Positions 1 through 64,000 of a DNA stretch of 64,000 bases are shown here, one piece after another. Under the pieces are notes generated by a model, which did not search any database, had not been told where the DNA came from, and saw only the letters and a list, made by a program, of their open reading frames with translations. Source of the stretch: Rhizobium sp. ZPR4. Its GTDB lineage: Bacteria > Pseudomonadota > Alphaproteobacteria > Rhizobiales > Rhizobiaceae. Position numbers and translations under genes: made by a program. The stretch is taken from NCBI RefSeq assembly GCF_040215725.1, contig NZ_CP157969.1, positions 248,001 to 312,000 of the forward strand. The letters are read 5' to 3'. Position 1 is the stretch's first letter, and the number at the start of each line of letters is the position of its first letter.

Positions 1-263
1 AGAGACATTTCTCCGTAGGCTGCTTCCGCCTCCCGCAGGATAATGATGCAGCGGTCGTAGAACACCCGACCCTCTTCCGTCGCATGCAGCCGCCGCGTCG
101 TCCGCATCAGCAATGAAACGCCGAGCTCCTCCTCCAGCCGCGCCACCTGATGGCTGACCACGGCCTTGGCGACGCCAAGCCGCTCGCCGGCCGCGGTGAA
201 CGACCCCGTCTCCACGACGGAGGTGAAGAAAACCAGCCTGTTGAGATTGAGAAGCTTGCTCAT
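1..263 (-). CDS. LysR-family transcriptional regulator, N-terminal part (runs off the window)
   Basis: The reverse strand from an ATG at 263 encodes a classic LysR winged helix-turn-helix. It begins MSKLLNLNRLVFFTSVVETG, followed by a helix-turn-helix in which AAGERLGVAKAVVSHQVARL is the recognition region, and then the usual EEELGVSLLMRTTRRL wing. Only about 87 residues are inside the window; the effector-binding domain lies beyond base 1. It is transcribed away from the DsbA-family gene at 365, the normal arrangement for a LysR regulator and its target. A 17-bp palindrome lies between the two starts. Family assignment is firm; the target (the DsbA/MBL pair) is inferred from position only. 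Confidence 0.9.
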   Translation of the reverse strand, partial: MSKLLNLNRLVFFTSVVETGSFTAAGERLGVAKAVVSHQVARLEEELGVSLLMRTTRRLHATEEGRVFYDRCIIILREAEAAYGEMS

Positions 264-280
264 GCTATTGTCTGATTAAT

Positions 281-297
281 TCATACAGTCTGTATGA
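281..297. promoter_or_regulatory. 17-bp perfect palindrome, probable LysR operator
   Basis: The sequence TCATACAGTCTGTATGA is a perfect inverted repeat with 8-bp arms and a single central base. It sits 18 bp upstream of the LysR start (263) and 68 bp upstream of the DsbA-family start. It contains ATAC-N5-GTAT, which fits the dyad (T-N11-A type) recognised by many LysR proteins. The palindrome is seen directly; the operator role is inferred. Confidence 0.6.
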
Positions 298-364
298 TTG
301 ATCGATATTTTTCAAAGTGGCAAGAGCTGAGATGATCTGGCCTCACGAACCGAGGATACAATCC

Positions 365-1003
365 ATGCTGGAATTGTCAGCCATCTATCTCTTCGACCCC
401 TTATGCGGCTGGTGCTATGGCGCGAGCCCGATGATCGAGCGTCTGCGGCTGGCGGGCGTCGACGTCCACCTTCTTCCGACGGGTCTGTTTTCCGGAGCCG
501 GCGCACGCGAGATGGATACCTCATTCGCGGCCTATGCCTGGTCGAACGATCAGCGCATCGAACGCCTGAGCGGCCAGCCGTTTTCCGAAGACTACCGCTC
601 AAAGGTCTTGAACAAGAAAGGCTCGCTGTTCGATTCCGGCGCCGCCACGCTTGCCATCACGGCAGCGGGCCTTGCGGATCACCATAAGCGCTTCGATGCA
701 CTGCGCCTCATCCAGCATGCCCGATATGTGACGGGGCTGGACATCACCAGCGTGGCTGTTCTCGCCGATTTGCTCTCCTCCGGAGGATTTGGTGAGGCTG
801 CCCGCAACTTGACCGAGGGTTCCAGCGACTTGCTCGAGGCCAATCGGCAACTCGTGGCGAAGGGACAGGATCTATTCCGTCGACATGGTACGAATGGCGT
901 TCCGGCCCTGGTGATCGAAAGAAGCGGCCATCAGCACCTTCTCGACGCGAGCGCTCTTTTCAGCAGCTATGAGAACCTCATGGCGCATCTCCAGGCAGTA
1001 TGA
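365..1003 (+). CDS. DsbA-family thiol-disulfide oxidoreductase (thioredoxin fold)
   Basis: The product of 212 residues begins MLELSAIYLFDPLCGWCYGA. The CGWC dithiol motif sits right after the first strand, as in the cytoplasmic DsbA/FrnE-like proteins related to YP_-type 2-hydroxychromene isomerases. The helical insertion follows, and a GTNGVPALVI segment near residue 182 holds the cis-proline (V-P) expected opposite the active site. I chose ATG 365 because a GAGGA stretch lies about 10 bases upstream and the fold starts there; in-frame ATGs at 332 and further upstream would add only a poorly conserved tail. There is no signal peptide, so it is probably cytoplasmic. It is followed 25 bp later by the MBL-fold gene, likely in one operon under the divergent LysR regulator. 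Substrate unknown. Confidence 0.85.
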   Translation: MLELSAIYLFDPLCGWCYGASPMIERLRLAGVDVHLLPTGLFSGAGAREMDTSFAAYAWSNDQRIERLSGQPFSEDYRSKVLNKKGSLFDSGAATLAITAAGLADHHKRFDALRLIQHARYVTGLDITSVAVLADLLSSGGFGEAARNLTEGSSDLLEANRQLVAKGQDLFRRHGTNGVPALVIERSGHQHLLDASALFSSYENLMAHLQAV

Positions 1004-1028
1004 CCCCACAAACGACAAAGGAACCAGC

Positions 1029-1925
1029 ATGTTTACCAGACGCGATGTATTGAAACTTTCCCTGGCCGCCGGTGCCGTCTCGATCATTCCCCTCGCCGCC
1101 TCCCAGGCCGCAGGCTCGAAGCTCAACTGGCAATTCTTCCAGGCACCCGAGACAGGATTCCGCCGCACGCCGGTGCTGCTTACCGGCAAGAAGGAGGCGA
1201 TCCTTATCGACGGCGGCTTCACGCTTTCGGATGGCCACGCCGTCGCGGACGCCATCAAAGCAACGGGCAAGCGTCTGACCACCATCTATGTGAGCTGCAA
1301 CGATCCAGACTATTACTTCAGTCTCCGGCCGATCGTCGCCAACTTCCCCGATGCCAAGGTCATCGCCAAGCCCGTCACGGTTGCGGCCATCCATGCCAAC
1401 GTCGAAGGCAAGCTTGCCACCTGGGGACCGCAACTGAAGGAAAACGGTCCGCAGAAGCTTTCGGACGTTGTCATTCCGGCAGCCTCGGACTTGAAGGCAC
1501 TCGAACTCGACGGCGAGAAGATCGAAATCGTCGAAGTTCCAGACATGCATGATCGCCGCTACCTTTGGGTACCGTCACTCAAGGCCGTCTTTGGGGGCGT
1601 GCTCGTTTCCTCCGGGATTCACGTCTGGGTCGCCGACGAAGCCACGCCGGAAAAGCGACAGGCCTGGATCAAGGCCCTCGACGAAATTTCGGCTCGCAAG
1701 CCGAAGATCGTGATCCCTGCTCATCAAGCCGAAGGCGCGCCGCAGGGTCTCGAAGCCGTCAAGTTCACCCGCGACTATCTCGTCGCCTTCCATGAAGAGG
1801 AAGTGAAGGCCAAGGACAGCGCAGCTTTGATCGCGGCGATGACCAAGCGATATCCCAATCTCACCGACGTCGGGTCCCTCGAACTAGGCGCCAAGGTCGC
1901 AAAGGGCGAGATGAAGTGGGGATGA
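1029..1925 (+). CDS. Tat-exported MBL-fold protein with non-canonical metal site
   Basis: The 298-residue product starts MFTRRDVLKLSLAAGA, a Tat-type signal (RR followed by a hydrophobic stretch, cleavage near SQAAG). An AAAGGA ribosome site lies just upstream of ATG 1029. The body matches the metallo-beta-lactamase fold: an AILIDGGF strand, then the loop where HxHxDH should be, and a late IPAHQ histidine. The metal loop reads VSCNDPDYYFSL, so the usual histidines are replaced by C, D and Y while one Asp is kept. A later MHDRRY segment may give another His/Asp ligand. Such DPDYYF-type members exist in Proteobacteria, so this is probably a subfamily rather than a damaged gene. Catalytic activity is uncertain. 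It likely works in the periplasm and is co-transcribed with the DsbA-family gene. Confidence 0.82.
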   Translation: MFTRRDVLKLSLAAGAVSIIPLAASQAAGSKLNWQFFQAPETGFRRTPVLLTGKKEAILIDGGFTLSDGHAVADAIKATGKRLTTIYVSCNDPDYYFSLRPIVANFPDAKVIAKPVTVAAIHANVEGKLATWGPQLKENGPQKLSDVVIPAASDLKALELDGEKIEIVEVPDMHDRRYLWVPSLKAVFGGVLVSSGIHVWVADEATPEKRQAWIKALDEISARKPKIVIPAHQAEGAPQGLEAVKFTRDYLVAFHEEEVKAKDSAALIAAMTKRYPNLTDVGSLELGAKVAKGEMKWG

Positions 1926-2247
1926 TCTGAGCCACAAGCGACAGTGACTGTTCATTTTTGGCGGTCGCCGTCGTTTGAACAATTTCACTGGCCTGCAGCC
2001 GCTCCTGATCATCTTGGGAGGACTGCACGACCCGAACCGCAGTTCGAATTGACCGAGCCATCAACGAGGCTCTTGAAGGGATACGAACCGTCGATTCCTA
2101 TTCGGATCTCCGTCCAGCGGTTGTGCCTTAAGCAGCACATTGCATTTAAATCATGCGATGCGCGAAGGTACATATTTAGAAAAGGCAGTCGTACATAGTA
2201 ATACATCAGAAAGGCCCGGCGCTCCGGAAAAACGCCGAGCCACGTGA
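1926..2247. other. Intergenic region without a gene
   Basis: About 320 bases between the converging MBL and SDR genes. Apart from the terminator hairpin next to the SDR gene I see no conserved reading frame or repeat. The small frames present have no recognisable family features. Confidence 0.6.
2213..2241 (-). terminator. Probable Rho-independent terminator of the SDR gene
   Basis: On the reverse strand, just after the SDR stop codon, GGCTCGGCG pairs with CGCCGGGCC (9 bp, one G-U) around an 11-base loop. It is followed by a short T-rich run (TTTCT). The short T-tract makes this a modest terminator. Confidence 0.6.
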
Positions 2248-2997
2248 TCAGACCTGGTTCCAGCCACCATCGACGCAGAGTTCGCTACCTGTCAGATAAC
2301 TGGAATCATCCGAAGCCAGGAACAGGACAGCCTTGGCGATCTCATCGACGGTGCCACTGCGGTGCATTGGAATTTGTGCGTGCGCCTGGGCCCTCGTCTG
2401 TTCGATCATCTCCTCGCTCACTCCCGATTTCCGTGCTTGATCGGTATCGATGTAGCCCGGCGCCATGGCGTTCACCCGGATGCCCTTGTCGATGAGTTCA
2501 ACAGTGAGCGACCGCGCCAGCGAGCGAATAGCCGCTTTGCCCGCTGAGTAGACACTGACGTACGGCATGCCTTTCGTAGTCAGGGTCGTTGTGTTGAGGA
2601 CCACCGAGCCGCCGGACGTCATGAGCGGCAGGAGCTTTTGCACCGTAAAGTAAGTTCCCTTGAACGTGCATGCGATCGTGAAATCGAATTCTTCCTCGGA
2701 CATGTATTCAAACATGTTCGGCCGTGCGGCCCCCGCATTGGCAAAGATGATGTCGACGCGTCCGTGCTTTCTCTCGACAAATTCGCGAAGCGCTTCGAGG
2801 TCTGCCATTTTGGAAATGTCGCTGCGGATGGCTTCGGCGCCGTTTCCGATGCTTTGTGCTGCGGCATCGAGCGTTGCCGGATCGCGGCCTGTAATCACAA
2901 CCTTCGCGCCTTCGCGTGTGAACAGCTTGGCTGTCGCCAGCCCGATTCCATCGCTGCCGCCAGTTATAACAGCAACCTTCCCGTCCAATTTACCCAT
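2248..2997 (-). CDS. SDR-family NAD(P)-dependent oxidoreductase
   Basis: The 249-residue product is a typical short-chain dehydrogenase/reductase: MGKLDGKVAVITGGSDGIG holds the TGxxxGIG dinucleotide motif. An NAGAARPN motif and the catalytic YSAGK (YxxxK) follow, and the C-terminal GSELCVDGGW is standard for classical SDRs. The length equals the family norm. Start 2997 is preferred over an upstream in-frame ATG because GGAG lies 8 bases before it and the fold begins there. It is divergent from a TetR regulator, which is the common arrangement for regulator-controlled SDRs. The substrate cannot be read from sequence. Confidence 0.92.
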   Translation of the reverse strand: MGKLDGKVAVITGGSDGIGLATAKLFTREGAKVVITGRDPATLDAAAQSIGNGAEAIRSDISKMADLEALREFVERKHGRVDIIFANAGAARPNMFEYMSEEEFDFTIACTFKGTYFTVQKLLPLMTSGGSVVLNTTTLTTKGMPYVSVYSAGKAAIRSLARSLTVELIDKGIRVNAMAPGYIDTDQARKSGVSEEMIEQTRAQAHAQIPMHRSGTVDEIAKAVLFLASDDSSYLTGSELCVDGGWNQV

Positions 2998-3105
2998 ATT
3001 CGTCTCCAATTCGTCTTCGAAGGCGCCCGACATAAACCGCACTATTGCTGGAGTGGCGGGGCCGGAAGTTATATATGAAGCATCATTCAGGTTTTGGATT
3101 CGCTT

Positions 3106-3753
3106 ATGGGAAACGACCTCCGACCACCGCTAACCCCCCGGAAATCCCCACGTCAGGACCGGTCCATCGCGACCGTGGAAGCTATTTTCGAGGCAACCCT
3201 TCAGGTTTTGTCGAGTGATGGTTTAATCCGTTTCAACACCACGCGTGTGGCACGTCGTGCGGGCGTTTCGGTTGGAACGCTCTATCAGTATTTCCCGAAT
3301 AAGCAGGCTTTGCTCTTTGCGGTGCTGGAGCGACATCTCGTCATGCTTGCTGAGGCGATCGAAAAAGCGTGTGACGAAAATCGCCATGCTGCCGTGGAGA
3401 TGTTGGCGGAAGCCGTGGTGAAAGCTTACCTCCGGGTACAAATGGCTCAAGCAGAACTGTCCCCTGCCCTCTACCGAATCTCTTTGGAACTCGACGCCCG
3501 CGAGCTAACCGAATTGGCCACTCGGCGAAGCGCCAAGGCAATCGCGACATCTCTATCCACTGCTGGCGATGGCGATTTCTCTGATCCAAGATTGGTCGCT
3601 GAGACCCTGACAGCAGCCCTTTATGGAACCGTTCCCGCCTTCTGCCATAGGGTCTTGAGCGAAGCCAACGGCGTGGAGGCCCAAAAACAGCTTACAATGA
3701 TGTTCCAATCCTATATTCGCGCGCAAAAGGCACACGTTAGCCAGCCCGAGTAG
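3106..3753 (+). CDS. TetR/AcrR-family transcriptional regulator
   Basis: The 215-residue product carries the N-terminal TetR helix-turn-helix: the segment TTRVARRAGVSVGTLYQYFPN (residues ~43-63) is textbook, preceded by a helix IATVEAIFEATLQVL. The remainder is the variable ligand-binding helical domain. I place the start at ATG 3106; a TTG twelve bases upstream is possible. The gene is divergent from the SDR gene with a 108-bp shared promoter region, so it probably represses that gene and itself. I could not see a convincing long dyad in the gap. Confidence 0.9.
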   Translation: MGNDLRPPLTPRKSPRQDRSIATVEAIFEATLQVLSSDGLIRFNTTRVARRAGVSVGTLYQYFPNKQALLFAVLERHLVMLAEAIEKACDENRHAAVEMLAEAVVKAYLRVQMAQAELSPALYRISLELDARELTELATRRSAKAIATSLSTAGDGDFSDPRLVAETLTAALYGTVPAFCHRVLSEANGVEAQKQLTMMFQSYIRAQKAHVSQPE

Positions 3754-3826
3754 TCAGCTCATTTGTGGACTGCGGCGATAGTCGACGTGAAGCCATCTGA
3801 TATCCGCGTCCATCTCGCCACCCGGA

Positions 3827-5080
3827 TCAAACTTCTGCAGTCCTACTCGCTTTGGCCAGAGACGCTACGACATCGAGCAGCATATTCGCTCCCGCGACAA
3901 GGTCTGGATCGTGCGTCTTTTCCTTCGGATTGTGGCTGATTCCTCCAATGCTGGGTACGAATATCATGGCGGAGGGCGCCATACGCGCGATCATCTGCGC
4001 ATCGTGACCCGCGCCGGACGTCATGCGTCTACAGGTGTGACCTCGGCGGCTTGCGGCAGCTTCAACCAATTCTACAATCTGCCGGTCAAACTTGACGGGC
4101 TCAAATCGGGCAAGGCGTTCGACCTCGATGAAAACGTCCTCGTCTCTGGCAATTTGTGCCAGGAACGCCTCTAGCGCCGATTCTTCTTCCCTGAGGCGAT
4201 CTTCGTCAGGATCGCGGAGATCAACGGTGAAGACCGCGCGAGACGGAATGACGTTGATCGCATTCGGTTCGAAAGTCATGCACCCGACCGTCGCGACGGT
4301 GGGGGTGTTCGAGCTCCGGGCACGATCCCTCAGAAACGTGATCACGCGAGCTGCCGCATGACCAGCATCGCGCCGCATGGAGATGGGAGTCGTTCCCGCA
4401 TGATTCGCATCACCATTGACCGTCACACGTTGCCAGGAGATTCCTTGCAGGTTTTCGACGGCGCCGATCTGTATTCCTTCACGCTCGAGTACCGGACCTT
4501 GCTCGATATGAAGCTCAATATAAGCATAGGGTTGGATGAAGCCTGGTTCCATGTCTCCATCGTAGCCGATACGGCGAAGCTCGTTCCCCAAGATGACGCC
4601 GTCGATACCCTTGGTGGCAAGAGCAACATCCACGTCAAGACCTCCCGCATAGACGAGCGAGCCCATCATATCCGGTGCAAATCGTACACCTTCCTCATTG
4701 GTGAATGCTGCGACGACAATGGCGCGATCCGGCCGAAACCCGCTCTCTTTCAGCGTCGCGATGATTTCGAGACCGGCAAGCACGCCATAGCATCCGTCGT
4801 AGATGCCCGCGTCAATGACGGTGTCGATATGAGACCCGAGCATGAGCGGTGCGTTATCGGCAACACCTTCCGGCCGCCAGATGCCGAAGATATTGCCAAT
4901 GCGGTCGACGGCCACTTCGATCCCGGTTTCCCTGAGCCATGCAACGAACTGATCGCGACCTAGCTTTTCGGTGTCCGATGCCGCCAGACGGACAAGCCTG
5001 CCATCGGCGCCGCGTCCGATCTCGCCGAGTCTCTGAAGTCGGCCGAGAAGGCGCTTATCATTGACGGAAAGACTGTTCAT
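3827..5080 (-). CDS. Zn-dependent M20-family amidase (N-carbamoyl-amino-acid/allantoate hydrolase type)
   Basis: The 417-residue product belongs to the hydantoinase/carbamoylase branch of peptidase family M20. Visible motifs are GSHIDTVIDAGIYDG (metal-binding His/Asp), the NEEGVRF glutamates, HIEQGPVLE, GDANHAGTTP of the dimerisation/lid domain, and the final SGAGHDAQ histidine. These enzymes remove the carbamoyl (or related) group from N-carbamoyl amino acids, allantoate or ureidoglycolate. The start at 5080 has AAGGAG 9-10 bases upstream. It lies downstream of, and on the same strand as, the Lrp/AsnC gene and shares a 10-bp motif with the promoter of the divergent ammonia-lyase gene. Together with the second M20 enzyme this suggests deprotection of an N-substituted amino acid. 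Exact substrate unknown. Confidence 0.88.
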   Translation of the reverse strand: MNSLSVNDKRLLGRLQRLGEIGRGADGRLVRLAASDTEKLGRDQFVAWLRETGIEVAVDRIGNIFGIWRPEGVADNAPLMLGSHIDTVIDAGIYDGCYGVLAGLEIIATLKESGFRPDRAIVVAAFTNEEGVRFAPDMMGSLVYAGGLDVDVALATKGIDGVILGNELRRIGYDGDMEPGFIQPYAYIELHIEQGPVLEREGIQIGAVENLQGISWQRVTVNGDANHAGTTPISMRRDAGHAAARVITFLRDRARSSNTPTVATVGCMTFEPNAINVIPSRAVFTVDLRDPDEDRLREEESALEAFLAQIARDEDVFIEVERLARFEPVKFDRQIVELVEAAASRRGHTCRRMTSGAGHDAQMIARMAPSAMIFVPSIGGISHNPKEKTHDPDLVAGANMLLDVVASLAKASRTAEV

Positions 5081-5147
5081 CGGGGTATGCTCCTTGTGGC
5101 TGAAATTGCATCTCCATGTTGGCGCCATAATAATTTGGAGCGATGTA

Positions 5148-5157
5148 AATTTGCGCT
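5148..5157 (-). promoter_or_regulatory. Shared AGCGCAAATT site upstream of the carbamoylase gene
   Basis: AGCGCAAATT (reverse strand) lies 68 bp upstream of the hydrolase start. The same ten bases occur in the same orientation relative to the ammonia-lyase gene at 5769. Two oriented copies flanking an Lrp/AsnC gene suggest its binding site; this is inference. Confidence 0.45.
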
Positions 5158-5231
5158 GATTTATCAAGGTCGGTTTGCAACTTTGTATCGCCAGACCTCC
5201 AATCGTGAACTTTTGATGCGTCGGATCGCCG

Positions 5232-5720
5232 TCAACCCAATGGGATTGACAACCCCACTTTGACGCGATCCATCGCCACGAATGTCCGGAAATGCTTCAC
5301 GTTGTTGTTCTGGAAGAAAAGGCGCCGGGTCAAAGCTTCGTAGTCGCTCATCGATCTGACCGAGATCACCAGCATGAAGTCCGCCTCTCCCGTGACATAG
5401 TAGCATTGCTGCACTTCAGGCGCCGCCACGAACGAGCGCTTCGCCATTTCGTAAAGGTCGGTCCTCTCGCTCTCCATCGCGACCTGCGCGAAGAGGATGA
5501 TCGGCTGCCCTACCTTCGCCGGATCGACGATGGACACGTTCGCCTGGATGACGCCCGTATCCTCGAGCCGTTTGATCCTGCGCTGCACCGCGGGGGCGGA
5601 AAGATTTACCAGTTCCGCAATCTTGCGTTGGGACATTTTATTGTCGCGCTGGAGAAGATTGAGGATCGCCTTATCCGTTCGATCAAGCGTGATTTCATCG
5701 TCTGTGGAATTTTCACTCAT
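5232..5720 (-). CDS. Lrp/AsnC-family transcriptional regulator
   Basis: The 162-residue product has the AsnC helix-turn-helix (LDRTDKAILNLLQRDNKMSQ, then LVNLSAPAVQRRIKRLEDTGVI) and the C-terminal RAM/ligand domain. The latter shows the VTGEADFMLVISVRSMSDYEAL pattern typical for amino-acid sensing in this family. The length is normal for Lrp proteins. It sits between two catabolic transcription units: the carbamoylase gene downstream on the same strand and the divergent dpaL-M20-liv operon. It is therefore most likely the amino-acid-responsive activator or repressor of the island. The start at 5720 (MSENSTDDEI) gives a complete HTH. Confidence 0.93.
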   Translation of the reverse strand: MSENSTDDEITLDRTDKAILNLLQRDNKMSQRKIAELVNLSAPAVQRRIKRLEDTGVIQANVSIVDPAKVGQPIILFAQVAMESERTDLYEMAKRSFVAAPEVQQCYYVTGEADFMLVISVRSMSDYEALTRRLFFQNNNVKHFRTFVAMDRVKVGLSIPLG

Positions 5721-5768
5721 TTCGACCCCGTTTAAGTAGGCATTTCATCAGAAACAGGTGCAAGTTTA

Positions 5769-5778
5769 AGCGCAAATT
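5769..5778 (+). promoter_or_regulatory. Shared AGCGCAAATT site upstream of dpaL
   Basis: AGCGCAAATT ends 55 bp before the ammonia-lyase start codon and repeats the site at 5148-5157 with the same gene-relative orientation. The surrounding DNA is AT-rich, as is usual for Lrp/AsnC operators. Function inferred. Confidence 0.45.
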
Positions 5779-5833
5779 CGATCTTGAATGCAATATATAT
5801 TCATTGACATTTTCATGACGAGTGGACTGAGAG

Positions 5834-7054
5834 ATGTTTCTGCAGAACGAAAACGCAGACTACCGGACGAAGCTGGATCCGATCGACGCGGAAACCTTGA
5901 GCCTTGATGCTGCTTTGGAGGTCGAACGCTTCCTCAACCATCGGGAAGGACACAAGGAGACGCCGCTGGTGGCGCTCCCCGGGCTGGCGGGAGAGCTTGG
6001 TGTCGCCTCGATCCACATCAAGGACGAAGGGCACCGCCTGGGGCTCGGGAGCTTCAAGGCACTCGGCGGCTCCTATGCGGTCATCCGTCTTGTCCTCGAA
6101 GAGGCTGCGCGCGAATTCGTCAGGGACGTGGATATTTCGGAGCTGCATACTCCTGAAGTCAAAGCGGTCGCGCGCAAGTTTACGGTAGCCTGCGCAACAG
6201 ACGGCAATCATGGAAGATCCGTGGCTCAGGGTGCCCAGCTTGTCGGTGCAAACTGCGCAATCTTTGTCCATTCCGGTGTCAGCGCCGAACGCATAGCAGC
6301 CATCGCTCGCTTCGGAGCAAAAATCATCCGCGTCGATGGAAATTACGACGACTCCGTCGCCGAGGCGTCTCGCGTCGCGGCTGCAGAAGGATGGCAGACA
6401 GTCTCCGATACCTCCTGGCCCGGTTACGAGAGAATTCCCGGTTTCGTCATGCAGGGTTACACGGCCCTTCTAAGGGAGGTCGTCCGGCAGATACCGAGGC
6501 CACCGACGCACGTCTTCGTCCAATCGGGCGTGGGTGGAATCGCCGCAGCCGTTGCCGGTTACTTCACGCTGCTTTACGGCGACGACCGCCCCATCTTCAC
6601 GGTTGTCGATCCTTCCCGCGCGGCATGCCTATTCGAGAGCGCCCGGGCAGGAAGGGCCACCAAGGTCAAGCATGGCGAGCCGACGGTCATGGCAATGCTT
6701 GAGTGCTATGAGCCTTCGCTTGTCGCTTGGAGGATCCTTTCTCGCAGCGCTGACGCCTTCATGACCGTCGATGAAGACGAGGCTATCGGCGCGATGCGCC
6801 AGCTCGCCGATCCGGAAGCTGGAGATCCGGCGATCGTCTCTGGCGAAAGCGGCGGTGTCGGTCTTGCCGCCCTCGTCAAGGTATCGGCAGATCAGGATCT
6901 GCGCTCCAAGCTCAAGCTCGGCAAGGACAGCCGCGTGCTGCTGATCAATACCGAGGGTGCGACCGATCCCGCACTCTACCAAAAGCTTGTTGGGGCATCA
7001 CCGGAAAATGTGGCCGCCCGGTCTAATACTCAGATGGCAGGAACTCAAGAATGA
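5834..7054 (+). CDS. dpaL: Diaminopropionate ammonia-lyase
   Basis: The 406-residue product is a fold-type II PLP enzyme. The PLP lysine lies in LGLGSFKALGGSYA (residue ~76), an ATDGNHGRSVA segment binds the phosphate side (residues ~121-131), and QSGVGGIAAAVAGY follows. ESGGVGLAAL lies near the C-terminus. These features, with the order and length, match DpaL (YgeX), which converts 2,3-diaminopropionate to pyruvate and two ammonia. Threonine dehydratase-type relatives lack the SFKALGG context and are shorter. The stop codon overlaps the start of the next M20 gene (ATGA), so the two are translationally coupled. The product is cytoplasmic and is the key clue that the island handles diaminopropionate or a derivative of it. 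Confidence 0.92.
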   Translation: MFLQNENADYRTKLDPIDAETLSLDAALEVERFLNHREGHKETPLVALPGLAGELGVASIHIKDEGHRLGLGSFKALGGSYAVIRLVLEEAAREFVRDVDISELHTPEVKAVARKFTVACATDGNHGRSVAQGAQLVGANCAIFVHSGVSAERIAAIARFGAKIIRVDGNYDDSVAEASRVAAAEGWQTVSDTSWPGYERIPGFVMQGYTALLREVVRQIPRPPTHVFVQSGVGGIAAAVAGYFTLLYGDDRPIFTVVDPSRAACLFESARAGRATKVKHGEPTVMAMLECYEPSLVAWRILSRSADAFMTVDEDEAIGAMRQLADPEAGDPAIVSGESGGVGLAALVKVSADQDLRSKLKLGKDSRVLLINTEGATDPALYQKLVGASPENVAARSNTQMAGTQE

Positions 7055-8238
7055 CTGATCTGCAGAAGCTCCACGAAGAGATGACCGGATGGAGGCATGA
7101 CATCCATCAACACCCGGAGTTCGGGTTCGAAGAGAAACGCACCTCCGCATTCGTCGCATCGAAGCTTCGTGAATTCGGAATCGACGTTGCGGAGGGTCTC
7201 GGAGGAACGGGCGTTGTTGGAACATTGACGCGTGGGACCAGCAATCGATCAATCGCACTCCGTGCAGATATGGACGCTCTGCGCATAACCGAGCAAAGCG
7301 ATTTGCCCTACAAATCTGCCAATCCGGGCGTGATGCACGCCTGTGGCCATGATGGTCATACGACCATGCTGTTGGGTGCTGCCAAGTATCTGGCCTCGGA
7401 AGGCGGATTCGACGGCACGGTTCGCTTTATCTTCCAGCCCGCCGAAGAATGGGGCCGAGGTGCGCTCTCAATGCTCGAAGATGGGTTGATGGACCGCTTT
7501 CCATTTGAGGAAATCTACGGGATCCACAACATGCCAGGCGTTCCGGTCGGCGTGCTGCAGACCAAACCGGGCGCAATGATGTCGGCCGAAGACAACTTCG
7601 AGATCGTTCTTCACGGTGTCGGGGGCCATGCCGCCCGTCCCCATTGGGGCAATGAGGTGCTGGTTGCCGCGTGCGCGATCGTTACGAACCTTCAGACGAT
7701 CGTTTCCCGAAGGATCAGCCCAACGGATATCGCCGTGGTCTCGGTGACAGAGCTCCTCACGGACGGCACGCGAAACGCACTGCCGGGCATGGCGCGGATT
7801 CTCGGGGATGCCCGAAGCTTCAAGCCCGAAGTCAGCCAGTCAATCGAAAAGCAGATGCGCATCATCGCGGAAGCCACTGCGGCGGCCTACAACGTGACTG
7901 CGGACATTAAATACACGCGTGAATTCGTTCCGCTCATCAACGATGCAGAACTGGTGCAGGAGGTGTTTGCTGCTGCGAGAACCATCCTTCCCGCGGATAA
8001 TGTCATTGAGATCGCAGAGCCAGTCACCTCCTCTGAGGATTTTGCGCATTTTCTGAGCCACGTACCCGGTTGCTTCATGAATCTTGGCAACGGTGAAGCG
8101 TCCGCTCCCCTTCACAATCCCAGCTTCGACTTCAATGACGCAGGGCTCATCCATGGCGTCAGAACCCATGTCGCGATCGTGCGACGTCGTCTTCCCGAGG
8201 TCCCTACATCGGAGGACGCAGATCTCCTGCTCTCGTGA
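7051..8238 (+). CDS. M20D-family amidohydrolase (hippurate/N-acyl-amino-acid hydrolase type)
   Basis: The 395-residue product shows the M20D metal motif MHACGHDGHTTMLLGAA (residues ~92-108), FQPAEEWGRGA with the catalytic glutamate, GVGGHAARPHWG of the lid domain, and EDFAHFLSHVPG near the C-terminus. Family members hydrolyse N-acyl or aryl-acyl amino acids. The four-base overlap with dpaL argues that the released amino acid is handed to the ammonia-lyase, for example removal of an acyl group from an N-acyl-diaminopropionate. That link is inference from context. No signal peptide, so it acts after import. Confidence 0.9.
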   Translation: MTDLQKLHEEMTGWRHDIHQHPEFGFEEKRTSAFVASKLREFGIDVAEGLGGTGVVGTLTRGTSNRSIALRADMDALRITEQSDLPYKSANPGVMHACGHDGHTTMLLGAAKYLASEGGFDGTVRFIFQPAEEWGRGALSMLEDGLMDRFPFEEIYGIHNMPGVPVGVLQTKPGAMMSAEDNFEIVLHGVGGHAARPHWGNEVLVAACAIVTNLQTIVSRRISPTDIAVVSVTELLTDGTRNALPGMARILGDARSFKPEVSQSIEKQMRIIAEATAAAYNVTADIKYTREFVPLINDAELVQEVFAAARTILPADNVIEIAEPVTSSEDFAHFLSHVPGCFMNLGNGEASAPLHNPSFDFNDAGLIHGVRTHVAIVRRRLPEVPTSEDADLLLS

Positions 8239-8312
8239 ATAGCAACCGGGGAGCGGAGCGAAATGCTCTGACCTAACTCAATGTCTAAACATTCAAAAAA
8301 AGGGGAATGACG

Positions 8313-9413
8313 ATGAAGAAGCTACTTTTGGCTGCGACGATGCTTGTTGCGATCAGCACACCGGCTTTCGCTGACATGACGATCGGTTGGGGTGGACCGA
8401 TCACGGGCGGCAGTGCCGCGGTAGGCGAACAAAACCTCAATGGCGTGAAGCAGGCAATCGAGGACATCAATGCGTCGGGCGGCATCCTCGGCGAGAAACT
8501 TGTCCTTCAAGTCGAAGATGACGCGGGCGATCCAAAGCAGGCTGTCTCCGTTGCTAATCGTCTTGCCGCAGCCGGGGCTCAGTTCGTAATCGGCCATCAG
8601 AATTCCGGGGCATCCATCCCGGCATCCGATATCTATGCCGAAAATGGCATGCTGCAGGTAACTCCTGCTTCCACGAATCCAAACTTCACAGAGCGAGGTC
8701 TCTGGAACACGTTCCGCACCTGCGGCCGGGACGATCAGCAGGGTACGGTCGCCGGAAACTATCTGACCAAACACTTTGCCGGGAAGAATGTCTTCCTCGT
8801 CCACGACAAGACCCCTTACGGACAGGGTCTCGTCGAAGAGGTTAAGAAGACGATCAACGCGGGCGGCCTGACCGAAGTTGGCTTTGAAGGAATCAACGTC
8901 GGCGAAAAGGACTTTTCAGCCCTGATCGCAAAAATAAAAGAAACCAAAGCCGACGTGGTCTATTTCGGCGGGGTCTACACCGAAGGCGGACTCATTCTGC
9001 GCCAGTTGCACGATCAGGGCATCAAAATTGCGATGGTCGGCGGCGACGCGATGTTTTCTACGGAATTTGCGGCAATCACTGGCGCTGCTGGCGAAGGGAC
9101 CCTGATTACCTTCGGTCCGGACGCCAGCAAAAACCCGGCCGCGGCCGACGCTCTTAAGAAGTTTGCCGAGAAGAAAATCAATCCCGAAGGCTTTACGCTG
9201 TACGGATATGCAGCCGTGCAAGTCATCAAGGCCGGTATAGAGGCTGCCGGCAAGGCCGATCCCCAGGCTGTCGCCGACAAACTTCATAGCGGCATGTCCA
9301 TCAACACCGTTATCGGCCCGCTTGCCTATACTCCAAAGGGCGACATCACTCGCCTTGACTTCGTCCTCTACGAACTCAAGAACGGCAAGTTCGTGGAACA
9401 GGCGACGAAATAG
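8313..9413 (+). CDS. Branched-chain-type amino-acid ABC transporter, periplasmic binding protein (LivK-like)
   Basis: The 366-residue product has a Sec signal (MKKLLLAATMLVAISTPAFA, cleavage before DMTIGWGGP). It then follows the type I periplasmic-binding-protein (LivJ/LivK) pattern: AVGEQNLNGVKQAIEDIN, the VEDDAGDPKQAVSVAN strand-turn, and QNSGASIPASDIYAENG for ligand contact. ATG 8313 is chosen over 8307 because AAGGGG is then 7 bases upstream instead of touching the start codon. As the first liv gene it sits 74 bp after the M20 gene and is followed by a strong stem-loop. Though annotated as branched-chain, this family binds many amino acids; the genomic setting suggests a diaminopropionate derivative. 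Confidence 0.92.
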   Translation: MKKLLLAATMLVAISTPAFADMTIGWGGPITGGSAAVGEQNLNGVKQAIEDINASGGILGEKLVLQVEDDAGDPKQAVSVANRLAAAGAQFVIGHQNSGASIPASDIYAENGMLQVTPASTNPNFTERGLWNTFRTCGRDDQQGTVAGNYLTKHFAGKNVFLVHDKTPYGQGLVEEVKKTINAGGLTEVGFEGINVGEKDFSALIAKIKETKADVVYFGGVYTEGGLILRQLHDQGIKIAMVGGDAMFSTEFAAITGAAGEGTLITFGPDASKNPAAADALKKFAEKKINPEGFTLYGYAAVQVIKAGIEAAGKADPQAVADKLHSGMSINTVIGPLAYTPKGDITRLDFVLYELKNGKFVEQATK

Positions 9414-9439
9414 CGCTTCGCTCCGGCTCATCGGCTGTC

Positions 9440-9473
9440 TCCGGCGCGCATGTCAATAGCCATGCGCGCCGGA
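9440..9473 (+). promoter_or_regulatory. Intercistronic stem-loop between livK and livH
   Basis: TCCGGCGCGCATG pairs perfectly with CATGCGCGCCGGA (13 bp) around an 8-base loop. No T-run follows, so it is unlikely to be a simple terminator. Placed just after the binding-protein gene, it fits an mRNA-stabilising or attenuating hairpin that lets livK be made in excess over the membrane components. Confidence 0.7.
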
Positions 9474-9559
9474 AAGCCGCTCTATCATCACTGACATCGA
9501 TAAAAACTCGAACCCTATTCAGGGCAGTGGCAGTGCGTGCTTTTTTCCGGGAGGACACC

Positions 9560-10462
9560 TTGGAATACTTCATTCAGCAGCTCTTCAACGGACTGACCCT
9601 CGGGTCGATCTATGGTCTCATCGCCATCGGATATACGATGGTCTATGGCATCATCGGTATGATCAACTTCGCTCACGGCGACATCTTCATGCTCGGCGGC
9701 TTTGCTGCGATGATCGTCTTCCTCGTACTCACTTCCGTTTTCGCGGGCCTGCCGGTGGCAGTAGTGCTGCTGGCGATGCTCGTGGTCGCAATGCTCACAA
9801 CCAGCCTCTGGAACTGGACGATCGAGCGCGTTGCCTATCGGCCGCTTCGAGGATCGTTTCGGCTGGCTCCGTTGATCACCGCGATCGGCATGTCGATCGT
9901 CGTCTCAAACTTCATCCAGGTCGTGCAGGGGCCGCGCAACAAGCCGATCCCGCAGCTTATTGGCGATGTCTACCGTATCGGCGCGATCACCGTATCACTG
10001 AAGCAGATCATTATCATCGCCCTGACCTCGCTGCTTCTCGTCGTCTTCTGGTACATCGTCAACAAGACCGCGCTCGGTCGTGCTCAACGCGCCACCGAAC
10101 AGGATCGCAAGATGGCGGCACTTCTCGGAATCGACGTTGACCGCACGATCTCCGTCACCTTCATCATGGGTGCAGCACTCGCCGCGGTCGGCGGCACGAT
10201 GTTTCTGGTTTACTATGGTGTGGCCAATTTCACCGACGGCTTTGTTCCAGGCGTGAAAGCATTCACCGCCGCCGTCCTTGGCGGCATCGGCTCGCTACCG
10301 GGCGCGGTCCTCGGTGGCCTCCTGATCGGCCTCATTGAGTCTCTTTGGTCGGCATACTTCACCATCGACTACAAGGATGTCGCGACATTCGCAATCCTGG
10401 CTTTCGTCCTGATCTTCAAGCCGACCGGCATCTTGGGGCGGCCGGAAGTCGAGAAGGTATAA
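9560..10462 (+). CDS. livH: Branched-chain amino-acid ABC transporter permease LivH
   Basis: The 300-residue product is an integral membrane permease. Its start [20 protein letters not shown] and the next motif [18 protein letters not shown] are hallmarks of Liv[21 protein letters not shown] coupling region and an [20 protein letters not shown] loop follow. I use TTG 9560 as start because GGGAGG lies 5 bases before it and the family sequence begins there. The GTG at 9527 would add 11 unsupported residues. It forms the transmembrane pore with LivM. The livM gene begins 4 bases after its stop. Confidence 0.93.
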
Positions 10463-10466
10463 CGTC

Positions 10467-11858
10467 ATGCAACACACATTGCGCTCCACCACCAGGCACA
10501 GCGGCGGGCACGTATTAAAAGGCATCCGTGAGGGTGTCTTCGCTGGCCTCATCTCACTCGGGCTCTTTGTCCTCTACATTGGCCTCGGCACCCAACAGAA
10601 CATGAGCAACCAGTTGATCCTCGTCCAACGTTGGGGTCTTCTTGGTATATTCGTCGCGATCGCTGCAGTCGGCCGCTTCACCATGGTTGCCATCATTCAG
10701 CCCAACATCGACAAGCGGAAGTTGGCCAAGGCGAAACGCGGCGAGCAGGAACCCTCGACGGAACAAAGCTTCTTCCGACAGCATTTCCTGAAGATCGCAC
10801 TCATTGCACTCCTGCTCTACCCGATGGCTATCTACGCACTTGTCGGCGCCCAGGGCTCGTTGAAATGGGTCGACAACTTCGGGATACAGATCCTCATCTA
10901 CGTCATGCTAGCCTGGGGCCTGAACATCGTCGTCGGCCTCGCTGGTTTGCTCGACCTCGGCTATGTCGCATTCTACGCCGTCGGCGCATATTCCTACGCC
11001 CTTCTTTCCAGCTACTTCGGCCTATCTTTCTGGCTGCTGCTGCCGCTCTCCGGAATCTTTGCTGCCCTCTGGGGCATGGTTCTTGGCTTTCCGGTGCTAC
11101 GTCTGCGTGGCGATTATCTGGCGATCGTGACCCTTGCCTTCGGAGAGATCATCCGACTCGTCCTCATCAACTGGACGGAGGTCACCAAGGGAACCTTCGG
11201 CGTCTCAGGCATTCCGAAGGCAACACTTTTTGGCATTCCTTTTGACGCTTCTGCGGGTGGATTTGCCAAGCTCCTCGGTCTGCCCATTTCCGCCGCCTAC
11301 TACAAGATTTTTCTCTTCTATTTGATCCTGGCGCTTTGCCTTCTCACGGCTTACGTCACCATCCGGCTTCGTCGGATGCCGATAGGCCGCGCCTGGGAAG
11401 CTCTGCGTGAGGATGAGATCGCCTGTCGCTCACTAGGCATCAACACGGTCACGACCAAGCTCACGGCTTTCGCAACCGGTGCGATGTTTGGTGGCTTTGC
11501 GGGGGCTTTCTTTGCAGCCCGCCAAGGCTTTGTCTCCCCCGAGTCCTTCGTATTCATGGAATCGGCGGTGATCCTGGCAATTGTCGTTCTCGGTGGCATG
11601 GGGTCGCTGACGGGCATCGCTATCGCCGCGATCGTGATGATCGGCGGTACGGAACTGCTCCGGGAAATGGCATTCCTGAAGGCCGTCTTCGGTCAGGACT
11701 TCACACCTGAACTCTATCGCATGCTGCTCTTCGGTCTAGCCATGGTCATCGTCATGCTGTTCAAGCCTCGAGGGTTTGTCGGCTCGCGGGAACCGACCGC
11801 CTTCCTGAAGGAACGCAAGGCCGTGTCCGGAAGCTTCACAAAGGAAGGACACGGCTGA
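10467..11858 (+). CDS. livM: Branched-chain amino-acid ABC transporter permease LivM (N-terminally extended)
   Basis: The 463-residue product is the second permease. The core runs from about residue 140 ([34 protein letters not shown]) to a C-terminal [15 protein letters not shown], with the EAM-like coupling loop [17 protein letters not shown]. The first ~130 residues hold two or three extra membrane helices and a basic linker, the DUF3382-type extension common in alphaproteobacterial and enteric LivM. It overlaps livG by one base (TGATG), so translation is coupled. Confidence 0.93.
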
Positions 11859-12703
11859 TGTCCAACGATACCCTGCTCAAGGTCGAGCACCTGTCGATGA
11901 AGTTTGGGGGACTGATGGCCATCGGCGACCTGTCCTTCGAGGCCCGCCGTGGCGAAATCACCGCGCTGATCGGCCCAAATGGTGCCGGCAAGACCACCGT
12001 TTTCAACTGTATCACCGGATTCTATAAGCCGACGATGGGTATGATCACCCTCACCCGGAAGACCGGCAAGCAGCATCTGCTGGAGCGGCTACCGGACTTT
12101 CGCATTACTCGTGAAGCCAAGGTCGCCCGTACTTTCCAGAATATTCGTCTATTCTCAGGCCTCACGGTTTTGGAAAATCTCTTGGTCGCTCAGCACAATG
12201 AACTGATGCGCGCCTCGGGATACACGATCCTTGGCCTGCTTGGGATTGGATCCTACAACCGCGCGTCCGCTGGCGCCATCGAGCGCGCCAAGCATTGGCT
12301 GGAAAGGGCCGATCTCATCGATCGTGCCGACGATCCGGCGGGTGATCTATCGTACGGCGCTCAGCGTCGCCTGGAAATTGCCCGTGCTATGTGCACGGCC
12401 CCCGAACTACTCTGCCTCGACGAGCCGGCCGCAGGCCTGAATCCTCGCGAATCCCTCGCTCTCAATGAGCTGCTGCGGGGGATTCGTGCTGATACAGGCA
12501 CATCAATTCTACTCATCGAGCATGACATGTCGGTTGTCATGGAAATTTCCGACCACGTCATCGTTCTCGAATACGGTCAGAAGATCTCCGACGGCACGCC
12601 TGAGCATGTGAAAAACGACCCGAAGGTCATCGCGGCCTATCTGGGGGTCGAGGACGAAGAAGTCGAAGCGGTTATCGCGACTGTGGAAGGGAGTGTGCTT
12701 TGA
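11858..12703 (+). CDS. livG: Branched-chain amino-acid ABC transporter ATP-binding protein LivG
   Basis: The 281-residue ATPase has Walker [11 protein letters not shown]-loop [21 protein letters not shown] signature [15 protein letters not shown], Walker [13 protein letters not shown] and switch histidine [10 protein letters not shown]. The C-terminal [16 protein letters not shown] is typical of LivG. It pairs with LivF on the cytoplasmic face of the LivH/LivM complex. The start overlaps the livM stop. Confidence 0.95.
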
Positions 12704-13431
12704 TGGCCGGGAAACAGCTTCTCAAGATTCAGGGGGTCGAAGCATATTATGGCAACATCCGCGCCCTCGCAGGGGTCGATGTCGAGGTCCGTGAAGGTGA
12801 AATCGTCAGCCTGATCGGCGCAAACGGCGCAGGCAAGTCGACACTGATGATGACGATCTGTGGCAGTCCACATGCGCGCAGCGGGTCCATCGTTTTCAAT
12901 GGCACAGACATCACGCAGATGCCGACGCATGAGATCGCCCGTCTCCGGATCGCCCAGTCGCCGGAAGGTCGTCGCATTTTCCCACGGATGACTGTGATCG
13001 AGAACCTCCAGATGGGAGCCGGGCTCGACAATCTCAAATTCTTCAAGGAAGACGTCGAAAAGGTGTTTGCGATATTCCCGCGCCTGAAGGAGCGTCAGCA
13101 CCAGCGGGCGGGAACCATGTCAGGTGGCGAGTTGCAGATGCTTTCGATCGGCCGCGCGTTGATGGCGCGCCCGAAGCTCCTGCTTCTCGACGAACCGTCG
13201 CTCGGTCTCGCGCCACTTATCGTCAAGGGCATTTTCGCGCAAATCAAGAAGCTCAACGAACAGGAGGGCCTAACGGTCTTCCTAGTCGAGCAGAATGCGT
13301 TTGCCGCCCTGAAGCTCTCACATCGCGCCTACGTCATGGTGAATGGCAAGGTCACGATGAGCGGTTCGGGCAAAGATCTTCTCGCCGATCCGGAAGTTCG
13401 CGCAGCCTACCTTGAAGGCGGACGGCACTAG
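12703..13431 (+). CDS. livF: Branched-chain amino-acid ABC transporter ATP-binding protein LivF
   Basis: The 242-residue ATPase shows Walker A GANGAGKSTL, a SPEGRRIFPRMTVIENL Q-loop region, signature MSGGELQMLSIGRALM, Walker B LLLLDEPSLGLAP and EQNAFAALKLSHRAYV, all LivF-specific. ATG 12703 overlaps the livG stop (TGATG) and has GGGAG about 9 bases upstream. The TTG at 12700 is less likely. Confidence 0.95.
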   Translation: MAGKQLLKIQGVEAYYGNIRALAGVDVEVREGEIVSLIGANGAGKSTLMMTICGSPHARSGSIVFNGTDITQMPTHEIARLRIAQSPEGRRIFPRMTVIENLQMGAGLDNLKFFKEDVEKVFAIFPRLKERQHQRAGTMSGGELQMLSIGRALMARPKLLLLDEPSLGLAPLIVKGIFAQIKKLNEQEGLTVFLVEQNAFAALKLSHRAYVMVNGKVTMSGSGKDLLADPEVRAAYLEGGRH

Positions 13432-13452
13432 GAAAAAGACAAGGATACGGAC

Positions 13453-13806
13453 ATGCAAGGACTATTCTTCGAGCCGGACGCCGGCGTCCATCTAATCATC
13501 CGCGGCTTTGTCGCTCTCCTCGGCTTGTGGACGGCCTGGCGCGCTGGCAAGGCGGTGGCGGACGCTTGGAGCAGCTATCCTCTTGTACTCTGCCACACCT
13601 TTCTCATCGCCTGGGTAATGCAGTTCCTCCATCACGCGCTGTTCAACGGCCCGATGTTCAGCGTATCTTTTTACCTCGTTGATTTAGCACTGCTGCTCGT
13701 TTTCTCGACCGCTGGATTCCGATTCCGTCGCACCAGCCAGATAGTCAACAATTACTATTGGCTGTACGAGAAGACATCTGCCTTTTCATGGCGCGCCAAA
13801 GTTTAA
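13453..13806 (+). CDS. Small membrane protein closing the liv operon (DUF6867-like)
   Basis: The 117-residue product starts MQGLFFEPDAGVHLIIRGFV and has three likely transmembrane segments (residues ~15-35, ~42-62, ~68-88). It ends with a conserved-looking cytoplasmic tail (NNYYWLYEKTSAFSWRAK). It follows livF by 21 bp on the same strand. I recall similar small proteins next to livF in other Rhizobiales (DUF6867), so it is probably an accessory subunit or assembly factor of the importer. No catalytic motif is visible. The family name is from memory and less certain than the operon membership. Confidence 0.72.
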   Translation: MQGLFFEPDAGVHLIIRGFVALLGLWTAWRAGKAVADAWSSYPLVLCHTFLIAWVMQFLHHALFNGPMFSVSFYLVDLALLLVFSTAGFRFRRTSQIVNNYYWLYEKTSAFSWRAKV

Positions 13807-13871
13807 GTGTCTTCAAATGGAGGTAGCGACATAAAGTTGCTGCTTCCACGCATTCTAAGAGAGGCTCGTCA

Positions 13872-14630
13872 ATGGCATTCGATCAAGTCCTTCTTGCAGT
13901 CGTTGCATTCGGTGCAGGAGTCCTCAACTCAATCGCCGGAGGTGGGACATTCCTAACCTTCCCGGCTTTGGTCTATACGGGCATGCCTGTCGTCGCTGCC
14001 AACGCCACGAGTGCTGTCGCGGTGTTCCCAGGGTATCTGGGCGCGATTGGCGGCTTTCGCAATGAGATTAGGCAATTCGAACGGAACAGGTTGATCAAAA
14101 TCACCTTGCTGACCATAGTGGGAGGACTTGCTGGATCTCTGCTGCTCTTGGTGTCCTCAAATCGAGCTTTCTCCGTTGTAGTTCCTTTTCTCCTGGCCCT
14201 GGCGACACTCGCTTTCGCCTTCGGCGGCCATATCAGACGATGGTTGGCAGATCACAGCGAGAGTCATTCCAACAGCCCGCTGAGTATAGTGTTCGTCGCG
14301 GTCTATGGCGGCTATTTCAATGGTGGACTTGGAATCGTGCTGCTGGCGTTGTTCTCGCTCTGGGGGATGCGTGATCTGAACCTTATGAATGGGCTGAAAA
14401 ACCTTGTCTCCCTCATCATATCGGCAATTTCAGTGGTGACGTTCGCCGCGGCGGGGATCGTCGCCTGGCAACCGGCTATTCTGATGGCAATCGCCGCAGC
14501 GATTGGCGGCTACATGGGCGCCCCGCTCGCAAGGATTTTACCGGTTGCCGTTGTCCGGACGATCGTTATCTTGGTTGGATCCGTTCTCAGTGTTGTTTTC
14601 TTCCACCGAGCGTTCTTCGTAACCGGATAG
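13872..14630 (+). CDS. TauE/SafE-family sulfite/organosulfur exporter
   Basis: The 252-residue, roughly eight-helix membrane protein contains the family's two repeated halves. The first has GVLNSIAGGGTFLTFPALVYTGMP and NATSAVAVFPGYLGAIGGFR; the second has YGGYFNGGLGIVLLALFSLWG and NLMNGLKNLVSLIISA. Members export sulfite, sulfoacetate or related small anions. GAGAGG lies 7 bases before ATG 13872. The gap of 65 bp after the liv operon contains a weak hairpin, so it may or may not be co-transcribed. Its substrate here is unknown. Confidence 0.88.
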   Translation: MAFDQVLLAVVAFGAGVLNSIAGGGTFLTFPALVYTGMPVVAANATSAVAVFPGYLGAIGGFRNEIRQFERNRLIKITLLTIVGGLAGSLLLLVSSNRAFSVVVPFLLALATLAFAFGGHIRRWLADHSESHSNSPLSIVFVAVYGGYFNGGLGIVLLALFSLWGMRDLNLMNGLKNLVSLIISAISVVTFAAAGIVAWQPAILMAIAAAIGGYMGAPLARILPVAVVRTIVILVGSVLSVVFFHRAFFVTG

Positions 14631-14708
14631 ATGAAACGCATATCCAACGAGCCGCCACATGGGTTCCTTTCTTTCAGGCATATACCTCATGTCCGATCCA
14701 TTAGGCAC

Positions 14709-15638
14709 TCAGATGACAACAAACCTTTCCACAACAGCCAAAATGAGCGGCATGGTAGCCAAGGCAAGCACAGTCTGCGCGGCAATTATCCCTGCCATCA
14801 AAGGAGCGTCGCCGCCTAGCTGTCGCGCCATGACATATGCTGACGATGCTGTAGGGAGAATTTGAAACAGAAGAGCCATCGTCAGCGCTGGCCCTTCAAG
14901 ACCGATCGCCATTCCAACGAAAGCAGTGGCAGCGGGCATCGCCAGAAACTTCATGATAGATGACGAGGCAACAGGTCCAATCCACTGTCGCATCCTGCCG
15001 AAGTTCAATGCTGCTCCTACACAAAGAAGTCCGATAGGGAGCGATGCCGACCCCAGACTTCGAATAGCCGGTTCGATTCCGACAGGAATTGCGAGCCCGA
15101 ACGACTGGAACGCTATACCCCCGAATGAGGCGACAACGAGCGGGTTCCCCAAAAGCTGTTTCAGAATTCCATAGCCGCTCAGTTTTGCTGATCCATGCCT
15201 GGAGAACACCAACACACAAAGGATATTCACAGTCGGGACGATGGCAGCATTGCAGATTGCTGCAAGCGCGATGCCTTTTGCTCCGAACAACCCACCTGCA
15301 AGCGTGATACCCACATAATTGTTGAAGCGAACACTGCCCTGGAAAACAGAAGTGAAAGCGGGACCGTCGATTTTCATAAGCGGACGCACAACCATGACTA
15401 GCCCGGCCACCACAATCGTCGAGACAATAAGCGTCAGCGCAAGCTCCCGGACGGGTAACGACTGCAGATTCGCTGTTGCCAGCCCGTCGAAGAACAGGCA
15501 GGGAAGCAGGAGGTAGTAGCTGAGGCGCTCGGCTTGCGGCCAGAAGCTATCGCCGAGAAACTGCCTGATACGGAGAATCATACCGAGTGATATCAGGATC
15601 ACGATCGGTATCAGAGCTAGAAGCACTGCTCCGTTCAT
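14709..15638 (-). CDS. AEC-family permease (auxin efflux carrier-like)
   Basis: The 309-residue product has the ten-helix AEC layout. It begins MNGAVLLALIPIVILISLGM, continues with FWPQAERLSYYLLLPCLFF and FNNYVGITLAGGLFG in the N-half, and has GSASLPIGLLCVGAALNF in the second half. The end, LPTASSAYVMARQLGGDAPLMAGIIAAQTVLA, is diagnostic. Bacterial members transport malonate, malate or similar carboxylates. I start at ATG 15638 because the membrane domain begins there; the upstream in-frame sequence is not family-like. It is divergent from a LysR gene, its likely regulator. Confidence 0.88.
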   Translation of the reverse strand: MNGAVLLALIPIVILISLGMILRIRQFLGDSFWPQAERLSYYLLLPCLFFDGLATANLQSLPVRELALTLIVSTIVVAGLVMVVRPLMKIDGPAFTSVFQGSVRFNNYVGITLAGGLFGAKGIALAAICNAAIVPTVNILCVLVFSRHGSAKLSGYGILKQLLGNPLVVASFGGIAFQSFGLAIPVGIEPAIRSLGSASLPIGLLCVGAALNFGRMRQWIGPVASSSIMKFLAMPAATAFVGMAIGLEGPALTMALLFQILPTASSAYVMARQLGGDAPLMAGIIAAQTVLALATMPLILAVVERFVVI

Positions 15639-15956
15639 GGCGCTGTCACCGCAGCGGCGACGATGCGAAGGTGGCCCTTTGCAATTGCCATAATCGCAAT
15701 CAGACGATGGAGTTGCCTTCGTGATCCAAGCATACTTCCCCGGCAACTCGATCCCACCACACGGCGTGCTCTAATAGAAATTCGCGAATCTTTGATCGCA
15801 GCAAAAGCTTGAGTTTGGGCGTTCATTGGATTTCCTGAAATGAAGGGTCCTAGAGCCGTTCTATCAACCCGCACTGGCGAGGAAAAATTCTTAATTCTCT
15901 AATGTTCAATGAGTTTTTTTAATATATCATGACACCTCGTTTAGGTTCGGTTCTCC
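15639..15956. other. Divergent promoter region between AEC permease and LysR genes
   Basis: 318 bases with no credible gene. The half nearest the LysR start is AT-rich (around 15885-15935), suitable for divergent promoters. No long dyad was spotted. Confidence 0.5.
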
Positions 15957-16880
15957 ATGTCAATTCGTTCACTCAGGACCCTGCAAGCTATTGCCCGCCA
16001 CGGCTCCTTCGCACGTGCGGGTGAAGTCGTAGGATTGACGCAGTCAGCTGTCAGCTTGCAGGTGAAGGCGCTGGAAGAAGAGTTCGGCGCCCAGTTATTC
16101 GATCGCTCTCGTCGTTTACCCGTGCTGACCGATGCTGGAAGGATCGTCCTGTCGAGGTCGGAAGAAGTCATCGCGCTCTACGACAAAATTTTTGAGGCTC
16201 TCGGCGACGAGCAATCTCTTGCTGGGAAATTGAAACTCGGAGCGATCCAGACCGCTTTGTCCGAGGTTTTGCCAGATGCGCTCGCGATGTTAAAAAGGTC
16301 GCATCCACGCGTCCGAGTACATGTCGCTGCGGGAATGTCGTTGGAACTTGCCCGCCAAGTGGCGGGGGGTGAACTTGACGCAGCGGTTACGACCGAGCCG
16401 GTTCGTCCCGTTCCGGCAGAATTCGTGAGCTCACCACTTTACCAGGAAGGATTCTGGGTCGTTGCACCTGCGGGCCAGGATGGTGACACCGTCTACGAAC
16501 TCCTAACTTCCATGCCGTTTATCCGTTTCGATAGTCGTGCTTGGGCTGGTCGGATAATCGACCGTGAGCTTCGGCGACAGCGAATTGAAGTTCACGAAGA
16601 GATGATCCTCGACAGCCGGGAGGCTATCCTCAAGATGGTCGAGAAAGGCTTGGGGGTTGCTGTCGTTCCTTTGTCAGAGGAAATGCATCGAGGGCTAACC
16701 CTGACCTGTCTGCCATTCGGCGAACCGCAACTCTTCAGGAAAATCGTCCTGCTCGAACGACCAGACCGGGGCGGAGGACGTATCGCCACGGCCCTCATTT
16801 CGGCAATCGTACACGCCAAACAGAAGCAAGCCAGTGAGCAACCCGCAGCAGATCTCTCGAACTGTTCAACAAGATTGTAA
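15957..16880 (+). CDS. LysR-family transcriptional regulator
   Basis: The 307-residue product opens directly with the LysR helix-turn-helix (MSIRSLRTLQAIARHGSFAR, then GLTQSAVSLQVKALEEEFG and LFDRSRRLPVLTDAG). It continues into the two-lobed periplasmic-binding-like effector domain (KLKLGAIQTALSEVLPDALA and VEKGLGVAVVPLSEE). The size is normal. It is divergent from the AEC permease gene at 15638 and probably controls it in response to the transported carboxylate. A further target cannot be inferred. Confidence 0.92.
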   Translation: MSIRSLRTLQAIARHGSFARAGEVVGLTQSAVSLQVKALEEEFGAQLFDRSRRLPVLTDAGRIVLSRSEEVIALYDKIFEALGDEQSLAGKLKLGAIQTALSEVLPDALAMLKRSHPRVRVHVAAGMSLELARQVAGGELDAAVTTEPVRPVPAEFVSSPLYQEGFWVVAPAGQDGDTVYELLTSMPFIRFDSRAWAGRIIDRELRRQRIEVHEEMILDSREAILKMVEKGLGVAVVPLSEEMHRGLTLTCLPFGEPQLFRKIVLLERPDRGGGRIATALISAIVHAKQKQASEQPAADLSNCSTRL

Positions 16881-17244
16881 GTAGTACCGGACGGCCCGTC
16901 GATGGAGGTTGGGGCTCGATTTAGTCAGGCTTCCGGCGCTGAACACAAATATTGCAGAGGATTGTACCCATAACAGCCGAACATCAATAGATTGCTCTTG
17001 AAAGAGATCAAACCGGCGACCCCGGTGCGACAAAAGTCATCACTGGCCTTCAAGGGACGCGGGTCTATCCTTGAGCAACACGCGCGCGATAATGATAGCG
17101 CTGATGGCGACCGGCACGGATTCAAAGCCATATTGCGAAAATAATATCCACTTTCTGCACATTTAGGCGGTCGTATAAATATTTAAACTCCGCATTAATA
17201 TGATTTTTCTCAAGTAAAAGTGATATTTTGCTAGAGGCAACACC
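16881..17244. other. Upstream region of the chemoreceptor gene
   Basis: 364 bases with no recognisable gene. The last ~90 bases are markedly AT-rich, and GAGG stands 8 bases before the chemoreceptor ATG at 17245, so a promoter is likely here. Confidence 0.5.
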
Positions 17245-19137
17245 ATGAAAATTACCATTGCTAGAACGCTTATTATTTTCGGCGTCGTTGTTACCATGGG
17301 CCTCTTGGGAGCTGTTGGATTACAGCAACACGCGCTGAACCAGCTTAAGGTGAATGGGCCGATCTATGAGCAGATCGTCAATGGCAAGGATCTCGTTGCC
17401 GACATACTGCCGCCGCCGCTCTTCGTTGTGGAATCCTACATGTTGGCTCTGGAAGCCGGTGAGTTCCCCGATAGGGTGGAAGCAAATGCAGCCAAAATCG
17501 CCAAGCTTCGCGCCGATTACAATGAGAGGCGGGCCTATTGGCAGAAGTCCAGCCTGCCGCAGACGCTGAAAGATCAGCTTGCCAATGATGTACTCACCAA
17601 GTCAGATAATTTCTGGCAGGCGATGAATGACGGTGTTCTTCCCGCGCTGGCCGCCAAGGATACGTCGAGGATCAAACAACACATCGCTCGGCTGAAAGAT
17701 GCATTTCATCTGCACCAGGATGCCGTCGAACAGCTGGTCGCCAGCTCCAATGAGTTTCTGTCTGAACAAGAGGATGGAGCCCGACAAGAGATCCAGCGTT
17801 GGACGGCGCTCTCGCTCTCTGCGGCGGCCGGTGCGATTTTCTTGCTTGTTGGCGGAACACTCCTGTTGCGTCACCGGGCAATCGCACCCCTGGAAACCAT
17901 GCGCGCTTATATGAGCGTGCTGGCGGACGGGGACTATAGCAAGGACGTGCCGCATTCCAACCGCCCGGATGAAATCGGCGCGATGGCAAAGTCGGTTGCG
18001 GTATTCAAGACAAAAGCGGAAGAAAATCGCAGGCTCGAGGCCCAGGCAGAGGCCAATCGCCGGACTTCCGAACATGAACGCACGGAGCAGGAAAGTGTTC
18101 AGAGGCAGCAATCCACGGATATCAAGTTCGCCGTCGATGCCCTGGCGCATGGGCTGCATCAGCTTGCCAGCGGCAATCTTACCCATCGCATCGCGGACGC
18201 CTTCACCCCGCAGCTCGACACCGTGCGCCTGGATTTCAACGCCGCCCTGGAGCAGCTCCAGGATACTCTTCGGACGATCGGAAGAAATGCGCACGTGATC
18301 GCGGCAAGCTCCGATCAGGTAAAGGTGGCAACCGACGATCTCTACAAGCGAACCGAACGACAGGCAGCTTCGGTTGAAGAAACCGCAGCTGCGCTGGAGC
18401 AACTGACCACGACAGTCGCAAACTCAAGCCAACGCGCCGATGATGCCGGCCGCCTGGCCGCTACCGCTCATGAAAACGCGGAAAAATCCGGTCATATTGT
18501 CGGCCGTGCGATTGCCGCAATGGATGGTATCGAAGCGTCGTCGAACGAAGTTTTCAACATTATCGGAGTTATTGACGACATCGCTTTCCAGACGAACCTT
18601 CTGGCGTTGAATGCGGGAGTCGAAGCCGCGCGCGCCGGCGACGCCGGTAAGGGCTTTGCCGTCGTCGCACAGGAGGTCCGCGAGCTTGCGCAACGCTCGG
18701 CGCATGCCGCTAAGGAAATAAAGACCTTGATCAGCGCCTCCGGGGAGCAGGTCAAAAGAGGCGTGGCTCTTGTTGCCGAAACCGGCCAAGCGCTTGGTCA
18801 AATCGGGCAGCAAGTCGAAGAGGTCAACCTCAATGTCGCCGCAATCGTCGATGCGTCGCGAGAACAAGCAACGGGTCTCAAGGAAATCAATCTGGCGCTG
18901 AATACGATTGATCAGGGCACGCAGCAGAATGCTGCCATGGTTGAAGAATCCAATGCCGCAAGCCAACGCCTTGCAAAAGAAGCAGAAGCTCTTTTCGATC
19001 TGCTCGGCCGTTTTAAGACCGGCGAAACGTCACAATCGGCAAGTGTTGCTACCGGCTTCAGACGACAGGAACGCCAAGCGGCAGCGTCACCACTACCTGG
19101 CTTCGGCCGCACGGCGATTCGTGCCTATGGAAGCTAG
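17245..19137 (+). CDS. Methyl-accepting chemotaxis protein
   Basis: The 630-residue product has an N-terminal membrane helix (residues ~7-27), a ~160-residue periplasmic helical sensor domain, and a second helix (~191-211). HAMP domains follow (APLETMRAYMSVLADGDY and LASGNLTHRI segments). The long signalling coiled coil carries the invariant hairpin tip IDDIAFQTNLLALNAGVEAARAGDAGKGFAVVAQEVR. It senses an extracellular ligand and feeds the CheA/CheW array at the inner membrane. The extreme C-terminus lacks an acidic CheR-docking pentapeptide. No chemotaxis genes are adjacent, so it is an orphan receptor with unknown ligand. Confidence 0.95.
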   Translation: MKITIARTLIIFGVVVTMGLLGAVGLQQHALNQLKVNGPIYEQIVNGKDLVADILPPPLFVVESYMLALEAGEFPDRVEANAAKIAKLRADYNERRAYWQKSSLPQTLKDQLANDVLTKSDNFWQAMNDGVLPALAAKDTSRIKQHIARLKDAFHLHQDAVEQLVASSNEFLSEQEDGARQEIQRWTALSLSAAAGAIFLLVGGTLLLRHRAIAPLETMRAYMSVLADGDYSKDVPHSNRPDEIGAMAKSVAVFKTKAEENRRLEAQAEANRRTSEHERTEQESVQRQQSTDIKFAVDALAHGLHQLASGNLTHRIADAFTPQLDTVRLDFNAALEQLQDTLRTIGRNAHVIAASSDQVKVATDDLYKRTERQAASVEETAAALEQLTTTVANSSQRADDAGRLAATAHENAEKSGHIVGRAIAAMDGIEASSNEVFNIIGVIDDIAFQTNLLALNAGVEAARAGDAGKGFAVVAQEVRELAQRSAHAAKEIKTLISASGEQVKRGVALVAETGQALGQIGQQVEEVNLNVAAIVDASREQATGLKEINLALNTIDQGTQQNAAMVEESNAASQRLAKEAEALFDLLGRFKTGETSQSASVATGFRRQERQAAASPLPGFGRTAIRAYGS

Positions 19138-19401
19138 ATGACAGCCGATCGTGATCATCAGTTGCCTATAGCCTCCGGACAGAGCCAAGCTACGAAGCTC
19201 CTGATGACCTGCGCCTCAAGTTCTTCCTCCAGCGAGGCGGGTGATCCTTATCACAAACTCGTTAGCCCTATTAGATCTTTAGCAGCTCGCCCAACACACG
19301 ATCCTTCCCTCTGCAGAGATTATGAATTTCTGACTGATCACGTTGATCCATAAAAGCCCCAAAAGACGCTTTGCTATTGAAAGAATCGAACCTACGCACC
19401 A
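19138..19401. other. Intergenic region after the chemoreceptor gene
   Basis: No gene-like content was recognised here. With the pseudogene at 19402-19680 and the stretch to 19955, this makes a gene-poor gap of about 800 bases that is somewhat AT-richer than its neighbours. Confidence 0.5.
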
Positions 19402-19680
19402 TCAAGCGTGAGAGCTAAACGATTGAAATACAAAAATTTCGGCAGAATCGCGCAAGGATGTCATTTCATCGTCTCCGCTGGTGTTGGTGCGCCCGTAGGT
19501 GCCTGCTGAAATGCCGTAAAAACCGACTTCGGACTTATCGAGATGATCGTGGGCGCTCCATGCGCTTAGAACATAATTAAGCACCTGACCACGGGACGGT
19601 TTATCAACCAACGCTTCATGCGGTCGCTGGTATCCTTGTGATTGTCTCTCAGATAGGTCAGCGAAACTGCAACAATTCTA
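19402..19680 (-). pseudogene. Broken alpha/beta-hydrolase (dienelactone-hydrolase-like) fragment
   Basis: On the reverse strand one frame (19680 down to ~19600) reads VAVSLTYLRDNHKDTSDRMK and then runs into a stop. The adjacent frame continues with LVDKPSRGQVLNYVLSAW and LDKSEVGFYGISAGTYG. The latter contains the GxSxG-type nucleophile elbow (GISAG) preceded by the usual D-K-x-x-x-G-F-Y-G strand. The two halves together follow the order of predicted dienelactone hydrolases (DN-x-D, R/KP...LD...G-x-SAG). After GTYG the similarity is lost. So this is a small decayed remnant with at least one frameshift and both ends missing. Confidence 0.55.
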
Positions 19681-19955
19681 TGCCGAGCAAGCAATGTTGC
19701 TGTATCGGATCGGTCGCCGTACCAGCCTGCATCTCCGTGTAAACGCCACCAAGAAAACCGTTAAAACAAGCCTTAACAAGATGGTCATGCAAACATCTGC
19801 GGACGGGCTGCAGCAACATGGAGGGCCATGCGCAATGCTCCCGTTCGACGTTTGATGTTAAAAATACTGTCTAAGAGTCGAGATATCGCATTCAGTATTG
19901 CGCGTTGCAGTTGATGCGATAACATGCATCTGGCTATTTTTTGGGGTGAGTACCG
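19681..19955. other. Upstream region of the ClpP-fold protein gene
   Basis: About 275 bases without a recognisable gene. GGGGTGAG lies about 6 bases before the GTG start at 19956 and supports translation of the next gene. Confidence 0.5.
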
Positions 19956-21689
19956 GTGTTCCTGCGTCAATCCATTCTGGCCATCGTGGCATCCGCAACC
20001 TTGTTCGGCGCGGCGCATGCAGACATGACGATACAGCGCATACCAATAGAAAACGCTGCTCCCGTTCTTCTACTGAAGGGTGAATTCAGCCAATCCGACG
20101 ATCCGCAGCAGCTCTCCCGGGAGGTCACAGCAAGCGGCGCCAAAGCCGTTACCTTTGACAGCAACGGCGGCAACATCCTTGCAGCCATGGCCTACGGCAG
20201 GATGATCCGGTCGCTCGGCCTGGCGACCTTTCAGCTGCGTGCCAGCCAATGCGCATCCGCCTGCACGCTGGCATTCGTCGGCGGGGTGATCCGCCAAGCA
20301 GAGCCGGGTGCCATCGGTGTTCATCAATCTTCGTTTGCGCCAGGGGCCGGGCTCGACGGTCCCACTGCCGTAGCTGCGATACAGACGATGACCGCGCAGA
20401 TAATGTCGTATTTTACGGAGATGGGCGTCGATCCGAAGCTGCTTCAAGTCAGCCTCTCCGTACCCAGCGACGATATGCGATATCTTACCGCCAGCGAAAT
20501 GCAGAACTATGGTGTGACCTTCGGCAACCTCAACGATATAGCCGGTCGGCTTGCCGTAGCAGGAGCGGCTGTGCCGGCAGTTTCCTCTTCCGCGACGCAT
20601 GAACCTGCAGCACAGACAGACGAGCAGAAGGCCAGGGCCTTCATATCTGCCTACTATGACGCCTGGTCTCACGGAAACCCCGACGCGGTCGCATTCATGG
20701 AAAAGGCGTATGGCGATACCGTGGACTTCTACGGGAAAGCGACACCCAAAGCCGAGGTGGTGACTGCAAAGCGTGACTTTGCGACACGATGGCCCATCAG
20801 GGCCTACAGCGAAAGACCACAGTCTCTGAGGATCAACTGTTCGAATACTTGTAGTATCGAAGGAAATGTCGATTGGTACGCAAAGCGCGCCGGCGATCGC
20901 ATATCATCGGGGACTGCGGAGTTCTTCTTCGTCTGGGACCAGAAGACGGGTACGATCGTATCGGAGAGCGGCAAGGTTAGCGAGACGGATAAGGGAGCCT
21001 CCGCGCCGGTCCGCCTCATATCGCAGTGGCAAGAGCAAAACGGAGCATGCCGCGGCGGTAGCGGAGATTCGGCTGACACTCTGCCAGCCTGTGACAGGCG
21101 CGAGCGCATCGCAGCGAAGCTTCAGACTGTTGGCTGGTGCCTCGGCCGCGAAGGCGAGTATGGTTATCAGATGGACTGGCATGCGTGTGATGTCCCATCA
21201 TCTCAGCAAGTAGCTGCAGGCGCCAACGCATCAGCCGTATCAAGTACGATGCGCAAAAACCCTTCCGACTTTCCGATCTCAGGTCGATTTGCCGGGAAGA
21301 CGAGCCTGCCGGATTTCAAGGGACGAGATCACCAGTTCAATTCCTTCAGAACTCGCATCCGCGACGGCATGCGCCAAGGTCCCAACTTTGCGGGACACTA
21401 TACCCTTATTCAGATCGGCTGCGGAACGGGATGCTCCTTCGCGATCGTTGCCGACAACAAGACTGGCCGACCGGCGAGCTTTCCACGCGGCGGCGAAGCG
21501 AACATGTATCTTGCGTTGGATTATCGTCTCGAAAGCCGCCTGCTTGCGGCTCAATGGTTCAGCTACGATTCCGGTCGCTGCTTCCTTGAGTATTTCGATT
21601 TTGATCGAGACGAATGGAAGCCCCTGACGAAGGCCGACATCGGAAATAACGACACCTGTTACAAGACGATCGAAGAAAATCTTCGCTGA
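19956..21689 (+). CDS. Multidomain periplasmic protein with ClpP/crotonase-like N-terminal domain
   Basis: The 577-residue product has a signal peptide (MFLRQSILAIVASATLFGAAHA, cut before DMTIQ). A first domain at ~30-190 resembles the predicted periplasmic ClpP-like family (COG3904 type): FDSNGGNILAAMAYGRMIR gives the oxyanion loop, and ASQCASACTLAFVGG carries the Ser-Ala-Cys expected at the nucleophile position. A linker leads to a region around 210-320 that looks like an NTF2/SnoaL-type fold (AFISAYYDAWSHGNPDAVAFM). The last ~160 residues contain YTLIQIGCGTGCSFAIV and a Cys-rich pattern of an uncharacterised domain. I use the GTG start because of the nearby GGGGTGAG. Peptidase activity is possible but not shown. 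Confidence 0.72.
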   Translation: MFLRQSILAIVASATLFGAAHADMTIQRIPIENAAPVLLLKGEFSQSDDPQQLSREVTASGAKAVTFDSNGGNILAAMAYGRMIRSLGLATFQLRASQCASACTLAFVGGVIRQAEPGAIGVHQSSFAPGAGLDGPTAVAAIQTMTAQIMSYFTEMGVDPKLLQVSLSVPSDDMRYLTASEMQNYGVTFGNLNDIAGRLAVAGAAVPAVSSSATHEPAAQTDEQKARAFISAYYDAWSHGNPDAVAFMEKAYGDTVDFYGKATPKAEVVTAKRDFATRWPIRAYSERPQSLRINCSNTCSIEGNVDWYAKRAGDRISSGTAEFFFVWDQKTGTIVSESGKVSETDKGASAPVRLISQWQEQNGACRGGSGDSADTLPACDRRERIAAKLQTVGWCLGREGEYGYQMDWHACDVPSSQQVAAGANASAVSSTMRKNPSDFPISGRFAGKTSLPDFKGRDHQFNSFRTRIRDGMRQGPNFAGHYTLIQIGCGTGCSFAIVADNKTGRPASFPRGGEANMYLALDYRLESRLLAAQWFSYDSGRCFLEYFDFDRDEWKPLTKADIGNNDTCYKTIEENLR

Positions 21690-21718
21690 CCCCGCGCGGT
21701 GCCGGAGAGGAAAAACGG

Positions 21719-22615
21719 TTATCTGAGGCTCGAGCCGTCTCCACCCGTGTCCCGAGCTCCACGCGGCTGGCTTGCACCGCCCGTCGATGTGGGATCTGCG
21801 GGACGGGCACTCTCGACATAGAGACCATACCGGGTGCCGTAGCCTGCAACGCTCAAGCGCATGCCGGGTGCAAGGCTCTGTCTAAAGCTATCCGGAAAAC
21901 CGCACAGTTCTCTGAACATCAAGGGCAATCCCTCAAGCTTGATCGGTCGGCGGCAGCCTTTGCTCTCAAAGCCGTCGATTTGCACCACCGTATAAGGCAG
22001 CTCTACATGGGCGCCGGTGAACAGTGGGAAGATCATTGGAATGATCAGAATGGCGATATTCCTACCGGACACAAAGGCAAGCAATGCCGCGCCGCCAATG
22101 ATAATCGGATAGTCGCCCCAAAGCTCTTGATATTTGCGCAGTACCAGAACATAGACCGCAGCCGATACCAGGCCGATAGCAAGGCTCGGTTTACTCATTA
22201 GTGCCGCCCACTCCGTCGACGGCAGGAATAGTGGAATGAATACGCCGACGACCATTGGCACCGCGACACCGACCAGTACCCAAAGCCAAAGCAATTTGCG
22301 CGCAATCCAAGGAAGCTGCCGTCGTGCCGAACGCTGCTCGTCACGTGTTCTCGCTGGCCTATTCGCCGCGATAATACGCCTGGCCTCTGCAGCGGTCATA
22401 GCATGCGGGTAACGCGGTGGCATCTCGATCTTCCCCGATGCAATCCAGCGCTTGATTTGGTTGATCTGCTTATCCGAAGCAGGTTCATGGGCCTTGATCC
22501 AGGCCGACAGCTCTTTGTCGTCGCCGAGCGCACCGTCCGGGATCGCCTGATTTATGCGCAATGCAATCCATTTAGCACGCTCGACTTTTGTCGAGGAAGG
22601 GCGACGCACCGTCAT
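21719..22615 (-). CDS. Hypothetical membrane protein
   Basis: The 298-residue product has a basic soluble N-terminus (~105 residues) with a helical AWIKAHEPASDKQINQIKRW segment. Three or four membrane helices follow (ILWLWVLVGVAVPMVVGVF-like at ~112-132, ~140-162, ~170-195). A C-terminal soluble part has paired cysteines (ESKGCRRPIKLEGL and FRELCGFP). It is convergent with the preceding gene, separated by 29 bases. I recognise no family and would not assign a function; the length, codon use and membrane pattern support a real gene. Confidence 0.65.
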   Translation of the reverse strand: MTVRRPSSTKVERAKWIALRINQAIPDGALGDDKELSAWIKAHEPASDKQINQIKRWIASGKIEMPPRYPHAMTAAEARRIIAANRPARTRDEQRSARRQLPWIARKLLWLWVLVGVAVPMVVGVFIPLFLPSTEWAALMSKPSLAIGLVSAAVYVLVLRKYQELWGDYPIIIGGAALLAFVSGRNIAILIIPMIFPLFTGAHVELPYTVVQIDGFESKGCRRPIKLEGLPLMFRELCGFPDSFRQSLAPGMRLSVAGYGTRYGLYVESARPADPTSTGGASQPRGARDTGGDGSSLR

Positions 22616-23189
22616 GTGTTTGCGCCGGCCTCATCAGGCATTTCAATATTGCACGTCTTCATGAGCGAATTGCGTCCTCCCGACCGAATCCCGTTACGAT
22701 TGCGTGGTCAGTTTATGGTGAACGAGCGGCACCAGTACAATACCTTGATCTCCAAAACCGCTGTTGGCGTGCGAATTTGAGAGCGAGCGTTGGCGAGCCA
22801 GGTTTCTGAACAGGTCGGCCCCACACCTTCCGGCATGGCCATAGGCCGTCATCGAGGAGCTCCAGGGGCGTGTAACAACATCGTTGCGCCAATGGTTATG
22901 GCGGCCATGATAAGAAGAGTTGCGAAAGTCAGGCCGTTGATTACGGTGAAGGGATAGTGGCGCGATAACGATTGAAAGCATGGAGCCAGCTTTCTGCGCT
23001 CGATGAATGTTGCACTGCGATCAGTGATGCCAGGCTGCGCCACCGATTTGCCACTTACCGGAGCTTGCAAGTGTACCATCTTGGTTGGCGGACTTTCGCT
23101 TAAGGGTATAAGGAGCCGTCCATAATTGCCTGCTATGCGAGCTGAGTTGGTGCGAGGACTGATCGGAATTATCAATCAGCACTAAAGAT
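22616..23189. other. Region between the membrane protein gene and the ISL3 element
   Basis: 574 bases containing at most one small reverse-strand gene (22849-23175). Nothing else here resembles a known family. Confidence 0.45.
22849..23175 (-). CDS. Possible small single-span membrane protein
   Basis: A 108-codon reverse-strand frame ends with a convincing transmembrane helix (FTVINGLTFATLLIMAAITIG) preceded by a basic, soluble N-terminus, the layout of a tail-anchored protein. An internal ATG (MVHLQAPVSG) could be the true start. No clear ribosome-binding site, no family match and a position next to an IS end keep confidence low; it may be a chance frame. Confidence 0.3.
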   Translation of the reverse strand: MIIPISPRTNSARIAGNYGRLLIPLSESPPTKMVHLQAPVSGKSVAQPGITDRSATFIERRKLAPCFQSLSRHYPFTVINGLTFATLLIMAAITIGATMLLHAPGAPR

Positions 23190-23211
23190 TGGCTCTGACT
23201 CAGTTTTGCTG
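23190..23211 (+). repeat. Left terminal inverted repeat of the ISL3 element
   Basis: TGGCTCTGACTCAGTTTTGC and the following TG match the reverse complement of the right end at 20 of 22 positions. The first transposase codon follows 45 bases later. Confidence 0.75.
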
Positions 23212-23255
23212 CTGTCGCGAACGAGGCTTTCTCTGATTCATCGGAGGATCAGCCA

Positions 23256-24810
23256 ATGCAACATCGATTTTCGCATGCGAGCCTCGCACCGGCCGGCTTT
23301 GCAGTAGAAACTGTGAATGTTGCTTCGGAGTGCGTTCAAGTTCGGCTGCGATCACGCCATGCCTCAGCAGTTTGTCCCGACTGCGGGCGGTTAAGCCAGC
23401 GTATTCAAAGTCGATATGTACGCCGGCCCGCTGACCTACCGCTAAGCGGCCGGCGAGTAAAACTGATGATCGTAGCGCGCCGGTTTTGGTGCGATGCCGT
23501 TCTTGGCGGCCGACGCATTTTCTGCGAGCAGTTCGACAAAGGCGTGTTGGCTCGCTACGGCCGCCGCATTCAGTGGCTTGAGACGATCATCCATCATCTT
23601 GGTCTGGCGCTCGGCGGCAGACCTGCCGCAGCTTTCGCCGACCGTCTGATGATGCCGGTTAGCAACGACACACTGCTTCGGGTGGTTCGCCGCCGTATCG
23701 CTTGATCAGAGCGATGAGCTGACCGTCATCGGCATTGATGATTTCGCCTTCAGACGCGGCCAAACCTATGGAACAATCGTTTGCGACCTGGAGCGCCGTA
23801 GGCCAATCAGGCTGCTGCCGGATCGGGCGCTGGATACGTCACGGACATGGCTCGCCGGCCACAAGTCGATATCGATCGTCGCCCGTGATCGGGGTGGCGG
23901 CTATGGTGAGGCCATAGCGAAGGCTTTGCCCGATGCTGCACAGGTCGCCGATCGCTGGCACCTGATGGAGAATTCCAGTCGGGCCTTTCCCGCTGCGGTT
24001 GGCAAGTCGATGCGCCAGATCCGGCAAGCCGTTGGCAGTAATGTCGTTGATCCTAAGCTTCTGACCTACGCAGAGAGGCTGCAGTACGAAGGATATCTCC
24101 GCCGCCAGGAAACGAACGAGGCAATTCGGGAACTATCAAAGAACGGAACTTCAATTCGACAGATCGTTCGCCAAACTGGTCATAGCCGGAAGCTTGTCCG
24201 CGACGTCCTGAGAGGACAGCGCCTCGATGTCTTCCGTACACGGCTCAGTTCCCTGGATAGCTGGCTGCCCTGGCTCAATAGCCGCTGGGAAGACGGAGCA
24301 AGGAATGCCCTGGCACTCTGGCGGGAGATGAAAGCAAAAGGCTTTTCGGGGCAGAGCGGCGTGATCTCACAATGGGCTCAGCGTCGACGTCTTGCGCAGA
24401 GGGCCAACCAGAGCGGGCTTGCGCGAACGCCGTCGGCACGGGTCATCGCAAGGCTAATGACAACCGCGCGCAATGATCTCGCAAAGTCCGAAGCGATCCT
24501 GATAGCGGCGATCGAAGTAAACGTCCCAGAGCTTGTAATCGCCCGCACGGCCATTGGTGACTTCCAATCCATGATCCGGTCGAAGACCGCGTGAAAGCTC
24601 GATGAATGGCTTGAAGCTGCTAAGCACGACCCGGTCGGATCATTCGTCGGCGGCGTTGAAAAGGACCTGGATGCCGTAAGAAACGCAATCATCTCACCGT
24701 GGTCAAATGGGCAAACGGAAGGTCAGGTTACACGACTGAAACTCATCAAACGCCAGATGTACGGCAGAGCAAAGCTCGATCTCCTGCAAGCGCGGTCGAT
24801 CGGCGCATAG
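23256..24810 (+). pseudogene. ISL3-family transposase, frameshifted and with an in-frame stop
   Basis: The first frame (23256-23705) encodes the N-terminal zinc-finger part (VCPDCGRLSQRIQSRYVRRP) and ends RRRIA-stop. The protein then continues one frame over, from about 23710 (DELTVIGIDDFAFRRGQTYG, the first catalytic Asp region), through VADRWHLMEN and an HTH-like segment IRELSKNGTSIRQIVRQTGHSRK. A TGA at 24592-24594 interrupts it. In the same frame the expected C-terminus resumes as KLDEWLEAAKHDPVGSFVGG and ends with ISPWSNGQTEGQVTRLKLIK, the conserved DDE-type glutamate region, to a stop at 24810. Reconstructed length would be about 517 residues, normal for ISL3. Confidence 0.85.
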
Positions 24811-24824
24811 GAGGAATTCTACGT

Positions 24825-24846
24825 CAGCAAAAGTGCGTCAGAGCCA
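24825..24846 (-). repeat. Right terminal inverted repeat of the ISL3 element
   Basis: CAGCAAAAGTGCGTCAGAGC and the following CA are the reverse complement of the left end with two mismatches. It begins 14 bases after the transposase stop. Confidence 0.75.
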
Positions 24847-24966
24847 CGCTTTGACCCAGATTTGCATTTGAGGTTGATCCATTGAGTCAGGAGGAACCCG
24901 TTGATCAACCTGCTATATCTATATCGAAACAGGGGCGCGATGAAATGTAAAACCGAGTTAAATCGC

Positions 24967-24990
24967 GGCTCTGACTCACATTTGCTGCTG
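24967..24990 (+). repeat. Additional ISL3 left-end copy
   Basis: GGCTCTGACTCACATTTGCT followed by GCTG matches the left end of the neighbouring IS at 22 of 24 positions and in the same orientation, but no transposase follows. It suggests a second, largely deleted ISL3 copy or a nested insertion. Confidence 0.65.
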
Positions 24991-25163
24991 TTGAAGATGA
25001 TGCTTCTAGATTTGATTACTTTTGAGGATGTGGGTCGACAAAAAAGGGGGAAATGCACTTGGGAAAATAATTATGAACATTAGGGAGCAGATCAAGAATA
25101 AAAGCATCACATAACCACGGGAAGCGTTGCATTAAATATTAATACCAGACATAACTCTGTACA

Positions 25164-25204
25164 TTTGAGGATTATATTGATAAATTATCAATATAATCCT
25201 CAAA
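25164..25204. repeat. Perfect 20-bp-arm palindrome
   Basis: The left arm TTTGAGGATTATATTGATAA (25164-25183) is exactly repeated as its reverse complement (25185-25204) with a single A between. Allowing one bulged T the symmetry extends to CAT on both sides. It lies 58 bases past the stop of the small reverse-strand gene at 25263. Without a T-run it is not a standard terminator; it could be an operator, a transposon-end junction or a cruciform site. Confidence 0.85.
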
Positions 25205-25262
25205 ATGAGCTATTATGTTAAAATTGAAATTATCTCATTTGCGCACTTCATCCACGAAACTC

Positions 25263-25511
25263 TCAATGCCTCCATGTAGGCCTATCAGAATATTCTTCGT
25301 CAATAATTGACAACGCCGTCGAAATATCGATCAATAGAGCTACTGTATCGGATGTTATCTTTCCGTTGTTATTCTTGTTTTCATTCTCAACTAACCGCAG
25401 TATGTTCAAAAACAAAGCGGTCTGGTCTTCATTTGACAAATAATCCCCTTGCCGGATTTCAACCATTGAATCCATAATTGAGGATCGAAGGGTATCGTTT
25501 GCTTTGTTCAT
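25263..25511 (-). CDS. Small hypothetical protein (AT-rich gene)
   Basis: The 82-residue acidic, helical product (MNKANDTLRSSIMDSMVEIR, later SNEDQTALFLNILRLVENEN) has no recognisable family. AAGGAA lies 7 bases before ATG 25511, which favours this start over a TTG two codons upstream. Base and codon use are AT-rich compared with the rest of the window, indicating recent acquisition. It sits alone between the IS remnant and the LuxR gene. Confidence 0.55.
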   Translation of the reverse strand: MNKANDTLRSSIMDSMVEIRQGDYLSNEDQTALFLNILRLVENENKNNNGKITSDTVALLIDISTALSIIDEEYSDRPTWRH

Positions 25512-25943
25512 ATCCAAATTCCTTGGTAGAATCCCATCTTAGTTATTGAACTGAGTATGAAGTGAAGGCAGCCAAACGGCAGGGATTTGCTGTTCAACAA
25601 GCGGCATGCTGGCAGCATGGAGCATAGGCGTTTTATGTGTGTCGTGCTCCTTGACGGCGAGAATATTCCGATAGCATTCGCAGTATCGGTTCATCGGCAC
25701 GGACGAACGCTTCTCATGCAAGCAGCCGACCCCCTAATTTGCGCGATCCCCTTCATTAGATGCCGAGCGACAAATGTCCTTCAATGAAACGGTGGCTATG
25801 ACAATCGGAAATTCATTTACCTCAACTAAAACGATTTGTGGGAGCAGTTTTCAACCCATCGACTTCCAATCCTCACTTGAGATTAATGGGATATACGGGC
25901 CAACGCACCGTCGGTTTCATCGCCAGTAATGGGAGGTGATTGG
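25512..25943. other. Region between the small gene and the LuxR-family gene
   Basis: About 430 bases with short overlapping frames on both strands, none with family features or a good ribosome site. GGAGGTGA precedes the LuxR start at 25944. Confidence 0.45.
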
Positions 25944-26783
25944 ATGAGTATCGCGCAGCTGAATGACTTGGACCGACCCCTCATGGAGGAAACCATCCGC
26001 CTCTACGAACATGAACCGGATCTGCAGAACTTGCCATCAATCCTCTTTGACGCGGTGGCCCGACTGATCGATGCCGATGTTGTCACGTATGCGGAGTTTC
26101 ATCACAAGAGCAAAGACTTTCGTGCCCTGGTTTCGGTGGAGGACGATCCCGCCGCGCGAGGAGCGGGCATGGCTGCCTACGCACGCCATATGCACAGCCA
26201 TCCTTTCTGGCAGAACACCCCAGAGTTTTATGGCGACCAGGCGCTGCGGGAATCAGATTTCTTCGATGACGAGACCTATCTCAACCTTCCGATCGTGAAA
26301 GAGGTCTTTCTGCCATCTCGAGCGCGACGGATCATGAAAATGATCATTGCGCATGACGATTATGTCGTCGACATCGCCGGGTTCAGAGTGATCGGGCGCC
26401 CCGCTTTCAGCGATCTCGAGCGTGATCGGTTGGTCGCTTTTCGTCCGCATATCGTTCGCAGCTATCGTCAAGCGCAAGAGCGCACGCTGGCCAAACTCAC
26501 GCCAATCGACCGACTGTGCATTGCGTTTCCACAGTTGAGCCCGCGTCAACTTGAAGTAGCCTCGTGGGTTGTTCAAGGAAAGTCCAACGAGGATATCGCC
26601 ACCATTCTAGATGTCGGCATCGATACGGTGAAGGCGCATGTCAAAGCGCTCTATAGCAGGATAGGCGCCGAGGGGCGCCTTGCCGCGGCCGTGATCGCTC
26701 ACACCACCCCACCATTTTCCGAGCTTCCACCCCTTTGGAAGCTGACGTCATCGGCTTGGGGCAGGCAACAAAGACCGATCTAG
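25944..26783 (+). CDS. LuxR-family transcriptional regulator
   Basis: The 279-residue product ends with a standard LuxR/FixJ helix-turn-helix at ~195-245: LSPRQLEVASWVVQGKSNED, then IATILDVGIDTVKAHVKALY. The ~190-residue N-terminus is a sensory region without the W/Y/D signature of acyl-homoserine-lactone binding. It resembles rhizobial LuxR solos with a PAS/GAF-like fold. ATG 25944 is chosen because GGAGGTGA sits 5-6 bases upstream; the ATG at 25929 overlaps that site. It is a solo regulator near the RHS locus, but nothing ties it to that locus beyond proximity. Confidence 0.88.
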   Translation: MSIAQLNDLDRPLMEETIRLYEHEPDLQNLPSILFDAVARLIDADVVTYAEFHHKSKDFRALVSVEDDPAARGAGMAAYARHMHSHPFWQNTPEFYGDQALRESDFFDDETYLNLPIVKEVFLPSRARRIMKMIIAHDDYVVDIAGFRVIGRPAFSDLERDRLVAFRPHIVRSYRQAQERTLAKLTPIDRLCIAFPQLSPRQLEVASWVVQGKSNEDIATILDVGIDTVKAHVKALYSRIGAEGRLAAAVIAHTTPPFSELPPLWKLTSSAWGRQQRPI

Positions 26784-27313
26784 CGTAGATCAGAGCTCAT
26801 TTATGGGCTTGGCTTTGATGGGATTTCGCTCTCCCAAGCAACAGTCAGGCAACAAGAACACCCAGATCGTGCTCGACGCCGAGTTCGGCTCGAAACAGAT
26901 CCTGCTTGGCCGTCCGCTCCGGCACCCCCCTTCAGATCGACGAGAAATCGAACATCCCGCGTTCCGGTGAGAAACATGTCTCCCAATGGGACACATCGAC
27001 CCGTAGTGCTCGGCAAAGCGACGCTCATCAGACCGATCCTTACCCTTTCGGGTAATGGCATCGCACCGCGAAAACGATCAAGGTCCTCAAGCCATTCGTT
27101 CAACCGCGAATGGCGCTGGCATCGAGGAGAAATGGCTATGACGCGCATAACTCCGCATGACCGACGTTTCATGAATGGCGCAAACGCGCCAGACGAACCG
27201 AACCGCGCCACACCGTGCGCCGACCGCTGCAGCCAGTCAGATACGCAGGAATAACGGCCGCGCCAATTCGCCGGCCCCGCCCTTCCACCCATTCCAAAAC
27301 GAGGATTTCAGCG
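26784..27313. other. 530-base region upstream of the repeat-protein/RHS pair
   Basis: Contains several short frames on both strands but none with a recognisable fold, composition or ribosome site. It likely carries the promoter of the 27314/28235 pair. GAGGA stands about 9 bases before ATG 27314. Confidence 0.45.
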
Positions 27314-28207
27314 ATGCCCCTGACCTATCAAACCATGAGTCTCAGCCCTATCCAGAACCATACCTTCACTTTCCCTGACACGATCAGCCAGTTCGCGGTC
27401 GGCATCTCGTCCTTCTACTTCGCTTTCAGCGAAGATCATCACGTCCAGCAGATCAGCCTCGCCCTCACGTCGAATCAGGTAGCACCCACACAGGTCTCCG
27501 TCGCTGTGAACGGCGTATTGAGCGATGCAAGCGGCAACACGGTCGACCTCAGCAAATCCTATGTGACCGTCGTGGTCGTCGCGTGGACGGGCGCAACCAC
27601 CACCAACCTGCTTTCCGCGCCGTTCTCCGTGGCGAGCGGATCCAACAACGAAAGTCCGCCGATCAGTCTGCCGGACTCGTTCCATTCCATACTGCAGGCC
27701 TGCATGAGCGGCTTTTATCTCGCCTATCCGCAGACCGATCATCATGTCCTGAATGTCAATGCTTCGGTCGGAAGCACGGCCAACGGTTCCGACGGATACA
27801 TCACGGTCACTGCGAATATGTCGGACGATTCGGGCAACACGGCGCAGAACCCGACGGGAACGGGGTTCCTGGTCGCAAGCTCCGACAAAATGCCCTCCTT
27901 CATCGTAGTGCCATACACGGCACAAAACGCCGGCCAGCAGACGATCCCCATGGGATCGGTGAAACTATCCGATGCCTTCGTGCTCCTGACCGGCTTCCAG
28001 GTACAGTTCCCAGACAATGATGATCACGAGATCAGCAATATTGGTGCTGGCCCGAATACCTGGGTCTGCCAGAGTGACGATACGGGCTCCAAGGTCGTGA
28101 GCTCGGGCGTCTGGGCCTGGATGGGCAACGACGATGGCGACACGCAGGACATGTCGCTGAGCAGCGCAAGCGTCATCGCGGTTGGCATTCTCGACCAGTC
28201 CGAATAG
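27314..28207 (+). CDS. Three-repeat beta-rich protein upstream of the RHS gene
   Basis: The 297-residue product lacks a signal peptide and consists of three related ~95-residue units. Each begins with a P/S-D-x-hydrophobic strand and carries an aromatic strand followed by an acidic-His motif: GISSFYFAFSEDHHVQQI, SGFYLAYPQTDHHVLNV and TGFQVQFPDNDDHEISNI. Between them are Ser/Thr/Asn-rich strands typical of extracellular beta-sandwich proteins. The third copy changes DHH to DDHE. It is 27 bases upstream of the 2849-residue RHS gene and surely co-transcribed. I recognise no named family. A partner, adaptor or co-delivered protein of the RHS product is a reasonable inference. Confidence 0.7.
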   Translation: MPLTYQTMSLSPIQNHTFTFPDTISQFAVGISSFYFAFSEDHHVQQISLALTSNQVAPTQVSVAVNGVLSDASGNTVDLSKSYVTVVVVAWTGATTTNLLSAPFSVASGSNNESPPISLPDSFHSILQACMSGFYLAYPQTDHHVLNVNASVGSTANGSDGYITVTANMSDDSGNTAQNPTGTGFLVASSDKMPSFIVVPYTAQNAGQQTIPMGSVKLSDAFVLLTGFQVQFPDNDDHEISNIGAGPNTWVCQSDDTGSKVVSSGVWAWMGNDDGDTQDMSLSSASVIAVGILDQSE

Positions 28208-28234
28208 CAACCCATCCTTGCTGGGGACCTTCCC

Positions 28235-31200
28235 ATGTCAGACTCCACCTCTCAACTTCCGCCGATCCGTACCTTCCAGTTCGATACCAGCGCCGTTGCG
28301 TCGCTTGACAGCAATGTCAACCAGTTCCGCGGCGACATTAATCTAACGCAGGCATTGCTGGCGATGCCAGGTCGACTGAGTGGTGACGGGCTGGATATAA
28401 CGGTGTCGTTGCTCTACCAGAGCAACGTCTATCGCGACGCGATGACATGGAACCGGGATGCGCCCACGAGCATAGCCGGACTGGGCTGGACCCTGCCTGC
28501 GACATTGATCGAGCTCGATGATGGCGGTGCCCCAACGCCAGGCACACGGCAATACACTTATGTGAGCGGGGGAATTCCCACGCCGCTTGCGCGGGAACCG
28601 GAAACCTCGAACCTTTTCGCGGTGGACGCGTTGCTCGCCAATGATCTTGAGGACGGCCAGCCCGTGCCGGCCGCCCTCCGCGCCGAATTTGTCCGTCGCG
28701 GCTTCAATCTGTCATCGGCGACGATGGTCTCCGCCACCTCCTCGACGGCATGGACCCTGTCCGATGACGACAACCAGCAGCTCTTTGACCTCGCGCTTGT
28801 CGACACCCAGCTTCAGGTCCTAGACGGAGGCGAGGCGTACCAGCTGGTCAACTACGCATTCCGCAAGATCCTCTACTATCCACCTTATGAACGATGGGTC
28901 GTCGTCAACGAAGACGGCCACCGAATGTCCTTCGGGGGGCTCGAAGCGCCCACGGCACAGGGTTACGCGACTTCAGTCGGTAACAGCATCGAGTGGGGCA
29001 TACGCTGGTCCCTTGATGGCGGAGCAGCCTCGGCCATATGGGAAGGTGCGAGCGACGTGACATCCGGCCAGTGCCAATATGCGCGGGTCTGGCATCTGGC
29101 CGTATGCTCGGTTCTCTGGGGCGATTCGATCGCATATGGCTATAATGAATGGGTGCGGGATCCGTCCACGGGGCTGATCCCGGACGCGGAGCAACCCGTG
29201 GGCGCCGGCGGCCTGCCCTACACCAAGGCCTGCTACCTCACCAGCATCACCGACGTGTTCGGCCGCAAGGCCGTCTTCCAGTATGGTGACAAGTTGTGGG
29301 ACGATTCCACGCCCGAGAGCGCGCGGGAATATGCCGATCCGCACAAGCTCAAGCCGGACATGACGGCGAACGCATACCAGGATCGGTACGAAACGAAATT
29401 CCTCGAAGGCATCGCCGTGCAGGACGTCACCGGTGCGTCGATGTTCAGCCTGGCGCTCGCCTATCTGCCGAGCCAGCCTGCCGGCGGGGATGACAGCCCC
29501 GTCGCCAACGTAACCTCCTATGCCGGCGCACTGTACGGCGACACCTGCAAGCGCTTCCTCACCGGCGTCACCTTCCAGAATGCTTCGGGAGAGGCCCTGC
29601 CCGGGCTCATCTTCGACTACTATTTCGATACCTCGCTGTCGGGATCGAGCCCGGGTGCTCTGAAATCCATCACCTATCCGCAAGGCGCCGTCGCCACCTA
29701 TACCTATACGCAGCAGCAGCTCGCAGTCTGCGAGCGGATGGTAAGCGTCGGACCGCCTTCGGACGATTTCCAGGGTGCGGAACCACGGGCCTTCTTCGGC
29801 TCCGATTATGTCGTCACCACCTGGTACAATACGAGCCAGGGCACGCTTTCATTGCAGGTCTACACGTGGCTTGGACGCTGGATCGAATGGTCGCTCACCG
29901 ATGATACTGTTCTCTTCAGCAGTGCCGACGGCCTCGACCTGACGACGCTTAACGTCGTCGCCAACGAAAATTTCTTCGCACTCTCCTTCACGAGCAGTAG
30001 CGAGACCGATCTTTACGTCTTCCAGAAGGATGTAGCCAGGCCAGGTCAATGGGTGCCGGCCACGGTCGACGGCACCACAACAGCGCCCAACCAGCCGACG
30101 CGAAGCTACGCGCCTTCGGGTGGAACAGTGGATGTCATCGGGGGCAACACCTTCCTGCTCGTCGTCTGCATGGACCCCGATCATTCGTCCTACGGCTACG
30201 ATCGGCTCACCTGGCGCTGGACCACGGCAAGCTGGACGCTCGAATCCTTCACGCTGTCGCAATATGCCTGGGCAACGGCGATGAACGAGTATCAGCTGAT
30301 CCTGGACGAGACGGGAAAGGCGGAATTGTCCTTCCTGTCACCCGGTCTCGTCTGGAGCCAACCGGCGATCCTTACGCTGCCCGATTTCAGCTTCGTATAC
30401 TACGACCGGGTGACGCTGGTGCCGTCCGCCTCCTTCGTGGTGATGAGCAACCTGCAGACCGACAATTCCCAGTCGCGCGGCTACGAACTCACCTTTCTTC
30501 AATGGGACGCGGCTTACGCATTCCCCTCGACCGTGACGAGCTTCACCTTCAACGACCGCCTGGAAGCGAGCGGCAGTTACAAGACGCCCTATATTCCGAC
30601 CATTATCGGCAACACGATGGTCGCGGTGGCCGCACATGTGCTGCGCTACAACGGCCAGACCTGGCTTGAGAATTCGCAGCTCGTGCCCGCAAGCCTGCCA
30701 TCGGGATCGCAGCAGCGCTATGCCTACGGTCCGGACTACGCGATCCAGATCATGGTGCCAGGCGGCGGCGTCGGAACCACCACGGCAAAGGTCCTGTCCT
30801 TCGATCCCGACGCGGACTCCTCGTCGTGGACGCGAAGCCCGGTCACGCCAGCGCAGGGGCTCTCAAACCCACCCGGCTATTCGGCGACGGCCAATTGGCC
30901 ATCCGCCGGTGGCGGAGACTTCATGAACATCGGCCAATATCTCTATTTCCGTGGAACAGCCACGGATTGGGATGACGTGCTGACCCAGTCTCCGAATGCT
31001 GACCTGCAGCAGCTGGTGAACCAGGCGCTCGGCTCCGCCGATGGCTATGTGCTGAATGCCGAGTCCGTCATCAACGAGGGGCCGACCTTCCTTGGGTATT
31101 ACGTCTATGACATCGCGGATTCGACAAACGATCAGGCCGCGGTGCTGGTACTCAAGAATGGCGGTGTCTACGGTGCGGCCCAGACACTCTCGTCGGAGCG

Positions 31201-34200
31201 CATCTACACGCCTGCCGAAAGCGTCCCCACCACGCCCGGACAGACACCGGGCGGACCGGAAGCGTTTACCGCATATCCGAGCACGGATCCGGATTTCGAC
31301 CACGCCTCGGCGATCCTCCTGCACCGCTATGCCGGCGACGCCATCGACGGAGCACTGACCCATTACGCGGTCACCAGCATCTCCATCACCGACGGTTTCG
31401 GGGCGACTGCCGCGACGACCTATTTTCCCGATCCCGATCAGGCTGCCTGCGATCCGACAGGGCTCGTGGTCAAGTATTATGAGGTCACGACCTACCCCGG
31501 CACCGCGGATGCTTCGCAACCGACCTATGGCTCCAAGGTAACGCGATATCTCAACGGCCTCGCAGTTGCTACCGGCGCAGACTACTACAACATGCTCGAC
31601 GGCTTGCTGCAAAGCGCGGAGACGCTCGACAGCCAGGGCAACTTGCTGGCCCAGACCCAGAATACATGGCAGGCTTACACAACTCGTACCTCCGACCCCT
31701 CCGACCCAGAAGCGCCGCTGCTGAACCTGAAGGGCGCCTACGTTCTTCAGATCCAGCAGATCAAGATGGAGGATGGCGTCGCCAGCACGCAGACGACAGG
31801 CTACGTCCCCGACGGTCTCGCCGCGCCCTTCTCCGGTCAGCCAGTATCGACACAGACGCTCGTCTATGGCGGCAGCGGCGCACAGGAAACCTTCACCACC
31901 ACCACGACCTACGGATATGAGATCGACGCGACGCTGCTTGCACAGCACATGCTGACCAAGGTGGCGCAATCTACGACCAGCTGGGCCTCGGGCAATGCCG
32001 CCGCGGTGCCGATCAAGGCAACCGCCATGACCTATGCCGGCTTCCCCAGCAGCTATGGGCAGGATGTGCTCGTCCCGGCGAGGGAGGCAACCTTTGCCTG
32101 GACGGGTACGGCGGCGATCGCTTTTCCGTTCTCCTCCTACAATCCTGGCTCTGTCCCGGACGGATGGCTTCGCAACTCGCTCATCCAAGGGCGCACCACC
32201 TCGGGCCAGCTTACCGAGATGGCGGATGCCTGCGGCGTCATTCAATCGACGCTCTACGGCACCGCGCCGGAGCTTCCGATCGCGCGCATCACCAATGCCT
32301 CGCTCTCGCGTGGGGAATGTGCCTATCTCGGCTTCGAACCTTACGAGAGCAACGCCGCGTGGACCATGCAGGGCACGCAACTCGTCACGGGCGACGCGCA
32401 CAGCGGAACGAACAGCCTAAGCCTGCCAGGCGGCGGGACAGCCATGCTTACCACGACGCTGACCCCTGCGAACATCTCCCAGAACTACCTGCTTGGCTTC
32501 TGGTATAAGACGCCGGCCGGCTTCTCGCCGGGCAACGACGCCGGCTTCAGCGTGGTCGTCATGGTCGATGGCCTGCTGACGGAGGTACTCGGCGTCTCAT
32601 TCGACGACACCGGCGGCGCTTGGACATACCGGACGCTGGGTATCCCGCTCATCGCGGGGCAGAGGTCCATCGAGCTGATCATCCAGGCCACCAACACCGC
32701 CGAAGATGCGGTGCTCATCGACGACGTACTGGTAACGCCGCTCGCAAGCAAGGTCTCCGTGCGCGCCTATGATACACCGACGCACCAGGTCACGGCGATG
32801 GTGGACTCGGCCGGGCATACGCTGCGGTGCATCTACGACAGCTTCCAGCGGCTGGTGGCCAAGGTGGGACCTCAGGAGCAGGTCAAGGAACTCGTTCAAG
32901 TCTCCCTGTCGCGCGCAGGCAATGCCACCGATATGTTCGATGCCGGCAACCCGAACGCCAATCTGTCGCTGGAACCCGCTGATGGCGGCACGCTGGAGAC
33001 CTTCTGCACAGGCGACGAATGGCAGGATCGCTGGCAGGCCAGCGCCACATCGACGAATTGGAACGTCTCCGGCGGCGCGCTGTCGCACACGGCAAGTGTG
33101 GGCGATACGCTCACCTGGCAAGGCTCTTCCCCCGCCACCTCGGCCCTTTATTTCGAGGTGCTCCCACTCGCGACGCTGGCCGGTCCACTGGCCGTCTCCT
33201 TCGCCCAGGGCTACCAGCTCGCCTTCGATCCGAATGCCGGCTACAGCTTCACCGATCCGAACGGCAAGACGGTTCAGACGCCGTTGACAAGCCCGCCGCA
33301 GATGGCGACGGAATGGCTCACGGTCTTCGGTGGTGGCCTCGTGCTGTTCTTCGGTGACGGTCAACTCCTGTTCAGCGCCAGTGTCCCCCTCGACAGCCTG
33401 GATCCGATCGCGATCTCGACCGGTCCGAACCTCCTCTCCTTCCGCAACCTGGCGATGGTCGCGGCGCCACGGGTATCGCTCTCCTACACCGACGCCTCCG
33501 GACAGGACCGCCAGAAGCAACAGCTTCTCGGTCAGGATGCCGCCATCTCCGCCACCATTCACGATCCGCTCGGCCGAACCGTGGCGGTCACCCGCATGGC
33601 CCCCGCCAGCTTCGGTGCGGACGCAGCATTGCCGGTACTGAGCTATCATCCGGACTTCGTCGACGTATCGAGCTTCCTTGCCGCGATGGATGGAAGCTGG
33701 GAGATGACTGGGGACTTGGCCGACTACTATGCCGGCCAGTCCGACGGGACCGTGCCACGCTCGGACGACGAGGGCTACCCGTATTTCGGCTACTTGCTCG
33801 AAGCCTCACCTCGAAAGCGACGCCTGGAGCAGGGACAACCCGGCAAGGCCTACGCAATCCACGACATCGACAGCACGGCACCGGCCGATCGCCAGACAAC
33901 GCAGTTCCTTTACGGACCGAACGACAGTTCGGCCTTCGATCTGCCGCAGGGAGACTATGTCGCCAACACGCTGATCAGCCCACTGAAGACGCAATCGCTT
34001 ACCCTGCGCGACACGATGGGCCGCAAGCTTGCCTCTTCGCTCACGGATATCGCCGGCGAAGTCGCGGGGCAAGGGCAAGCCATCGCCACCTTCGCCGATG
34101 CCGCGGGGGCAGCAGCGGCCACCCTGCAGACCCGCCAGCCGAATTTCTACACCAAGACGCCGCAGTCGGACCCTTCATCTTTCGTGAAGTCGCTGGTGCA

Positions 34201-36784
34201 GGACCCGCTGGGGCGCACCCTGCAAACCGCAGACCCGGACACCGGCACCAGCCAGTTCCTCTATGATCCGTCGTCGCGTCTTCGCTTCGTGAACACGGCG
34301 CTCGAGGATGGCGAGGCATGGTTTGCCTACTACAAGTACGATGCGCTCGGCCGCGTGCTCGAGGAAGGGACGGTTCAGCAGGCCTGGGATGCGACGCGAC
34401 TTGCCACGCTCGTTGGACAGGCCGCATGGCCGGATGACACCGTTGCACATACCGTCGCGCGAACCCATGGCTATGACGGAGATGGCAGCGATCCGAACGC
34501 GATCGGCAAGGAAATACTGATCGTGACGGTCAACCAGGCGCCTGCCTTAATCCCTTCGGCCGATGCCGTGACCACGACCGAGTCATTGGCCTATGACGGC
34601 GACGGAAATCTCGCCAGCATTACGCTGCAGCTTCCCTCGACACTTGGCACCTCGGCCGCGACCGTGTCCTACACCTACAACAATCTAAAGCAGATCACTC
34701 AGGTGACCTATCCGGACGGCTCGCCTGTGGCCACGGTCCTCTATGATTACGACGACGGGGGCCGCGTGACCCGCATCGGTACCTCGGTAAGCACACCGAC
34801 GGACATCGCCGCCTACACTTATAATGCGGATGGTGATGTCGAGACGGAAACGCTGAACCAGGGGTTACTGACCGGCGCTTATCAGTATGCGTCTCCGGGC
34901 TGGCTCACCGGGTATACTGTAACGCCAAGCGGCACGACGGATGCCTGCTTCACTCTGGGGCTAGGTTATGACGCGGATGGCCGGATCGAGAGCCGCGGTC
35001 TGTCATACAGCTTCGGCTCGGATTCAGACAGCACACAAGTCGCCTATGCCTATGACGGCCAGATGCGCCTGGCGAGCGCGACCGTGACGGGAGGCACACA
35101 GGGCAACGAGTCCGTCGGACTATATGATGCCAACGGCAATATCTGGAAGCTTACCCAGGACGACGTGGAATACGATTTTACCTGCGCCCCGGGCTCGAAC
35201 CGGCCGAGCACGTTATCGATCGGCAGCGCCGATCCCGATCCCATTTCCTTGCAGTTCAGCGCCGACGGCCGATTGACGCAGGCCGGGGGCCTGGCGCTCG
35301 AATATGACCCGTGCCTGAAACTGGCGACCGGGCTGACGGTCACCTCGGGGGATGACGTGACCCAGCTTCGGCTTGCCTATGGCGGCAAGGGGCAGCGGAT
35401 ACTGAAACAGGTCAGCGGCAATACGTCCTCCACTACGGTATATCTCTGGGGTGCGGCGGCCCAGCCGCTATGCAGCCACTCCGACGGGACATGGACAGCC
35501 TACATTCAGGGGCCTACGGGGCTTGTGACCGTTGTGAGCGATGCGCGCTATTTCCCGGTAAAGGATCATGCGCAGACCGTCTGGGCCGTGGTCGACGATC
35601 AGAATGCGCTGGTAGCCCGGTACGACTACGCGCCTTTCGGCGAGGTGCTCGGCATCTCGGGTTCTCTTCCGCAAATCGTCCCGTTCCGTTTCATGGGAAA
35701 GGCACTCGACACGGAAACCGGCCTCTACGATTTCGGGGCGAGGCTTTACCATCCCCTCCTGCGTCGCTTCTGCTCCCCCGACGTGGCGGGCCAGGGTGCG
35801 AGCCCCTACGGTTTTGCAGGCAACAACCCGATCATGATGATCGATCCCACCGGCAACACCTCGACCTGGGCCCGCGTGGGCATCGGGGCGGGAATGGCGG
35901 CACTTGCCGTCACCGGCTTCGCCCTCAGCTTTTTCACATTCGGCCTTTCCGACGTGCTGGCTGCCATCGGCGATGCTGTCGGCTCCGCGATTGGCTCGGT
36001 ATCGAGCGCGCTGACCGGCGGCTCCGAAGTCGTGGCCGCCGGCGCTTCGGTTGGAGCCCAAGGCCTTTCGCAGACGGCGGTGCTGACCGAGCTGTCGACA
36101 ACGGTCGCGCTGCCTGAAGGCGTTGGCGCTGCCGGCATCGAGGGAACCGTAAATGCCGTCGGAAATTTCCTACAGCAGGTCGTGACGAACACCGCCTTTG
36201 GCGTTGGCTCCTCCGGGCTGCAATATGATATCAGTCCCGGCGCCCAATTCTCGGGACAAGGCTTCCGCGATGCACTTCTGTCCGGCGCCTGGAGCGGGCT
36301 GCTTTACGGCATCGGCTCCGGCGTGGCCGGGCTCGAGGCCGAAGCCGTCAGCAAGGCGTGGGGTGACGTCGCCGAAAAGGCGGGACTGAATGCGGCAAGC
36401 AAGATAGCGGGCAAGGCAGCCTTCAAGGTTGCTCTCAACGTGGCGATGGGTAGCTCCACCAATGCTATCGCCCAGATCATGACGAACCTGATGACCCATC
36501 AATCCTGGAACCAGGGCCTTGCGCTCGCGGCGAAAGTGGGAGTGGCGGGCGGAGTGCCCTTCGGGGTGGGCGACGTCCTGCTGAACGATGCCAAGAATTG
36601 GGCAACGGAGTTCGCGACGTCTTTCGGCAGCGAAGGTCAAAGTCGCGTAGCGACGGCGATCAGAGGCGTGGATCAGGCGCTGAAAGCCGCGAAGTCGAAC
36701 ACGGCCGTGTGCCTGTACGGTATCACCGGCTATACGCTAGCGGAGGGATATGTCATCTGGGGAGCAACGAACCATGGCAAATAG
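28235..36784 (+). CDS. Giant RHS-repeat protein (2849 aa), putative polymorphic toxin-like
   Basis: The N-terminal ~300 residues resemble the SpvB/RHS entry region (NQFRGDINLTQALLAMPGRL, then AGLGWTLPATLIEL). A long beta-propeller-like middle follows, with a carbohydrate-binding jelly-roll-like insert at ~1365-1500 (SGTNSLSLPGGG to AEDAVLIDDVLV). YD repeats run from ~1980 on (YDALGRVLEEGT, YDYDDGGRVTRIGT). The RHS core closes with YDYAPFGEVLG, GLYDFGARLYHPLLRRFCSP and NPIMMIDPTGN at ~residue 2537. The remaining ~310 residues are variable, Gly/Ala-rich and hydrophobic, with no nuclease or deaminase motif. There is no signal peptide, PAAR domain or T6SS gene nearby. The role (toxin, adhesin or shell) is inferred from the family. 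Confidence 0.88.
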   Translation: MSDSTSQLPPIRTFQFDTSAVASLDSNVNQFRGDINLTQALLAMPGRLSGDGLDITVSLLYQSNVYRDAMTWNRDAPTSIAGLGWTLPATLIELDDGGAPTPGTRQYTYVSGGIPTPLAREPETSNLFAVDALLANDLEDGQPVPAALRAEFVRRGFNLSSATMVSATSSTAWTLSDDDNQQLFDLALVDTQLQVLDGGEAYQLVNYAFRKILYYPPYERWVVVNEDGHRMSFGGLEAPTAQGYATSVGNSIEWGIRWSLDGGAASAIWEGASDVTSGQCQYARVWHLAVCSVLWGDSIAYGYNEWVRDPSTGLIPDAEQPVGAGGLPYTKACYLTSITDVFGRKAVFQYGDKLWDDSTPESAREYADPHKLKPDMTANAYQDRYETKFLEGIAVQDVTGASMFSLALAYLPSQPAGGDDSPVANVTSYAGALYGDTCKRFLTGVTFQNASGEALPGLIFDYYFDTSLSGSSPGALKSITYPQGAVATYTYTQQQLAVCERMVSVGPPSDDFQGAEPRAFFGSDYVVTTWYNTSQGTLSLQVYTWLGRWIEWSLTDDTVLFSSADGLDLTTLNVVANENFFALSFTSSSETDLYVFQKDVARPGQWVPATVDGTTTAPNQPTRSYAPSGGTVDVIGGNTFLLVVCMDPDHSSYGYDRLTWRWTTASWTLESFTLSQYAWATAMNEYQLILDETGKAELSFLSPGLVWSQPAILTLPDFSFVYYDRVTLVPSASFVVMSNLQTDNSQSRGYELTFLQWDAAYAFPSTVTSFTFNDRLEASGSYKTPYIPTIIGNTMVAVAAHVLRYNGQTWLENSQLVPASLPSGSQQRYAYGPDYAIQIMVPGGGVGTTTAKVLSFDPDADSSSWTRSPVTPAQGLSNPPGYSATANWPSAGGGDFMNIGQYLYFRGTATDWDDVLTQSPNADLQQLVNQALGSADGYVLNAESVINEGPTFLGYYVYDIADSTNDQAAVLVLKNGGVYGAAQTLSSERIYTPAESVPTTPGQTPGGPEAFTAYPSTDPDFDHASAILLHRYAGDAIDGALTHYAVTSISITDGFGATAATTYFPDPDQAACDPTGLVVKYYEVTTYPGTADASQPTYGSKVTRYLNGLAVATGADYYNMLDGLLQSAETLDSQGNLLAQTQNTWQAYTTRTSDPSDPEAPLLNLKGAYVLQIQQIKMEDGVASTQTTGYVPDGLAAPFSGQPVSTQTLVYGGSGAQETFTTTTTYGYEIDATLLAQHMLTKVAQSTTSWASGNAAAVPIKATAMTYAGFPSSYGQDVLVPAREATFAWTGTAAIAFPFSSYNPGSVPDGWLRNSLIQGRTTSGQLTEMADACGVIQSTLYGTAPELPIARITNASLSRGECAYLGFEPYESNAAWTMQGTQLVTGDAHSGTNSLSLPGGGTAMLTTTLTPANISQNYLLGFWYKTPAGFSPGNDAGFSVVVMVDGLLTEVLGVSFDDTGGAWTYRTLGIPLIAGQRSIELIIQATNTAEDAVLIDDVLVTPLASKVSVRAYDTPTHQVTAMVDSAGHTLRCIYDSFQRLVAKVGPQEQVKELVQVSLSRAGNATDMFDAGNPNANLSLEPADGGTLETFCTGDEWQDRWQASATSTNWNVSGGALSHTASVGDTLTWQGSSPATSALYFEVLPLATLAGPLAVSFAQGYQLAFDPNAGYSFTDPNGKTVQTPLTSPPQMATEWLTVFGGGLVLFFGDGQLLFSASVPLDSLDPIAISTGPNLLSFRNLAMVAAPRVSLSYTDASGQDRQKQQLLGQDAAISATIHDPLGRTVAVTRMAPASFGADAALPVLSYHPDFVDVSSFLAAMDGSWEMTGDLADYYAGQSDGTVPRSDDEGYPYFGYLLEASPRKRRLEQGQPGKAYAIHDIDSTAPADRQTTQFLYGPNDSSAFDLPQGDYVANTLISPLKTQSLTLRDTMGRKLASSLTDIAGEVAGQGQAIATFADAAGAAAATLQTRQPNFYTKTPQSDPSSFVKSLVQDPLGRTLQTADPDTGTSQFLYDPSSRLRFVNTALEDGEAWFAYYKYDALGRVLEEGTVQQAWDATRLATLVGQAAWPDDTVAHTVARTHGYDGDGSDPNAIGKEILIVTVNQAPALIPSADAVTTTESLAYDGDGNLASITLQLPSTLGTSAATVSYTYNNLKQITQVTYPDGSPVATVLYDYDDGGRVTRIGTSVSTPTDIAAYTYNADGDVETETLNQGLLTGAYQYASPGWLTGYTVTPSGTTDACFTLGLGYDADGRIESRGLSYSFGSDSDSTQVAYAYDGQMRLASATVTGGTQGNESVGLYDANGNIWKLTQDDVEYDFTCAPGSNRPSTLSIGSADPDPISLQFSADGRLTQAGGLALEYDPCLKLATGLTVTSGDDVTQLRLAYGGKGQRILKQVSGNTSSTTVYLWGAAAQPLCSHSDGTWTAYIQGPTGLVTVVSDARYFPVKDHAQTVWAVVDDQNALVARYDYAPFGEVLGISGSLPQIVPFRFMGKALDTETGLYDFGARLYHPLLRRFCSPDVAGQGASPYGFAGNNPIMMIDPTGNTSTWARVGIGAGMAALAVTGFALSFFTFGLSDVLAAIGDAVGSAIGSVSSALTGGSEVVAAGASVGAQGLSQTAVLTELSTTVALPEGVGAAGIEGTVNAVGNFLQQVVTNTAFGVGSSGLQYDISPGAQFSGQGFRDALLSGAWSGLLYGIGSGVAGLEAEAVSKAWGDVAEKAGLNAASKIAGKAAFKVALNVAMGSSTNAIAQIMTNLMTHQSWNQGLALAAKVGVAGGVPFGVGDVLLNDAKNWATEFATSFGSEGQSRVATAIRGVDQALKAAKSNTAVCLYGITGYTLAEGYVIWGATNHGK

Positions 36785-36828
36785 CCTGGGATGGAATACG
36801 CTCAACCGAAATTATTGATGAGTTCCGC

Positions 36829-37619
<791 letters not shown>

Positions 37620-38205
37620 GGGAAACTCCTGTTTGTCCCTATATTGTCGTTACACATTTCGCGCATCCAATTTCGCGGCATTCACCTCATCTATGCTCTT
37701 GATGGGATTCGAACCTGAGGCACCTTCACGAGAAGCTGGATAAATCAGGTAGTTATGCTCTAAAGCGGCTTCGCTACCGCTTTGTATGATGCTTCCCAAT
37801 AACCGTATATATTGAATCTGACCTCTTCTACGATAGCCGTGTCAGCGAGACGAGCTAGGCGGCCAACCATGAATTATGTCAAATAATTAAGAGTCCGATA
37901 AGCTCGGCTGTGGCTCACGTCATTTTGCAGAATCTGTCAAAGCGACCCCACTGGCGGAAAAGCCTGGCTAAATCGCTAGGCAAATCGACAATCTCGCGCC
38001 CAGATTGCCGTGTGCGCCCAATGCCAAGAGATTCAAATGTCTCTTCGCAGGCTCGTGGATTTTGACTAAAAGATTCACAAGAGCATGCTCGCGTCGATTG
38101 CAGCCATGGCGGATTATTCAAGTGAAGCCGATTCGGTGACGCATCCTTTGTCGTCACAATCGGCGACTTAAGGGATACTGTTACGGCTTCGAACAAGGAA
38201 TTGAA
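37620..38205. other. Intergenic region between the toxin-antitoxin pair and the MgtC/SapB gene
   Basis: 586 bases without an intact gene. A T-loop-like string (GATTCGAACC, 37706-37715) was checked and does not sit in a tRNA fold. A reverse-strand frame around 37918-38060 reads like a protein C-terminus (GREIVDLPSDLARLFRQWGR) and could be a small gene remnant; I cannot name it. AAGGA precedes ATG 38206. Confidence 0.45.
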
Positions 38206-39504
38206 ATGGAGAGCATAGAACCTTTCGAACGACTTGGTTTGGCGTTGGCTATTGGAGCGATCGTCGGCGTAGAGCGCCACTGGCGAGAACGTGACGAAGG
38301 CGCCGGAAAGCGGACCGCAGGGATCCGCACCTTCATGATCGCCGGTATGCTCGGGGGCCTTTCTGGCCTTATCGAACAGACGCTTTCCGTGCCGCCGGCA
38401 CGATACGGTCTGGTCATCATTGCCATTTTCGCGATCTTTAGTGTGATCTTCGCCCTCTATCAGTTTCGAGAGTCGATCGCCGAGGGAAATTACAGCGTTA
38501 CTACCGTCGTCACTGCCATGGCCACGTTTGCCTTGGGAACCCTGGCGGTAGTGGGTAACACGCGATTGGCAGCAGCCGGCGGCGTGGCACTCGTGGCAAT
38601 CCTGGCCAGTCGGGAAATATTGCATCGGTTCGTACGTGCACTGAGCTGGAATGAGTTGCGATCGGCTATTGTTTTTCTTGCAATGGCGATCATTATCCTG
38701 CCGATCCTACCGATGACCCCGCTCGGCCCATTCGGCGGAATTTCTCCTTCTGGGACTTGGCAATTGGTGGTCCTGCTCGCGGGGATATCCTTCCTGGGAT
38801 ACGTAGCTGTTAAAGCGCTTGGACAAGTTCGCGGCGAACTCGTCTCAGGGGCAATTAACGGCTTGGTGTCGTCAACCGCGATTGCTGTCACGAATGCCCG
38901 TCTTAGCGCGGCAGGGCATTCGGCCGCGCTGCTGGCTGCCGGCGCAACGGCCGCAAATGCCGTCTCCTATCTCAAGGTACTTCTTTATATCGCCATTCTT
39001 GCACCCTCCATCGCCGGGCGCCTCGGCGCATCCTTGGTTGGCGGCGCCTTGGTGATGGCAGTCTTTTCATTGCTGTTTGCGAGGAACAAAACTGCCGAGC
39101 ACGTTGAACACGGCGCGCGAAACCCGTTCGAATTGCTTTCCGTTTTAAAAACTGCCCTCCTGCTTGTAGCCGTAGGCTTTCTGGCCCGGGCCGCGGCAGT
39201 TTGGTTCGGAGAGTCCGGTTTACTCGTCGTCTCTATACTGTCAGGTCTTGCAGATATTGACGCGATCACCGTTACTGTTGCTGGTATCCTTGACGCCATA
39301 GGCTCCGAGTTCGCCGCAACCGCTCTCGGTGCAGCCGTCATCGCCAACACAATGGCAAAGACGGCATATGCGTTAGCTCTGGGTGGTCGCGCATACAGTG
39401 GACGCTTCACCTTGGCCAGCGTCTGTGCGCTCCTGGCGGGCATCGTCATGTTCGAAACGACACCGAGGATCGAGCGGCTTTTGATGGAACACTTGCCGAA
39501 ATAG
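38206..39504 (+). CDS. MgtC/SapB-family membrane protein with DUF4010 domain
   Basis: The 432-residue product begins with the MgtC/SapB signature (LGLALAIGAIVGVERHWRER and GIRTFMIAGMLGGL). It continues into the DUF4010 half (residues ~170-430: GQVRGELVSGAINGLVSSTA, LSGLADIDAITVTVAGI), with about a dozen membrane helices overall. Such two-domain proteins are predicted inner-membrane proteins of unknown transport activity, distinct from true MgtC virulence factors, which are much shorter. It stands alone, transcribed toward the envelope cluster. Confidence 0.88.
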   Translation: MESIEPFERLGLALAIGAIVGVERHWRERDEGAGKRTAGIRTFMIAGMLGGLSGLIEQTLSVPPARYGLVIIAIFAIFSVIFALYQFRESIAEGNYSVTTVVTAMATFALGTLAVVGNTRLAAAGGVALVAILASREILHRFVRALSWNELRSAIVFLAMAIIILPILPMTPLGPFGGISPSGTWQLVVLLAGISFLGYVAVKALGQVRGELVSGAINGLVSSTAIAVTNARLSAAGHSAALLAAGATAANAVSYLKVLLYIAILAPSIAGRLGASLVGGALVMAVFSLLFARNKTAEHVEHGARNPFELLSVLKTALLLVAVGFLARAAAVWFGESGLLVVSILSGLADIDAITVTVAGILDAIGSEFAATALGAAVIANTMAKTAYALALGGRAYSGRFTLASVCALLAGIVMFETTPRIERLLMEHLPK

Positions 39505-39730
39505 CAACCAGGCGGTCATTCGCGCGGCATGAGTTCCGGTGCCGCCCCTTCACGCCGCGAGTACGACGACACCAACCTGATTATTCCGAGATCCCCTCTA
39601 CATTGCAGCAAATGCCTACCGGGGCTAGCCATCGCTGGAAATAGCCACCGAAGGTGCGAGCTAGCGGCGTTGCAAACGCGCCAAGGGCTTTAACAGCGCT
39701 CGCCACCTGAGAAGCACTGTTACATCGGCA

Positions 39731-39749
39731 TTTACCGTAACGTACTTCC
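39731..39749 (+). promoter_or_regulatory. Envelope-regulon motif copy 1
   Basis: TTTACCGTAACGTACTTCC, ending 47 bases before the start of the beta-barrel gene at 39797 and oriented toward it. One of eight copies of TTTACNGTWRCGTACTTNC in the 39.7-60.6 kb cluster. Confidence 0.8.
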
Positions 39750-39796
39750 TTCGTCCGCGTTGGATGCCAGTATGGCAAGATCATCGGGAGCAAAAA

Positions 39797-40591
39797 ATGA
39801 ACCGCACCATCTTCTTGCTGGCGCTTGTCTCGGCGACACCAGTGCTTGCCGAAGACGACGCAGACGAATTGGCTCGAAAGGTCTCCAATCCCGCCTCATT
39901 CATGGTGAGTGTTCCGGTCCACAGCGATTTCGACATCGGTCGCTGGGGCGATGGCAAAGCCTATTCCGCCACGCTCGACATAGAACCGGTCATTCCATTC
40001 GCACTGACCGATGATTGGAACATGATCTCCCACACTGACATCCCCATCGCCTATAGCGATCCCGTCGGCTCGGCAGGCGGGCGGCTTGGGATTGGCGATA
40101 TCAGCCAGAATCTTTCCTTTACGCCAGCCCGCCATGGCCTCTTGGTCTGGGCGTTCGGACCGGAATTCTCGCTTCCAACGGCAACGGATGATCGGTTCGG
40201 GACGGGAAAGCTTTCCATAGGACCTTCGGGGCTCCTGCTACTGCAGACGAAGTCGATGAGCATTGGTCTGTCGGCGGACCATCTATGGTCGGTGGCCGGC
40301 GCGGGCAGCAAGCTGCGGGTCAGTACAACGGAAATCCAGCCCTTCCTGGCCTGGCATATCGGGCAAGGACGGACGATCTCGACCAATATCGACTTTTCGT
40401 ACGACTGGGTGGCACACGACTACACGCTGCCCGTATCCCTTTCCTTCTCGAAGATCATGAAATTCGGCGAACAGACGGTGAGCGTGTCGGTCGGCGCGAA
40501 ATACTGGCTCGAAGGACCGAAAGATGGACCGCAATGGGGCCTGAAGGCAGGGCTCGTCTTCCTTTTTCCGCAAAAGACAAGCGGGAGCTAG
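39797..40591 (+). CDS. Predicted outer-membrane beta-barrel protein
   Basis: The 264-residue product has a Sec signal (MNRTIFLLALVSATPVLA, cut before EDDAD). It consists of alternating amphipathic strands, with short FGPEFSLPTATDDRFGTGKLS and IGLSADHLWSVAGAG segments, and ends in a hydrophobic final strand (GLKAGLVFLFPQ). This looks like the small transporter/SphA/MetA-pathway type outer-membrane family, like the genes at 57210 and 60623. The GGGAG site 6 bases upstream decides the start at 39797. It has its own copy of the regulon motif, marking it as a member of the envelope cluster. Confidence 0.75.
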   Translation: MNRTIFLLALVSATPVLAEDDADELARKVSNPASFMVSVPVHSDFDIGRWGDGKAYSATLDIEPVIPFALTDDWNMISHTDIPIAYSDPVGSAGGRLGIGDISQNLSFTPARHGLLVWAFGPEFSLPTATDDRFGTGKLSIGPSGLLLLQTKSMSIGLSADHLWSVAGAGSKLRVSTTEIQPFLAWHIGQGRTISTNIDFSYDWVAHDYTLPVSLSFSKIMKFGEQTVSVSVGAKYWLEGPKDGPQWGLKAGLVFLFPQKTSGS

Positions 40592-40635
40592 ACGACACCC
40601 GCTCCAAAAGTGTTCTGTAAGCGTCCCATCCGCAC

Positions 40636-41775
40636 CTAACGCTCGAAAACGAGATAATTCTCCCAAGCCCTGATCCTCAATAGGATCCTGCGGATAAACG
40701 CAAACTCGACCCAGTGATCGGTATAGACTGCAACCACTGCGGTGGCACCGCCGGGCAGATTGAAGCGTGAGACATCATCGACGATATCGACAATCAGCAT
40801 CACCCGCCCCTGACCGAACGGAGGGCTTGGCGAAAGCAACGTGCCAGAGGGCTCAAGCTGCCCTTCGGCCATATATTGCAAGACATTTTCTACCTTGCCC
40901 TTGAAGACACGGCCGGGGATGCCGGCAAAGGAAATTTCCGCCTCATCGCCAACCCGCACCCGCTGCAGCGCAACCTGATCAAAGGACGCAGCAAATATCC
41001 TACGGTCCGTATGGATGAACGTCATAACCGGCTTTAAGGGCAACGAGACAGCCATCATCCCAGGATGAAGGAAGACTTGCGTGGCATAGCCATCGGTCGG
41101 TGCCTGGTAGACGCTCTGCTCCAGCTCGAATTCTGCTCTGGCAAGTTCGGCCTCCAGCTGGGCAACATTGGTGTCGACACCATCCACTTTGTTGTTGGCG
41201 ACCAGTTCCGCCTGCTCGGCCTGCGCCTGTGCGGCCGCAAGCGACGCCTCCGCGGCAATGTAGGTGTTGCGCAAATCCTCGACCTGCTCGGTGGAAAATG
41301 GGGATCGTGTGGGATTTCGATTGGCGGCCGCGTGCCGCTCATAATCGTCCTTGGCCCTATCCCGGCTGGCAGACGCCGCGTTGACCGCCGCCTTTGCCGC
41401 CTTTAGAGCCGCCTGTTGCTCGGCGACAGCCTGTTCTGCCGCTACCAAAGCCGCTTTCTTGCGCTTCACAGCATATTCGAATGGGCGCGGATCGAGACGA
41501 AAGAGCACGTCCCCCTTCTTAACCGGCGTATTGGCCGCAACCGGCACGTCTATGACCTGCCCGTTGACAGTAGGGCTGATCGGCGTTGCATAAAAGTAGA
41601 TACGACCGTCGGTCGAGAACGGATGATTGTAGCTCATCAGCACTATGATCCCACCGACCAGGAAGAAGCCGGCAACCACCGCCGTCGTAACAGTCCACTT
41701 TGTCAGGGGAACGCGCAGAAACCGAAACAGCACCACGCAAATGGCGATATAGATGAGGCAGAGCAGCGTCGTCAT
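40636..41775 (-). CDS. HlyD-family membrane-fusion protein (YiaV-like)
   Basis: The 379-residue product has N-terminal membrane helices (residues ~1-20 and ~27-48). A biotinyl-lipoyl-like half follows (ISPTVNGQVIDVPVAANTPV, then KKGDVLFRLDP), then a long Ala/Glu/Lys coiled-coil hairpin (~95-200), the second lipoyl half (YQAPTDGYATQVFLHPG) and a beta-barrel domain. With the overlapping upstream DUF3302 gene it reproduces the E. coli yiaV-yiaW pair. It lacks any adjacent ABC or RND pump, so its partner is unknown. It is the last gene of the reverse-strand operon starting at 45282. Confidence 0.88.
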   Translation of the reverse strand: MTTLLCLIYIAICVVLFRFLRVPLTKWTVTTAVVAGFFLVGGIIVLMSYNHPFSTDGRIYFYATPISPTVNGQVIDVPVAANTPVKKGDVLFRLDPRPFEYAVKRKKAALVAAEQAVAEQQAALKAAKAAVNAASASRDRAKDDYERHAAANRNPTRSPFSTEQVEDLRNTYIAAEASLAAAQAQAEQAELVANNKVDGVDTNVAQLEAELARAEFELEQSVYQAPTDGYATQVFLHPGMMAVSLPLKPVMTFIHTDRRIFAASFDQVALQRVRVGDEAEISFAGIPGRVFKGKVENVLQYMAEGQLEPSGTLLSPSPPFGQGRVMLIVDIVDDVSRFNLPGGATAVVAVYTDHWVEFAFIRRILLRIRAWENYLVFER

Positions 41776-42077
41776 TCGACGGACGACCTCCGTGCCACTA
41801 ACTGTTTTTCCAAATCGGCGACACGCGCCTCCAGCTTGGCATGGTCGGTGCCCCAGCCACGATCAGGACGATAGGCCATCGCCCAGATCCAGAGGAAGGG
41901 CCAGATTGCATGCAGCGTAAAGAGGCTGACCCATCCAGCCGCCATGATCGCATCCTGATGCGGATGGTTTCTCGACTTGGCGATCTCATAGGGAATGTCG
42001 TGGATCGCGATCAAACCATAGACGAATACCAAGATGACGAAGACGAGGATTGCAAGTGCGATATAATCCAGGATCAT
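41772..42077 (-). CDS. DUF3302 inner-membrane protein (YiaW-like)
   Basis: The 101-residue product begins MILDYIALAILVFVILVFVY and contains IHDIPYEIAKSRNHPHQDAI and AGWVSLFTLHAIWPFLWIWA, the DUF3302/YiaW signature, with two transmembrane helices and a short C-terminal coiled coil. Its stop overlaps the HlyD start by four bases, so the pair is translationally coupled. Function unknown; always found with a HlyD partner. Confidence 0.9.
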   Translation of the reverse strand: MILDYIALAILVFVILVFVYGLIAIHDIPYEIAKSRNHPHQDAIMAAGWVSLFTLHAIWPFLWIWAMAYRPDRGWGTDHAKLEARVADLEKQLVARRSSVE

Positions 42078-42304
42078 CTTTGCCGCTCCCGCCTTGGTTC
42101 CCGTTCTTGCACGGCAGTGCCGCTCTCAATCGGCAGACAGGACCATGGACCTGCAAGGTCCCATTGACCGATGACATCGCCGATTTGCAGCCTTGGCGCG
42201 ACTTCGCGCCGGAAGCCACAGCGTCCCTGGCTTCCTGAGCGTTCCATCTCTTCACATGCCCGATCGCAGTGACATGCGACACATCCACGAGCCGACACGG
42301 CGGC

Positions 42305-43747
42305 CTATTTCACCTCGACGAAGTCAGCTGGCTTCCAGGTACCGTCGAAGGCGGGCTTGTCCGGGCCGTAGATACGAATGTAGGCAAACCAGCCTCGTCC
42401 GGGAACGGTCTTGATCCACCGGCCCTCCTGGCCCCGAGGGGCTGTCGGTCCGAAGTAAAGATCGACCGGATCGCTGCCCTTGACATCCTTGAGTTCGAAC
42501 AGCGAGCGGAGCGCTGCCTTGCCCTGGTCCGTCTGAACTTCCGATCGGGTCTGCGCGTCATAGGCTGTGACAGACCAGAAGAGCTTGCCGGGAACAGGCT
42601 GCGGGATCGACAATTTGTAAGTCTTGCCACCATCAAGCCAGGCGCCCGATGCGTCACGCGCTCCAAGCCAATAGAGGGAGCCTGCGCCTGCGGTGCGGCG
42701 GAACATCGCCGGTGAGGTGACGATCGCCTGCGCAAACCAGCGATCGCGCGCTTCGAGATCGACGCCCGCCGGCGTCTCGAACTGGGCGCTGCCCGGCACC
42801 AGACCGACCCATTCCCATTTCCGGTCGGGCCAGGCGATCTTGTCGGCGCGCCGGCTGTCGAAGGCCGAAACAAGAAGCTGGTCGCGCCCGTCTTTCGCAG
42901 CCTTTTCGAGGATCGCTTTCATCCGATCGTTGGGCTTGAAGTCTTTGCCCTTTTCGATGCCGAGTGCCTGCAGCAATCCGTACATCGGCAGGAATTTTTC
43001 GACGATCGGCTCCTGCTGAATGATGTCATTCAACTTCTGCCAGAACTGGATATTGTCTTCCCATTTGAGAGATGTGCTATCCAGATCCATCTTGGTGGTA
43101 TCGACGAACTTCAGTCTCTGCTGTGGATCCGCCAAAGGATAGACCTTGATCGCCTCGAGCGCTTTCAATGCCTTGTCCTGATCACCTCCGACAGGAAGAG
43201 CACGCACTGCGAGCAGGTTTTTGTAGGTCGGTGTTCGGCCAACCAGATATCCCTTCGGAATCTTGCCCTGATAGTCGGGGCCGACGATCAGGTGTTTTCC
43301 GCCCTTACCCGCATCCGGCCCCGGCAATCCCATATCGAGAACCCAGCCCTGATTGTGGTCGTTGACCAGACCGATATAGGCGCCCGGCGGCAACTCCACG
43401 ACAATGGGTCCCTTGGAGACATCAAGAGTTGCCGAGCCGTAGGGCGTATCGGAATTCAGTGTAAAACCAACCTGTCGCGGGCCTGCAGCGGCGGCGCCCA
43501 TGGCCTCATTGTCATTGATGCCGACGGCGCGATTTCCATTGAAGATGCCGTCGACCGACACCGTCGGATACCAGAAGCGATAGGCGACGAGCGCGCGCTC
43601 AAGGTCGGTGTCGTTTTGCGCCTTGGCACTCGTCTCCGCGGTCGGATAGCCCTGATCGAATTTATAGGTCGCAGCCGTCTCCTGGCCGAAAGCGGCCGAG
43701 GCAAGCACCGATGAAAGCAGGAAGGCGGTAACGAAGTTTCGCTTCAT
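42305..43747 (-). CDS. DUF1254/DUF1214 exported protein, copy A
   Basis: The 480-residue product has a signal peptide (MKRNFVTAFLLSSVLASAAFG, cut before QETAA). A DUF1254 domain follows (~50-180; GFTLNSDTPYGSATLDVSKG and PIVVELPPGAYIGLVNDHNQ), and a C-terminal DUF1214 domain (~370-480; LFWSVTAYDAQTRSEVQTDQ and GWFAYIRIYGPDKPAFDGTW). Both domains are beta-rich and of unknown activity. GGAG lies 7-8 bases before ATG 43747. It is 41 bases downstream of a homologous second copy and ends in the same WKPADFVEVK-type tail, so the pair arose by duplication. Periplasmic location is expected. Confidence 0.88.
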   Translation of the reverse strand: MKRNFVTAFLLSSVLASAAFGQETAATYKFDQGYPTAETSAKAQNDTDLERALVAYRFWYPTVSVDGIFNGNRAVGINDNEAMGAAAAGPRQVGFTLNSDTPYGSATLDVSKGPIVVELPPGAYIGLVNDHNQGWVLDMGLPGPDAGKGGKHLIVGPDYQGKIPKGYLVGRTPTYKNLLAVRALPVGGDQDKALKALEAIKVYPLADPQQRLKFVDTTKMDLDSTSLKWEDNIQFWQKLNDIIQQEPIVEKFLPMYGLLQALGIEKGKDFKPNDRMKAILEKAAKDGRDQLLVSAFDSRRADKIAWPDRKWEWVGLVPGSAQFETPAGVDLEARDRWFAQAIVTSPAMFRRTAGAGSLYWLGARDASGAWLDGGKTYKLSIPQPVPGKLFWSVTAYDAQTRSEVQTDQGKAALRSLFELKDVKGSDPVDLYFGPTAPRGQEGRWIKTVPGRGWFAYIRIYGPDKPAFDGTWKPADFVEVK

Positions 43748-43788
43748 GATCGGTCTCCATTCGAACTTTGCGAAAGGGCTTGTTTGCG

Positions 43789-45282
43789 TCATTTGACTTC
43801 GACGAAATCTTCCAGCTTCCAGGACTTGTCGAACCATGGCTTCAGCGGCCCGTAGAGCCTGAAGATGGTGAACCAGGACTTGCCGGGGATCGTCTGTATC
43901 CAGTTGGGATTGTCGTTCGGCTTTTCCGGCGACAGAACGATATCCGTCGAGCCATCGGCATTCTTCTTCAGGTTCTTCTCACTGGAAAGGCTCGGGAATT
44001 GCTGATCCGTCTGCAGCATCGAACGTGTCTGGGTGTCGTAGACGACAAGCGACCAGAAGTCCTTGACCGGGACATTTGCTGGCACATGCAGACGATAGGT
44101 CTTGGCGCCGTCGAATGCATTTCCATTCGCATCGAGGTTTGCGGAGGCATATTGCGAGCCGATGCCGGGCATTGCCACGGCCATGGCGGGCGTGTTGACG
44201 GTCGCCGCGTAGTAGAACATCGTCCGGGCATCGAAATTGCGCGCGCCACCCTTCGTCAGCCACTGATAGCTGCCGCCGATGAAGGGCGTGTTCCAGTGAC
44301 GATCCGAGTAGATGAGCGCTTCGCTTGCGCGGCTGCGGAAATCGATCGAGCGGGCGATCGTATTGCCGACGGCCACGGCATCGGTGAGTATTTTCTTCAT
44401 CCGCTCGTCCGGTGCGAAGGGCTTGCCCTTGACCAGACCGATGGCGTTGAACAGGCCCATCATGTCGGGGCCGTAAGAATCCTCCGGCTCTTCCTGCACA
44501 ATCTCGTTCAGCTCTTCGTAGAAGCTGAGATCGTTGGAATGAACCGTATTCATTTCGCGGCCAGAGAGCTCGATAAACTTTGCTTCATGCCTTTGCCCGG
44601 CCTGCGACAATGGATAGACGCGCATCTTCTCCTTGATGGTGTCGGCTGCGGTCTTCGGAGAGCCGTTCGTCATGAAGCCGCGGCCGAGAATGAGATTGCC
44701 GTAGGTCGGCGATTTGTACGTGAAGTAACCCTTGGGAACCTTGCCTTTGTAGTCCGGCGGAAGGATCAGATATTTGCCGCCCTTGCCCTTGTCAGGCCCG
44801 GCATTGCCGAGATCGGTCACATAACGGAACCAGAAATCGTTGACGACGCCGAGAACGTTCGGCGGGCTCTCGATGACGATAGGCCCGTCCTTCAGATCGA
44901 TCCAGCTTGCGTAATAGATGCTCTCCGTGTTGGCAGTCAGAAAGAGCGACTTGGAGTCCATCAAATCCTGAAAGATCCCGATCGTACCGTTGACGCTGCC
45001 GACTGCGCGGTTGCCGTCGCGCAGCGCAACCATCGAAGCGCCCGGGATGCCGTTCAGAAACGCCTCGACGCCGCGGCTGAAGTCGAGCTGATCGTAAGCC
45101 CTTGCCGCTGTGTCCGCCGTCGGGACGCCATCGAAGAACTCAAGCTTGCCGATCCGGGTATCGACGCTGCCCGGCGTCGTAATCTGCGCGGGTATTTGCG
45201 TGGTCATCTTGTAATCCGCAGCCTGTACGGTACCGGTGAGAACGCAGATGAGTCCAGTTGCGGCAAATACGATCGTCTTCAT
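43789..45282 (-). CDS. DUF1254/DUF1214 exported protein, copy B
   Basis: The 497-residue product has a signal peptide (MKTIVFAATGLICVLTGTVQA). A DUF1254 domain follows (FLTANTESIYYASWIDLKDG, PIVIESPPNVLGVVNDFWFR), and a DUF1214 domain (DFWSLVVYDTQTRSMLQTDQ, SWFTIFRLYGPLKPWFDKSW). It is a diverged paralogue of copy A. A GGGGGGA ribosome site precedes ATG 45282; upstream in-frame extension is not family-like. It is the first gene of the reverse-strand operon (copy B, copy A, DUF3302, HlyD) and has a regulon motif 113 bases upstream, facing it. Confidence 0.88.
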   Translation of the reverse strand: MKTIVFAATGLICVLTGTVQAADYKMTTQIPAQITTPGSVDTRIGKLEFFDGVPTADTAARAYDQLDFSRGVEAFLNGIPGASMVALRDGNRAVGSVNGTIGIFQDLMDSKSLFLTANTESIYYASWIDLKDGPIVIESPPNVLGVVNDFWFRYVTDLGNAGPDKGKGGKYLILPPDYKGKVPKGYFTYKSPTYGNLILGRGFMTNGSPKTAADTIKEKMRVYPLSQAGQRHEAKFIELSGREMNTVHSNDLSFYEELNEIVQEEPEDSYGPDMMGLFNAIGLVKGKPFAPDERMKKILTDAVAVGNTIARSIDFRSRASEALIYSDRHWNTPFIGGSYQWLTKGGARNFDARTMFYYAATVNTPAMAVAMPGIGSQYASANLDANGNAFDGAKTYRLHVPANVPVKDFWSLVVYDTQTRSMLQTDQQFPSLSSEKNLKKNADGSTDIVLSPEKPNDNPNWIQTIPGKSWFTIFRLYGPLKPWFDKSWKLEDFVEVK

Positions 45283-45395
45283 GCATTCCCCCCGATTTAT
45301 CGTCAAAACGTGGCCAAGCTTCCGGCTCTTGTCGAAGAACACTTGGGTTGGGCCGTATCGTCTGAGGGAGAGAGGAGACCAACCTACCTTTCGAG

Positions 45396-45415
45396 GTAAG
45401 TACGCAACGGTAAAT
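45396..45415 (-). promoter_or_regulatory. Envelope-regulon motif copy 2
   Basis: Reverse strand reads ATTTACCGTTGCGTACTTAC, facing the DUF1254 operon. It is back-to-back with copy 3, 30 bases away, in a divergent promoter region. Confidence 0.8.
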
Positions 45416-45445
45416 GGTGGACGACGCCGCGTAAATTGATGTTCG

Positions 45446-45464
45446 TTTACAGTTGCGTACTTAC
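45446..45464 (+). promoter_or_regulatory. Envelope-regulon motif copy 3
   Basis: TTTACAGTTGCGTACTTAC, 50 bases before the lipoprotein hydrolase start at 45515 and facing it. Divergent partner of copy 2. Confidence 0.8.
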
Positions 45465-45514
45465 GCGCGCGCCCGTGATTGCGGATGGTGTCGGCGATCA
45501 ACGACGGAGCGCCC

Positions 45515-46727
45515 ATGTATCGACGCCTGGCCATCGCGGCATTGCTCCTGCTTTCGGGCTGCGGCCATCCGTCTGGTGTGATGACACCGGTTGCGCTCAG
45601 TCCCGGCGCATTGAAGACCTCGCAGGTCGACATGCTGGTCGCAACGACCCGGCAGCCCTCCGGCAATCCGGCGACGCTGTTCAATGGCGAGCGCAGCCCA
45701 AAGCCCTATCTGACCGAGATCGCCGTCTCCATCCCGCCGAAGCGGGACCCCGGCACGGTACAATGGCCGAAGCGCCTTCCGCCCAATCCAGGCACCGACT
45801 TCGCCGTTACCCGCGTCAAGCAGATCGACACGGTCTTGAAAGGCAGGACGTGGTTCAAGCAGCATGTCGAGGATGGCCACGCCCTGGTCTTCGTCCATGG
45901 CTTCAACAACAAGTACGAGGATTCGGTCTTCCGGTTGGCACAGATCGTCCACGATTCCCGGATGAAGGCGACGCCGATCCTGTTTACCTGGCCTTCGCGC
46001 GCGAGCCTGTTTGCCTATGAATATGACAAGGAGAGCACCAACTACTCGCGTACGGCGTTCGAGCAGGCGTTGCGCATCCTGGCGCAAGATCCGAGCGTCA
46101 AGGAACATCACCATCCTTGCCCATTCGATGGGGACATGGCTTGCCATGGAATCCCTGCGCCAAATGGGCATCCGTGACGGTCACGTCAATGCAAAGATCC
46201 GGGACGTCATCCTCGCATCGCCGGATATCGATATTCAGGTCTTTGCCAAGCAATTCGTCGAGATGGGCAGTCCGCATCCCAAATTCACGATCTTCGTCTC
46301 TCAAGACGACCGTGCCCTTGCCGCCTCAAGCCTGATCACGGGCCGTGTCCAGAGGCTCGGCGCGATCAACCCGGCCGAGGAGCCGTATCGCTCACGGCTT
46401 GAGAAGGCCGGGATCACTGCGATCGATCTGACGAAGGTAAAGAGCGGCGACGGCATGAACCATGGCAAATTCGCCGAAAGCCCACAAATCGTCCAGCTTA
46501 TCGGCCAACGACTGATGACGGGCCAGACATTGACAGATTCCAACGTTCGCCTTGGAGAGGGCGTCGCCGCCGTCATCGGCGGCACGGCAAGAACGGTGGG
46601 AACGGTCGCCGCCACGACGATTTCTGCGCCGCTCACCATCGTCGAGCAGCCGAAGAAACCCCGTTCGCAAACCGATCTCGGTGCGACTTTGACCGAAGAT
46701 CCGGACTCGAAGCCACTGGCACAATGA
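45515..46727 (+). pseudogene. DUF900-type alpha/beta-hydrolase lipoprotein, interrupted by a single-base frameshift
   Basis: The first frame starts MYRRLAIAALLLLSGCG (lipobox LLSGC). It runs through DMLVATTRQPSGNPATLFNG, the HGFNNKYEDSVFRLAQIVHD oxyanion region and FTWPSRASLFAYEYDKES to DPSVKE at ~46105. It then leaves the family and stops at 46177. One frame over, the protein continues perfectly as NITILAHSMGTWLAMESLRQ with the catalytic Ser (HSMG), SPDIDIQVFAKQFVEMGSPH and a C-terminus at 46727. An extra G around 46104-46107 explains it. Reconstructed length is about 404 residues. Either a young pseudogene or a sequencing error; the rest is unblemished. GGAG precedes the start and motif copy 3 drives it. 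Confidence 0.82.
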
Positions 46728-46772
46728 GCTCACGGTATTTTACGCCCACATTTACGACCAACAGCACACCCA

Positions 46773-46791
46773 TTTACCGTTACGTACTTCC
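46773..46791 (+). promoter_or_regulatory. Envelope-regulon motif copy 4
   Basis: TTTACCGTTACGTACTTCC, facing the sulfatase gene, about 123 bases before its start. A second TTTAC lies 22 bases upstream (46751). Confidence 0.8.
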
Positions 46792-46914
46792 GTGGCCCTC
46801 CATAAAGAAGAAGTCTTTTCCTTGCGTCGACTGACGACGATCCAGATGTGGCGGCATCCTTCCGCCCGACGACAGGGAGACCGTAATGTTCAACGACCGA
46901 ATGAATAGGGGGGC

Positions 46915-48561
46915 ATGATGACCTCTCTTCCCACGAAGCTCTTTTCCGCGACGATCGCCGTCGCAATGACGTTGACGTCGACGACGTTCCTGACGTCGGC
47001 CCATGCGCAGACGGCACCCGCTGGGACAACCGCGCCGGAAAATTCGGCGGGATCCGCCAGGCCAAACATCCTTGTGATCTTCGGTGATGATATTGGTCAG
47101 ACGAACATCAGTGCCTATTCGATGGGCCTCATGGGCTATCGCACGCCGAACATCGATCGCATCGCTCACGAGGGCATGCTCTTTACCGACTACTATGCCG
47201 AGAACTCGTGCACGGCAGGTCGGTCCACTTTCATCACCGGACAGGCATGCCTCAGAACGGGACTGTGCAAGGTCGGCGCGCCCGGCGCCCCGGTCGGCCT
47301 CCAGGCTTCCGACATAACGATCGCACAGGCACTGAAACCGCTTGGCTACGCCACCGGCCAATTCGGCAAGAACCATCTTGGTGACAAGGATGAATATCTG
47401 CCAACCAATCACGGTTTCGATGAATTCTATGGCAACCTCTACCATCTCAACGCCGAGGAAGAGCCGGAACAGCCGACGTGGCCGAAGGATGACAAGGAGT
47501 TCCTGAAAGCCTATTCACCCCGCGGTGTCGTCAAGGCATCCGCCGATGGCAAGATCGAGGATACAGGTCCTCTGACAAAAAAGCGGATGGAGACGATTGA
47601 CGACGAGACGACCGGCGCGGCGATCGACTTCATGAAGAAGCAGGTACAGCAGGGCAAACCCTTCTTCACATGGATGAACACCACCCGCATGCATGCTTTC
47701 ACACATGTCAGGGCATCCATGCGCGGTCAAAGTGGCATGAACTACAACGAATATGCCGACGGCATGGTCGAGCATGACGGCGATGTCGGCAAGCTATTAA
47801 AAGCCCTCGATGATCTGAAGATCAACGAAAATACCATCGTGATCTACACCACCGACAACGGTCCGAACCAATGGTCCTGGCCTGACGCGGCAACGACACC
47901 TTTCCGTAGCGAGAAGGACACCAACTGGGAAGGCGCCTTCCGCGTGCCTGCCATGATCCGTTGGCCTGGTCATATCAAACCGGACCAGGTATCGAATCAG
48001 ATGGTCTCCGGCCTTGACTGGTTCCCGACCCTGCTCGCGGCCGCAGGCGATCCCGGCGTCAAAGACCGTTTGCTGAACGGCTGGCAGCCGGATGGCGGCA
48101 AGACGACGTTCAAGAACCATCTTGATGGCTACAACCAGCTCGATTACCTGACTGGCAAGTCGGACAAGAGCGCGCGCACGGAATTCTTCTATTTCGATGA
48201 CGACGGCAATCTCGTCGCGACGCGCTTCGACGAGTGGAAGGTTGTCTTCCATGAACAACCCGCTCCTGGAGGCTTTGCCGTCTGGCAGACGCCATTAACG
48301 ACCTGGCGGGTACCGAAGCTGTTCAACCTGAGGATGGATCCCTATGAACGGGCCGACGTCGTCTCCGACCAGTACAACGATTGGCTCGTGCGCAGCGACT
48401 TTCTTCTCGTGAAAGCTCAGCTGAAGGCCGCCGCTTTCCTGGAAACCTTCATCAAGTATCCGCCGAGCCAGCGGGGAGCGAGCTTTAACCTCGAAGGCGT
48501 CCGAGCTCAGATCGACAAGGCCATCGATCAATCGTTCAAGGATCGCGGCATCGAAAAGTAA
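46915..48561 (+). CDS. Exported arylsulfatase-type sulfatase (formylglycine-dependent)
   Basis: The 548-residue product has a signal peptide ending SAHA before QTAPAG. The sulfatase core follows: NILVIFGDDIGQTN (metal-binding Asp pair), ENSCTAGRSTFITGQ with the Cys (residue ~99) to be converted to formylglycine, FGKNHLGDKDEYLPTNHGFD (K-x-H), and IVIYTTDNGPNQWSWPD (metal D-N). The catalytic box reads C-T-A-G-R rather than the most common C-x-P-x-R. The matching formylglycine-generating enzyme is encoded at 55022. It cleaves a sulfate ester in the periplasm; substrate unknown. The start may be ATG 46915 or 46918; an AGGGGGG run ends just upstream. It carries motif copy 4 and ends in a strong terminator. 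Confidence 0.92.
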   Translation: MMTSLPTKLFSATIAVAMTLTSTTFLTSAHAQTAPAGTTAPENSAGSARPNILVIFGDDIGQTNISAYSMGLMGYRTPNIDRIAHEGMLFTDYYAENSCTAGRSTFITGQACLRTGLCKVGAPGAPVGLQASDITIAQALKPLGYATGQFGKNHLGDKDEYLPTNHGFDEFYGNLYHLNAEEEPEQPTWPKDDKEFLKAYSPRGVVKASADGKIEDTGPLTKKRMETIDDETTGAAIDFMKKQVQQGKPFFTWMNTTRMHAFTHVRASMRGQSGMNYNEYADGMVEHDGDVGKLLKALDDLKINENTIVIYTTDNGPNQWSWPDAATTPFRSEKDTNWEGAFRVPAMIRWPGHIKPDQVSNQMVSGLDWFPTLLAAAGDPGVKDRLLNGWQPDGGKTTFKNHLDGYNQLDYLTGKSDKSARTEFFYFDDDGNLVATRFDEWKVVFHEQPAPGGFAVWQTPLTTWRVPKLFNLRMDPYERADVVSDQYNDWLVRSDFLLVKAQLKAAAFLETFIKYPPSQRGASFNLEGVRAQIDKAIDQSFKDRGIEK

Positions 48562-48572
48562 GAACCGATTGT

Positions 48573-48604
48573 GCGGGGCGCGCCAATGTGCGCTCCGCTT
48601 TTTT
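48573..48604 (+). terminator. Rho-independent terminator after the sulfatase gene
   Basis: GCGGGGCGC pairs with GCGCTCCGC (one G-U) around an 8-base loop and is followed directly by six T. It separates the sulfatase gene from the MoxR operon, which has no motif copy of its own. Confidence 0.85.
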
Positions 48605-48629
48605 CCTTCCAACACGAAAAGTCTGTTCC

Positions 48630-49607
48630 ATGGCCGCACGTGACGACATTCTCGCCCTTGGCAAGCGCATCGGCCAGTCCATCATCGGACAGGAAGGCAT
48701 GGTCGAGCGCCTCCTGCTCGGACTGCTTGCCAACGGCCATCTTCTCGTCGAAGGCTTGCCGGGCCTCGCCAAGACCCGGGCAATCAAGAGCCTGGCGAAA
48801 AACCTCAATTCCGAGCTTTCGCGTGTCCAATTCACGCCGGACCTGTTACCGGCCGATATCACCGGCTCGGAGATTTATTTTTCCGAGGGCGGCAAAGGCG
48901 AGTTCAAGTTTCAGCAGGGGCCGATCTTTGCCAATCTGATCCTCGCCGACGAGATCAACCGCGCGCCTGCGAAAGTTCAGTCTGCGCTTTTGGAGGCAAT
49001 GGAAGAGCGGCAAGTCACCGTGGGTGGCAAGAGCTATCGCCTGCCCGATCTGTTCATGGTCATGGCGACACAGAATCCAATCGAACAGGAAGGCACCTAT
49101 CCGCTCCCGGAGGCGCAGCTAGACCGCTTTCTGATGCATGTCGAGGTCGGCTATCCCGACGAGACCTCGGAAGCAGCGATCATGCGCCTCAACCGCGATG
49201 AGGAAAATGCCGCCCACAGCAGCAACGCGGCCGTCGCGACGGAACGCCTCGACCCCAATGTAATCTTCGATGCCCGCAAGGAGATCGGGATGGTCACGGT
49301 CTCCGATCCGGTCGAGAAATACATGGTCGCACTGGTCTTTGCGACACGCTATCCGGACCGCTACGACAAGGACCTGGCAAAGCTGCTGCAGGTCGGCGTA
49401 AGCCCGCGCGGTATCATTGGTCTCGATAAGGTCGCGCGCTCGCGCGCCTGGTTCCAGGGCCGCGATTACGTGACCCCGGATGATGTCAAGGCCATCGTCA
49501 ACGACGTGTTTCGCCATCGCCTGATCCTCTCCTATGAAGCCCACGCCTCGAATACGGCAGCCGACCAGGTAATCGATCGCATCACGGATCTGGTGGCGGT
49601 CTCATGA
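48630..49607 (+). CDS. MoxR-family AAA+ ATPase
   Basis: The 325-residue product has the MoxR Walker A HLLVEGLPGLAKTRAIKSLA, Walker B FANLILADEINRAPAKVQSA, sensor region FMVMATQNPIEQEGTYPLPE and the C-terminal lid VGVSPRGIIGLDKVARSRAW. MoxR ATPases act as chaperones with VWA-domain partners to mature or insert metal or cofactor into envelope or redox proteins. I start at ATG 48630 (MAARDDILAL), where the family begins. It is first of six overlapping genes (MoxR, DUF58, DUF4381, two VWA, BatD). Confidence 0.94.
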   Translation: MAARDDILALGKRIGQSIIGQEGMVERLLLGLLANGHLLVEGLPGLAKTRAIKSLAKNLNSELSRVQFTPDLLPADITGSEIYFSEGGKGEFKFQQGPIFANLILADEINRAPAKVQSALLEAMEERQVTVGGKSYRLPDLFMVMATQNPIEQEGTYPLPEAQLDRFLMHVEVGYPDETSEAAIMRLNRDEENAAHSSNAAVATERLDPNVIFDARKEIGMVTVSDPVEKYMVALVFATRYPDRYDKDLAKLLQVGVSPRGIIGLDKVARSRAWFQGRDYVTPDDVKAIVNDVFRHRLILSYEAHASNTAADQVIDRITDLVAVS

Positions 49608-50563
49608 GGCCTGCCGAAAGAGCCGTTGAAGACGACCGGATTCACACATCGACCGACAGGCTCGTCGCTCTCGAAAGCCGGGCCCGTGATTTGAGATTCG
49701 TGCAGCGTGCCAAGAGCCATCAACAACTCTCCGGCCGCATGCAATCAAACCTGCGTGGACGCGGCCTGATCTTCGAGGAGCTGCGCGAATATCTGCCCGG
49801 CGACGATATTCGCTCGATCGACTGGCGGGTGACGGCACGCATCGGAAGTCCCGTCGTCAGGGTCTACGGCGAAGAAAAGGAACGGCCGACGACCATAGTG
49901 GTCGATCAGCGCATCAACATGTTCTTCGGAAGCCGCCAGTCGATGAAGTCCGTCACGGCTGCGGAAGCAGCCATTCTCTGTGCCTGGCGTGTTCTTGGCT
50001 CGGGTGACCGTGTCGGCGGCCTAGTCTTCAACGATAGCGCAGTCAGCGAGATCAAGCCGCATCGCAGCCGCAATGCGGTCATTGCGCTCGCGGACGCGAT
50101 CGCCGAACAGAATGCCAGGCTCTGCGCGTCTTCTCCAGACGAGCCCTCCCCCTCAAGCCTCGACGACGTCCTCACGCGGCTTTCAACCGTCGCCCACCAT
50201 GATCATCTGCTGATCATCGTCAGTGACTTTGACGGCCACGGCGACCGCACACGCGATCTGCTTCTCAGGCTTTCTAGCCGCAACGATGTTATCTGTCTGC
50301 TGGTCTACGATCCGTTTCTGTTGGAGTTGCCGAAACGCGGCGAGATCGTCGTCAGTGGTGGCGAGCTACAGGCCCAGCTTGCGCTTGACGAGAGTTCCGT
50401 CCGCAGCGCGATCGATGCATTTGCCCGCCAGCGCGGCAGAGGGCTGCGCGCCTGGCAACGGGAACTTGGCCTGCCGATGTTACCCATTTCGGCTGCGGAA
50501 GAAACGGCGCCGCAGCTGCGTCGTCTGCTCGAACAGGCCAATTGGCGACAACGGAGGCGATGA
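49604..50563 (+). CDS. DUF58-domain protein
   Basis: The 319-residue product shows the DUF58 core QSNLRGRGLIFEELREYLPG followed by DDIRSIDWRVTARIG (Y-x-x-GDD-x-R-x-IDW) and a VWA-like Rossmann fold (TIVVDQRINMFFG, LLIIVSDFDGHGD). Its start overlaps the moxR stop by four bases. DUF58 proteins are constant partners of MoxR ATPases, probably presenting the client. No membrane segment is obvious. Confidence 0.92.
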   Translation: MRPAERAVEDDRIHTSTDRLVALESRARDLRFVQRAKSHQQLSGRMQSNLRGRGLIFEELREYLPGDDIRSIDWRVTARIGSPVVRVYGEEKERPTTIVVDQRINMFFGSRQSMKSVTAAEAAILCAWRVLGSGDRVGGLVFNDSAVSEIKPHRSRNAVIALADAIAEQNARLCASSPDEPSPSSLDDVLTRLSTVAHHDHLLIIVSDFDGHGDRTRDLLLRLSSRNDVICLLVYDPFLLELPKRGEIVVSGGELQAQLALDESSVRSAIDAFARQRGRGLRAWQRELGLPMLPISAAEETAPQLRRLLEQANWRQRRR

Positions 50564-51087
50564 TGGCGGAGGCAACGGTCAATCCAAACCGGATGGCAAA
50601 TGTCGCGTTACGCTCGCTGCATGACATTTCCGTGCCGGAGCCGGTTTCCTGGATGCCACAAACCTGGGGCTGGGCCCTTGTTGTCGTCTGCATCCTCCTG
50701 GTTCTTGCTGTCTATGGCTTTCGAGCCTTCAGACGCTACCAGCGCAATGCCTATCGGCGCGAGGCGCTGGAGCTGCTGGTAGAGATCGCTGAGACTATCC
50801 AGGTCCCAGCAACACGCCAGCAGGGCATTGACGATCTGGCCGAGCTCGTCAAACGCACGGCGCTTGCCGGCTGGAGGCGTGAACAGGTTGCGCCCCTGAC
50901 GGGGGCCAATTGGAATGCCTTCCTGGCATCAAGCGCGGATAATGACGAGAGTGTTGTCCTCAAGCGATTGTTCGACGACCTCGAATATCATGATGGAACA
51001 CCCTTTCAGCACTTGCCTTCTTCGGAGCTTACGCAACTGGTGCAGGACGCCAGACATTGGATCGAGGGACATCATGTATCAGCTTGA
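50563..51087 (+). CDS. DUF4381-domain membrane protein
   Basis: The 174-residue product has one N-terminal transmembrane helix (residues ~38-58, WALVVVCILLVLAVYGFRAF) and a helical cytoplasmic domain with AELVKRTALAGWRREQVAPL, the DUF4381 pattern. GGAGG lies 5 bases before ATG 50563, which overlaps the DUF58 stop by one base. It is a standard component of MoxR/VWA operons. Its end overlaps the next gene by 14 bases. Confidence 0.85.
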   Translation: MAEATVNPNRMANVALRSLHDISVPEPVSWMPQTWGWALVVVCILLVLAVYGFRAFRRYQRNAYRREALELLVEIAETIQVPATRQQGIDDLAELVKRTALAGWRREQVAPLTGANWNAFLASSADNDESVVLKRLFDDLEYHDGTPFQHLPSSELTQLVQDARHWIEGHHVSA

Positions 51088-52063
51088 TCTGCCTTGGTTG
51101 CTTGTTCTTGTGCCTCTGCCGCTCGTCGTGCGCTGGCTTTTTCCTCCGCATCACGCCACGTCGCCGTCCGTCAGACTGCCATTCTTTGACGAAGTAGCAA
51201 AAGCTGCTGGCGTTACCCCGGCTCGTGGGTCGATCGCGGCGAGACGGTCACGATCGCAGATCATCGTCGAAACAATTGCATGGTGTCTGCTTATCCTTGC
51301 GCTTGCAAGGCCACAATTCATCGAGCCGCCTCTCGAGAAGCTGGAGCCTCAGCGTGACATCCTCCTGGCGCTTGATCTCTCGCAATCGATGGATACACGC
51401 GATTTCCCGGGTGCCGACGGCAAGCCTGAACCCCGTGTCGATGCGGTCAGACAGACCGTATCCGATTTCATTGAAAAGCGCAGCGGTGACCGGATCGGCT
51501 TGATCGCCTTCGGCGACGCCCCCTACCCTCTTGCACCCTTTACCATGGACCACGCCCTCGTGCGCACGCTGGTTGCGGGCCTGCTTCCGGGAATTGCGGG
51601 ACCGCGGACCTCGCTTGGGGATTCACTGGGGCTTGCCATTCGCATGTTCGACAAGACGAACGTACCCGAGAAGGTCCTGATCCTTTTGACGGATGGTAAT
51701 GACACGGCAAGTAAGATGCCACCGTTGAAGGCAGCCGAGATCGCCAAGGCAAAGGGCATTGTCATCCACACGGTTGGGATTGGCGATCCGAAAGCCACCG
51801 GCGAGGAGAAGCTCGACATCTCGACCCTGCAACAGATCGCAGCAAAGACTGGCGGGCGCTACTTTTTCGGCAGTGATCAGGCCTCGCTTGCCACGATCTA
51901 CAATGTGCTCGATGCCATCACGCCGCAAGACCAGAAGCGGCTGTCCTGGCGGCCACGTGTCGAACTGTTTCAGTGGCCGCTCGCCATGGCGTTTTCCCTC
52001 CTATCAGGATGGTGCCTGCTCACAGGGCTTATTGGTCACGCCAGGCGGAGGGTGGCAACATGA
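51074..52063 (+). CDS. BatA-like VWA-domain membrane protein
   Basis: The 329-residue product starts with a membrane helix (MYQLDLPWLLVLVPLPLVVR), has a second helix near residue 65-80, and then a VWA domain. The MIDAS reads ILLALDLSQSMDTRD (DxSxS), and ILLTDGNDTASKMP gives the TDG motif. A C-terminal helix (FQWPLAMAFSLLSGWCLLTG) follows. This is the BatA layout and length. It overlaps the preceding DUF4381 gene and the next VWA gene (ATGA). Confidence 0.92.
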   Translation: MYQLDLPWLLVLVPLPLVVRWLFPPHHATSPSVRLPFFDEVAKAAGVTPARGSIAARRSRSQIIVETIAWCLLILALARPQFIEPPLEKLEPQRDILLALDLSQSMDTRDFPGADGKPEPRVDAVRQTVSDFIEKRSGDRIGLIAFGDAPYPLAPFTMDHALVRTLVAGLLPGIAGPRTSLGDSLGLAIRMFDKTNVPEKVLILLTDGNDTASKMPPLKAAEIAKAKGIVIHTVGIGDPKATGEEKLDISTLQQIAAKTGGRYFFGSDQASLATIYNVLDAITPQDQKRLSWRPRVELFQWPLAMAFSLLSGWCLLTGLIGHARRRVAT

Positions 52064-53607
52064 TCTCCGACCTCCATTTTCTGAGACCATGGTGGCTGAT
52101 GGCGCTGATCGTGCCACTTGTGGTCATTTGGCTATCGTCGCGAACACTGGATATAAGGCGTCGCTGGAGCAGCATGATTGCGCCCCATCTACTCGACAAA
52201 TTGCTGGTCGAACCCGATCAACGTGGCAATCTGAGACCCGCCTGGTTGCTTGCGATTGTACTTGGTCTCTCCATCCTCGGTCTGGCCGGTCCGACCTGGC
52301 AGCACGAAGCGCCACCTTTCCTCGCCGATACCGCGGCACTGGTCATTGCCGTCGACCTTTCGCCGACCATGGATGCCGTTGACATAAGCCCGAGCCGGAT
52401 CGAGCGCGCAAAGCTGAAAATCCACGATATTCTGGCGACACGCCAAGGCGCCCGCACGGGCGTAATCGCCTATGCGGGAACAGCCCATCTGGTTGTTCCG
52501 CTCACCGACGACAATGCCCTGATCGAGACCTATACGGACGCCCTTGCAACCGGCATCATGCCGAAGCCGGGGAAAGATACGTCGGCTGCGCTCAATCTGG
52601 CCGGCGGGTTGATGAAGGCGGAGGGCGGCCCCGGAACCATTCTGCTGCTGACCGACGGGGTCGAGAAGGCAGCTGAGGCAGCAGCAAAGCAGATCGATAG
52701 TAATCTGCTGATACTGGGCTTCGGGACGGAGGCCGGCGGTGTGGTCGACTCAGCAGGTGGTCGTGCTTTTTCGCCCGATGGCGGAAAAAGGCTCAATTCG
52801 GCGCTCGACCTAGGCGCTCTGCGCGGCACCGCAACCGGGATGGGTGCAGAGGTGGCAACCATGACCGATGACGATGCGGATGTCCGGTGGATCGCTGAGA
52901 ATATCCAAGCAAATTTCATCCGGCAAAATACCGGGAGCGGTGATCGCTGGCGCGATCTGGGATGGTGGCTTGTGGTGCCAACGGTGCTTGCATTCGCGCT
53001 CTCGTTTCGCCGCGGCTGGGTTGTCAAGGTGGCGATCGTAGTCCTCACCATGCGGCTTATCGTGCCGACGGAAGCCCGCGCCGCAGACTTCGCCGACATG
53101 TGGCTCACCTCCGATCAGCAAGGGCAACTGGCGTTCGAGCGCGGACAGTTCGAGCGCGCGGCAAGCCTGTTCAAGGATCCGAACTGGAAAGGCGTCGCGC
53201 TCTATCGGGCCGGCCGCTACCGACAGGCATCGCAAGCTTTTGCGATGTCAGACACAGCGGAGGCCTGGTACAACCAGGGCAATTGCCTGGTTCATACAGG
53301 CGAGTTCGACGAGGCAATCGCGGCCTATCACAAGGCACTGGAGAAGCGGAAGGCATGGCCGGAGGCTGAGGCAAATCTCGCCATTGCCGAACTCTTGAAA
53401 AAGAAACAGCAAGAGGACGACGAAGAGGCACAGGAACCGAACGAAAAACCTGATAGCATTCAGTTCGATGACAAGGGCAAGCGCGGCAAGGCTGGCATGA
53501 TCGATATGGCCGAGCAGACTTCGGAGATGTGGATCAGGAACATCGCCGTCAGCCCAGCAGACCTGATGGCGCGAAAGTTTGCCCTCGAGGATCGCGGGGC
53601 GCGGTGA
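52060..53607 (+). CDS. BatB/BatC-like VWA protein with TPR tail
   Basis: The 515-residue product has two N-terminal membrane helices. A VWA domain follows with MIDAS LVIAVDLSPTMDAVD and ILLLTDGVEKAAEAA. There is another helix pair around residue 310-345, then TPRs (WKGVALYRAGRYRQASQAFA, AWYNQGNCLVHTGEFDEAIA, AYHKALEKRKAWPEAEANLA) and an acidic tail. This joins the BatB and BatC functions in one chain, as in many proteobacteria. It couples to the BatA gene and to the BatD gene by 4-base and 1-base overlaps. Confidence 0.9.
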   Translation: MISDLHFLRPWWLMALIVPLVVIWLSSRTLDIRRRWSSMIAPHLLDKLLVEPDQRGNLRPAWLLAIVLGLSILGLAGPTWQHEAPPFLADTAALVIAVDLSPTMDAVDISPSRIERAKLKIHDILATRQGARTGVIAYAGTAHLVVPLTDDNALIETYTDALATGIMPKPGKDTSAALNLAGGLMKAEGGPGTILLLTDGVEKAAEAAAKQIDSNLLILGFGTEAGGVVDSAGGRAFSPDGGKRLNSALDLGALRGTATGMGAEVATMTDDDADVRWIAENIQANFIRQNTGSGDRWRDLGWWLVVPTVLAFALSFRRGWVVKVAIVVLTMRLIVPTEARAADFADMWLTSDQQGQLAFERGQFERAASLFKDPNWKGVALYRAGRYRQASQAFAMSDTAEAWYNQGNCLVHTGEFDEAIAAYHKALEKRKAWPEAEANLAIAELLKKKQQEDDEEAQEPNEKPDSIQFDDKGKRGKAGMIDMAEQTSEMWIRNIAVSPADLMARKFALEDRGAR

Positions 53608-54902
53608 TGAGATGGCTGCTATTCCTGTTACTATTGATGCCGGCCCCGGCCATGGCCGCCGATCCATTTGCCCGCGCGCGCATCGAAGACGCGAAGGCCG
53701 TCGTACCTGGTCAGCAGGTGCATCTGACGGTCGAGGTCCTTGCACCGAATTATTTCACCTCGCCGCCACAGTTTCCCCTGTTCGACCTGCCGGATGCCAT
53801 GGTCACCCTTCCGGAAGAGCGCGCGCGTACTGCGGTGCAATCGATCGACGGGACGCAATATTCCATGATCGCGCATACCTATCTGATCGTTCCGCAGGCC
53901 ACGGGGACATTCGATGTGCCACCAATTCGAATAGAACTTGGCTATTTTGGAGATGGTGTTCCGGTCGAGGCGGTGACAGCAACTCAGCCGGTCTCCTTTA
54001 CCGTTGCAACCGGCACGAATGTTGCGGATGGGAGCACAGCCGTCGAGTTTGCGGCTCGTAGACTTGAGGTCACCCAGACCTTCGACCGTGATCAGGACCG
54101 GTTGAAGACCGGCGATACCCTTGTGCGTACCATTTCGGTGACCGCCGCCGATACCCAGTCGATGCTGATGCCGCCGGTCAACCTCGGTGTTGTTGATGGG
54201 CTTCACCAATATGTGAAGCAGCCAGCGCTTGCCGATAATATCGCTCAGGATAGAGGCACGGTGAGCCGGAGAACGGAAACCATCGCCTATACGATGACAG
54301 CGGCCGGGAGCTTCATGCTTCCGGAGATCAATTATCCCTGGTTTGATATCAATTCTCACATGTCGGCGGTTGCCAGTTTGCCAGCAAGGACAATCCTCGT
54401 GTCACCGGCGCCCGCAGCCACTGGAATCGCCCCCGCATCCCACCGTGAAATACGAGACGTCCTTGAAGAGCGGCGCGCCGTCGCCATTTGGATTCTTGGC
54501 ATCTTATTAGTGGTCAGTGTCTGTTGGCGTGCACGCGACCTTCCGGAAAAAATCGCCGAGATGACGAGAAATGGCCTCGCGCGCATTTCGCAATCGCGCC
54601 GATACCGGCTCAGGCGTCTCAAATCCACAATTGCCTCGGCCGATCTGCCAAAGGTCTACGCCGCACTCCAGCAATGGAGCAGGTCCGAGGGCTATCATAC
54701 ACTTCATGCATGGGCGAATGCGCATCAGCCGGAACTGCGCGGGCATATTCAAGCGCTCGAGGCTAGGCTCTTTGGCGGAAGCCCAAATGATGTCGATCGA
54801 AAACGCATTGCAGCGCTTGTCGCAAGAAGACAGACACAACTCTTTGTGCGATCGTCGGGCCGACACCTTCCCGCGCTCAATCCGACCTCGAAGCCCCGCT
54901 AG
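53607..54902 (+). CDS. BatD-like exported/membrane protein
   Basis: The 431-residue product has a signal peptide (MRWLLFLLLLMPAPAMA, cut before ADPFARARI). Beta-sandwich repeats follow (VVPGQQVHLTVEVLAPNYFT, IRIELGYFGDGVPVEAVTAT, DTLVRTISVTAADTQSMLMP). A transmembrane helix lies at ~300-318 (VAIWILGILLVVSVCW) and a C-terminal cytoplasmic helical region completes it. This matches BatD of oxygen-tolerance operons. It closes the MoxR operon; the next gene has its own promoter motif. Confidence 0.85.
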   Translation: MRWLLFLLLLMPAPAMAADPFARARIEDAKAVVPGQQVHLTVEVLAPNYFTSPPQFPLFDLPDAMVTLPEERARTAVQSIDGTQYSMIAHTYLIVPQATGTFDVPPIRIELGYFGDGVPVEAVTATQPVSFTVATGTNVADGSTAVEFAARRLEVTQTFDRDQDRLKTGDTLVRTISVTAADTQSMLMPPVNLGVVDGLHQYVKQPALADNIAQDRGTVSRRTETIAYTMTAAGSFMLPEINYPWFDINSHMSAVASLPARTILVSPAPAATGIAPASHREIRDVLEERRAVAIWILGILLVVSVCWRARDLPEKIAEMTRNGLARISQSRRYRLRRLKSTIASADLPKVYAALQQWSRSEGYHTLHAWANAHQPELRGHIQALEARLFGGSPNDVDRKRIAALVARRQTQLFVRSSGRHLPALNPTSKPR

Positions 54903-54951
54903 CGGCATAATGGAGCACGTTTGCGGCCGGCTTACGTAAACGTTCCCGCGA

Positions 54952-54970
54952 TTTACTGTTGCGTACTTAC
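54952..54970 (+). promoter_or_regulatory. Envelope-regulon motif copy 5
   Basis: TTTACTGTTGCGTACTTAC, 51 bases before the formylglycine-generating-enzyme start at 55022 and facing it. Confidence 0.8.
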
Positions 54971-55021
54971 GTGTCGACATGAAGCAAAGCAAACATGGCC
55001 TCTCATCAACCGGAGGCGACG

Positions 55022-55987
55022 ATGTCACTGGCGTTCGACGGCGTTGAGCAGGAAGGCATAGCCCCTGCCGGCATGATATGGATACCGGGGCAAACCTACA
55101 GGATGGGATCGGACAATCACTATCCTGAGGAAGCGCCGGCGCATCCGGTCAAGGTGGACGGCTTCTGGATCGATGAGACGCCGGTCACAAATCGCCGTTT
55201 CATGCAATTCGTCAACGACACCGGCTATGTGACGACGGCGGAAAAAGCGCCCGATCCCAAGGATTATCCCGGCGCTCTTCCATCAATGCTGCGGGCCGGT
55301 TCGCTGGTCTTTTCGCAACCCAAAGCGATCGACGGATCGGATATCCGGCAATGGTGGGCGTTCAAGTTCGGCGCAAACTGGCGCCGCCCGCTTGGAGGCC
55401 TGAGCGACCTTCGCGGAAAACTCGATCACCCCGTCATTCATGTCGCCTGGAGCGATGCCAGGGCCTATGCCGACTGGGCAGGACTGGATCTGCCGACGGA
55501 GGCGGAGTGGGAACTGGCCGCCCGCGGTGGACTGGATGACAGCGAATTTGCCTGGGGAGACGAGTTGCAGCCGGGTGGCGAGCTCATGGCCAACACCTGG
55601 CAGGGAACGTTTCCGACCCATTCGACCAAACCGAAGGGCCAGGAACGCACCACACCCGTCCGTTCGTTTCCCGCCAACGGCTACGGGCTCTACGATATGA
55701 TCGGCAATGTATGGGAATGGACGGCCGACTATTGGACGACACGCCACCCCGAACCGGCGGCGCATTCCTGTTGCATTCCAAGCAATCCGAGGGGTGGCAA
55801 CGTTGAGGCCAGTTTCGACCCTCGACAGCCGAATATAAAAATTGCGCGACGCGTGCTGAAGGGTGGCTCGCATTTGTGTGCCCCGAACTACTGCCGTCGC
55901 TACCGACCCGCCGCCCGGCATGCCGAGCCGGAGGACACATCCACGAGCCATGTGGGCTTTCGATGCGTGAGACGAATTAAAGCGTAA
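55022..55987 (+). CDS. Formylglycine-generating enzyme (sulfatase-modifying factor)
   Basis: The 321-residue product matches FGE/SUMF1: GMIWIPGQTYRMGSDNHYPE at the start, VDGFWIDETPVTNRRFMQFV, HVAWSDARAYADWAGLDLPT, EAEWELAARGG, GYGLYDMIGNVWEWTADYW and the active-site GGSHLCAPNYCRRYRPAAR with the C-x4-C pair. The enzyme uses copper and oxygen to oxidise the sulfatase Cys to formylglycine. No signal peptide is evident, so it should act on the nascent sulfatase in the cytoplasm. GGAGG 5 bases upstream decides ATG 55022 over 54995. It and the sulfatase gene at 46915 share the regulon motif. Confidence 0.95.
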   Translation: MSLAFDGVEQEGIAPAGMIWIPGQTYRMGSDNHYPEEAPAHPVKVDGFWIDETPVTNRRFMQFVNDTGYVTTAEKAPDPKDYPGALPSMLRAGSLVFSQPKAIDGSDIRQWWAFKFGANWRRPLGGLSDLRGKLDHPVIHVAWSDARAYADWAGLDLPTEAEWELAARGGLDDSEFAWGDELQPGGELMANTWQGTFPTHSTKPKGQERTTPVRSFPANGYGLYDMIGNVWEWTADYWTTRHPEPAAHSCCIPSNPRGGNVEASFDPRQPNIKIARRVLKGGSHLCAPNYCRRYRPAARHAEPEDTSTSHVGFRCVRRIKA

Positions 55988-55998
55988 GGAGAGGTGCG

Positions 55999-57012
55999 AT
56001 GAACAGAGCTCATGATAAGATCGAGGCGGCTCTCGCCTCCTTGATCGCAGGGTTTGCCTTGCTCCTGATTGGCGTGCTCCCCGCTCTGGCGCAGGAGCCA
56101 TTGACATCATGGAACGATACGGCAGCCAAATCCCGCATCATCGATTTCGTCAAGGCGACGGTGACCCAAGGTGGTGACGGCTATGTCGCGCCCGAGGACC
56201 GGATCGCCGTTTTCGACAATGACGGCACGCTCTGGACGGAGCAGCCATATTACGTGCAGCTTGGCTTCATGCTCGACCGCGTCAAGACACTCGCGCCACA
56301 ACATCCGGAATGGAAGACGAAGGAGCCGTTCAAGAGCATTCTGAATGGTGACCTGAAGGGGTTGGCCAAGGGTGGAGAAATGGGGATCGTCGAACTGGCC
56401 ACGGCGACGCATTCCGGCATGACGACCGATCAGTTCAACAAGATCGTCACGGACTGGTTTGCCAAAGCGACCCATCCGAAGACCGGCAAGCCTTACACGG
56501 ACATGACCTATGTGCCGATGCGCGAGCTCCTGGATTACCTGCGTGCCAACGGTTTCAAGACCTATATTGTATCCGGCGGCGGCGTCGAATTCATCCGGCC
56601 GGTTACGGAGCGCCTATACGGTATTCCGCCCGAGCAGGTCGTCGGCAGCACGATCGCCACCGAATATGCGATCGTCGGTGACGTGCCGGTCCTCAAACGC
56701 CTGCCTAAGATCGACTTCGTCGATGATGGCCGAGGTAAGCCCTCGGGTATCAACAAGTTCATCGGCCGCAAACCAATCTTCGTGGCCGGCAATTCCGACG
56801 GCGACTATGAGATGATGCGCTGGGTAACTGCGGCCAAGGGGCCGGGTTTCGCGATGCTTATCCATCATACCGATGCCGACCGGGAATATGCCTATGATCG
56901 CCAGTCGGTCTTTGGTAAGCTCGATAAGGCACTGGACGAGGCGCAACGCCGCAATTGGCTTGTCGTGGACATGAAGAGCGATTGGAAGAAGGTCTTTGCC
57001 TTTGAGCAATAA
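55999..57012 (+). CDS. Exported HAD-superfamily phosphatase
   Basis: The 337-residue product has a long hydrophobic N-terminal signal (ALASLIAGFALLLIGVLPALA, cut before QEPLTS). The HAD motifs follow: IAVFDNDGTLW (DxDGT), TYIVSGGGVEFIRPV (S/T motif), a downstream Lys region, and VAGNSDGDYEMMRW (motif IV acidic pair). It resembles periplasmic phosphoserine-phosphatase-like HAD enzymes. It follows the FGE gene by 11 bases with its own AGGAGAGG site, so it is the second gene of that operon. Substrate unknown. Confidence 0.88.
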   Translation: MNRAHDKIEAALASLIAGFALLLIGVLPALAQEPLTSWNDTAAKSRIIDFVKATVTQGGDGYVAPEDRIAVFDNDGTLWTEQPYYVQLGFMLDRVKTLAPQHPEWKTKEPFKSILNGDLKGLAKGGEMGIVELATATHSGMTTDQFNKIVTDWFAKATHPKTGKPYTDMTYVPMRELLDYLRANGFKTYIVSGGGVEFIRPVTERLYGIPPEQVVGSTIATEYAIVGDVPVLKRLPKIDFVDDGRGKPSGINKFIGRKPIFVAGNSDGDYEMMRWVTAAKGPGFAMLIHHTDADREYAYDRQSVFGKLDKALDEAQRRNWLVVDMKSDWKKVFAFEQ

Positions 57013-57051
57013 GGGCGGTCGAGCCACAAGAAACGATGGGCAATGAGGTTG

Positions 57052-57087
57052 CGATTGCCCGGTAGTTTTCGAGCTACCGGGCAATCG
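57052..57087. terminator. Strong 14-bp hairpin between convergent genes (possible bidirectional terminator)
   Basis: CGATTGCCCGGTAG pairs perfectly with CTACCGGGCAATCG around an 8-base loop TTTTCGAG. It lies 40 bases after the HAD gene, in front of a reverse-strand gene that ends at 57210. There is no T-run on either side, so termination is likely but not certain. Confidence 0.6.
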
Positions 57088-57209
57088 ATATCCATCTGAA
57101 ACATGGAAACGTGGCATCACTCTGGTGCCGCGTTTGCTTTTGGCCCAACCTGCAATCCGATGCCTGAGGCGCGGCAACCGCGCTCCAGGGAAGGCAGCAC
57201 CCGGCCCTT

Positions 57210-58190
57210 TTACTGCGCCGATACCGGCTTGGTGATGGACAATGGCATGGACAGGGTGACAAACACGGCATCACCGTCTGCACGGTTCTTCGTATCAAAT
57301 TCATGAAAATATTTCAGTCGGGCGGACACCGGCAGCTCTCCGACCTTGAAGTTCCAGCCGACCGTTGCACCGATCGCCATGGTTCGTCCCTTGAAATCTC
57401 CGAGCGTGGCTCCCTGTCCGCTGTCGCCGCTTACCTGCTGATAGTAGTAGCCAACCAGGCCAGCGTCGAACTGCTCATTGAAATGCTGGACCGCGGCCCA
57501 CTCAAAATGAAGCTCGTTGCCGGTCCGATAATTCGTTGCGGGATTTTCCGCATTGAAGGTCATGCCAACCGTCCCCGAAAGATCGAGGCCAATGGCTGGA
57601 TCGAGCCAGGTCATGGAGGCTGACACGTCCGCGCCCCAATGATGGAACGCAACATTGGCGATTTCGCCATCCTGATAGTCGCCGATCGGCACGTTGACCA
57701 TCACGCCGGTCTGCCAGTGAAAGTTGCCCGCTTCCCAGCCCAATAGCCCACTGATAACGGGATCCCCAACGGTGAAGACTGTGTCCGTGACGTTGCCCCC
57801 AACAGTGCGGCCGCGAGGGCCGGTCAAGGTCACATCGGCCGATGTCTTCATCCAGCCGACCGGCAACGTTGCTGACAAGCCAAACCGCCCTCCTGCGACA
57901 TCTTCCGGAAGTATCCACAAAATGGTCGGTAGCTCGAAGACCGCGTCGCCCCTGACGCCAACGGCCACCTTACCGCCTACCGGCAGAGATTTCCCCCCAC
58001 CCAGATCGCCAGAGTAAATATAGATATCATTCTGAAAATAGACACCCGGTGGCGGCGTGATGCCCGCGGCAGGGCCTTTGGATCCGAGGAGATAGAAGCC
58101 AGTCCCATTTTCCGCTGCCTGGGTTGCGGCACCCGATAACAACAAGGAAATACTTGCAGTCACCACGCGGGTCATATGATACAACTTCAT
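57210..58190 (-). CDS. Predicted outer-membrane channel (MetA-pathway/SphA-like)
   Basis: The 326-residue product has a signal peptide (MKLYHMTRVVTASISLLLSG to TQAA, cut before ENGTG). It then shows the pattern of the phenol-degradation MetA/SphA-type outer-membrane family: GTGFYLLGSKGPAAGITPPP near the start, GVYFQNDIYIYSGDLGGGKS, regular amphipathic strands, and the closing AVFVTLSMPLSITKPV strand. AGGGGA lies 5-6 bases before ATG 58190. It is downstream of motif copy 6 and lies on the same strand as the regulator gene, starting 106 bases after its end. Confidence 0.82.
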   Translation of the reverse strand: MKLYHMTRVVTASISLLLSGAATQAAENGTGFYLLGSKGPAAGITPPPGVYFQNDIYIYSGDLGGGKSLPVGGKVAVGVRGDAVFELPTILWILPEDVAGGRFGLSATLPVGWMKTSADVTLTGPRGRTVGGNVTDTVFTVGDPVISGLLGWEAGNFHWQTGVMVNVPIGDYQDGEIANVAFHHWGADVSASMTWLDPAIGLDLSGTVGMTFNAENPATNYRTGNELHFEWAAVQHFNEQFDAGLVGYYYQQVSGDSGQGATLGDFKGRTMAIGATVGWNFKVGELPVSARLKYFHEFDTKNRADGDAVFVTLSMPLSITKPVSAQ

Positions 58191-58265
58191 GCGTTTCCCC
58201 TCAAACACATCTACGCGTAGAACCCCTACAATCGACGGCAGGATGGGGCGGGTGGGCACTCCGTA

Positions 58266-58284
58266 CAAGTACGCAACTGTAAAT
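58266..58284 (-). promoter_or_regulatory. Envelope-regulon motif copy 6
   Basis: Reverse strand reads ATTTACAGTTGCGTACTTG, 75 bases before the outer-membrane gene start at 58190 and facing it. A second TTTAC precedes it by 12 bases (58291-58295 on the reverse strand). It lies just after the regulator's stop codon. Confidence 0.8.
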
Positions 58285-58295
58285 GTTGCGGTAAA

Positions 58296-60008
58296 TTACG
58301 GCTGACCATTGCTGGCGACAGCAGTGAAATTAGCACCGGCCTTGGAAAGTCCGGTTTCGAGATCGGCCACGATCTGGGGCTGCATGCGCACCGTCGCCAT
58401 TCTTTGATGAAAGAGACGTTCGAAGTCGTGATCGCGTCCCCTGGCGTCATCGAGACGAGCATTTGCATCCGGCGCGCCGAGCTGGCCCAAAGCTGCCGCT
58501 CTGACGGCGCGAACCATGAAGTCGGAGCAATTGACCTGTTCCGCCAGCAGCGACGCCTTGGACCAGTTGCCGTTTCGATAGGCATCAAGTGCAAGGACCA
58601 GCATAGCGTCGCGAGGCGGCACATCACTTTCGTCGCTGGCCGTCCGCGCAAGATCCACGCCCGCTTTCCAATAGCCCGATGAGAACAATACCAGGCCCAT
58701 CGATGCTGCAACTTCGGGGCTGTTCGGATTGAAAGAGATGGCACGGTTGCCCGCCTCGATCGCGACATCCGTCCGTCCTGCGAGAAAATGTACCGTCATC
58801 AGGGCCGTCTGCGCCCGATCTGAAAGCGGGGCGAGCGAGGCAGCCCGCTTGGCCAGTTCGAGGGCGCGATCGCGTATGGCGGCATTAATCGTATGACCAC
58901 GCGGCGATACCAGGATGCGGGCGAGCAGCGCGTTGGCATCAGGATCGTCAGGCACACGGGCAAGCGTGCGTTCCAAGCAGCCGGCAGCGGCGGCACTCTC
59001 AGCGCTGCCCCCTTCATCCAGGGCGAACTCTGCGCGAAGGACACAGGCGTTGCCAAGCGCGTCCTTCGGGTTACGTTGCATTTCGATCGTGTTGACGATC
59101 CCACGGGTTGCCGCGATGCGCCTTGCCAGTATCCCCACCATCTCTTCCCGCACGGTCCCAGCGCTTCGGCCACTGGCCTCAACCCTTTCGACACCTGATT
59201 TCAGGAGGTCACCGGAGGTACGGTCGACGATCTGCCACCAGACGCTGCGATCATCGTTATCGCCATAATATTTGATTTCGATATCGTAGCTGCGATTAGT
59301 ACTGCTCGCACGCACGCTGGCGAAGGTTGGCTTTGCCACCACCACGGTCTGAAACTGCGTCAGCACGGTGAGTAGCAAGTCACGCGCAAGGCTGGCTTCA
59401 CCAGCCATGTCGGGCGATACGGCCGACATGGTCACAGTCAATGTGGGTTTGGTCGTCATCGTCGGAGACAGATGCAGGAGACCTATTCCGGCTAGCAGGA
59501 CAACAAGGACAAGGACTGCCGCTCCCACGCCGATCCAAATGCTGCGGCGTCCCGCGGATATAGCCATTGCGGCTTCCTGCACGGACATAACCGTCGACGC
59601 AGGGGTTGCATCTGTGATAGCGGAGAGCTGATACCCTCGAACGAACGGCACTTTCAGGAACAATGTCAGATAGCTACCCTTGGGGATATGTATCGTGACA
59701 CCTAGCTCCGCGCCAAATACGCCATAATAGCTTTCGAGACTGGTTCGCAAACGGCTGATCTCGATACGAACAATGGGGTCGTTTGCTGCATCGAATCCGC
59801 TTGGACGACCGAGGACGTCAAGGGCAATCGAATAGGCCTTCACACCCTCTTCACATCCCGAGAGCCGGCGTTCGGCCAAATAGCGGAGAATGTCACGTTG
59901 CCGATCGGACACACGAAACCGGTCATCGCCGAGCAGCCGCTCAAGCTCAGCTTTGGCGTCGTCGAGCGAGACTTCGCGTTCCCCAGTCTCGTGCGATTTG
60001 ATGCTCAT
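58296..60008 (-). CDS. Membrane-anchored winged-helix regulator with periplasmic TPR domain (ToxR/CadC-like architecture)
   Basis: The 570-residue product has an N-terminal OmpR/trans_reg_C-like winged helix (~30-117: FRVSDRQRDILRYLAERRLS, DPIVRIEISRLRTSLESYYG, IHIPKGSYLTLF). One transmembrane helix follows (~157-180, SIWIGVGAAVLVLVVLLAGI), and about 390 residues outside the cytoplasm. The latter contain a domain around 190-330 and TPR-like helices at ~330-520 (AAAAGCLERTLARVPDDPDA, ALELAKRAASLAPLSDRAQT, AIEAGNRAISFNPNSPEVAA). Such proteins sense an envelope signal and act directly on DNA. It is the only DNA-binding protein inside the envelope cluster and is surrounded by motif copies, so it is the prime candidate reader. 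No motif copy precedes its own gene. Confidence 0.8.
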   Translation of the reverse strand: MSIKSHETGEREVSLDDAKAELERLLGDDRFRVSDRQRDILRYLAERRLSGCEEGVKAYSIALDVLGRPSGFDAANDPIVRIEISRLRTSLESYYGVFGAELGVTIHIPKGSYLTLFLKVPFVRGYQLSAITDATPASTVMSVQEAAMAISAGRRSIWIGVGAAVLVLVVLLAGIGLLHLSPTMTTKPTLTVTMSAVSPDMAGEASLARDLLLTVLTQFQTVVVAKPTFASVRASSTNRSYDIEIKYYGDNDDRSVWWQIVDRTSGDLLKSGVERVEASGRSAGTVREEMVGILARRIAATRGIVNTIEMQRNPKDALGNACVLRAEFALDEGGSAESAAAAGCLERTLARVPDDPDANALLARILVSPRGHTINAAIRDRALELAKRAASLAPLSDRAQTALMTVHFLAGRTDVAIEAGNRAISFNPNSPEVAASMGLVLFSSGYWKAGVDLARTASDESDVPPRDAMLVLALDAYRNGNWSKASLLAEQVNCSDFMVRAVRAAALGQLGAPDANARLDDARGRDHDFERLFHQRMATVRMQPQIVADLETGLSKAGANFTAVASNGQP

Positions 60009-60134
60009 ATCCCCAGCCCCACATGCGCAGATACACTAATGTAGGAATACGATATATATGACTATATAATGGAGGGTTGCAATACAGATTGCGAACAAAA
60101 CTAATGCGCGTTCAATCCTTTCAATTTCGACGTC

Positions 60135-60428
60135 TCAATCTGAAACGTCAGGCCCGGCTTGAAGGATGTGCTGGATCACGTCCGCTTCGATATCGCGACA
60201 GACGACCTCGTATTCCTCGACAAGACGACTGCCCTTGCCCTCCCGCTGAAATCGCTCGAGCGCATGACTTGCTTCCTCGTAGGCTTCGAAAAGATCGTCG
60301 AACTGCCTGCTCCTTGCCGCAAGGATCTGGAGACGTCCTCTCAAGGCCGGCAGCTTGAGCATGAGACGCCATAAACCGCGTTGTGCCGCTTTGCTCGCAT
60401 GACCGGCTCCGCTGTCCCGCCTATCCAT
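60135..60428 (-). CDS. Small helical hypothetical protein of the regulon
   Basis: The 97-residue product is basic at its start (MDRRDSGAGHASKAAQRGLW) and then forms one long helical region (QFDDLFEAYEEASHALERFQ, VEEYEVVCRDIEADVIQHIL). I recognise no family. Evidence that it is real comes from motif copy 7, which faces it 61 bases upstream, and from coding-like composition. ATG 60428 is the likely start; a TTG seven codons upstream is possible. It is divergent from the beta-barrel/MscS operon. Confidence 0.6.
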   Translation of the reverse strand: MDRRDSGAGHASKAAQRGLWRLMLKLPALRGRLQILAARSRQFDDLFEAYEEASHALERFQREGKGSRLVEEYEVVCRDIEADVIQHILQAGPDVSD

Positions 60429-60489
60429 CGTAACGACGACCTTCCCCAAGGAGGTTATCGATCGAGTATGAGATCACGTGCCCGAAAAC

Positions 60490-60509
60490 GTAAGTACGTT
60501 ACCGTAAAC
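60490..60509 (-). promoter_or_regulatory. Envelope-regulon motif copy 7
   Basis: Reverse strand reads GTTTACGGTAACGTACTTAC, facing the small gene at 60428. Divergent partner of copy 8, 41 bases away. Confidence 0.78.
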
Positions 60510-60550
60510 ACCTTGAAATGGGTGCCGTACCGGCATCGTTTACACGAAGA

Positions 60551-60569
60551 TTTACCGTTGCGTACTCGC
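60551..60569 (+). promoter_or_regulatory. Envelope-regulon motif copy 8
   Basis: TTTACCGTTGCGTACTCGC, 53 bases before the beta-barrel start at 60623 and facing it. Another TTTAC starts 12 bases upstream (60539), as at copy 6. Confidence 0.78.
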
Positions 60570-60622
60570 GCGCACGACGCGAACATGACTTCATGCCAGC
60601 AGCTTGTGTGGAGGCTGCGCGG

Positions 60623-61414
60623 ATGAAGGCTTGGATATCAATCGCATGTGTTCTTTCGGCGGGGGCTGCGGCTGCTCAGGAACATACCGATGTCAACGAG
60701 GCCAACAATCCTTTGACACCGAAGATTACGATCAATCTGCAGGATTACTACCTACCGAGCTTCATCGACACGCCTGGCGACCCGAAAGCAAACCAGTTTC
60801 TTCTGCGCGGGCTTGTGCCGTCGGATCTCGGCGGTCTTCCGCAATTGTTCAGGTTCACGCTACCCGTCGCCACCTCCCCCGACACGCCGAGCGGTTATGT
60901 GACCGGCCTTGGCGATCTCACCTTGATGGACATCTTCGTCTTGCCGAAAAAGGGAGAGATAACCTTTGGCGGCGGACCGCTGATCGTCTTGCCGACGGCA
61001 ACCGATACGCAACTGGGCAACGGCAAATGGCAGGCGGGCGCGGCCGGTATCGTGGTCGCCCCGCAGGACTGGGGACTGCTGGCGGGACTGATGACCTATC
61101 AGGCCTCATTTGCGGGCAAGGAGGATCGTGAAGACGTCAATCTCCTGACTTTTCAGCCGATTGTGAATTTCAACCTGAAGGACGGCTGGTACCTACGCTC
61201 TTCGGCGACCTGGAATTTCAATCTGGAGAATGGCAGCAGTTACATTCCGATCGGCTTTGGCGCCGGCAAGGTCATCCCGCTTCAAAACGGCGCGACGATG
61301 AATGCTTTCATCGAGCCGCAATATACCGTTTGGAACGATGGCCCGGGGGCGCCGCGCTGGCAGATTTTCGCGGGCCTGAATTTCCAGTTCCCGATCAGAA
61401 AGCCATCGCAATGA
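60623..61414 (+). CDS. Predicted outer-membrane beta-barrel protein
   Basis: The 263-residue product has a short signal peptide (MKAWISIACVLSAGAAAAQ, cut near AAQ-EHTD). Amphipathic strands follow, with GDLTLMDIFVLPKKGEITFG, GGPLIVLPTATDTQLGNGKW and LLTFQPIVNFNLKDGWYLRS, and the last strand is WQIFAGLNFQFPI. The LPTATD-x-x-x-GxGKW segment also appears (LPTATDDRFGTGK) in the protein at 39797, so the two are paralogues. GGAGG is 8 bases upstream of ATG 60623. It overlaps the MscS gene by four bases. Confidence 0.82.
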   Translation: MKAWISIACVLSAGAAAAQEHTDVNEANNPLTPKITINLQDYYLPSFIDTPGDPKANQFLLRGLVPSDLGGLPQLFRFTLPVATSPDTPSGYVTGLGDLTLMDIFVLPKKGEITFGGGPLIVLPTATDTQLGNGKWQAGAAGIVVAPQDWGLLAGLMTYQASFAGKEDREDVNLLTFQPIVNFNLKDGWYLRSSATWNFNLENGSSYIPIGFGAGKVIPLQNGATMNAFIEPQYTVWNDGPGAPRWQIFAGLNFQFPIRKPSQ

Positions 61415-63348
61415 GCTGGCTGTCGGTCCGCGCATTCCTCGCTGCCGGTGACCATACGGGAGCCACCGCGGGCCTGGCCCAACAACAGAAGATCGATGAT
61501 CTCGTCAAGCTCCTTCGGGACCCGGATATTCGCAGCTGGCTGACGACGCAGTCGGCAGCAGTTCCCCCTGCCCGGTCTGCCGGGGTGGCGCCGACCGGAG
61601 GCCTGGCGGGTTGGGAGGCCTCCACCCGAACCCACGTCAATGAGATCATCTCTGCCATTCCCTCCGTACCGTCGGAGATTCTCTCTGCCTCCTTACGGGT
61701 ACGCCAGGATGCGATAGCCCACGGCTTTGCGCCCGTCTTCCTGATCTTTGCCGGGCTTGTCGCTTTGGGCCTCGCGGCCGAATGGTTTTACAGGAAAGCT
61801 CACTTGTCGGACGAAGGGCTGGCGGCGCGACTTGCCCCCATCTGCGTATTCGCCTTGGGCATTGCCGTCGTCTTTTTCGCCGTCGAGTGGCCGCCACTCG
61901 CCCGTCTCGTCCTTCTTGCCTATCTTACGGGTTTCGTCGTCTTTCGCGTCTGCTCGGCGCTGATCGGCATTACTGTCTCCCAATCCTCGCTTCGCCTGCG
62001 AGGCCGCATTCTCGCAGCGGTCTTGTCGTTCGCCGTCGCCGGCGCCGCATTGGCGCAGCCGCTCGGCGTGGTCGAGCCCGCCGCCGACGCAACCTCTATC
62101 GGCTTCTCACTCCTCGCGTTGGCGCTTGCGACAGAGGCCATCTGGACATCGTGGCAGCGCTCGACAAATTCGAAGGCAGCCATGGCGCTCATCTTTGTCA
62201 TTGTCTGGTGCCTGTGGGCGTTCGGTCTCAAGGCCCTGTTCTGGCTTGGCCTTTATGCGGTCGCGCTGCCCGCGCTCTTGTCGGGCGTTGGCCGTGCCGC
62301 TGAAAGTGTGGTCCGGAGTGACGCCTCCGGCATCAGACGCGTGCTCGTGGTTCGCGGCGCGCGCGCGATCGTTGTTGCAGCTGCCACGAGCTGGCTTGCC
62401 ATCGTCTGGCAATTGAACCCGCAAGGACTTGGTCATGACAATCCCGTCGTTACGGCAATCTTCTACGGGCTTCTGAAAAGCGTCCTGATCCTCCTCCTTG
62501 CCGATCTCGTTTGGCAGCTTGCCAAGAACTGGATCGACCGCAAGCTGGCTGCTTCGTTGGACACATCGGCTCTTGCCCCGGCCGATGCCGCCCGCCAGGC
62601 GCGTTTCCGCACCCTACTGCCAATCCTGCGAAACGGGCTTGCCGTGGCGGTAGCCGTGATGGCCGGCCTAATTATCCTCTCCGAGTTCGGCGTACAGATC
62701 GGCCCCTTGATCGCCGGCGCCGGAATATTTGGCGTAGCCCTCGGTTTCGGCTCGCAAACACTGGTCAAGGACATTATCAGCGGCGTTTTCTACATGTTCG
62801 ACGACGCCTTCCGGGTCGGCGAATATATTCAGGCGAAGAACTACAAGGGTACGGTCGAAGGGTTCAGCCTGCGCTCCGTGCGGTTGCGCCACCATCGAGG
62901 TCCGGTCTTCACCGTGCCGTTCGGCGAGCTCGGCGCGGTTGAAAACATGAGCCGCGACTGGGTGATCGACAAGTTCCGCATATCCGTCGGTTTCGACACG
63001 GATGTCGAGAAGGCCCGTAAACTCACCAAGCAGATCGGCACCGAGCTGATGGAAGACACCGAACTGGGTCCATTGTTCATCCAGCCGTTGAAGCTGAAGG
63101 GCGTGGAGGAGTTCGGCGATTATGGGATCGTGCTGAGCTTCGGCATGATGACCGTGCCGGGAATGCAGACCTATATCCGTCGAAAGGCATATCTGAAGAT
63201 CCGCGAAGCCTTCAAGGCGAACGGCATCGACTTCGCCCAGCCCATCGTCAACGTCGGCGGCGACGACAAGAGTAACGGCGCGGCCGCGCCCGCTTCGATT
63301 CTCGCCAGAAAAGCCAGGACGACCGAGCCGACGGAGGGGCCAGGTTGA
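61411..63348 (+). CDS. MscS-family mechanosensitive channel, large form
   Basis: The 645-residue product has a ~115-residue N-terminal region before the first helix and about nine to eleven transmembrane segments. The MscS core (~residues 430-620) follows: the pore helix LIAGAGIFGVALGFGSQTLV, then KDIISGVFYMFDDAFRVGEY, the beta-domain YKGTVEGFSLRSVRLRHHRG and the C-terminal alpha/beta part. It opens under membrane tension. ATG 61411 overlaps the stop of the beta-barrel gene, so the two are made together under motif copy 8. Confidence 0.9.
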   Translation: MSWLSVRAFLAAGDHTGATAGLAQQQKIDDLVKLLRDPDIRSWLTTQSAAVPPARSAGVAPTGGLAGWEASTRTHVNEIISAIPSVPSEILSASLRVRQDAIAHGFAPVFLIFAGLVALGLAAEWFYRKAHLSDEGLAARLAPICVFALGIAVVFFAVEWPPLARLVLLAYLTGFVVFRVCSALIGITVSQSSLRLRGRILAAVLSFAVAGAALAQPLGVVEPAADATSIGFSLLALALATEAIWTSWQRSTNSKAAMALIFVIVWCLWAFGLKALFWLGLYAVALPALLSGVGRAAESVVRSDASGIRRVLVVRGARAIVVAAATSWLAIVWQLNPQGLGHDNPVVTAIFYGLLKSVLILLLADLVWQLAKNWIDRKLAASLDTSALAPADAARQARFRTLLPILRNGLAVAVAVMAGLIILSEFGVQIGPLIAGAGIFGVALGFGSQTLVKDIISGVFYMFDDAFRVGEYIQAKNYKGTVEGFSLRSVRLRHHRGPVFTVPFGELGAVENMSRDWVIDKFRISVGFDTDVEKARKLTKQIGTELMEDTELGPLFIQPLKLKGVEEFGDYGIVLSFGMMTVPGMQTYIRRKAYLKIREAFKANGIDFAQPIVNVGGDDKSNGAAAPASILARKARTTEPTEGPG

Positions 63349-64000
63349 ATTCGGGTGACGACGGCAACAGGATCAGGATCATGCATGGAGGCCCCTTTTG
63401 TCGGCTAACTTCGTGCATGGGGATGCGCAAACGCGGCTGGAGGGCCTTCGTACTCGCGATATTGACGGCGGTCGTGCCGCTTCTGATGCTGCTTTCGACC
63501 GGGGGTGCCTATCTCGCGGGTCTGTTTCTACAGGATTGGGGAGCCTGGGCAAAATTCCTGATTGCGCCCGTGCTGCTGACATTGGCGGAAAAGTCGATCG
63601 CTTTTGCGATCGACGAATGTACCAGCCTCCTGTTTCGAGTGCCCCTCGTCGCAGCCATATCGAAGGCGGATGCGACGAGAGCCGTAGAAAGCGCGAGAAG
63701 ACGTTCGACATCCGGCGTCGCGGAAGCGATGTGCCTGCTGGTCGCTCTCGCTGCCTCGGCCGCAAATGCCTCCAATTTCCTGAGCGGCGGCGCGCCACCA
63801 TGGGCAACATCGCAAAATTCACTCACCGTCGCCGGGATATGGTGCCTGCTGGTCAGCAACACGATCTACTGGTTTCTGCTTGTCAGGCTAGTCTGGAAAC
63901 ATCTCGTCTGGTCAAGCTTTCTTGCCGATATCGCGGATTGCCGCTTGCGACTGGTGGTCACGCATCCTGATGGTCATGCCGGTCTGGGCTTTCTCGGCCT
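63345..64000 (+). CDS. Membrane protein of unknown function, N-terminal part (runs off the window)
   Basis: An uninterrupted frame continues from 63345 to the window end (218 residues so far). I favour TTG 63345 because GGAGGGG sits 5 bases upstream, it overlaps the MscS stop, and the soluble stretch GNRIRIMHGGPFCRL before the first helix fits a conserved start pattern I recall in related membrane proteins. ATG 63381 or 63417 are alternatives. At least four helices are visible (AFVLAILTAVVPLLMLLSTG, AEAMCLLVALAASAANA, WCLLVSNTIYWFLLVRLVW). No function assigned; probably the third gene of the operon. Confidence 0.7.
   Translation, partial: MNSGDDGNRIRIMHGGPFCRLTSCMGMRKRGWRAFVLAILTAVVPLLMLLSTGGAYLAGLFLQDWGAWAKFLIAPVLLTLAEKSIAFAIDECTSLLFRVPLVAAISKADATRAVESARRRSTSGVAEAMCLLVALAASAANASNFLSGGAPPWATSQNSLTVAGIWCLLVSNTIYWFLLVRLVWKHLVWSSFLADIADCRLRLVVTHPDGHAGLGFLG

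Follow-up and report, generated by a model that had tools for sequence, protein, structure and literature searches.

The window (the 64-kb stretch of DNA analysed) carries eight copies of a short directional box, a candidate regulator gene with a small companion gene, and a set of predicted targets, laid out as follows.

39731..39749, + strand: box 1, TTTACCGTAACGTACTTCC, start codon 39797 (47 bp); upstream half-site GTTAC at 39719-39723; -10-like hexamer CAGTAT at box position 38
45396..45414, - strand: box 2, 113 bp before start codon 45282, ahead of the DUF1254 pair, DUF3302 and HlyD genes; the usual place lacks a -10-like hexamer
45446..45464, + strand: box 3, upstream of the DUF900 lipoprotein gene, start 45515 (50 bp)
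46773..46791, + strand: box 4, upstream of the sulfatase gene (start 46915, 123 bp) and then MoxR/BatD-type genes
54952..54970, + strand: box 5, upstream of the FGE-like gene (start 55022, 51 bp) and the HAD gene
58265..58283, - strand: box 6, directly past the regulator gene and ahead of an OMP gene (start codon 58190, 74 bp away); a half-site, TTTAC, lies upstream of the box at 58291-58295
60490..60508, - strand: box 7, ahead of the small gene (start codon 60428, 61 bp away) and the regulator
60551..60569, + strand: box 8, ahead of an OMP gene (start codon 60623, 53 bp away) and MscS; a half-site, TTTAC, lies upstream of the box at 60539-60543; the usual place lacks a -10-like hexamer
58296..60008, - strand: candidate regulator gene, 570 aa
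60055..60082, - strand: putative sigma70-type basal promoter of the regulator, TTGCAA-N16-CATATA
60135..60428, - strand: conserved small protein gene, 97 aa, inherited together with the regulator
39797..40591, + strand: target, putative outer-membrane protein (no Pfam match; label from the first-pass annotation)
40636-41775, - strand: target, HlyD-like (Pfam)
41772-42077, - strand: target, DUF3302 (Pfam)
42305..45282, - strand: targets, two DUF1254/DUF1214 proteins
45515..46727, + strand: target, DUF900 lipoprotein-like gene, split over two frames here
46915..54902, + strand: targets, sulfatase, then MoxR, DUF58, DUF4381, vWA-like (by eye) and BatD
55022..57012, + strand: targets, FGE-like and HAD proteins
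57210..58190, - strand: target, Phenol_MetA_deg-type outer-membrane protein
60623..63348, + strand: targets, putative outer-membrane protein (no Pfam match) and MscS channel

The first-pass annotation reported eight copies of the box in the window and none further, and a search at ≤3 mismatches recovers exactly eight, six of them exact, with one position moving on recount from 58266(-) to 58265(-). TTTAC, GT and CGTACT are indeed invariant across all eight; the copies at 58265(-) and 60551 each differ by one base from the earlier consensus (TTGT and CTCGC ends). As originally described, every copy lies outside likely genes and is directed at one, and the gap between the end of the box and the start codon, the latter picked by eye, measures 47 to 61 bp for five of the eight. 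Shuffled windows contain on average 0.07 matches and at most 1 (100 shuffles). The genome-wide motif search proposed by that annotation yields 9 copies at ≤1 mismatch, which share a single 25-kb stretch of the 7.74-Mb genome, none at 2 mismatches and 12 at 3 mismatches, the latter being within the chance expectation because the backward control gives 36 matches at ≤3 mismatches. The ninth copy lies just beyond the window (C3:313080), upstream of a DUF2092 gene; this site, the extra upstream half-site and the regulator gene that the cluster surrounds had been overlooked. Chance or a repeat artefact as the origin of the box is ruled out by the shuffles, the genome-wide count and the backward controls. 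No tRNA genes were found in the window or in locus L022, and no Rfam families in window positions 36000-64000.

The designation of the targets as an envelope regulon holds in part: many of them fit, whereas export is not obvious for FGE, MoxR or the small protein. The excess of hydrophobic N-termini is only moderate (77/123 vs 324/773). The regulon of this genome is confined to one local accessory stretch; several other Rhizobium genomes have their boxes distributed over contigs.

The geometry of the box was analysed in a sample of sites from the window and chosen loci (56 sources), reduced, with a 70% identity cut-off on the 60 bp that follow the box, from 163 to 125 sites and, for the full-length contexts (141 of 144), to 105; the first column profile of the box came from 114 exact sites. 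With gene starts and gene interiors defined by a simple ORF caller, only 1 of the 125 non-redundant sites is inside a called gene, and 91 are directed at a start codon within 150 bp, compared to 12 in the opposite direction. In 66 of the 105 contexts, a -10-like hexamer, NANNNT, is located at box positions 38-40, 16-18 bp beyond the TTNCNN end (best three-position window in shuffles ≤27), and therefore TTTAC-N5-CGTAC is located at about -50 to -36. The hexamer is sigma70-like, its A and T falling where -11 and -7 would be. An extra TTTAC/GTTAC half-site is present 12 bp upstream in 4 of the 9 boxes of this genome, and a same-direction TTTAC (at least 4/5 letters) at this distance in 37/105 sites (shuffle maximum 6); GTAAA (at least 4/5 letters) occurs at -14 in 13/105 sites and at -4 in 9/105. 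The direct TTAC-like repeats noted previously are a possible reading of the box, albeit not the sole one, because an imperfect 5-1-5 dyad also fits its left part.

To trace the box across genomes, it was searched for along with the regulator, scoring a capped number of candidates per genome (at most 6 in the family, 9 in the genus and 4 in the order). Among 199 genomes from 109 genera of the family, the regulator was detected at E≤1e-76 in 9 genomes (next best, 4e-43), and the box is present in 9/9 of these vs 1/190 others (Fisher 9e-15), with 34 box matches vs 5 in the backward control. Among 148 genomes of the genus, the box is present in 52/57 genomes with the regulator vs 10/91 without it (8e-24; 498 boxes vs 2 backward-control matches) and recurs up to 19 times in one genome. 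In the order (297 genomes), regulator and box are found in the same 2 genomes (14 box matches vs 6 backward). The same-species genome G258 has no near-identical copy of the stretch, no box and no regulator. Because the box is mostly found in regulator-carrying genomes, it is very probably the binding site of this regulator. Of 19 sites in nine genomes that have boxes without the regulator, 14 precede relatives of box targets and 5 do not; these are possibly remnants or sites of another paralog, and the single-match genomes (G171, G224, G242, G251, G277) may reflect chance, given that the backward control yields 2 to 6 matches per search. A housekeeping promoter element was rejected as the identity of the box because most genomes lack it, only 10/199 family genomes being positive. 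Purely local co-inheritance is insufficient as the whole explanation because, in several genomes, the boxes occur on many contigs (G211, 15; G269, 15; G323, 17) and the fetched examples precede related genes.

The candidate regulator is currently annotated just as a TPR or hypothetical protein, and Pfam identifies only TPR-type families in it; by the same search, it has no phosphoacceptor receiver domain. Its predicted layout comprises a winged-helix-like domain (15-119), a linker (122-158), a TM segment (158-179), an alpha/beta region (189-299) and TPR helices (304-567), with two invariant cysteines, C322 and C344. All 33 aligned regulators, a chosen set that leaves out L025 (in-frame stop) and many weaker relatives, have a hydrophobic 19-mer in the expected region (mean Kyte-Doolittle 1.69-2.79), and in the structure model, helix 158-179 follows a disordered linker, with a large folded part beyond it. 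Thus, hydropathy and model predict one transmembrane helix between the DNA-binding and sensor parts. In a Foldseek search of PDB with the full model, the periplasmic domain of CadC takes the first three places (3ly8; E 1.9e-7 to 6.8e-7, prob 1.00), yet the TM-scores are low (0.25/0.42) and the rmsd is 18 A. In VIA searches, the 50 matches listed for the C-terminal part are all TPR-type folds, and about 42 of the 50 among the matches listed for the N-terminal domain are OmpR-type DNA-binding domains, including those of CadC and ToxR. A profile search of PDB with the full regulator gives TPR or TPR-bearing proteins as its best matches. Pfam detects no BTA family in the regulator; in the model, the linker and transmembrane stretch follow the N-terminal domain instead. 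A putative basal promoter, TTGCAA-N16/17-NATANN, precedes the regulator gene in 15/15 aligned gaps; the spacer is 17 bases long in 13 of them and 16 in the remaining two, which are the nearest.

In 47 ortholog loci, two of which encode identical regulators, the small gene is located upstream of the regulator, on the same strand and within 300 bp, in 44, and a box is present within 200 bp upstream of the small gene in 34 and within 300 bp past the regulator in 32. The small gene is absent from the 1.5-kb flanks of L093 and L119 and lies about 13 kb from the regulator in L197; the small-protein alignment leaves out L190, L197, L198 and L199. The 97-aa product, which has no Pfam or NCBIfam match, is probably a partner of the regulator. 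By eye, it lacks a transmembrane stretch, unlike ToxS, which has one.

The box varies with the regulator. A nested clade of 8 regulators is associated with altered boxes, GTAACAGTAACATYCTTGT/GTTACTGTTACATGCTTCC, and in genome G327, which encodes both a clade A and a clade C regulator, each fetched neighbourhood has a best site that matches the type of its regulator. Among distant paralogs, 7 of 21 loci, with flanks of 1.5 kb for most, carry a related box, TACNGTNNNNTACYT, with 8 matches vs 0.13 in shuffles and 0 backward, for a pattern chosen once four of the eight matches had been seen.

The box, its orientation and spacing, the co-occurrence, the co-variation with regulator clades and the predicted protein architecture were all computed directly. 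In our assessment, the box is quite likely to serve as operator for the product of 58296-60008(-), a membrane protein that would be a divergent one-component activator of the ToxR/CadC-like kind. Binding, activation over repression, membrane topology, signal and partner role would then be as follows. The periplasmic alpha/beta and TPR part would sense an envelope signal, and the single transmembrane helix would relay it to the N-terminal winged-helix domain. Two, and sometimes three, such domains would bind TTTAC-N5-CGTAC head to tail, a further TTTAC (at least 4/5 letters) being present 12 bp upstream in about a third of the sites; bound from about -50 to -32, across part of a poor -35, the domains would recruit sigma70 RNA polymerase to a weak -10. 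A basal level of the regulator may be made from its own TTGCAA-N16/17-NATANN promoter and amplified via the box upstream of the small gene.

Several other readings have to be weighed against this one. Another regulator could bind the box, for example, with or through the small protein, the TPR membrane protein being a mere neighbour; the small protein is equally tightly linked (44/47 ortholog loci) and some genomes have boxes without the TPR regulator, but that protein matches no Pfam or NCBIfam family, the box varies with the regulator clade, and related boxes occur at 7/21 paralog loci although the fetched flanks lack the small gene, so that we find this reading unlikely. Marginally less likely still is that the regulator binds the box as a repressor, with the signal relieving repression. 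A site over the -35 region can also block polymerase, but the fixed direction and near-fixed spacing to a poor -10, the box ahead of the regulator's own unit alongside a distinct, conserved basal promoter, and the parallel with ToxR/CadC all suit activation better.

The fixed orientation and the hexamer 16-18 bp downstream would also be expected of a promoter element for an alternative sigma factor; we regard this as highly improbable, given that the hexamer is sigma70-like, a Pfam scan of 19 window proteins shows no sigma factor, and a third upstream half-site at a fixed phase (37/105 sites, shuffle maximum 6) is typical of an activator. Orientation, near-fixed spacing to the -10-like hexamer and co-occurrence with one regulator gene thus favour reading the box as a directional activator site that precedes the units of an undescribed regulon, in line with the original proposal.

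On the question of whether a regulon with this motif has been described, titles and abstract openings of open-licence PMC papers, among the matches listed, contain no account of the box or the regulator. The circuit is best read as an undescribed regulon of a known kind. More broadly, a large unrecognised family of transmembrane winged-helix/TPR activators may run many specific regulons in Rhizobiaceae, each clade with its own version of one box grammar (TAC-NGT-N4-TAC-YTNC, -50 to -32), one subfamily requiring a co-inherited small partner, and the regulon moving between genomes and replicons with its sulfatase, DUF1254 and outer-membrane targets; we consider this generalisation about equally likely to hold or to fail. 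Existing annotations call members of the proposed family no more than TPR proteins, hypothetical proteins or 'adenylate cyclase'. If the proposed circuit is real, genes of unknown purpose (DUF1254, DUF3302, DUF2092, DUF3300, sulfatase/FGE pairs) gain a regulator, an operator and a target list together; a big 'TPR protein' family becomes testable membrane-bound transcription factors; dozens of regulator-box pairs provide a natural data set on the co-evolution of winged-helix domains and sites; and a membrane-tethered activator with sites over several contigs bears on how distant DNA is found.

Among known systems, HilA of Salmonella is similarly a winged-helix and TPR activator of a horizontally acquired island and, unlike the regulator predicted here, is not known to have a transmembrane helix. 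ToxR of Vibrio cholerae, according to excerpts of the source (PMC7496328), has a cytoplasmic winged helix, one transmembrane segment and a periplasmic domain with two cysteines, the layout predicted for the present regulator, and its partner ToxS is comparable to the possible role of the small protein. ToxR boxes at ompU (TNAAA-N5-TNAAT, -51 to -37; 5-bp direct repeats with a 5-bp spacer; PMC7496328) resemble the present box in location, about -50 to -36, whereas the sequence here is TTTAC-N5-CGTAC and the C-terminal part is predicted to consist of an alpha/beta region and TPR helices. In the portions of two reports on CadC of E. coli (PMC5430869, PMC3096576), the domain order and disordered linker predicted here are described; the cysteines of the C-terminal pair are 64 residues apart in CadC and 22 in the regulator, and at cadBA the preference of CadC is for AT-rich DNA (TTAxxxxT, sites head to head), in contrast to the specific recurring box found here. 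AfsR/SARP of Streptomyces, as presented in part of PMC10936776, likewise combine an OmpR-type domain (winged-helix-like here) with a TPR domain and bind direct repeats over a poor -35, but differ in their NOD and BTA domains and in the repeats, which are 11 bp long with their centre at -29.5.

All eight copies of the 19-bp box reported by the first-pass annotation were recovered, at the same places except that the copy put at 58266 lies at 58265; TTTACNGTWRCGTACTTNC is exact in six of them and one base off in the other two, compared with a mean of 0.07 boxes in the shuffled window. The description of these boxes as intergenic and aimed at a gene also holds: all eight are located outside likely genes and each points at one, and the start codons, picked by eye, follow the end of the box at 47, 113, 50, 123, 51, 74, 61 and 53 bp. 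The proposed genome-wide motif search (7.74 Mb) yielded nine boxes at up to one mismatch, all inside C3:287731-313098 (contig coordinates), none with exactly two mismatches and 12 with three, a number within chance because the backward control, the reversed box, gives 36 matches. The features concerned are:

58296-60008, minus strand: candidate regulator, 570-aa predicted membrane TPR protein
60009-60134: 126-bp gap between the small gene and the regulator
60135-60428, minus strand: small gene (97 residues)
Just beyond the window: ninth box, 67 bp upstream of a DUF2092 gene

The box and the regulator occur together across genomes. In the family survey (199 genomes, 109 genera), where regulator E-values show a gap between 4e-77 and 4e-43, a box is present in 9/9 genomes above the gap vs 1/190 below it (34 box matches vs 5 for the backward pattern). 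Within the genus, boxes were detected in 52 of the 57 genomes with a regulator relative at 1e-60 vs 10 of the 91 without one (498 boxes vs 2 backward matches), and among 297 genomes of the order both are present in the same two genomes (14 matches vs 6). The five box-less genus genomes, with a 36-39% relative, fall in a well-supported separate clade of regulators that carries its own box variant. G232, one of the ten genus genomes with boxes but no ortholog at 1e-60, encodes a split regulator relative. For G283, another of the ten, box spacing relative to G292 points to deletion of the regulator unit: the small gene, the regulator and their neighbours are seemingly deleted between two boxes (L123 8876-9421), and the box before the lost unit has one mismatch. 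Eight genomes of the genus and one of the family carry boxes but no regulator, 19 boxes in all, and 14 of these precede relatives of box targets. G239 has its nearest listed upstream box about 4.5 kb from the regulator (L143, ~5042); a 1001-residue ORF was called downstream of this box, and the regulator's 1.5-kb flank (L093) yielded no small gene.

The box sequence changes with the regulator clade. Close orthologs are accompanied by TTTACNGTWRCGTACTT, deeper branches often have GTTAC or GTAAC as the left half, and the separate clade has GTAACAGTAACATYCTTGT or GTTACTGTTACATGCTTCC; in G327, which holds both regulator kinds, each regulator whose surroundings were fetched has the matching box type as its best nearby site, the second clade A copy being left out of this comparison. 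Among distant paralogs, which share 25-30% identity (38% in one partial match), 7/21 loci show TACNGTNNNNTACYT, with 8 matches vs 0.13 expected; 4 of the 8 were already known when the pattern was chosen. Its backward pattern gave 0, and TACNGTNNNNTACYT was absent from 12 decoy loci and window 1-37700.

The geometry of the sites supports the earlier idea of a directional activator. Only 1/125 non-redundant sites is inside a called gene vs 80% of random positions, and a start codon follows within 150 bp in 91/125 (random, 7%; opposite direction, 12), with the main distance peak at 50-69 bp. NANNNT lies 16-18 bp beyond TTNCNN in 66/105 sites, starting at box position 38, 39 or 40, compared with 27 for the best three-position window in shuffles; this -10-like hexamer is present in 7/9 sites of the own genome. 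An extra TTTAC (at least 4/5 letters) is found 12 bp upstream in 37/105 sites.

Clustering of the genes next to 163 sites (2 without a next gene) gave the following groups:

FGE-like, 23
Regulator, 20
Sulfatase, 18
DUF1254, 16
Outer-membrane-type proteins, 14, 10 and 4
MscS, 10
DUF900 lipoprotein, 9
Small gene, 5
HAD, 4
Single genes, 12
Smaller groups, including DUF2092, MoxR, DUF3300, alkyl sulfatase and bestrophin-like

Hydrophobic N-termini are present in 77/123 targets vs 324/773 other genes. Because two sulfatase types and FGE are among the targets, our guess is that the signal is a compound that is sulfated or acts on the envelope. Behind box 3 (window 45515-46727), the gene for the DUF900 lipoprotein consists of two overlapping frames, in relatives one frame of ~403-415 residues, reflecting either a frameshift or an assembly error.

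The small gene, which is conserved and probably encodes a partner of the regulator, shares the regulator's strand and lies 113-268 bp upstream of it (from the aligned end) in 44/47 ortholog loci; it was found next to none of 22 loci (20 distinct) of relatives below 30% identity. Its product has no Pfam or NCBIfam match, a conserved RGLWRLMLKLPAxRGRLQIL stretch and named relatives in Rhizobiaceae. In the gap before the regulator, TTGCAA followed by 16 or 17 bases and NATANN is found in 15/15 aligned loci (the spacer has 17 bases in 13 of them and 16 in the other two, the window and its nearest relative), likely a basal promoter.

The box-bearing stretch is optional. In the same-species genome G258, identity to the window is 99% from 36000 (query start) to 37714, where the match ends; window 37715-60000 and C3:308000-327000 yield only scattered pieces of at most 84% identity, and neither a box nor a regulator relative (E 1e-8) was found in G258. 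Near the island in L022 (13265-18829), a patatin-like phospholipase with a match to PADLOC effector models (E 5e-119) adjoins a protein of 1458 residues that looks P-loop-like by eye and has no PADLOC match; the two are possibly a defence module.

No description of the box or the regulator was found in the open-licence papers searched, as judged by listings. The predicted membrane TPR protein, the candidate regulator of the box, probably belongs to the ToxR-like receptors and would work like ToxR and CadC; two features that define this class, an OmpR-type domain and a periplasmic sensor, may be present in it. C322 and C344, 22 residues apart, are invariant in 33 aligned regulators; the periplasmic cysteine pair of CadC forms a disulfide at pH 7.6 and not at pH 5.8 (excerpts of PMC3096576). 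If the T of NANNNT is at -7, TTTAC-N5-CGTAC spans about -50 to -36, a placement similar to that of the ToxR box at ompU, TNAAA-N5-TNAAT at -51 to -37 (excerpts of PMC7496328).
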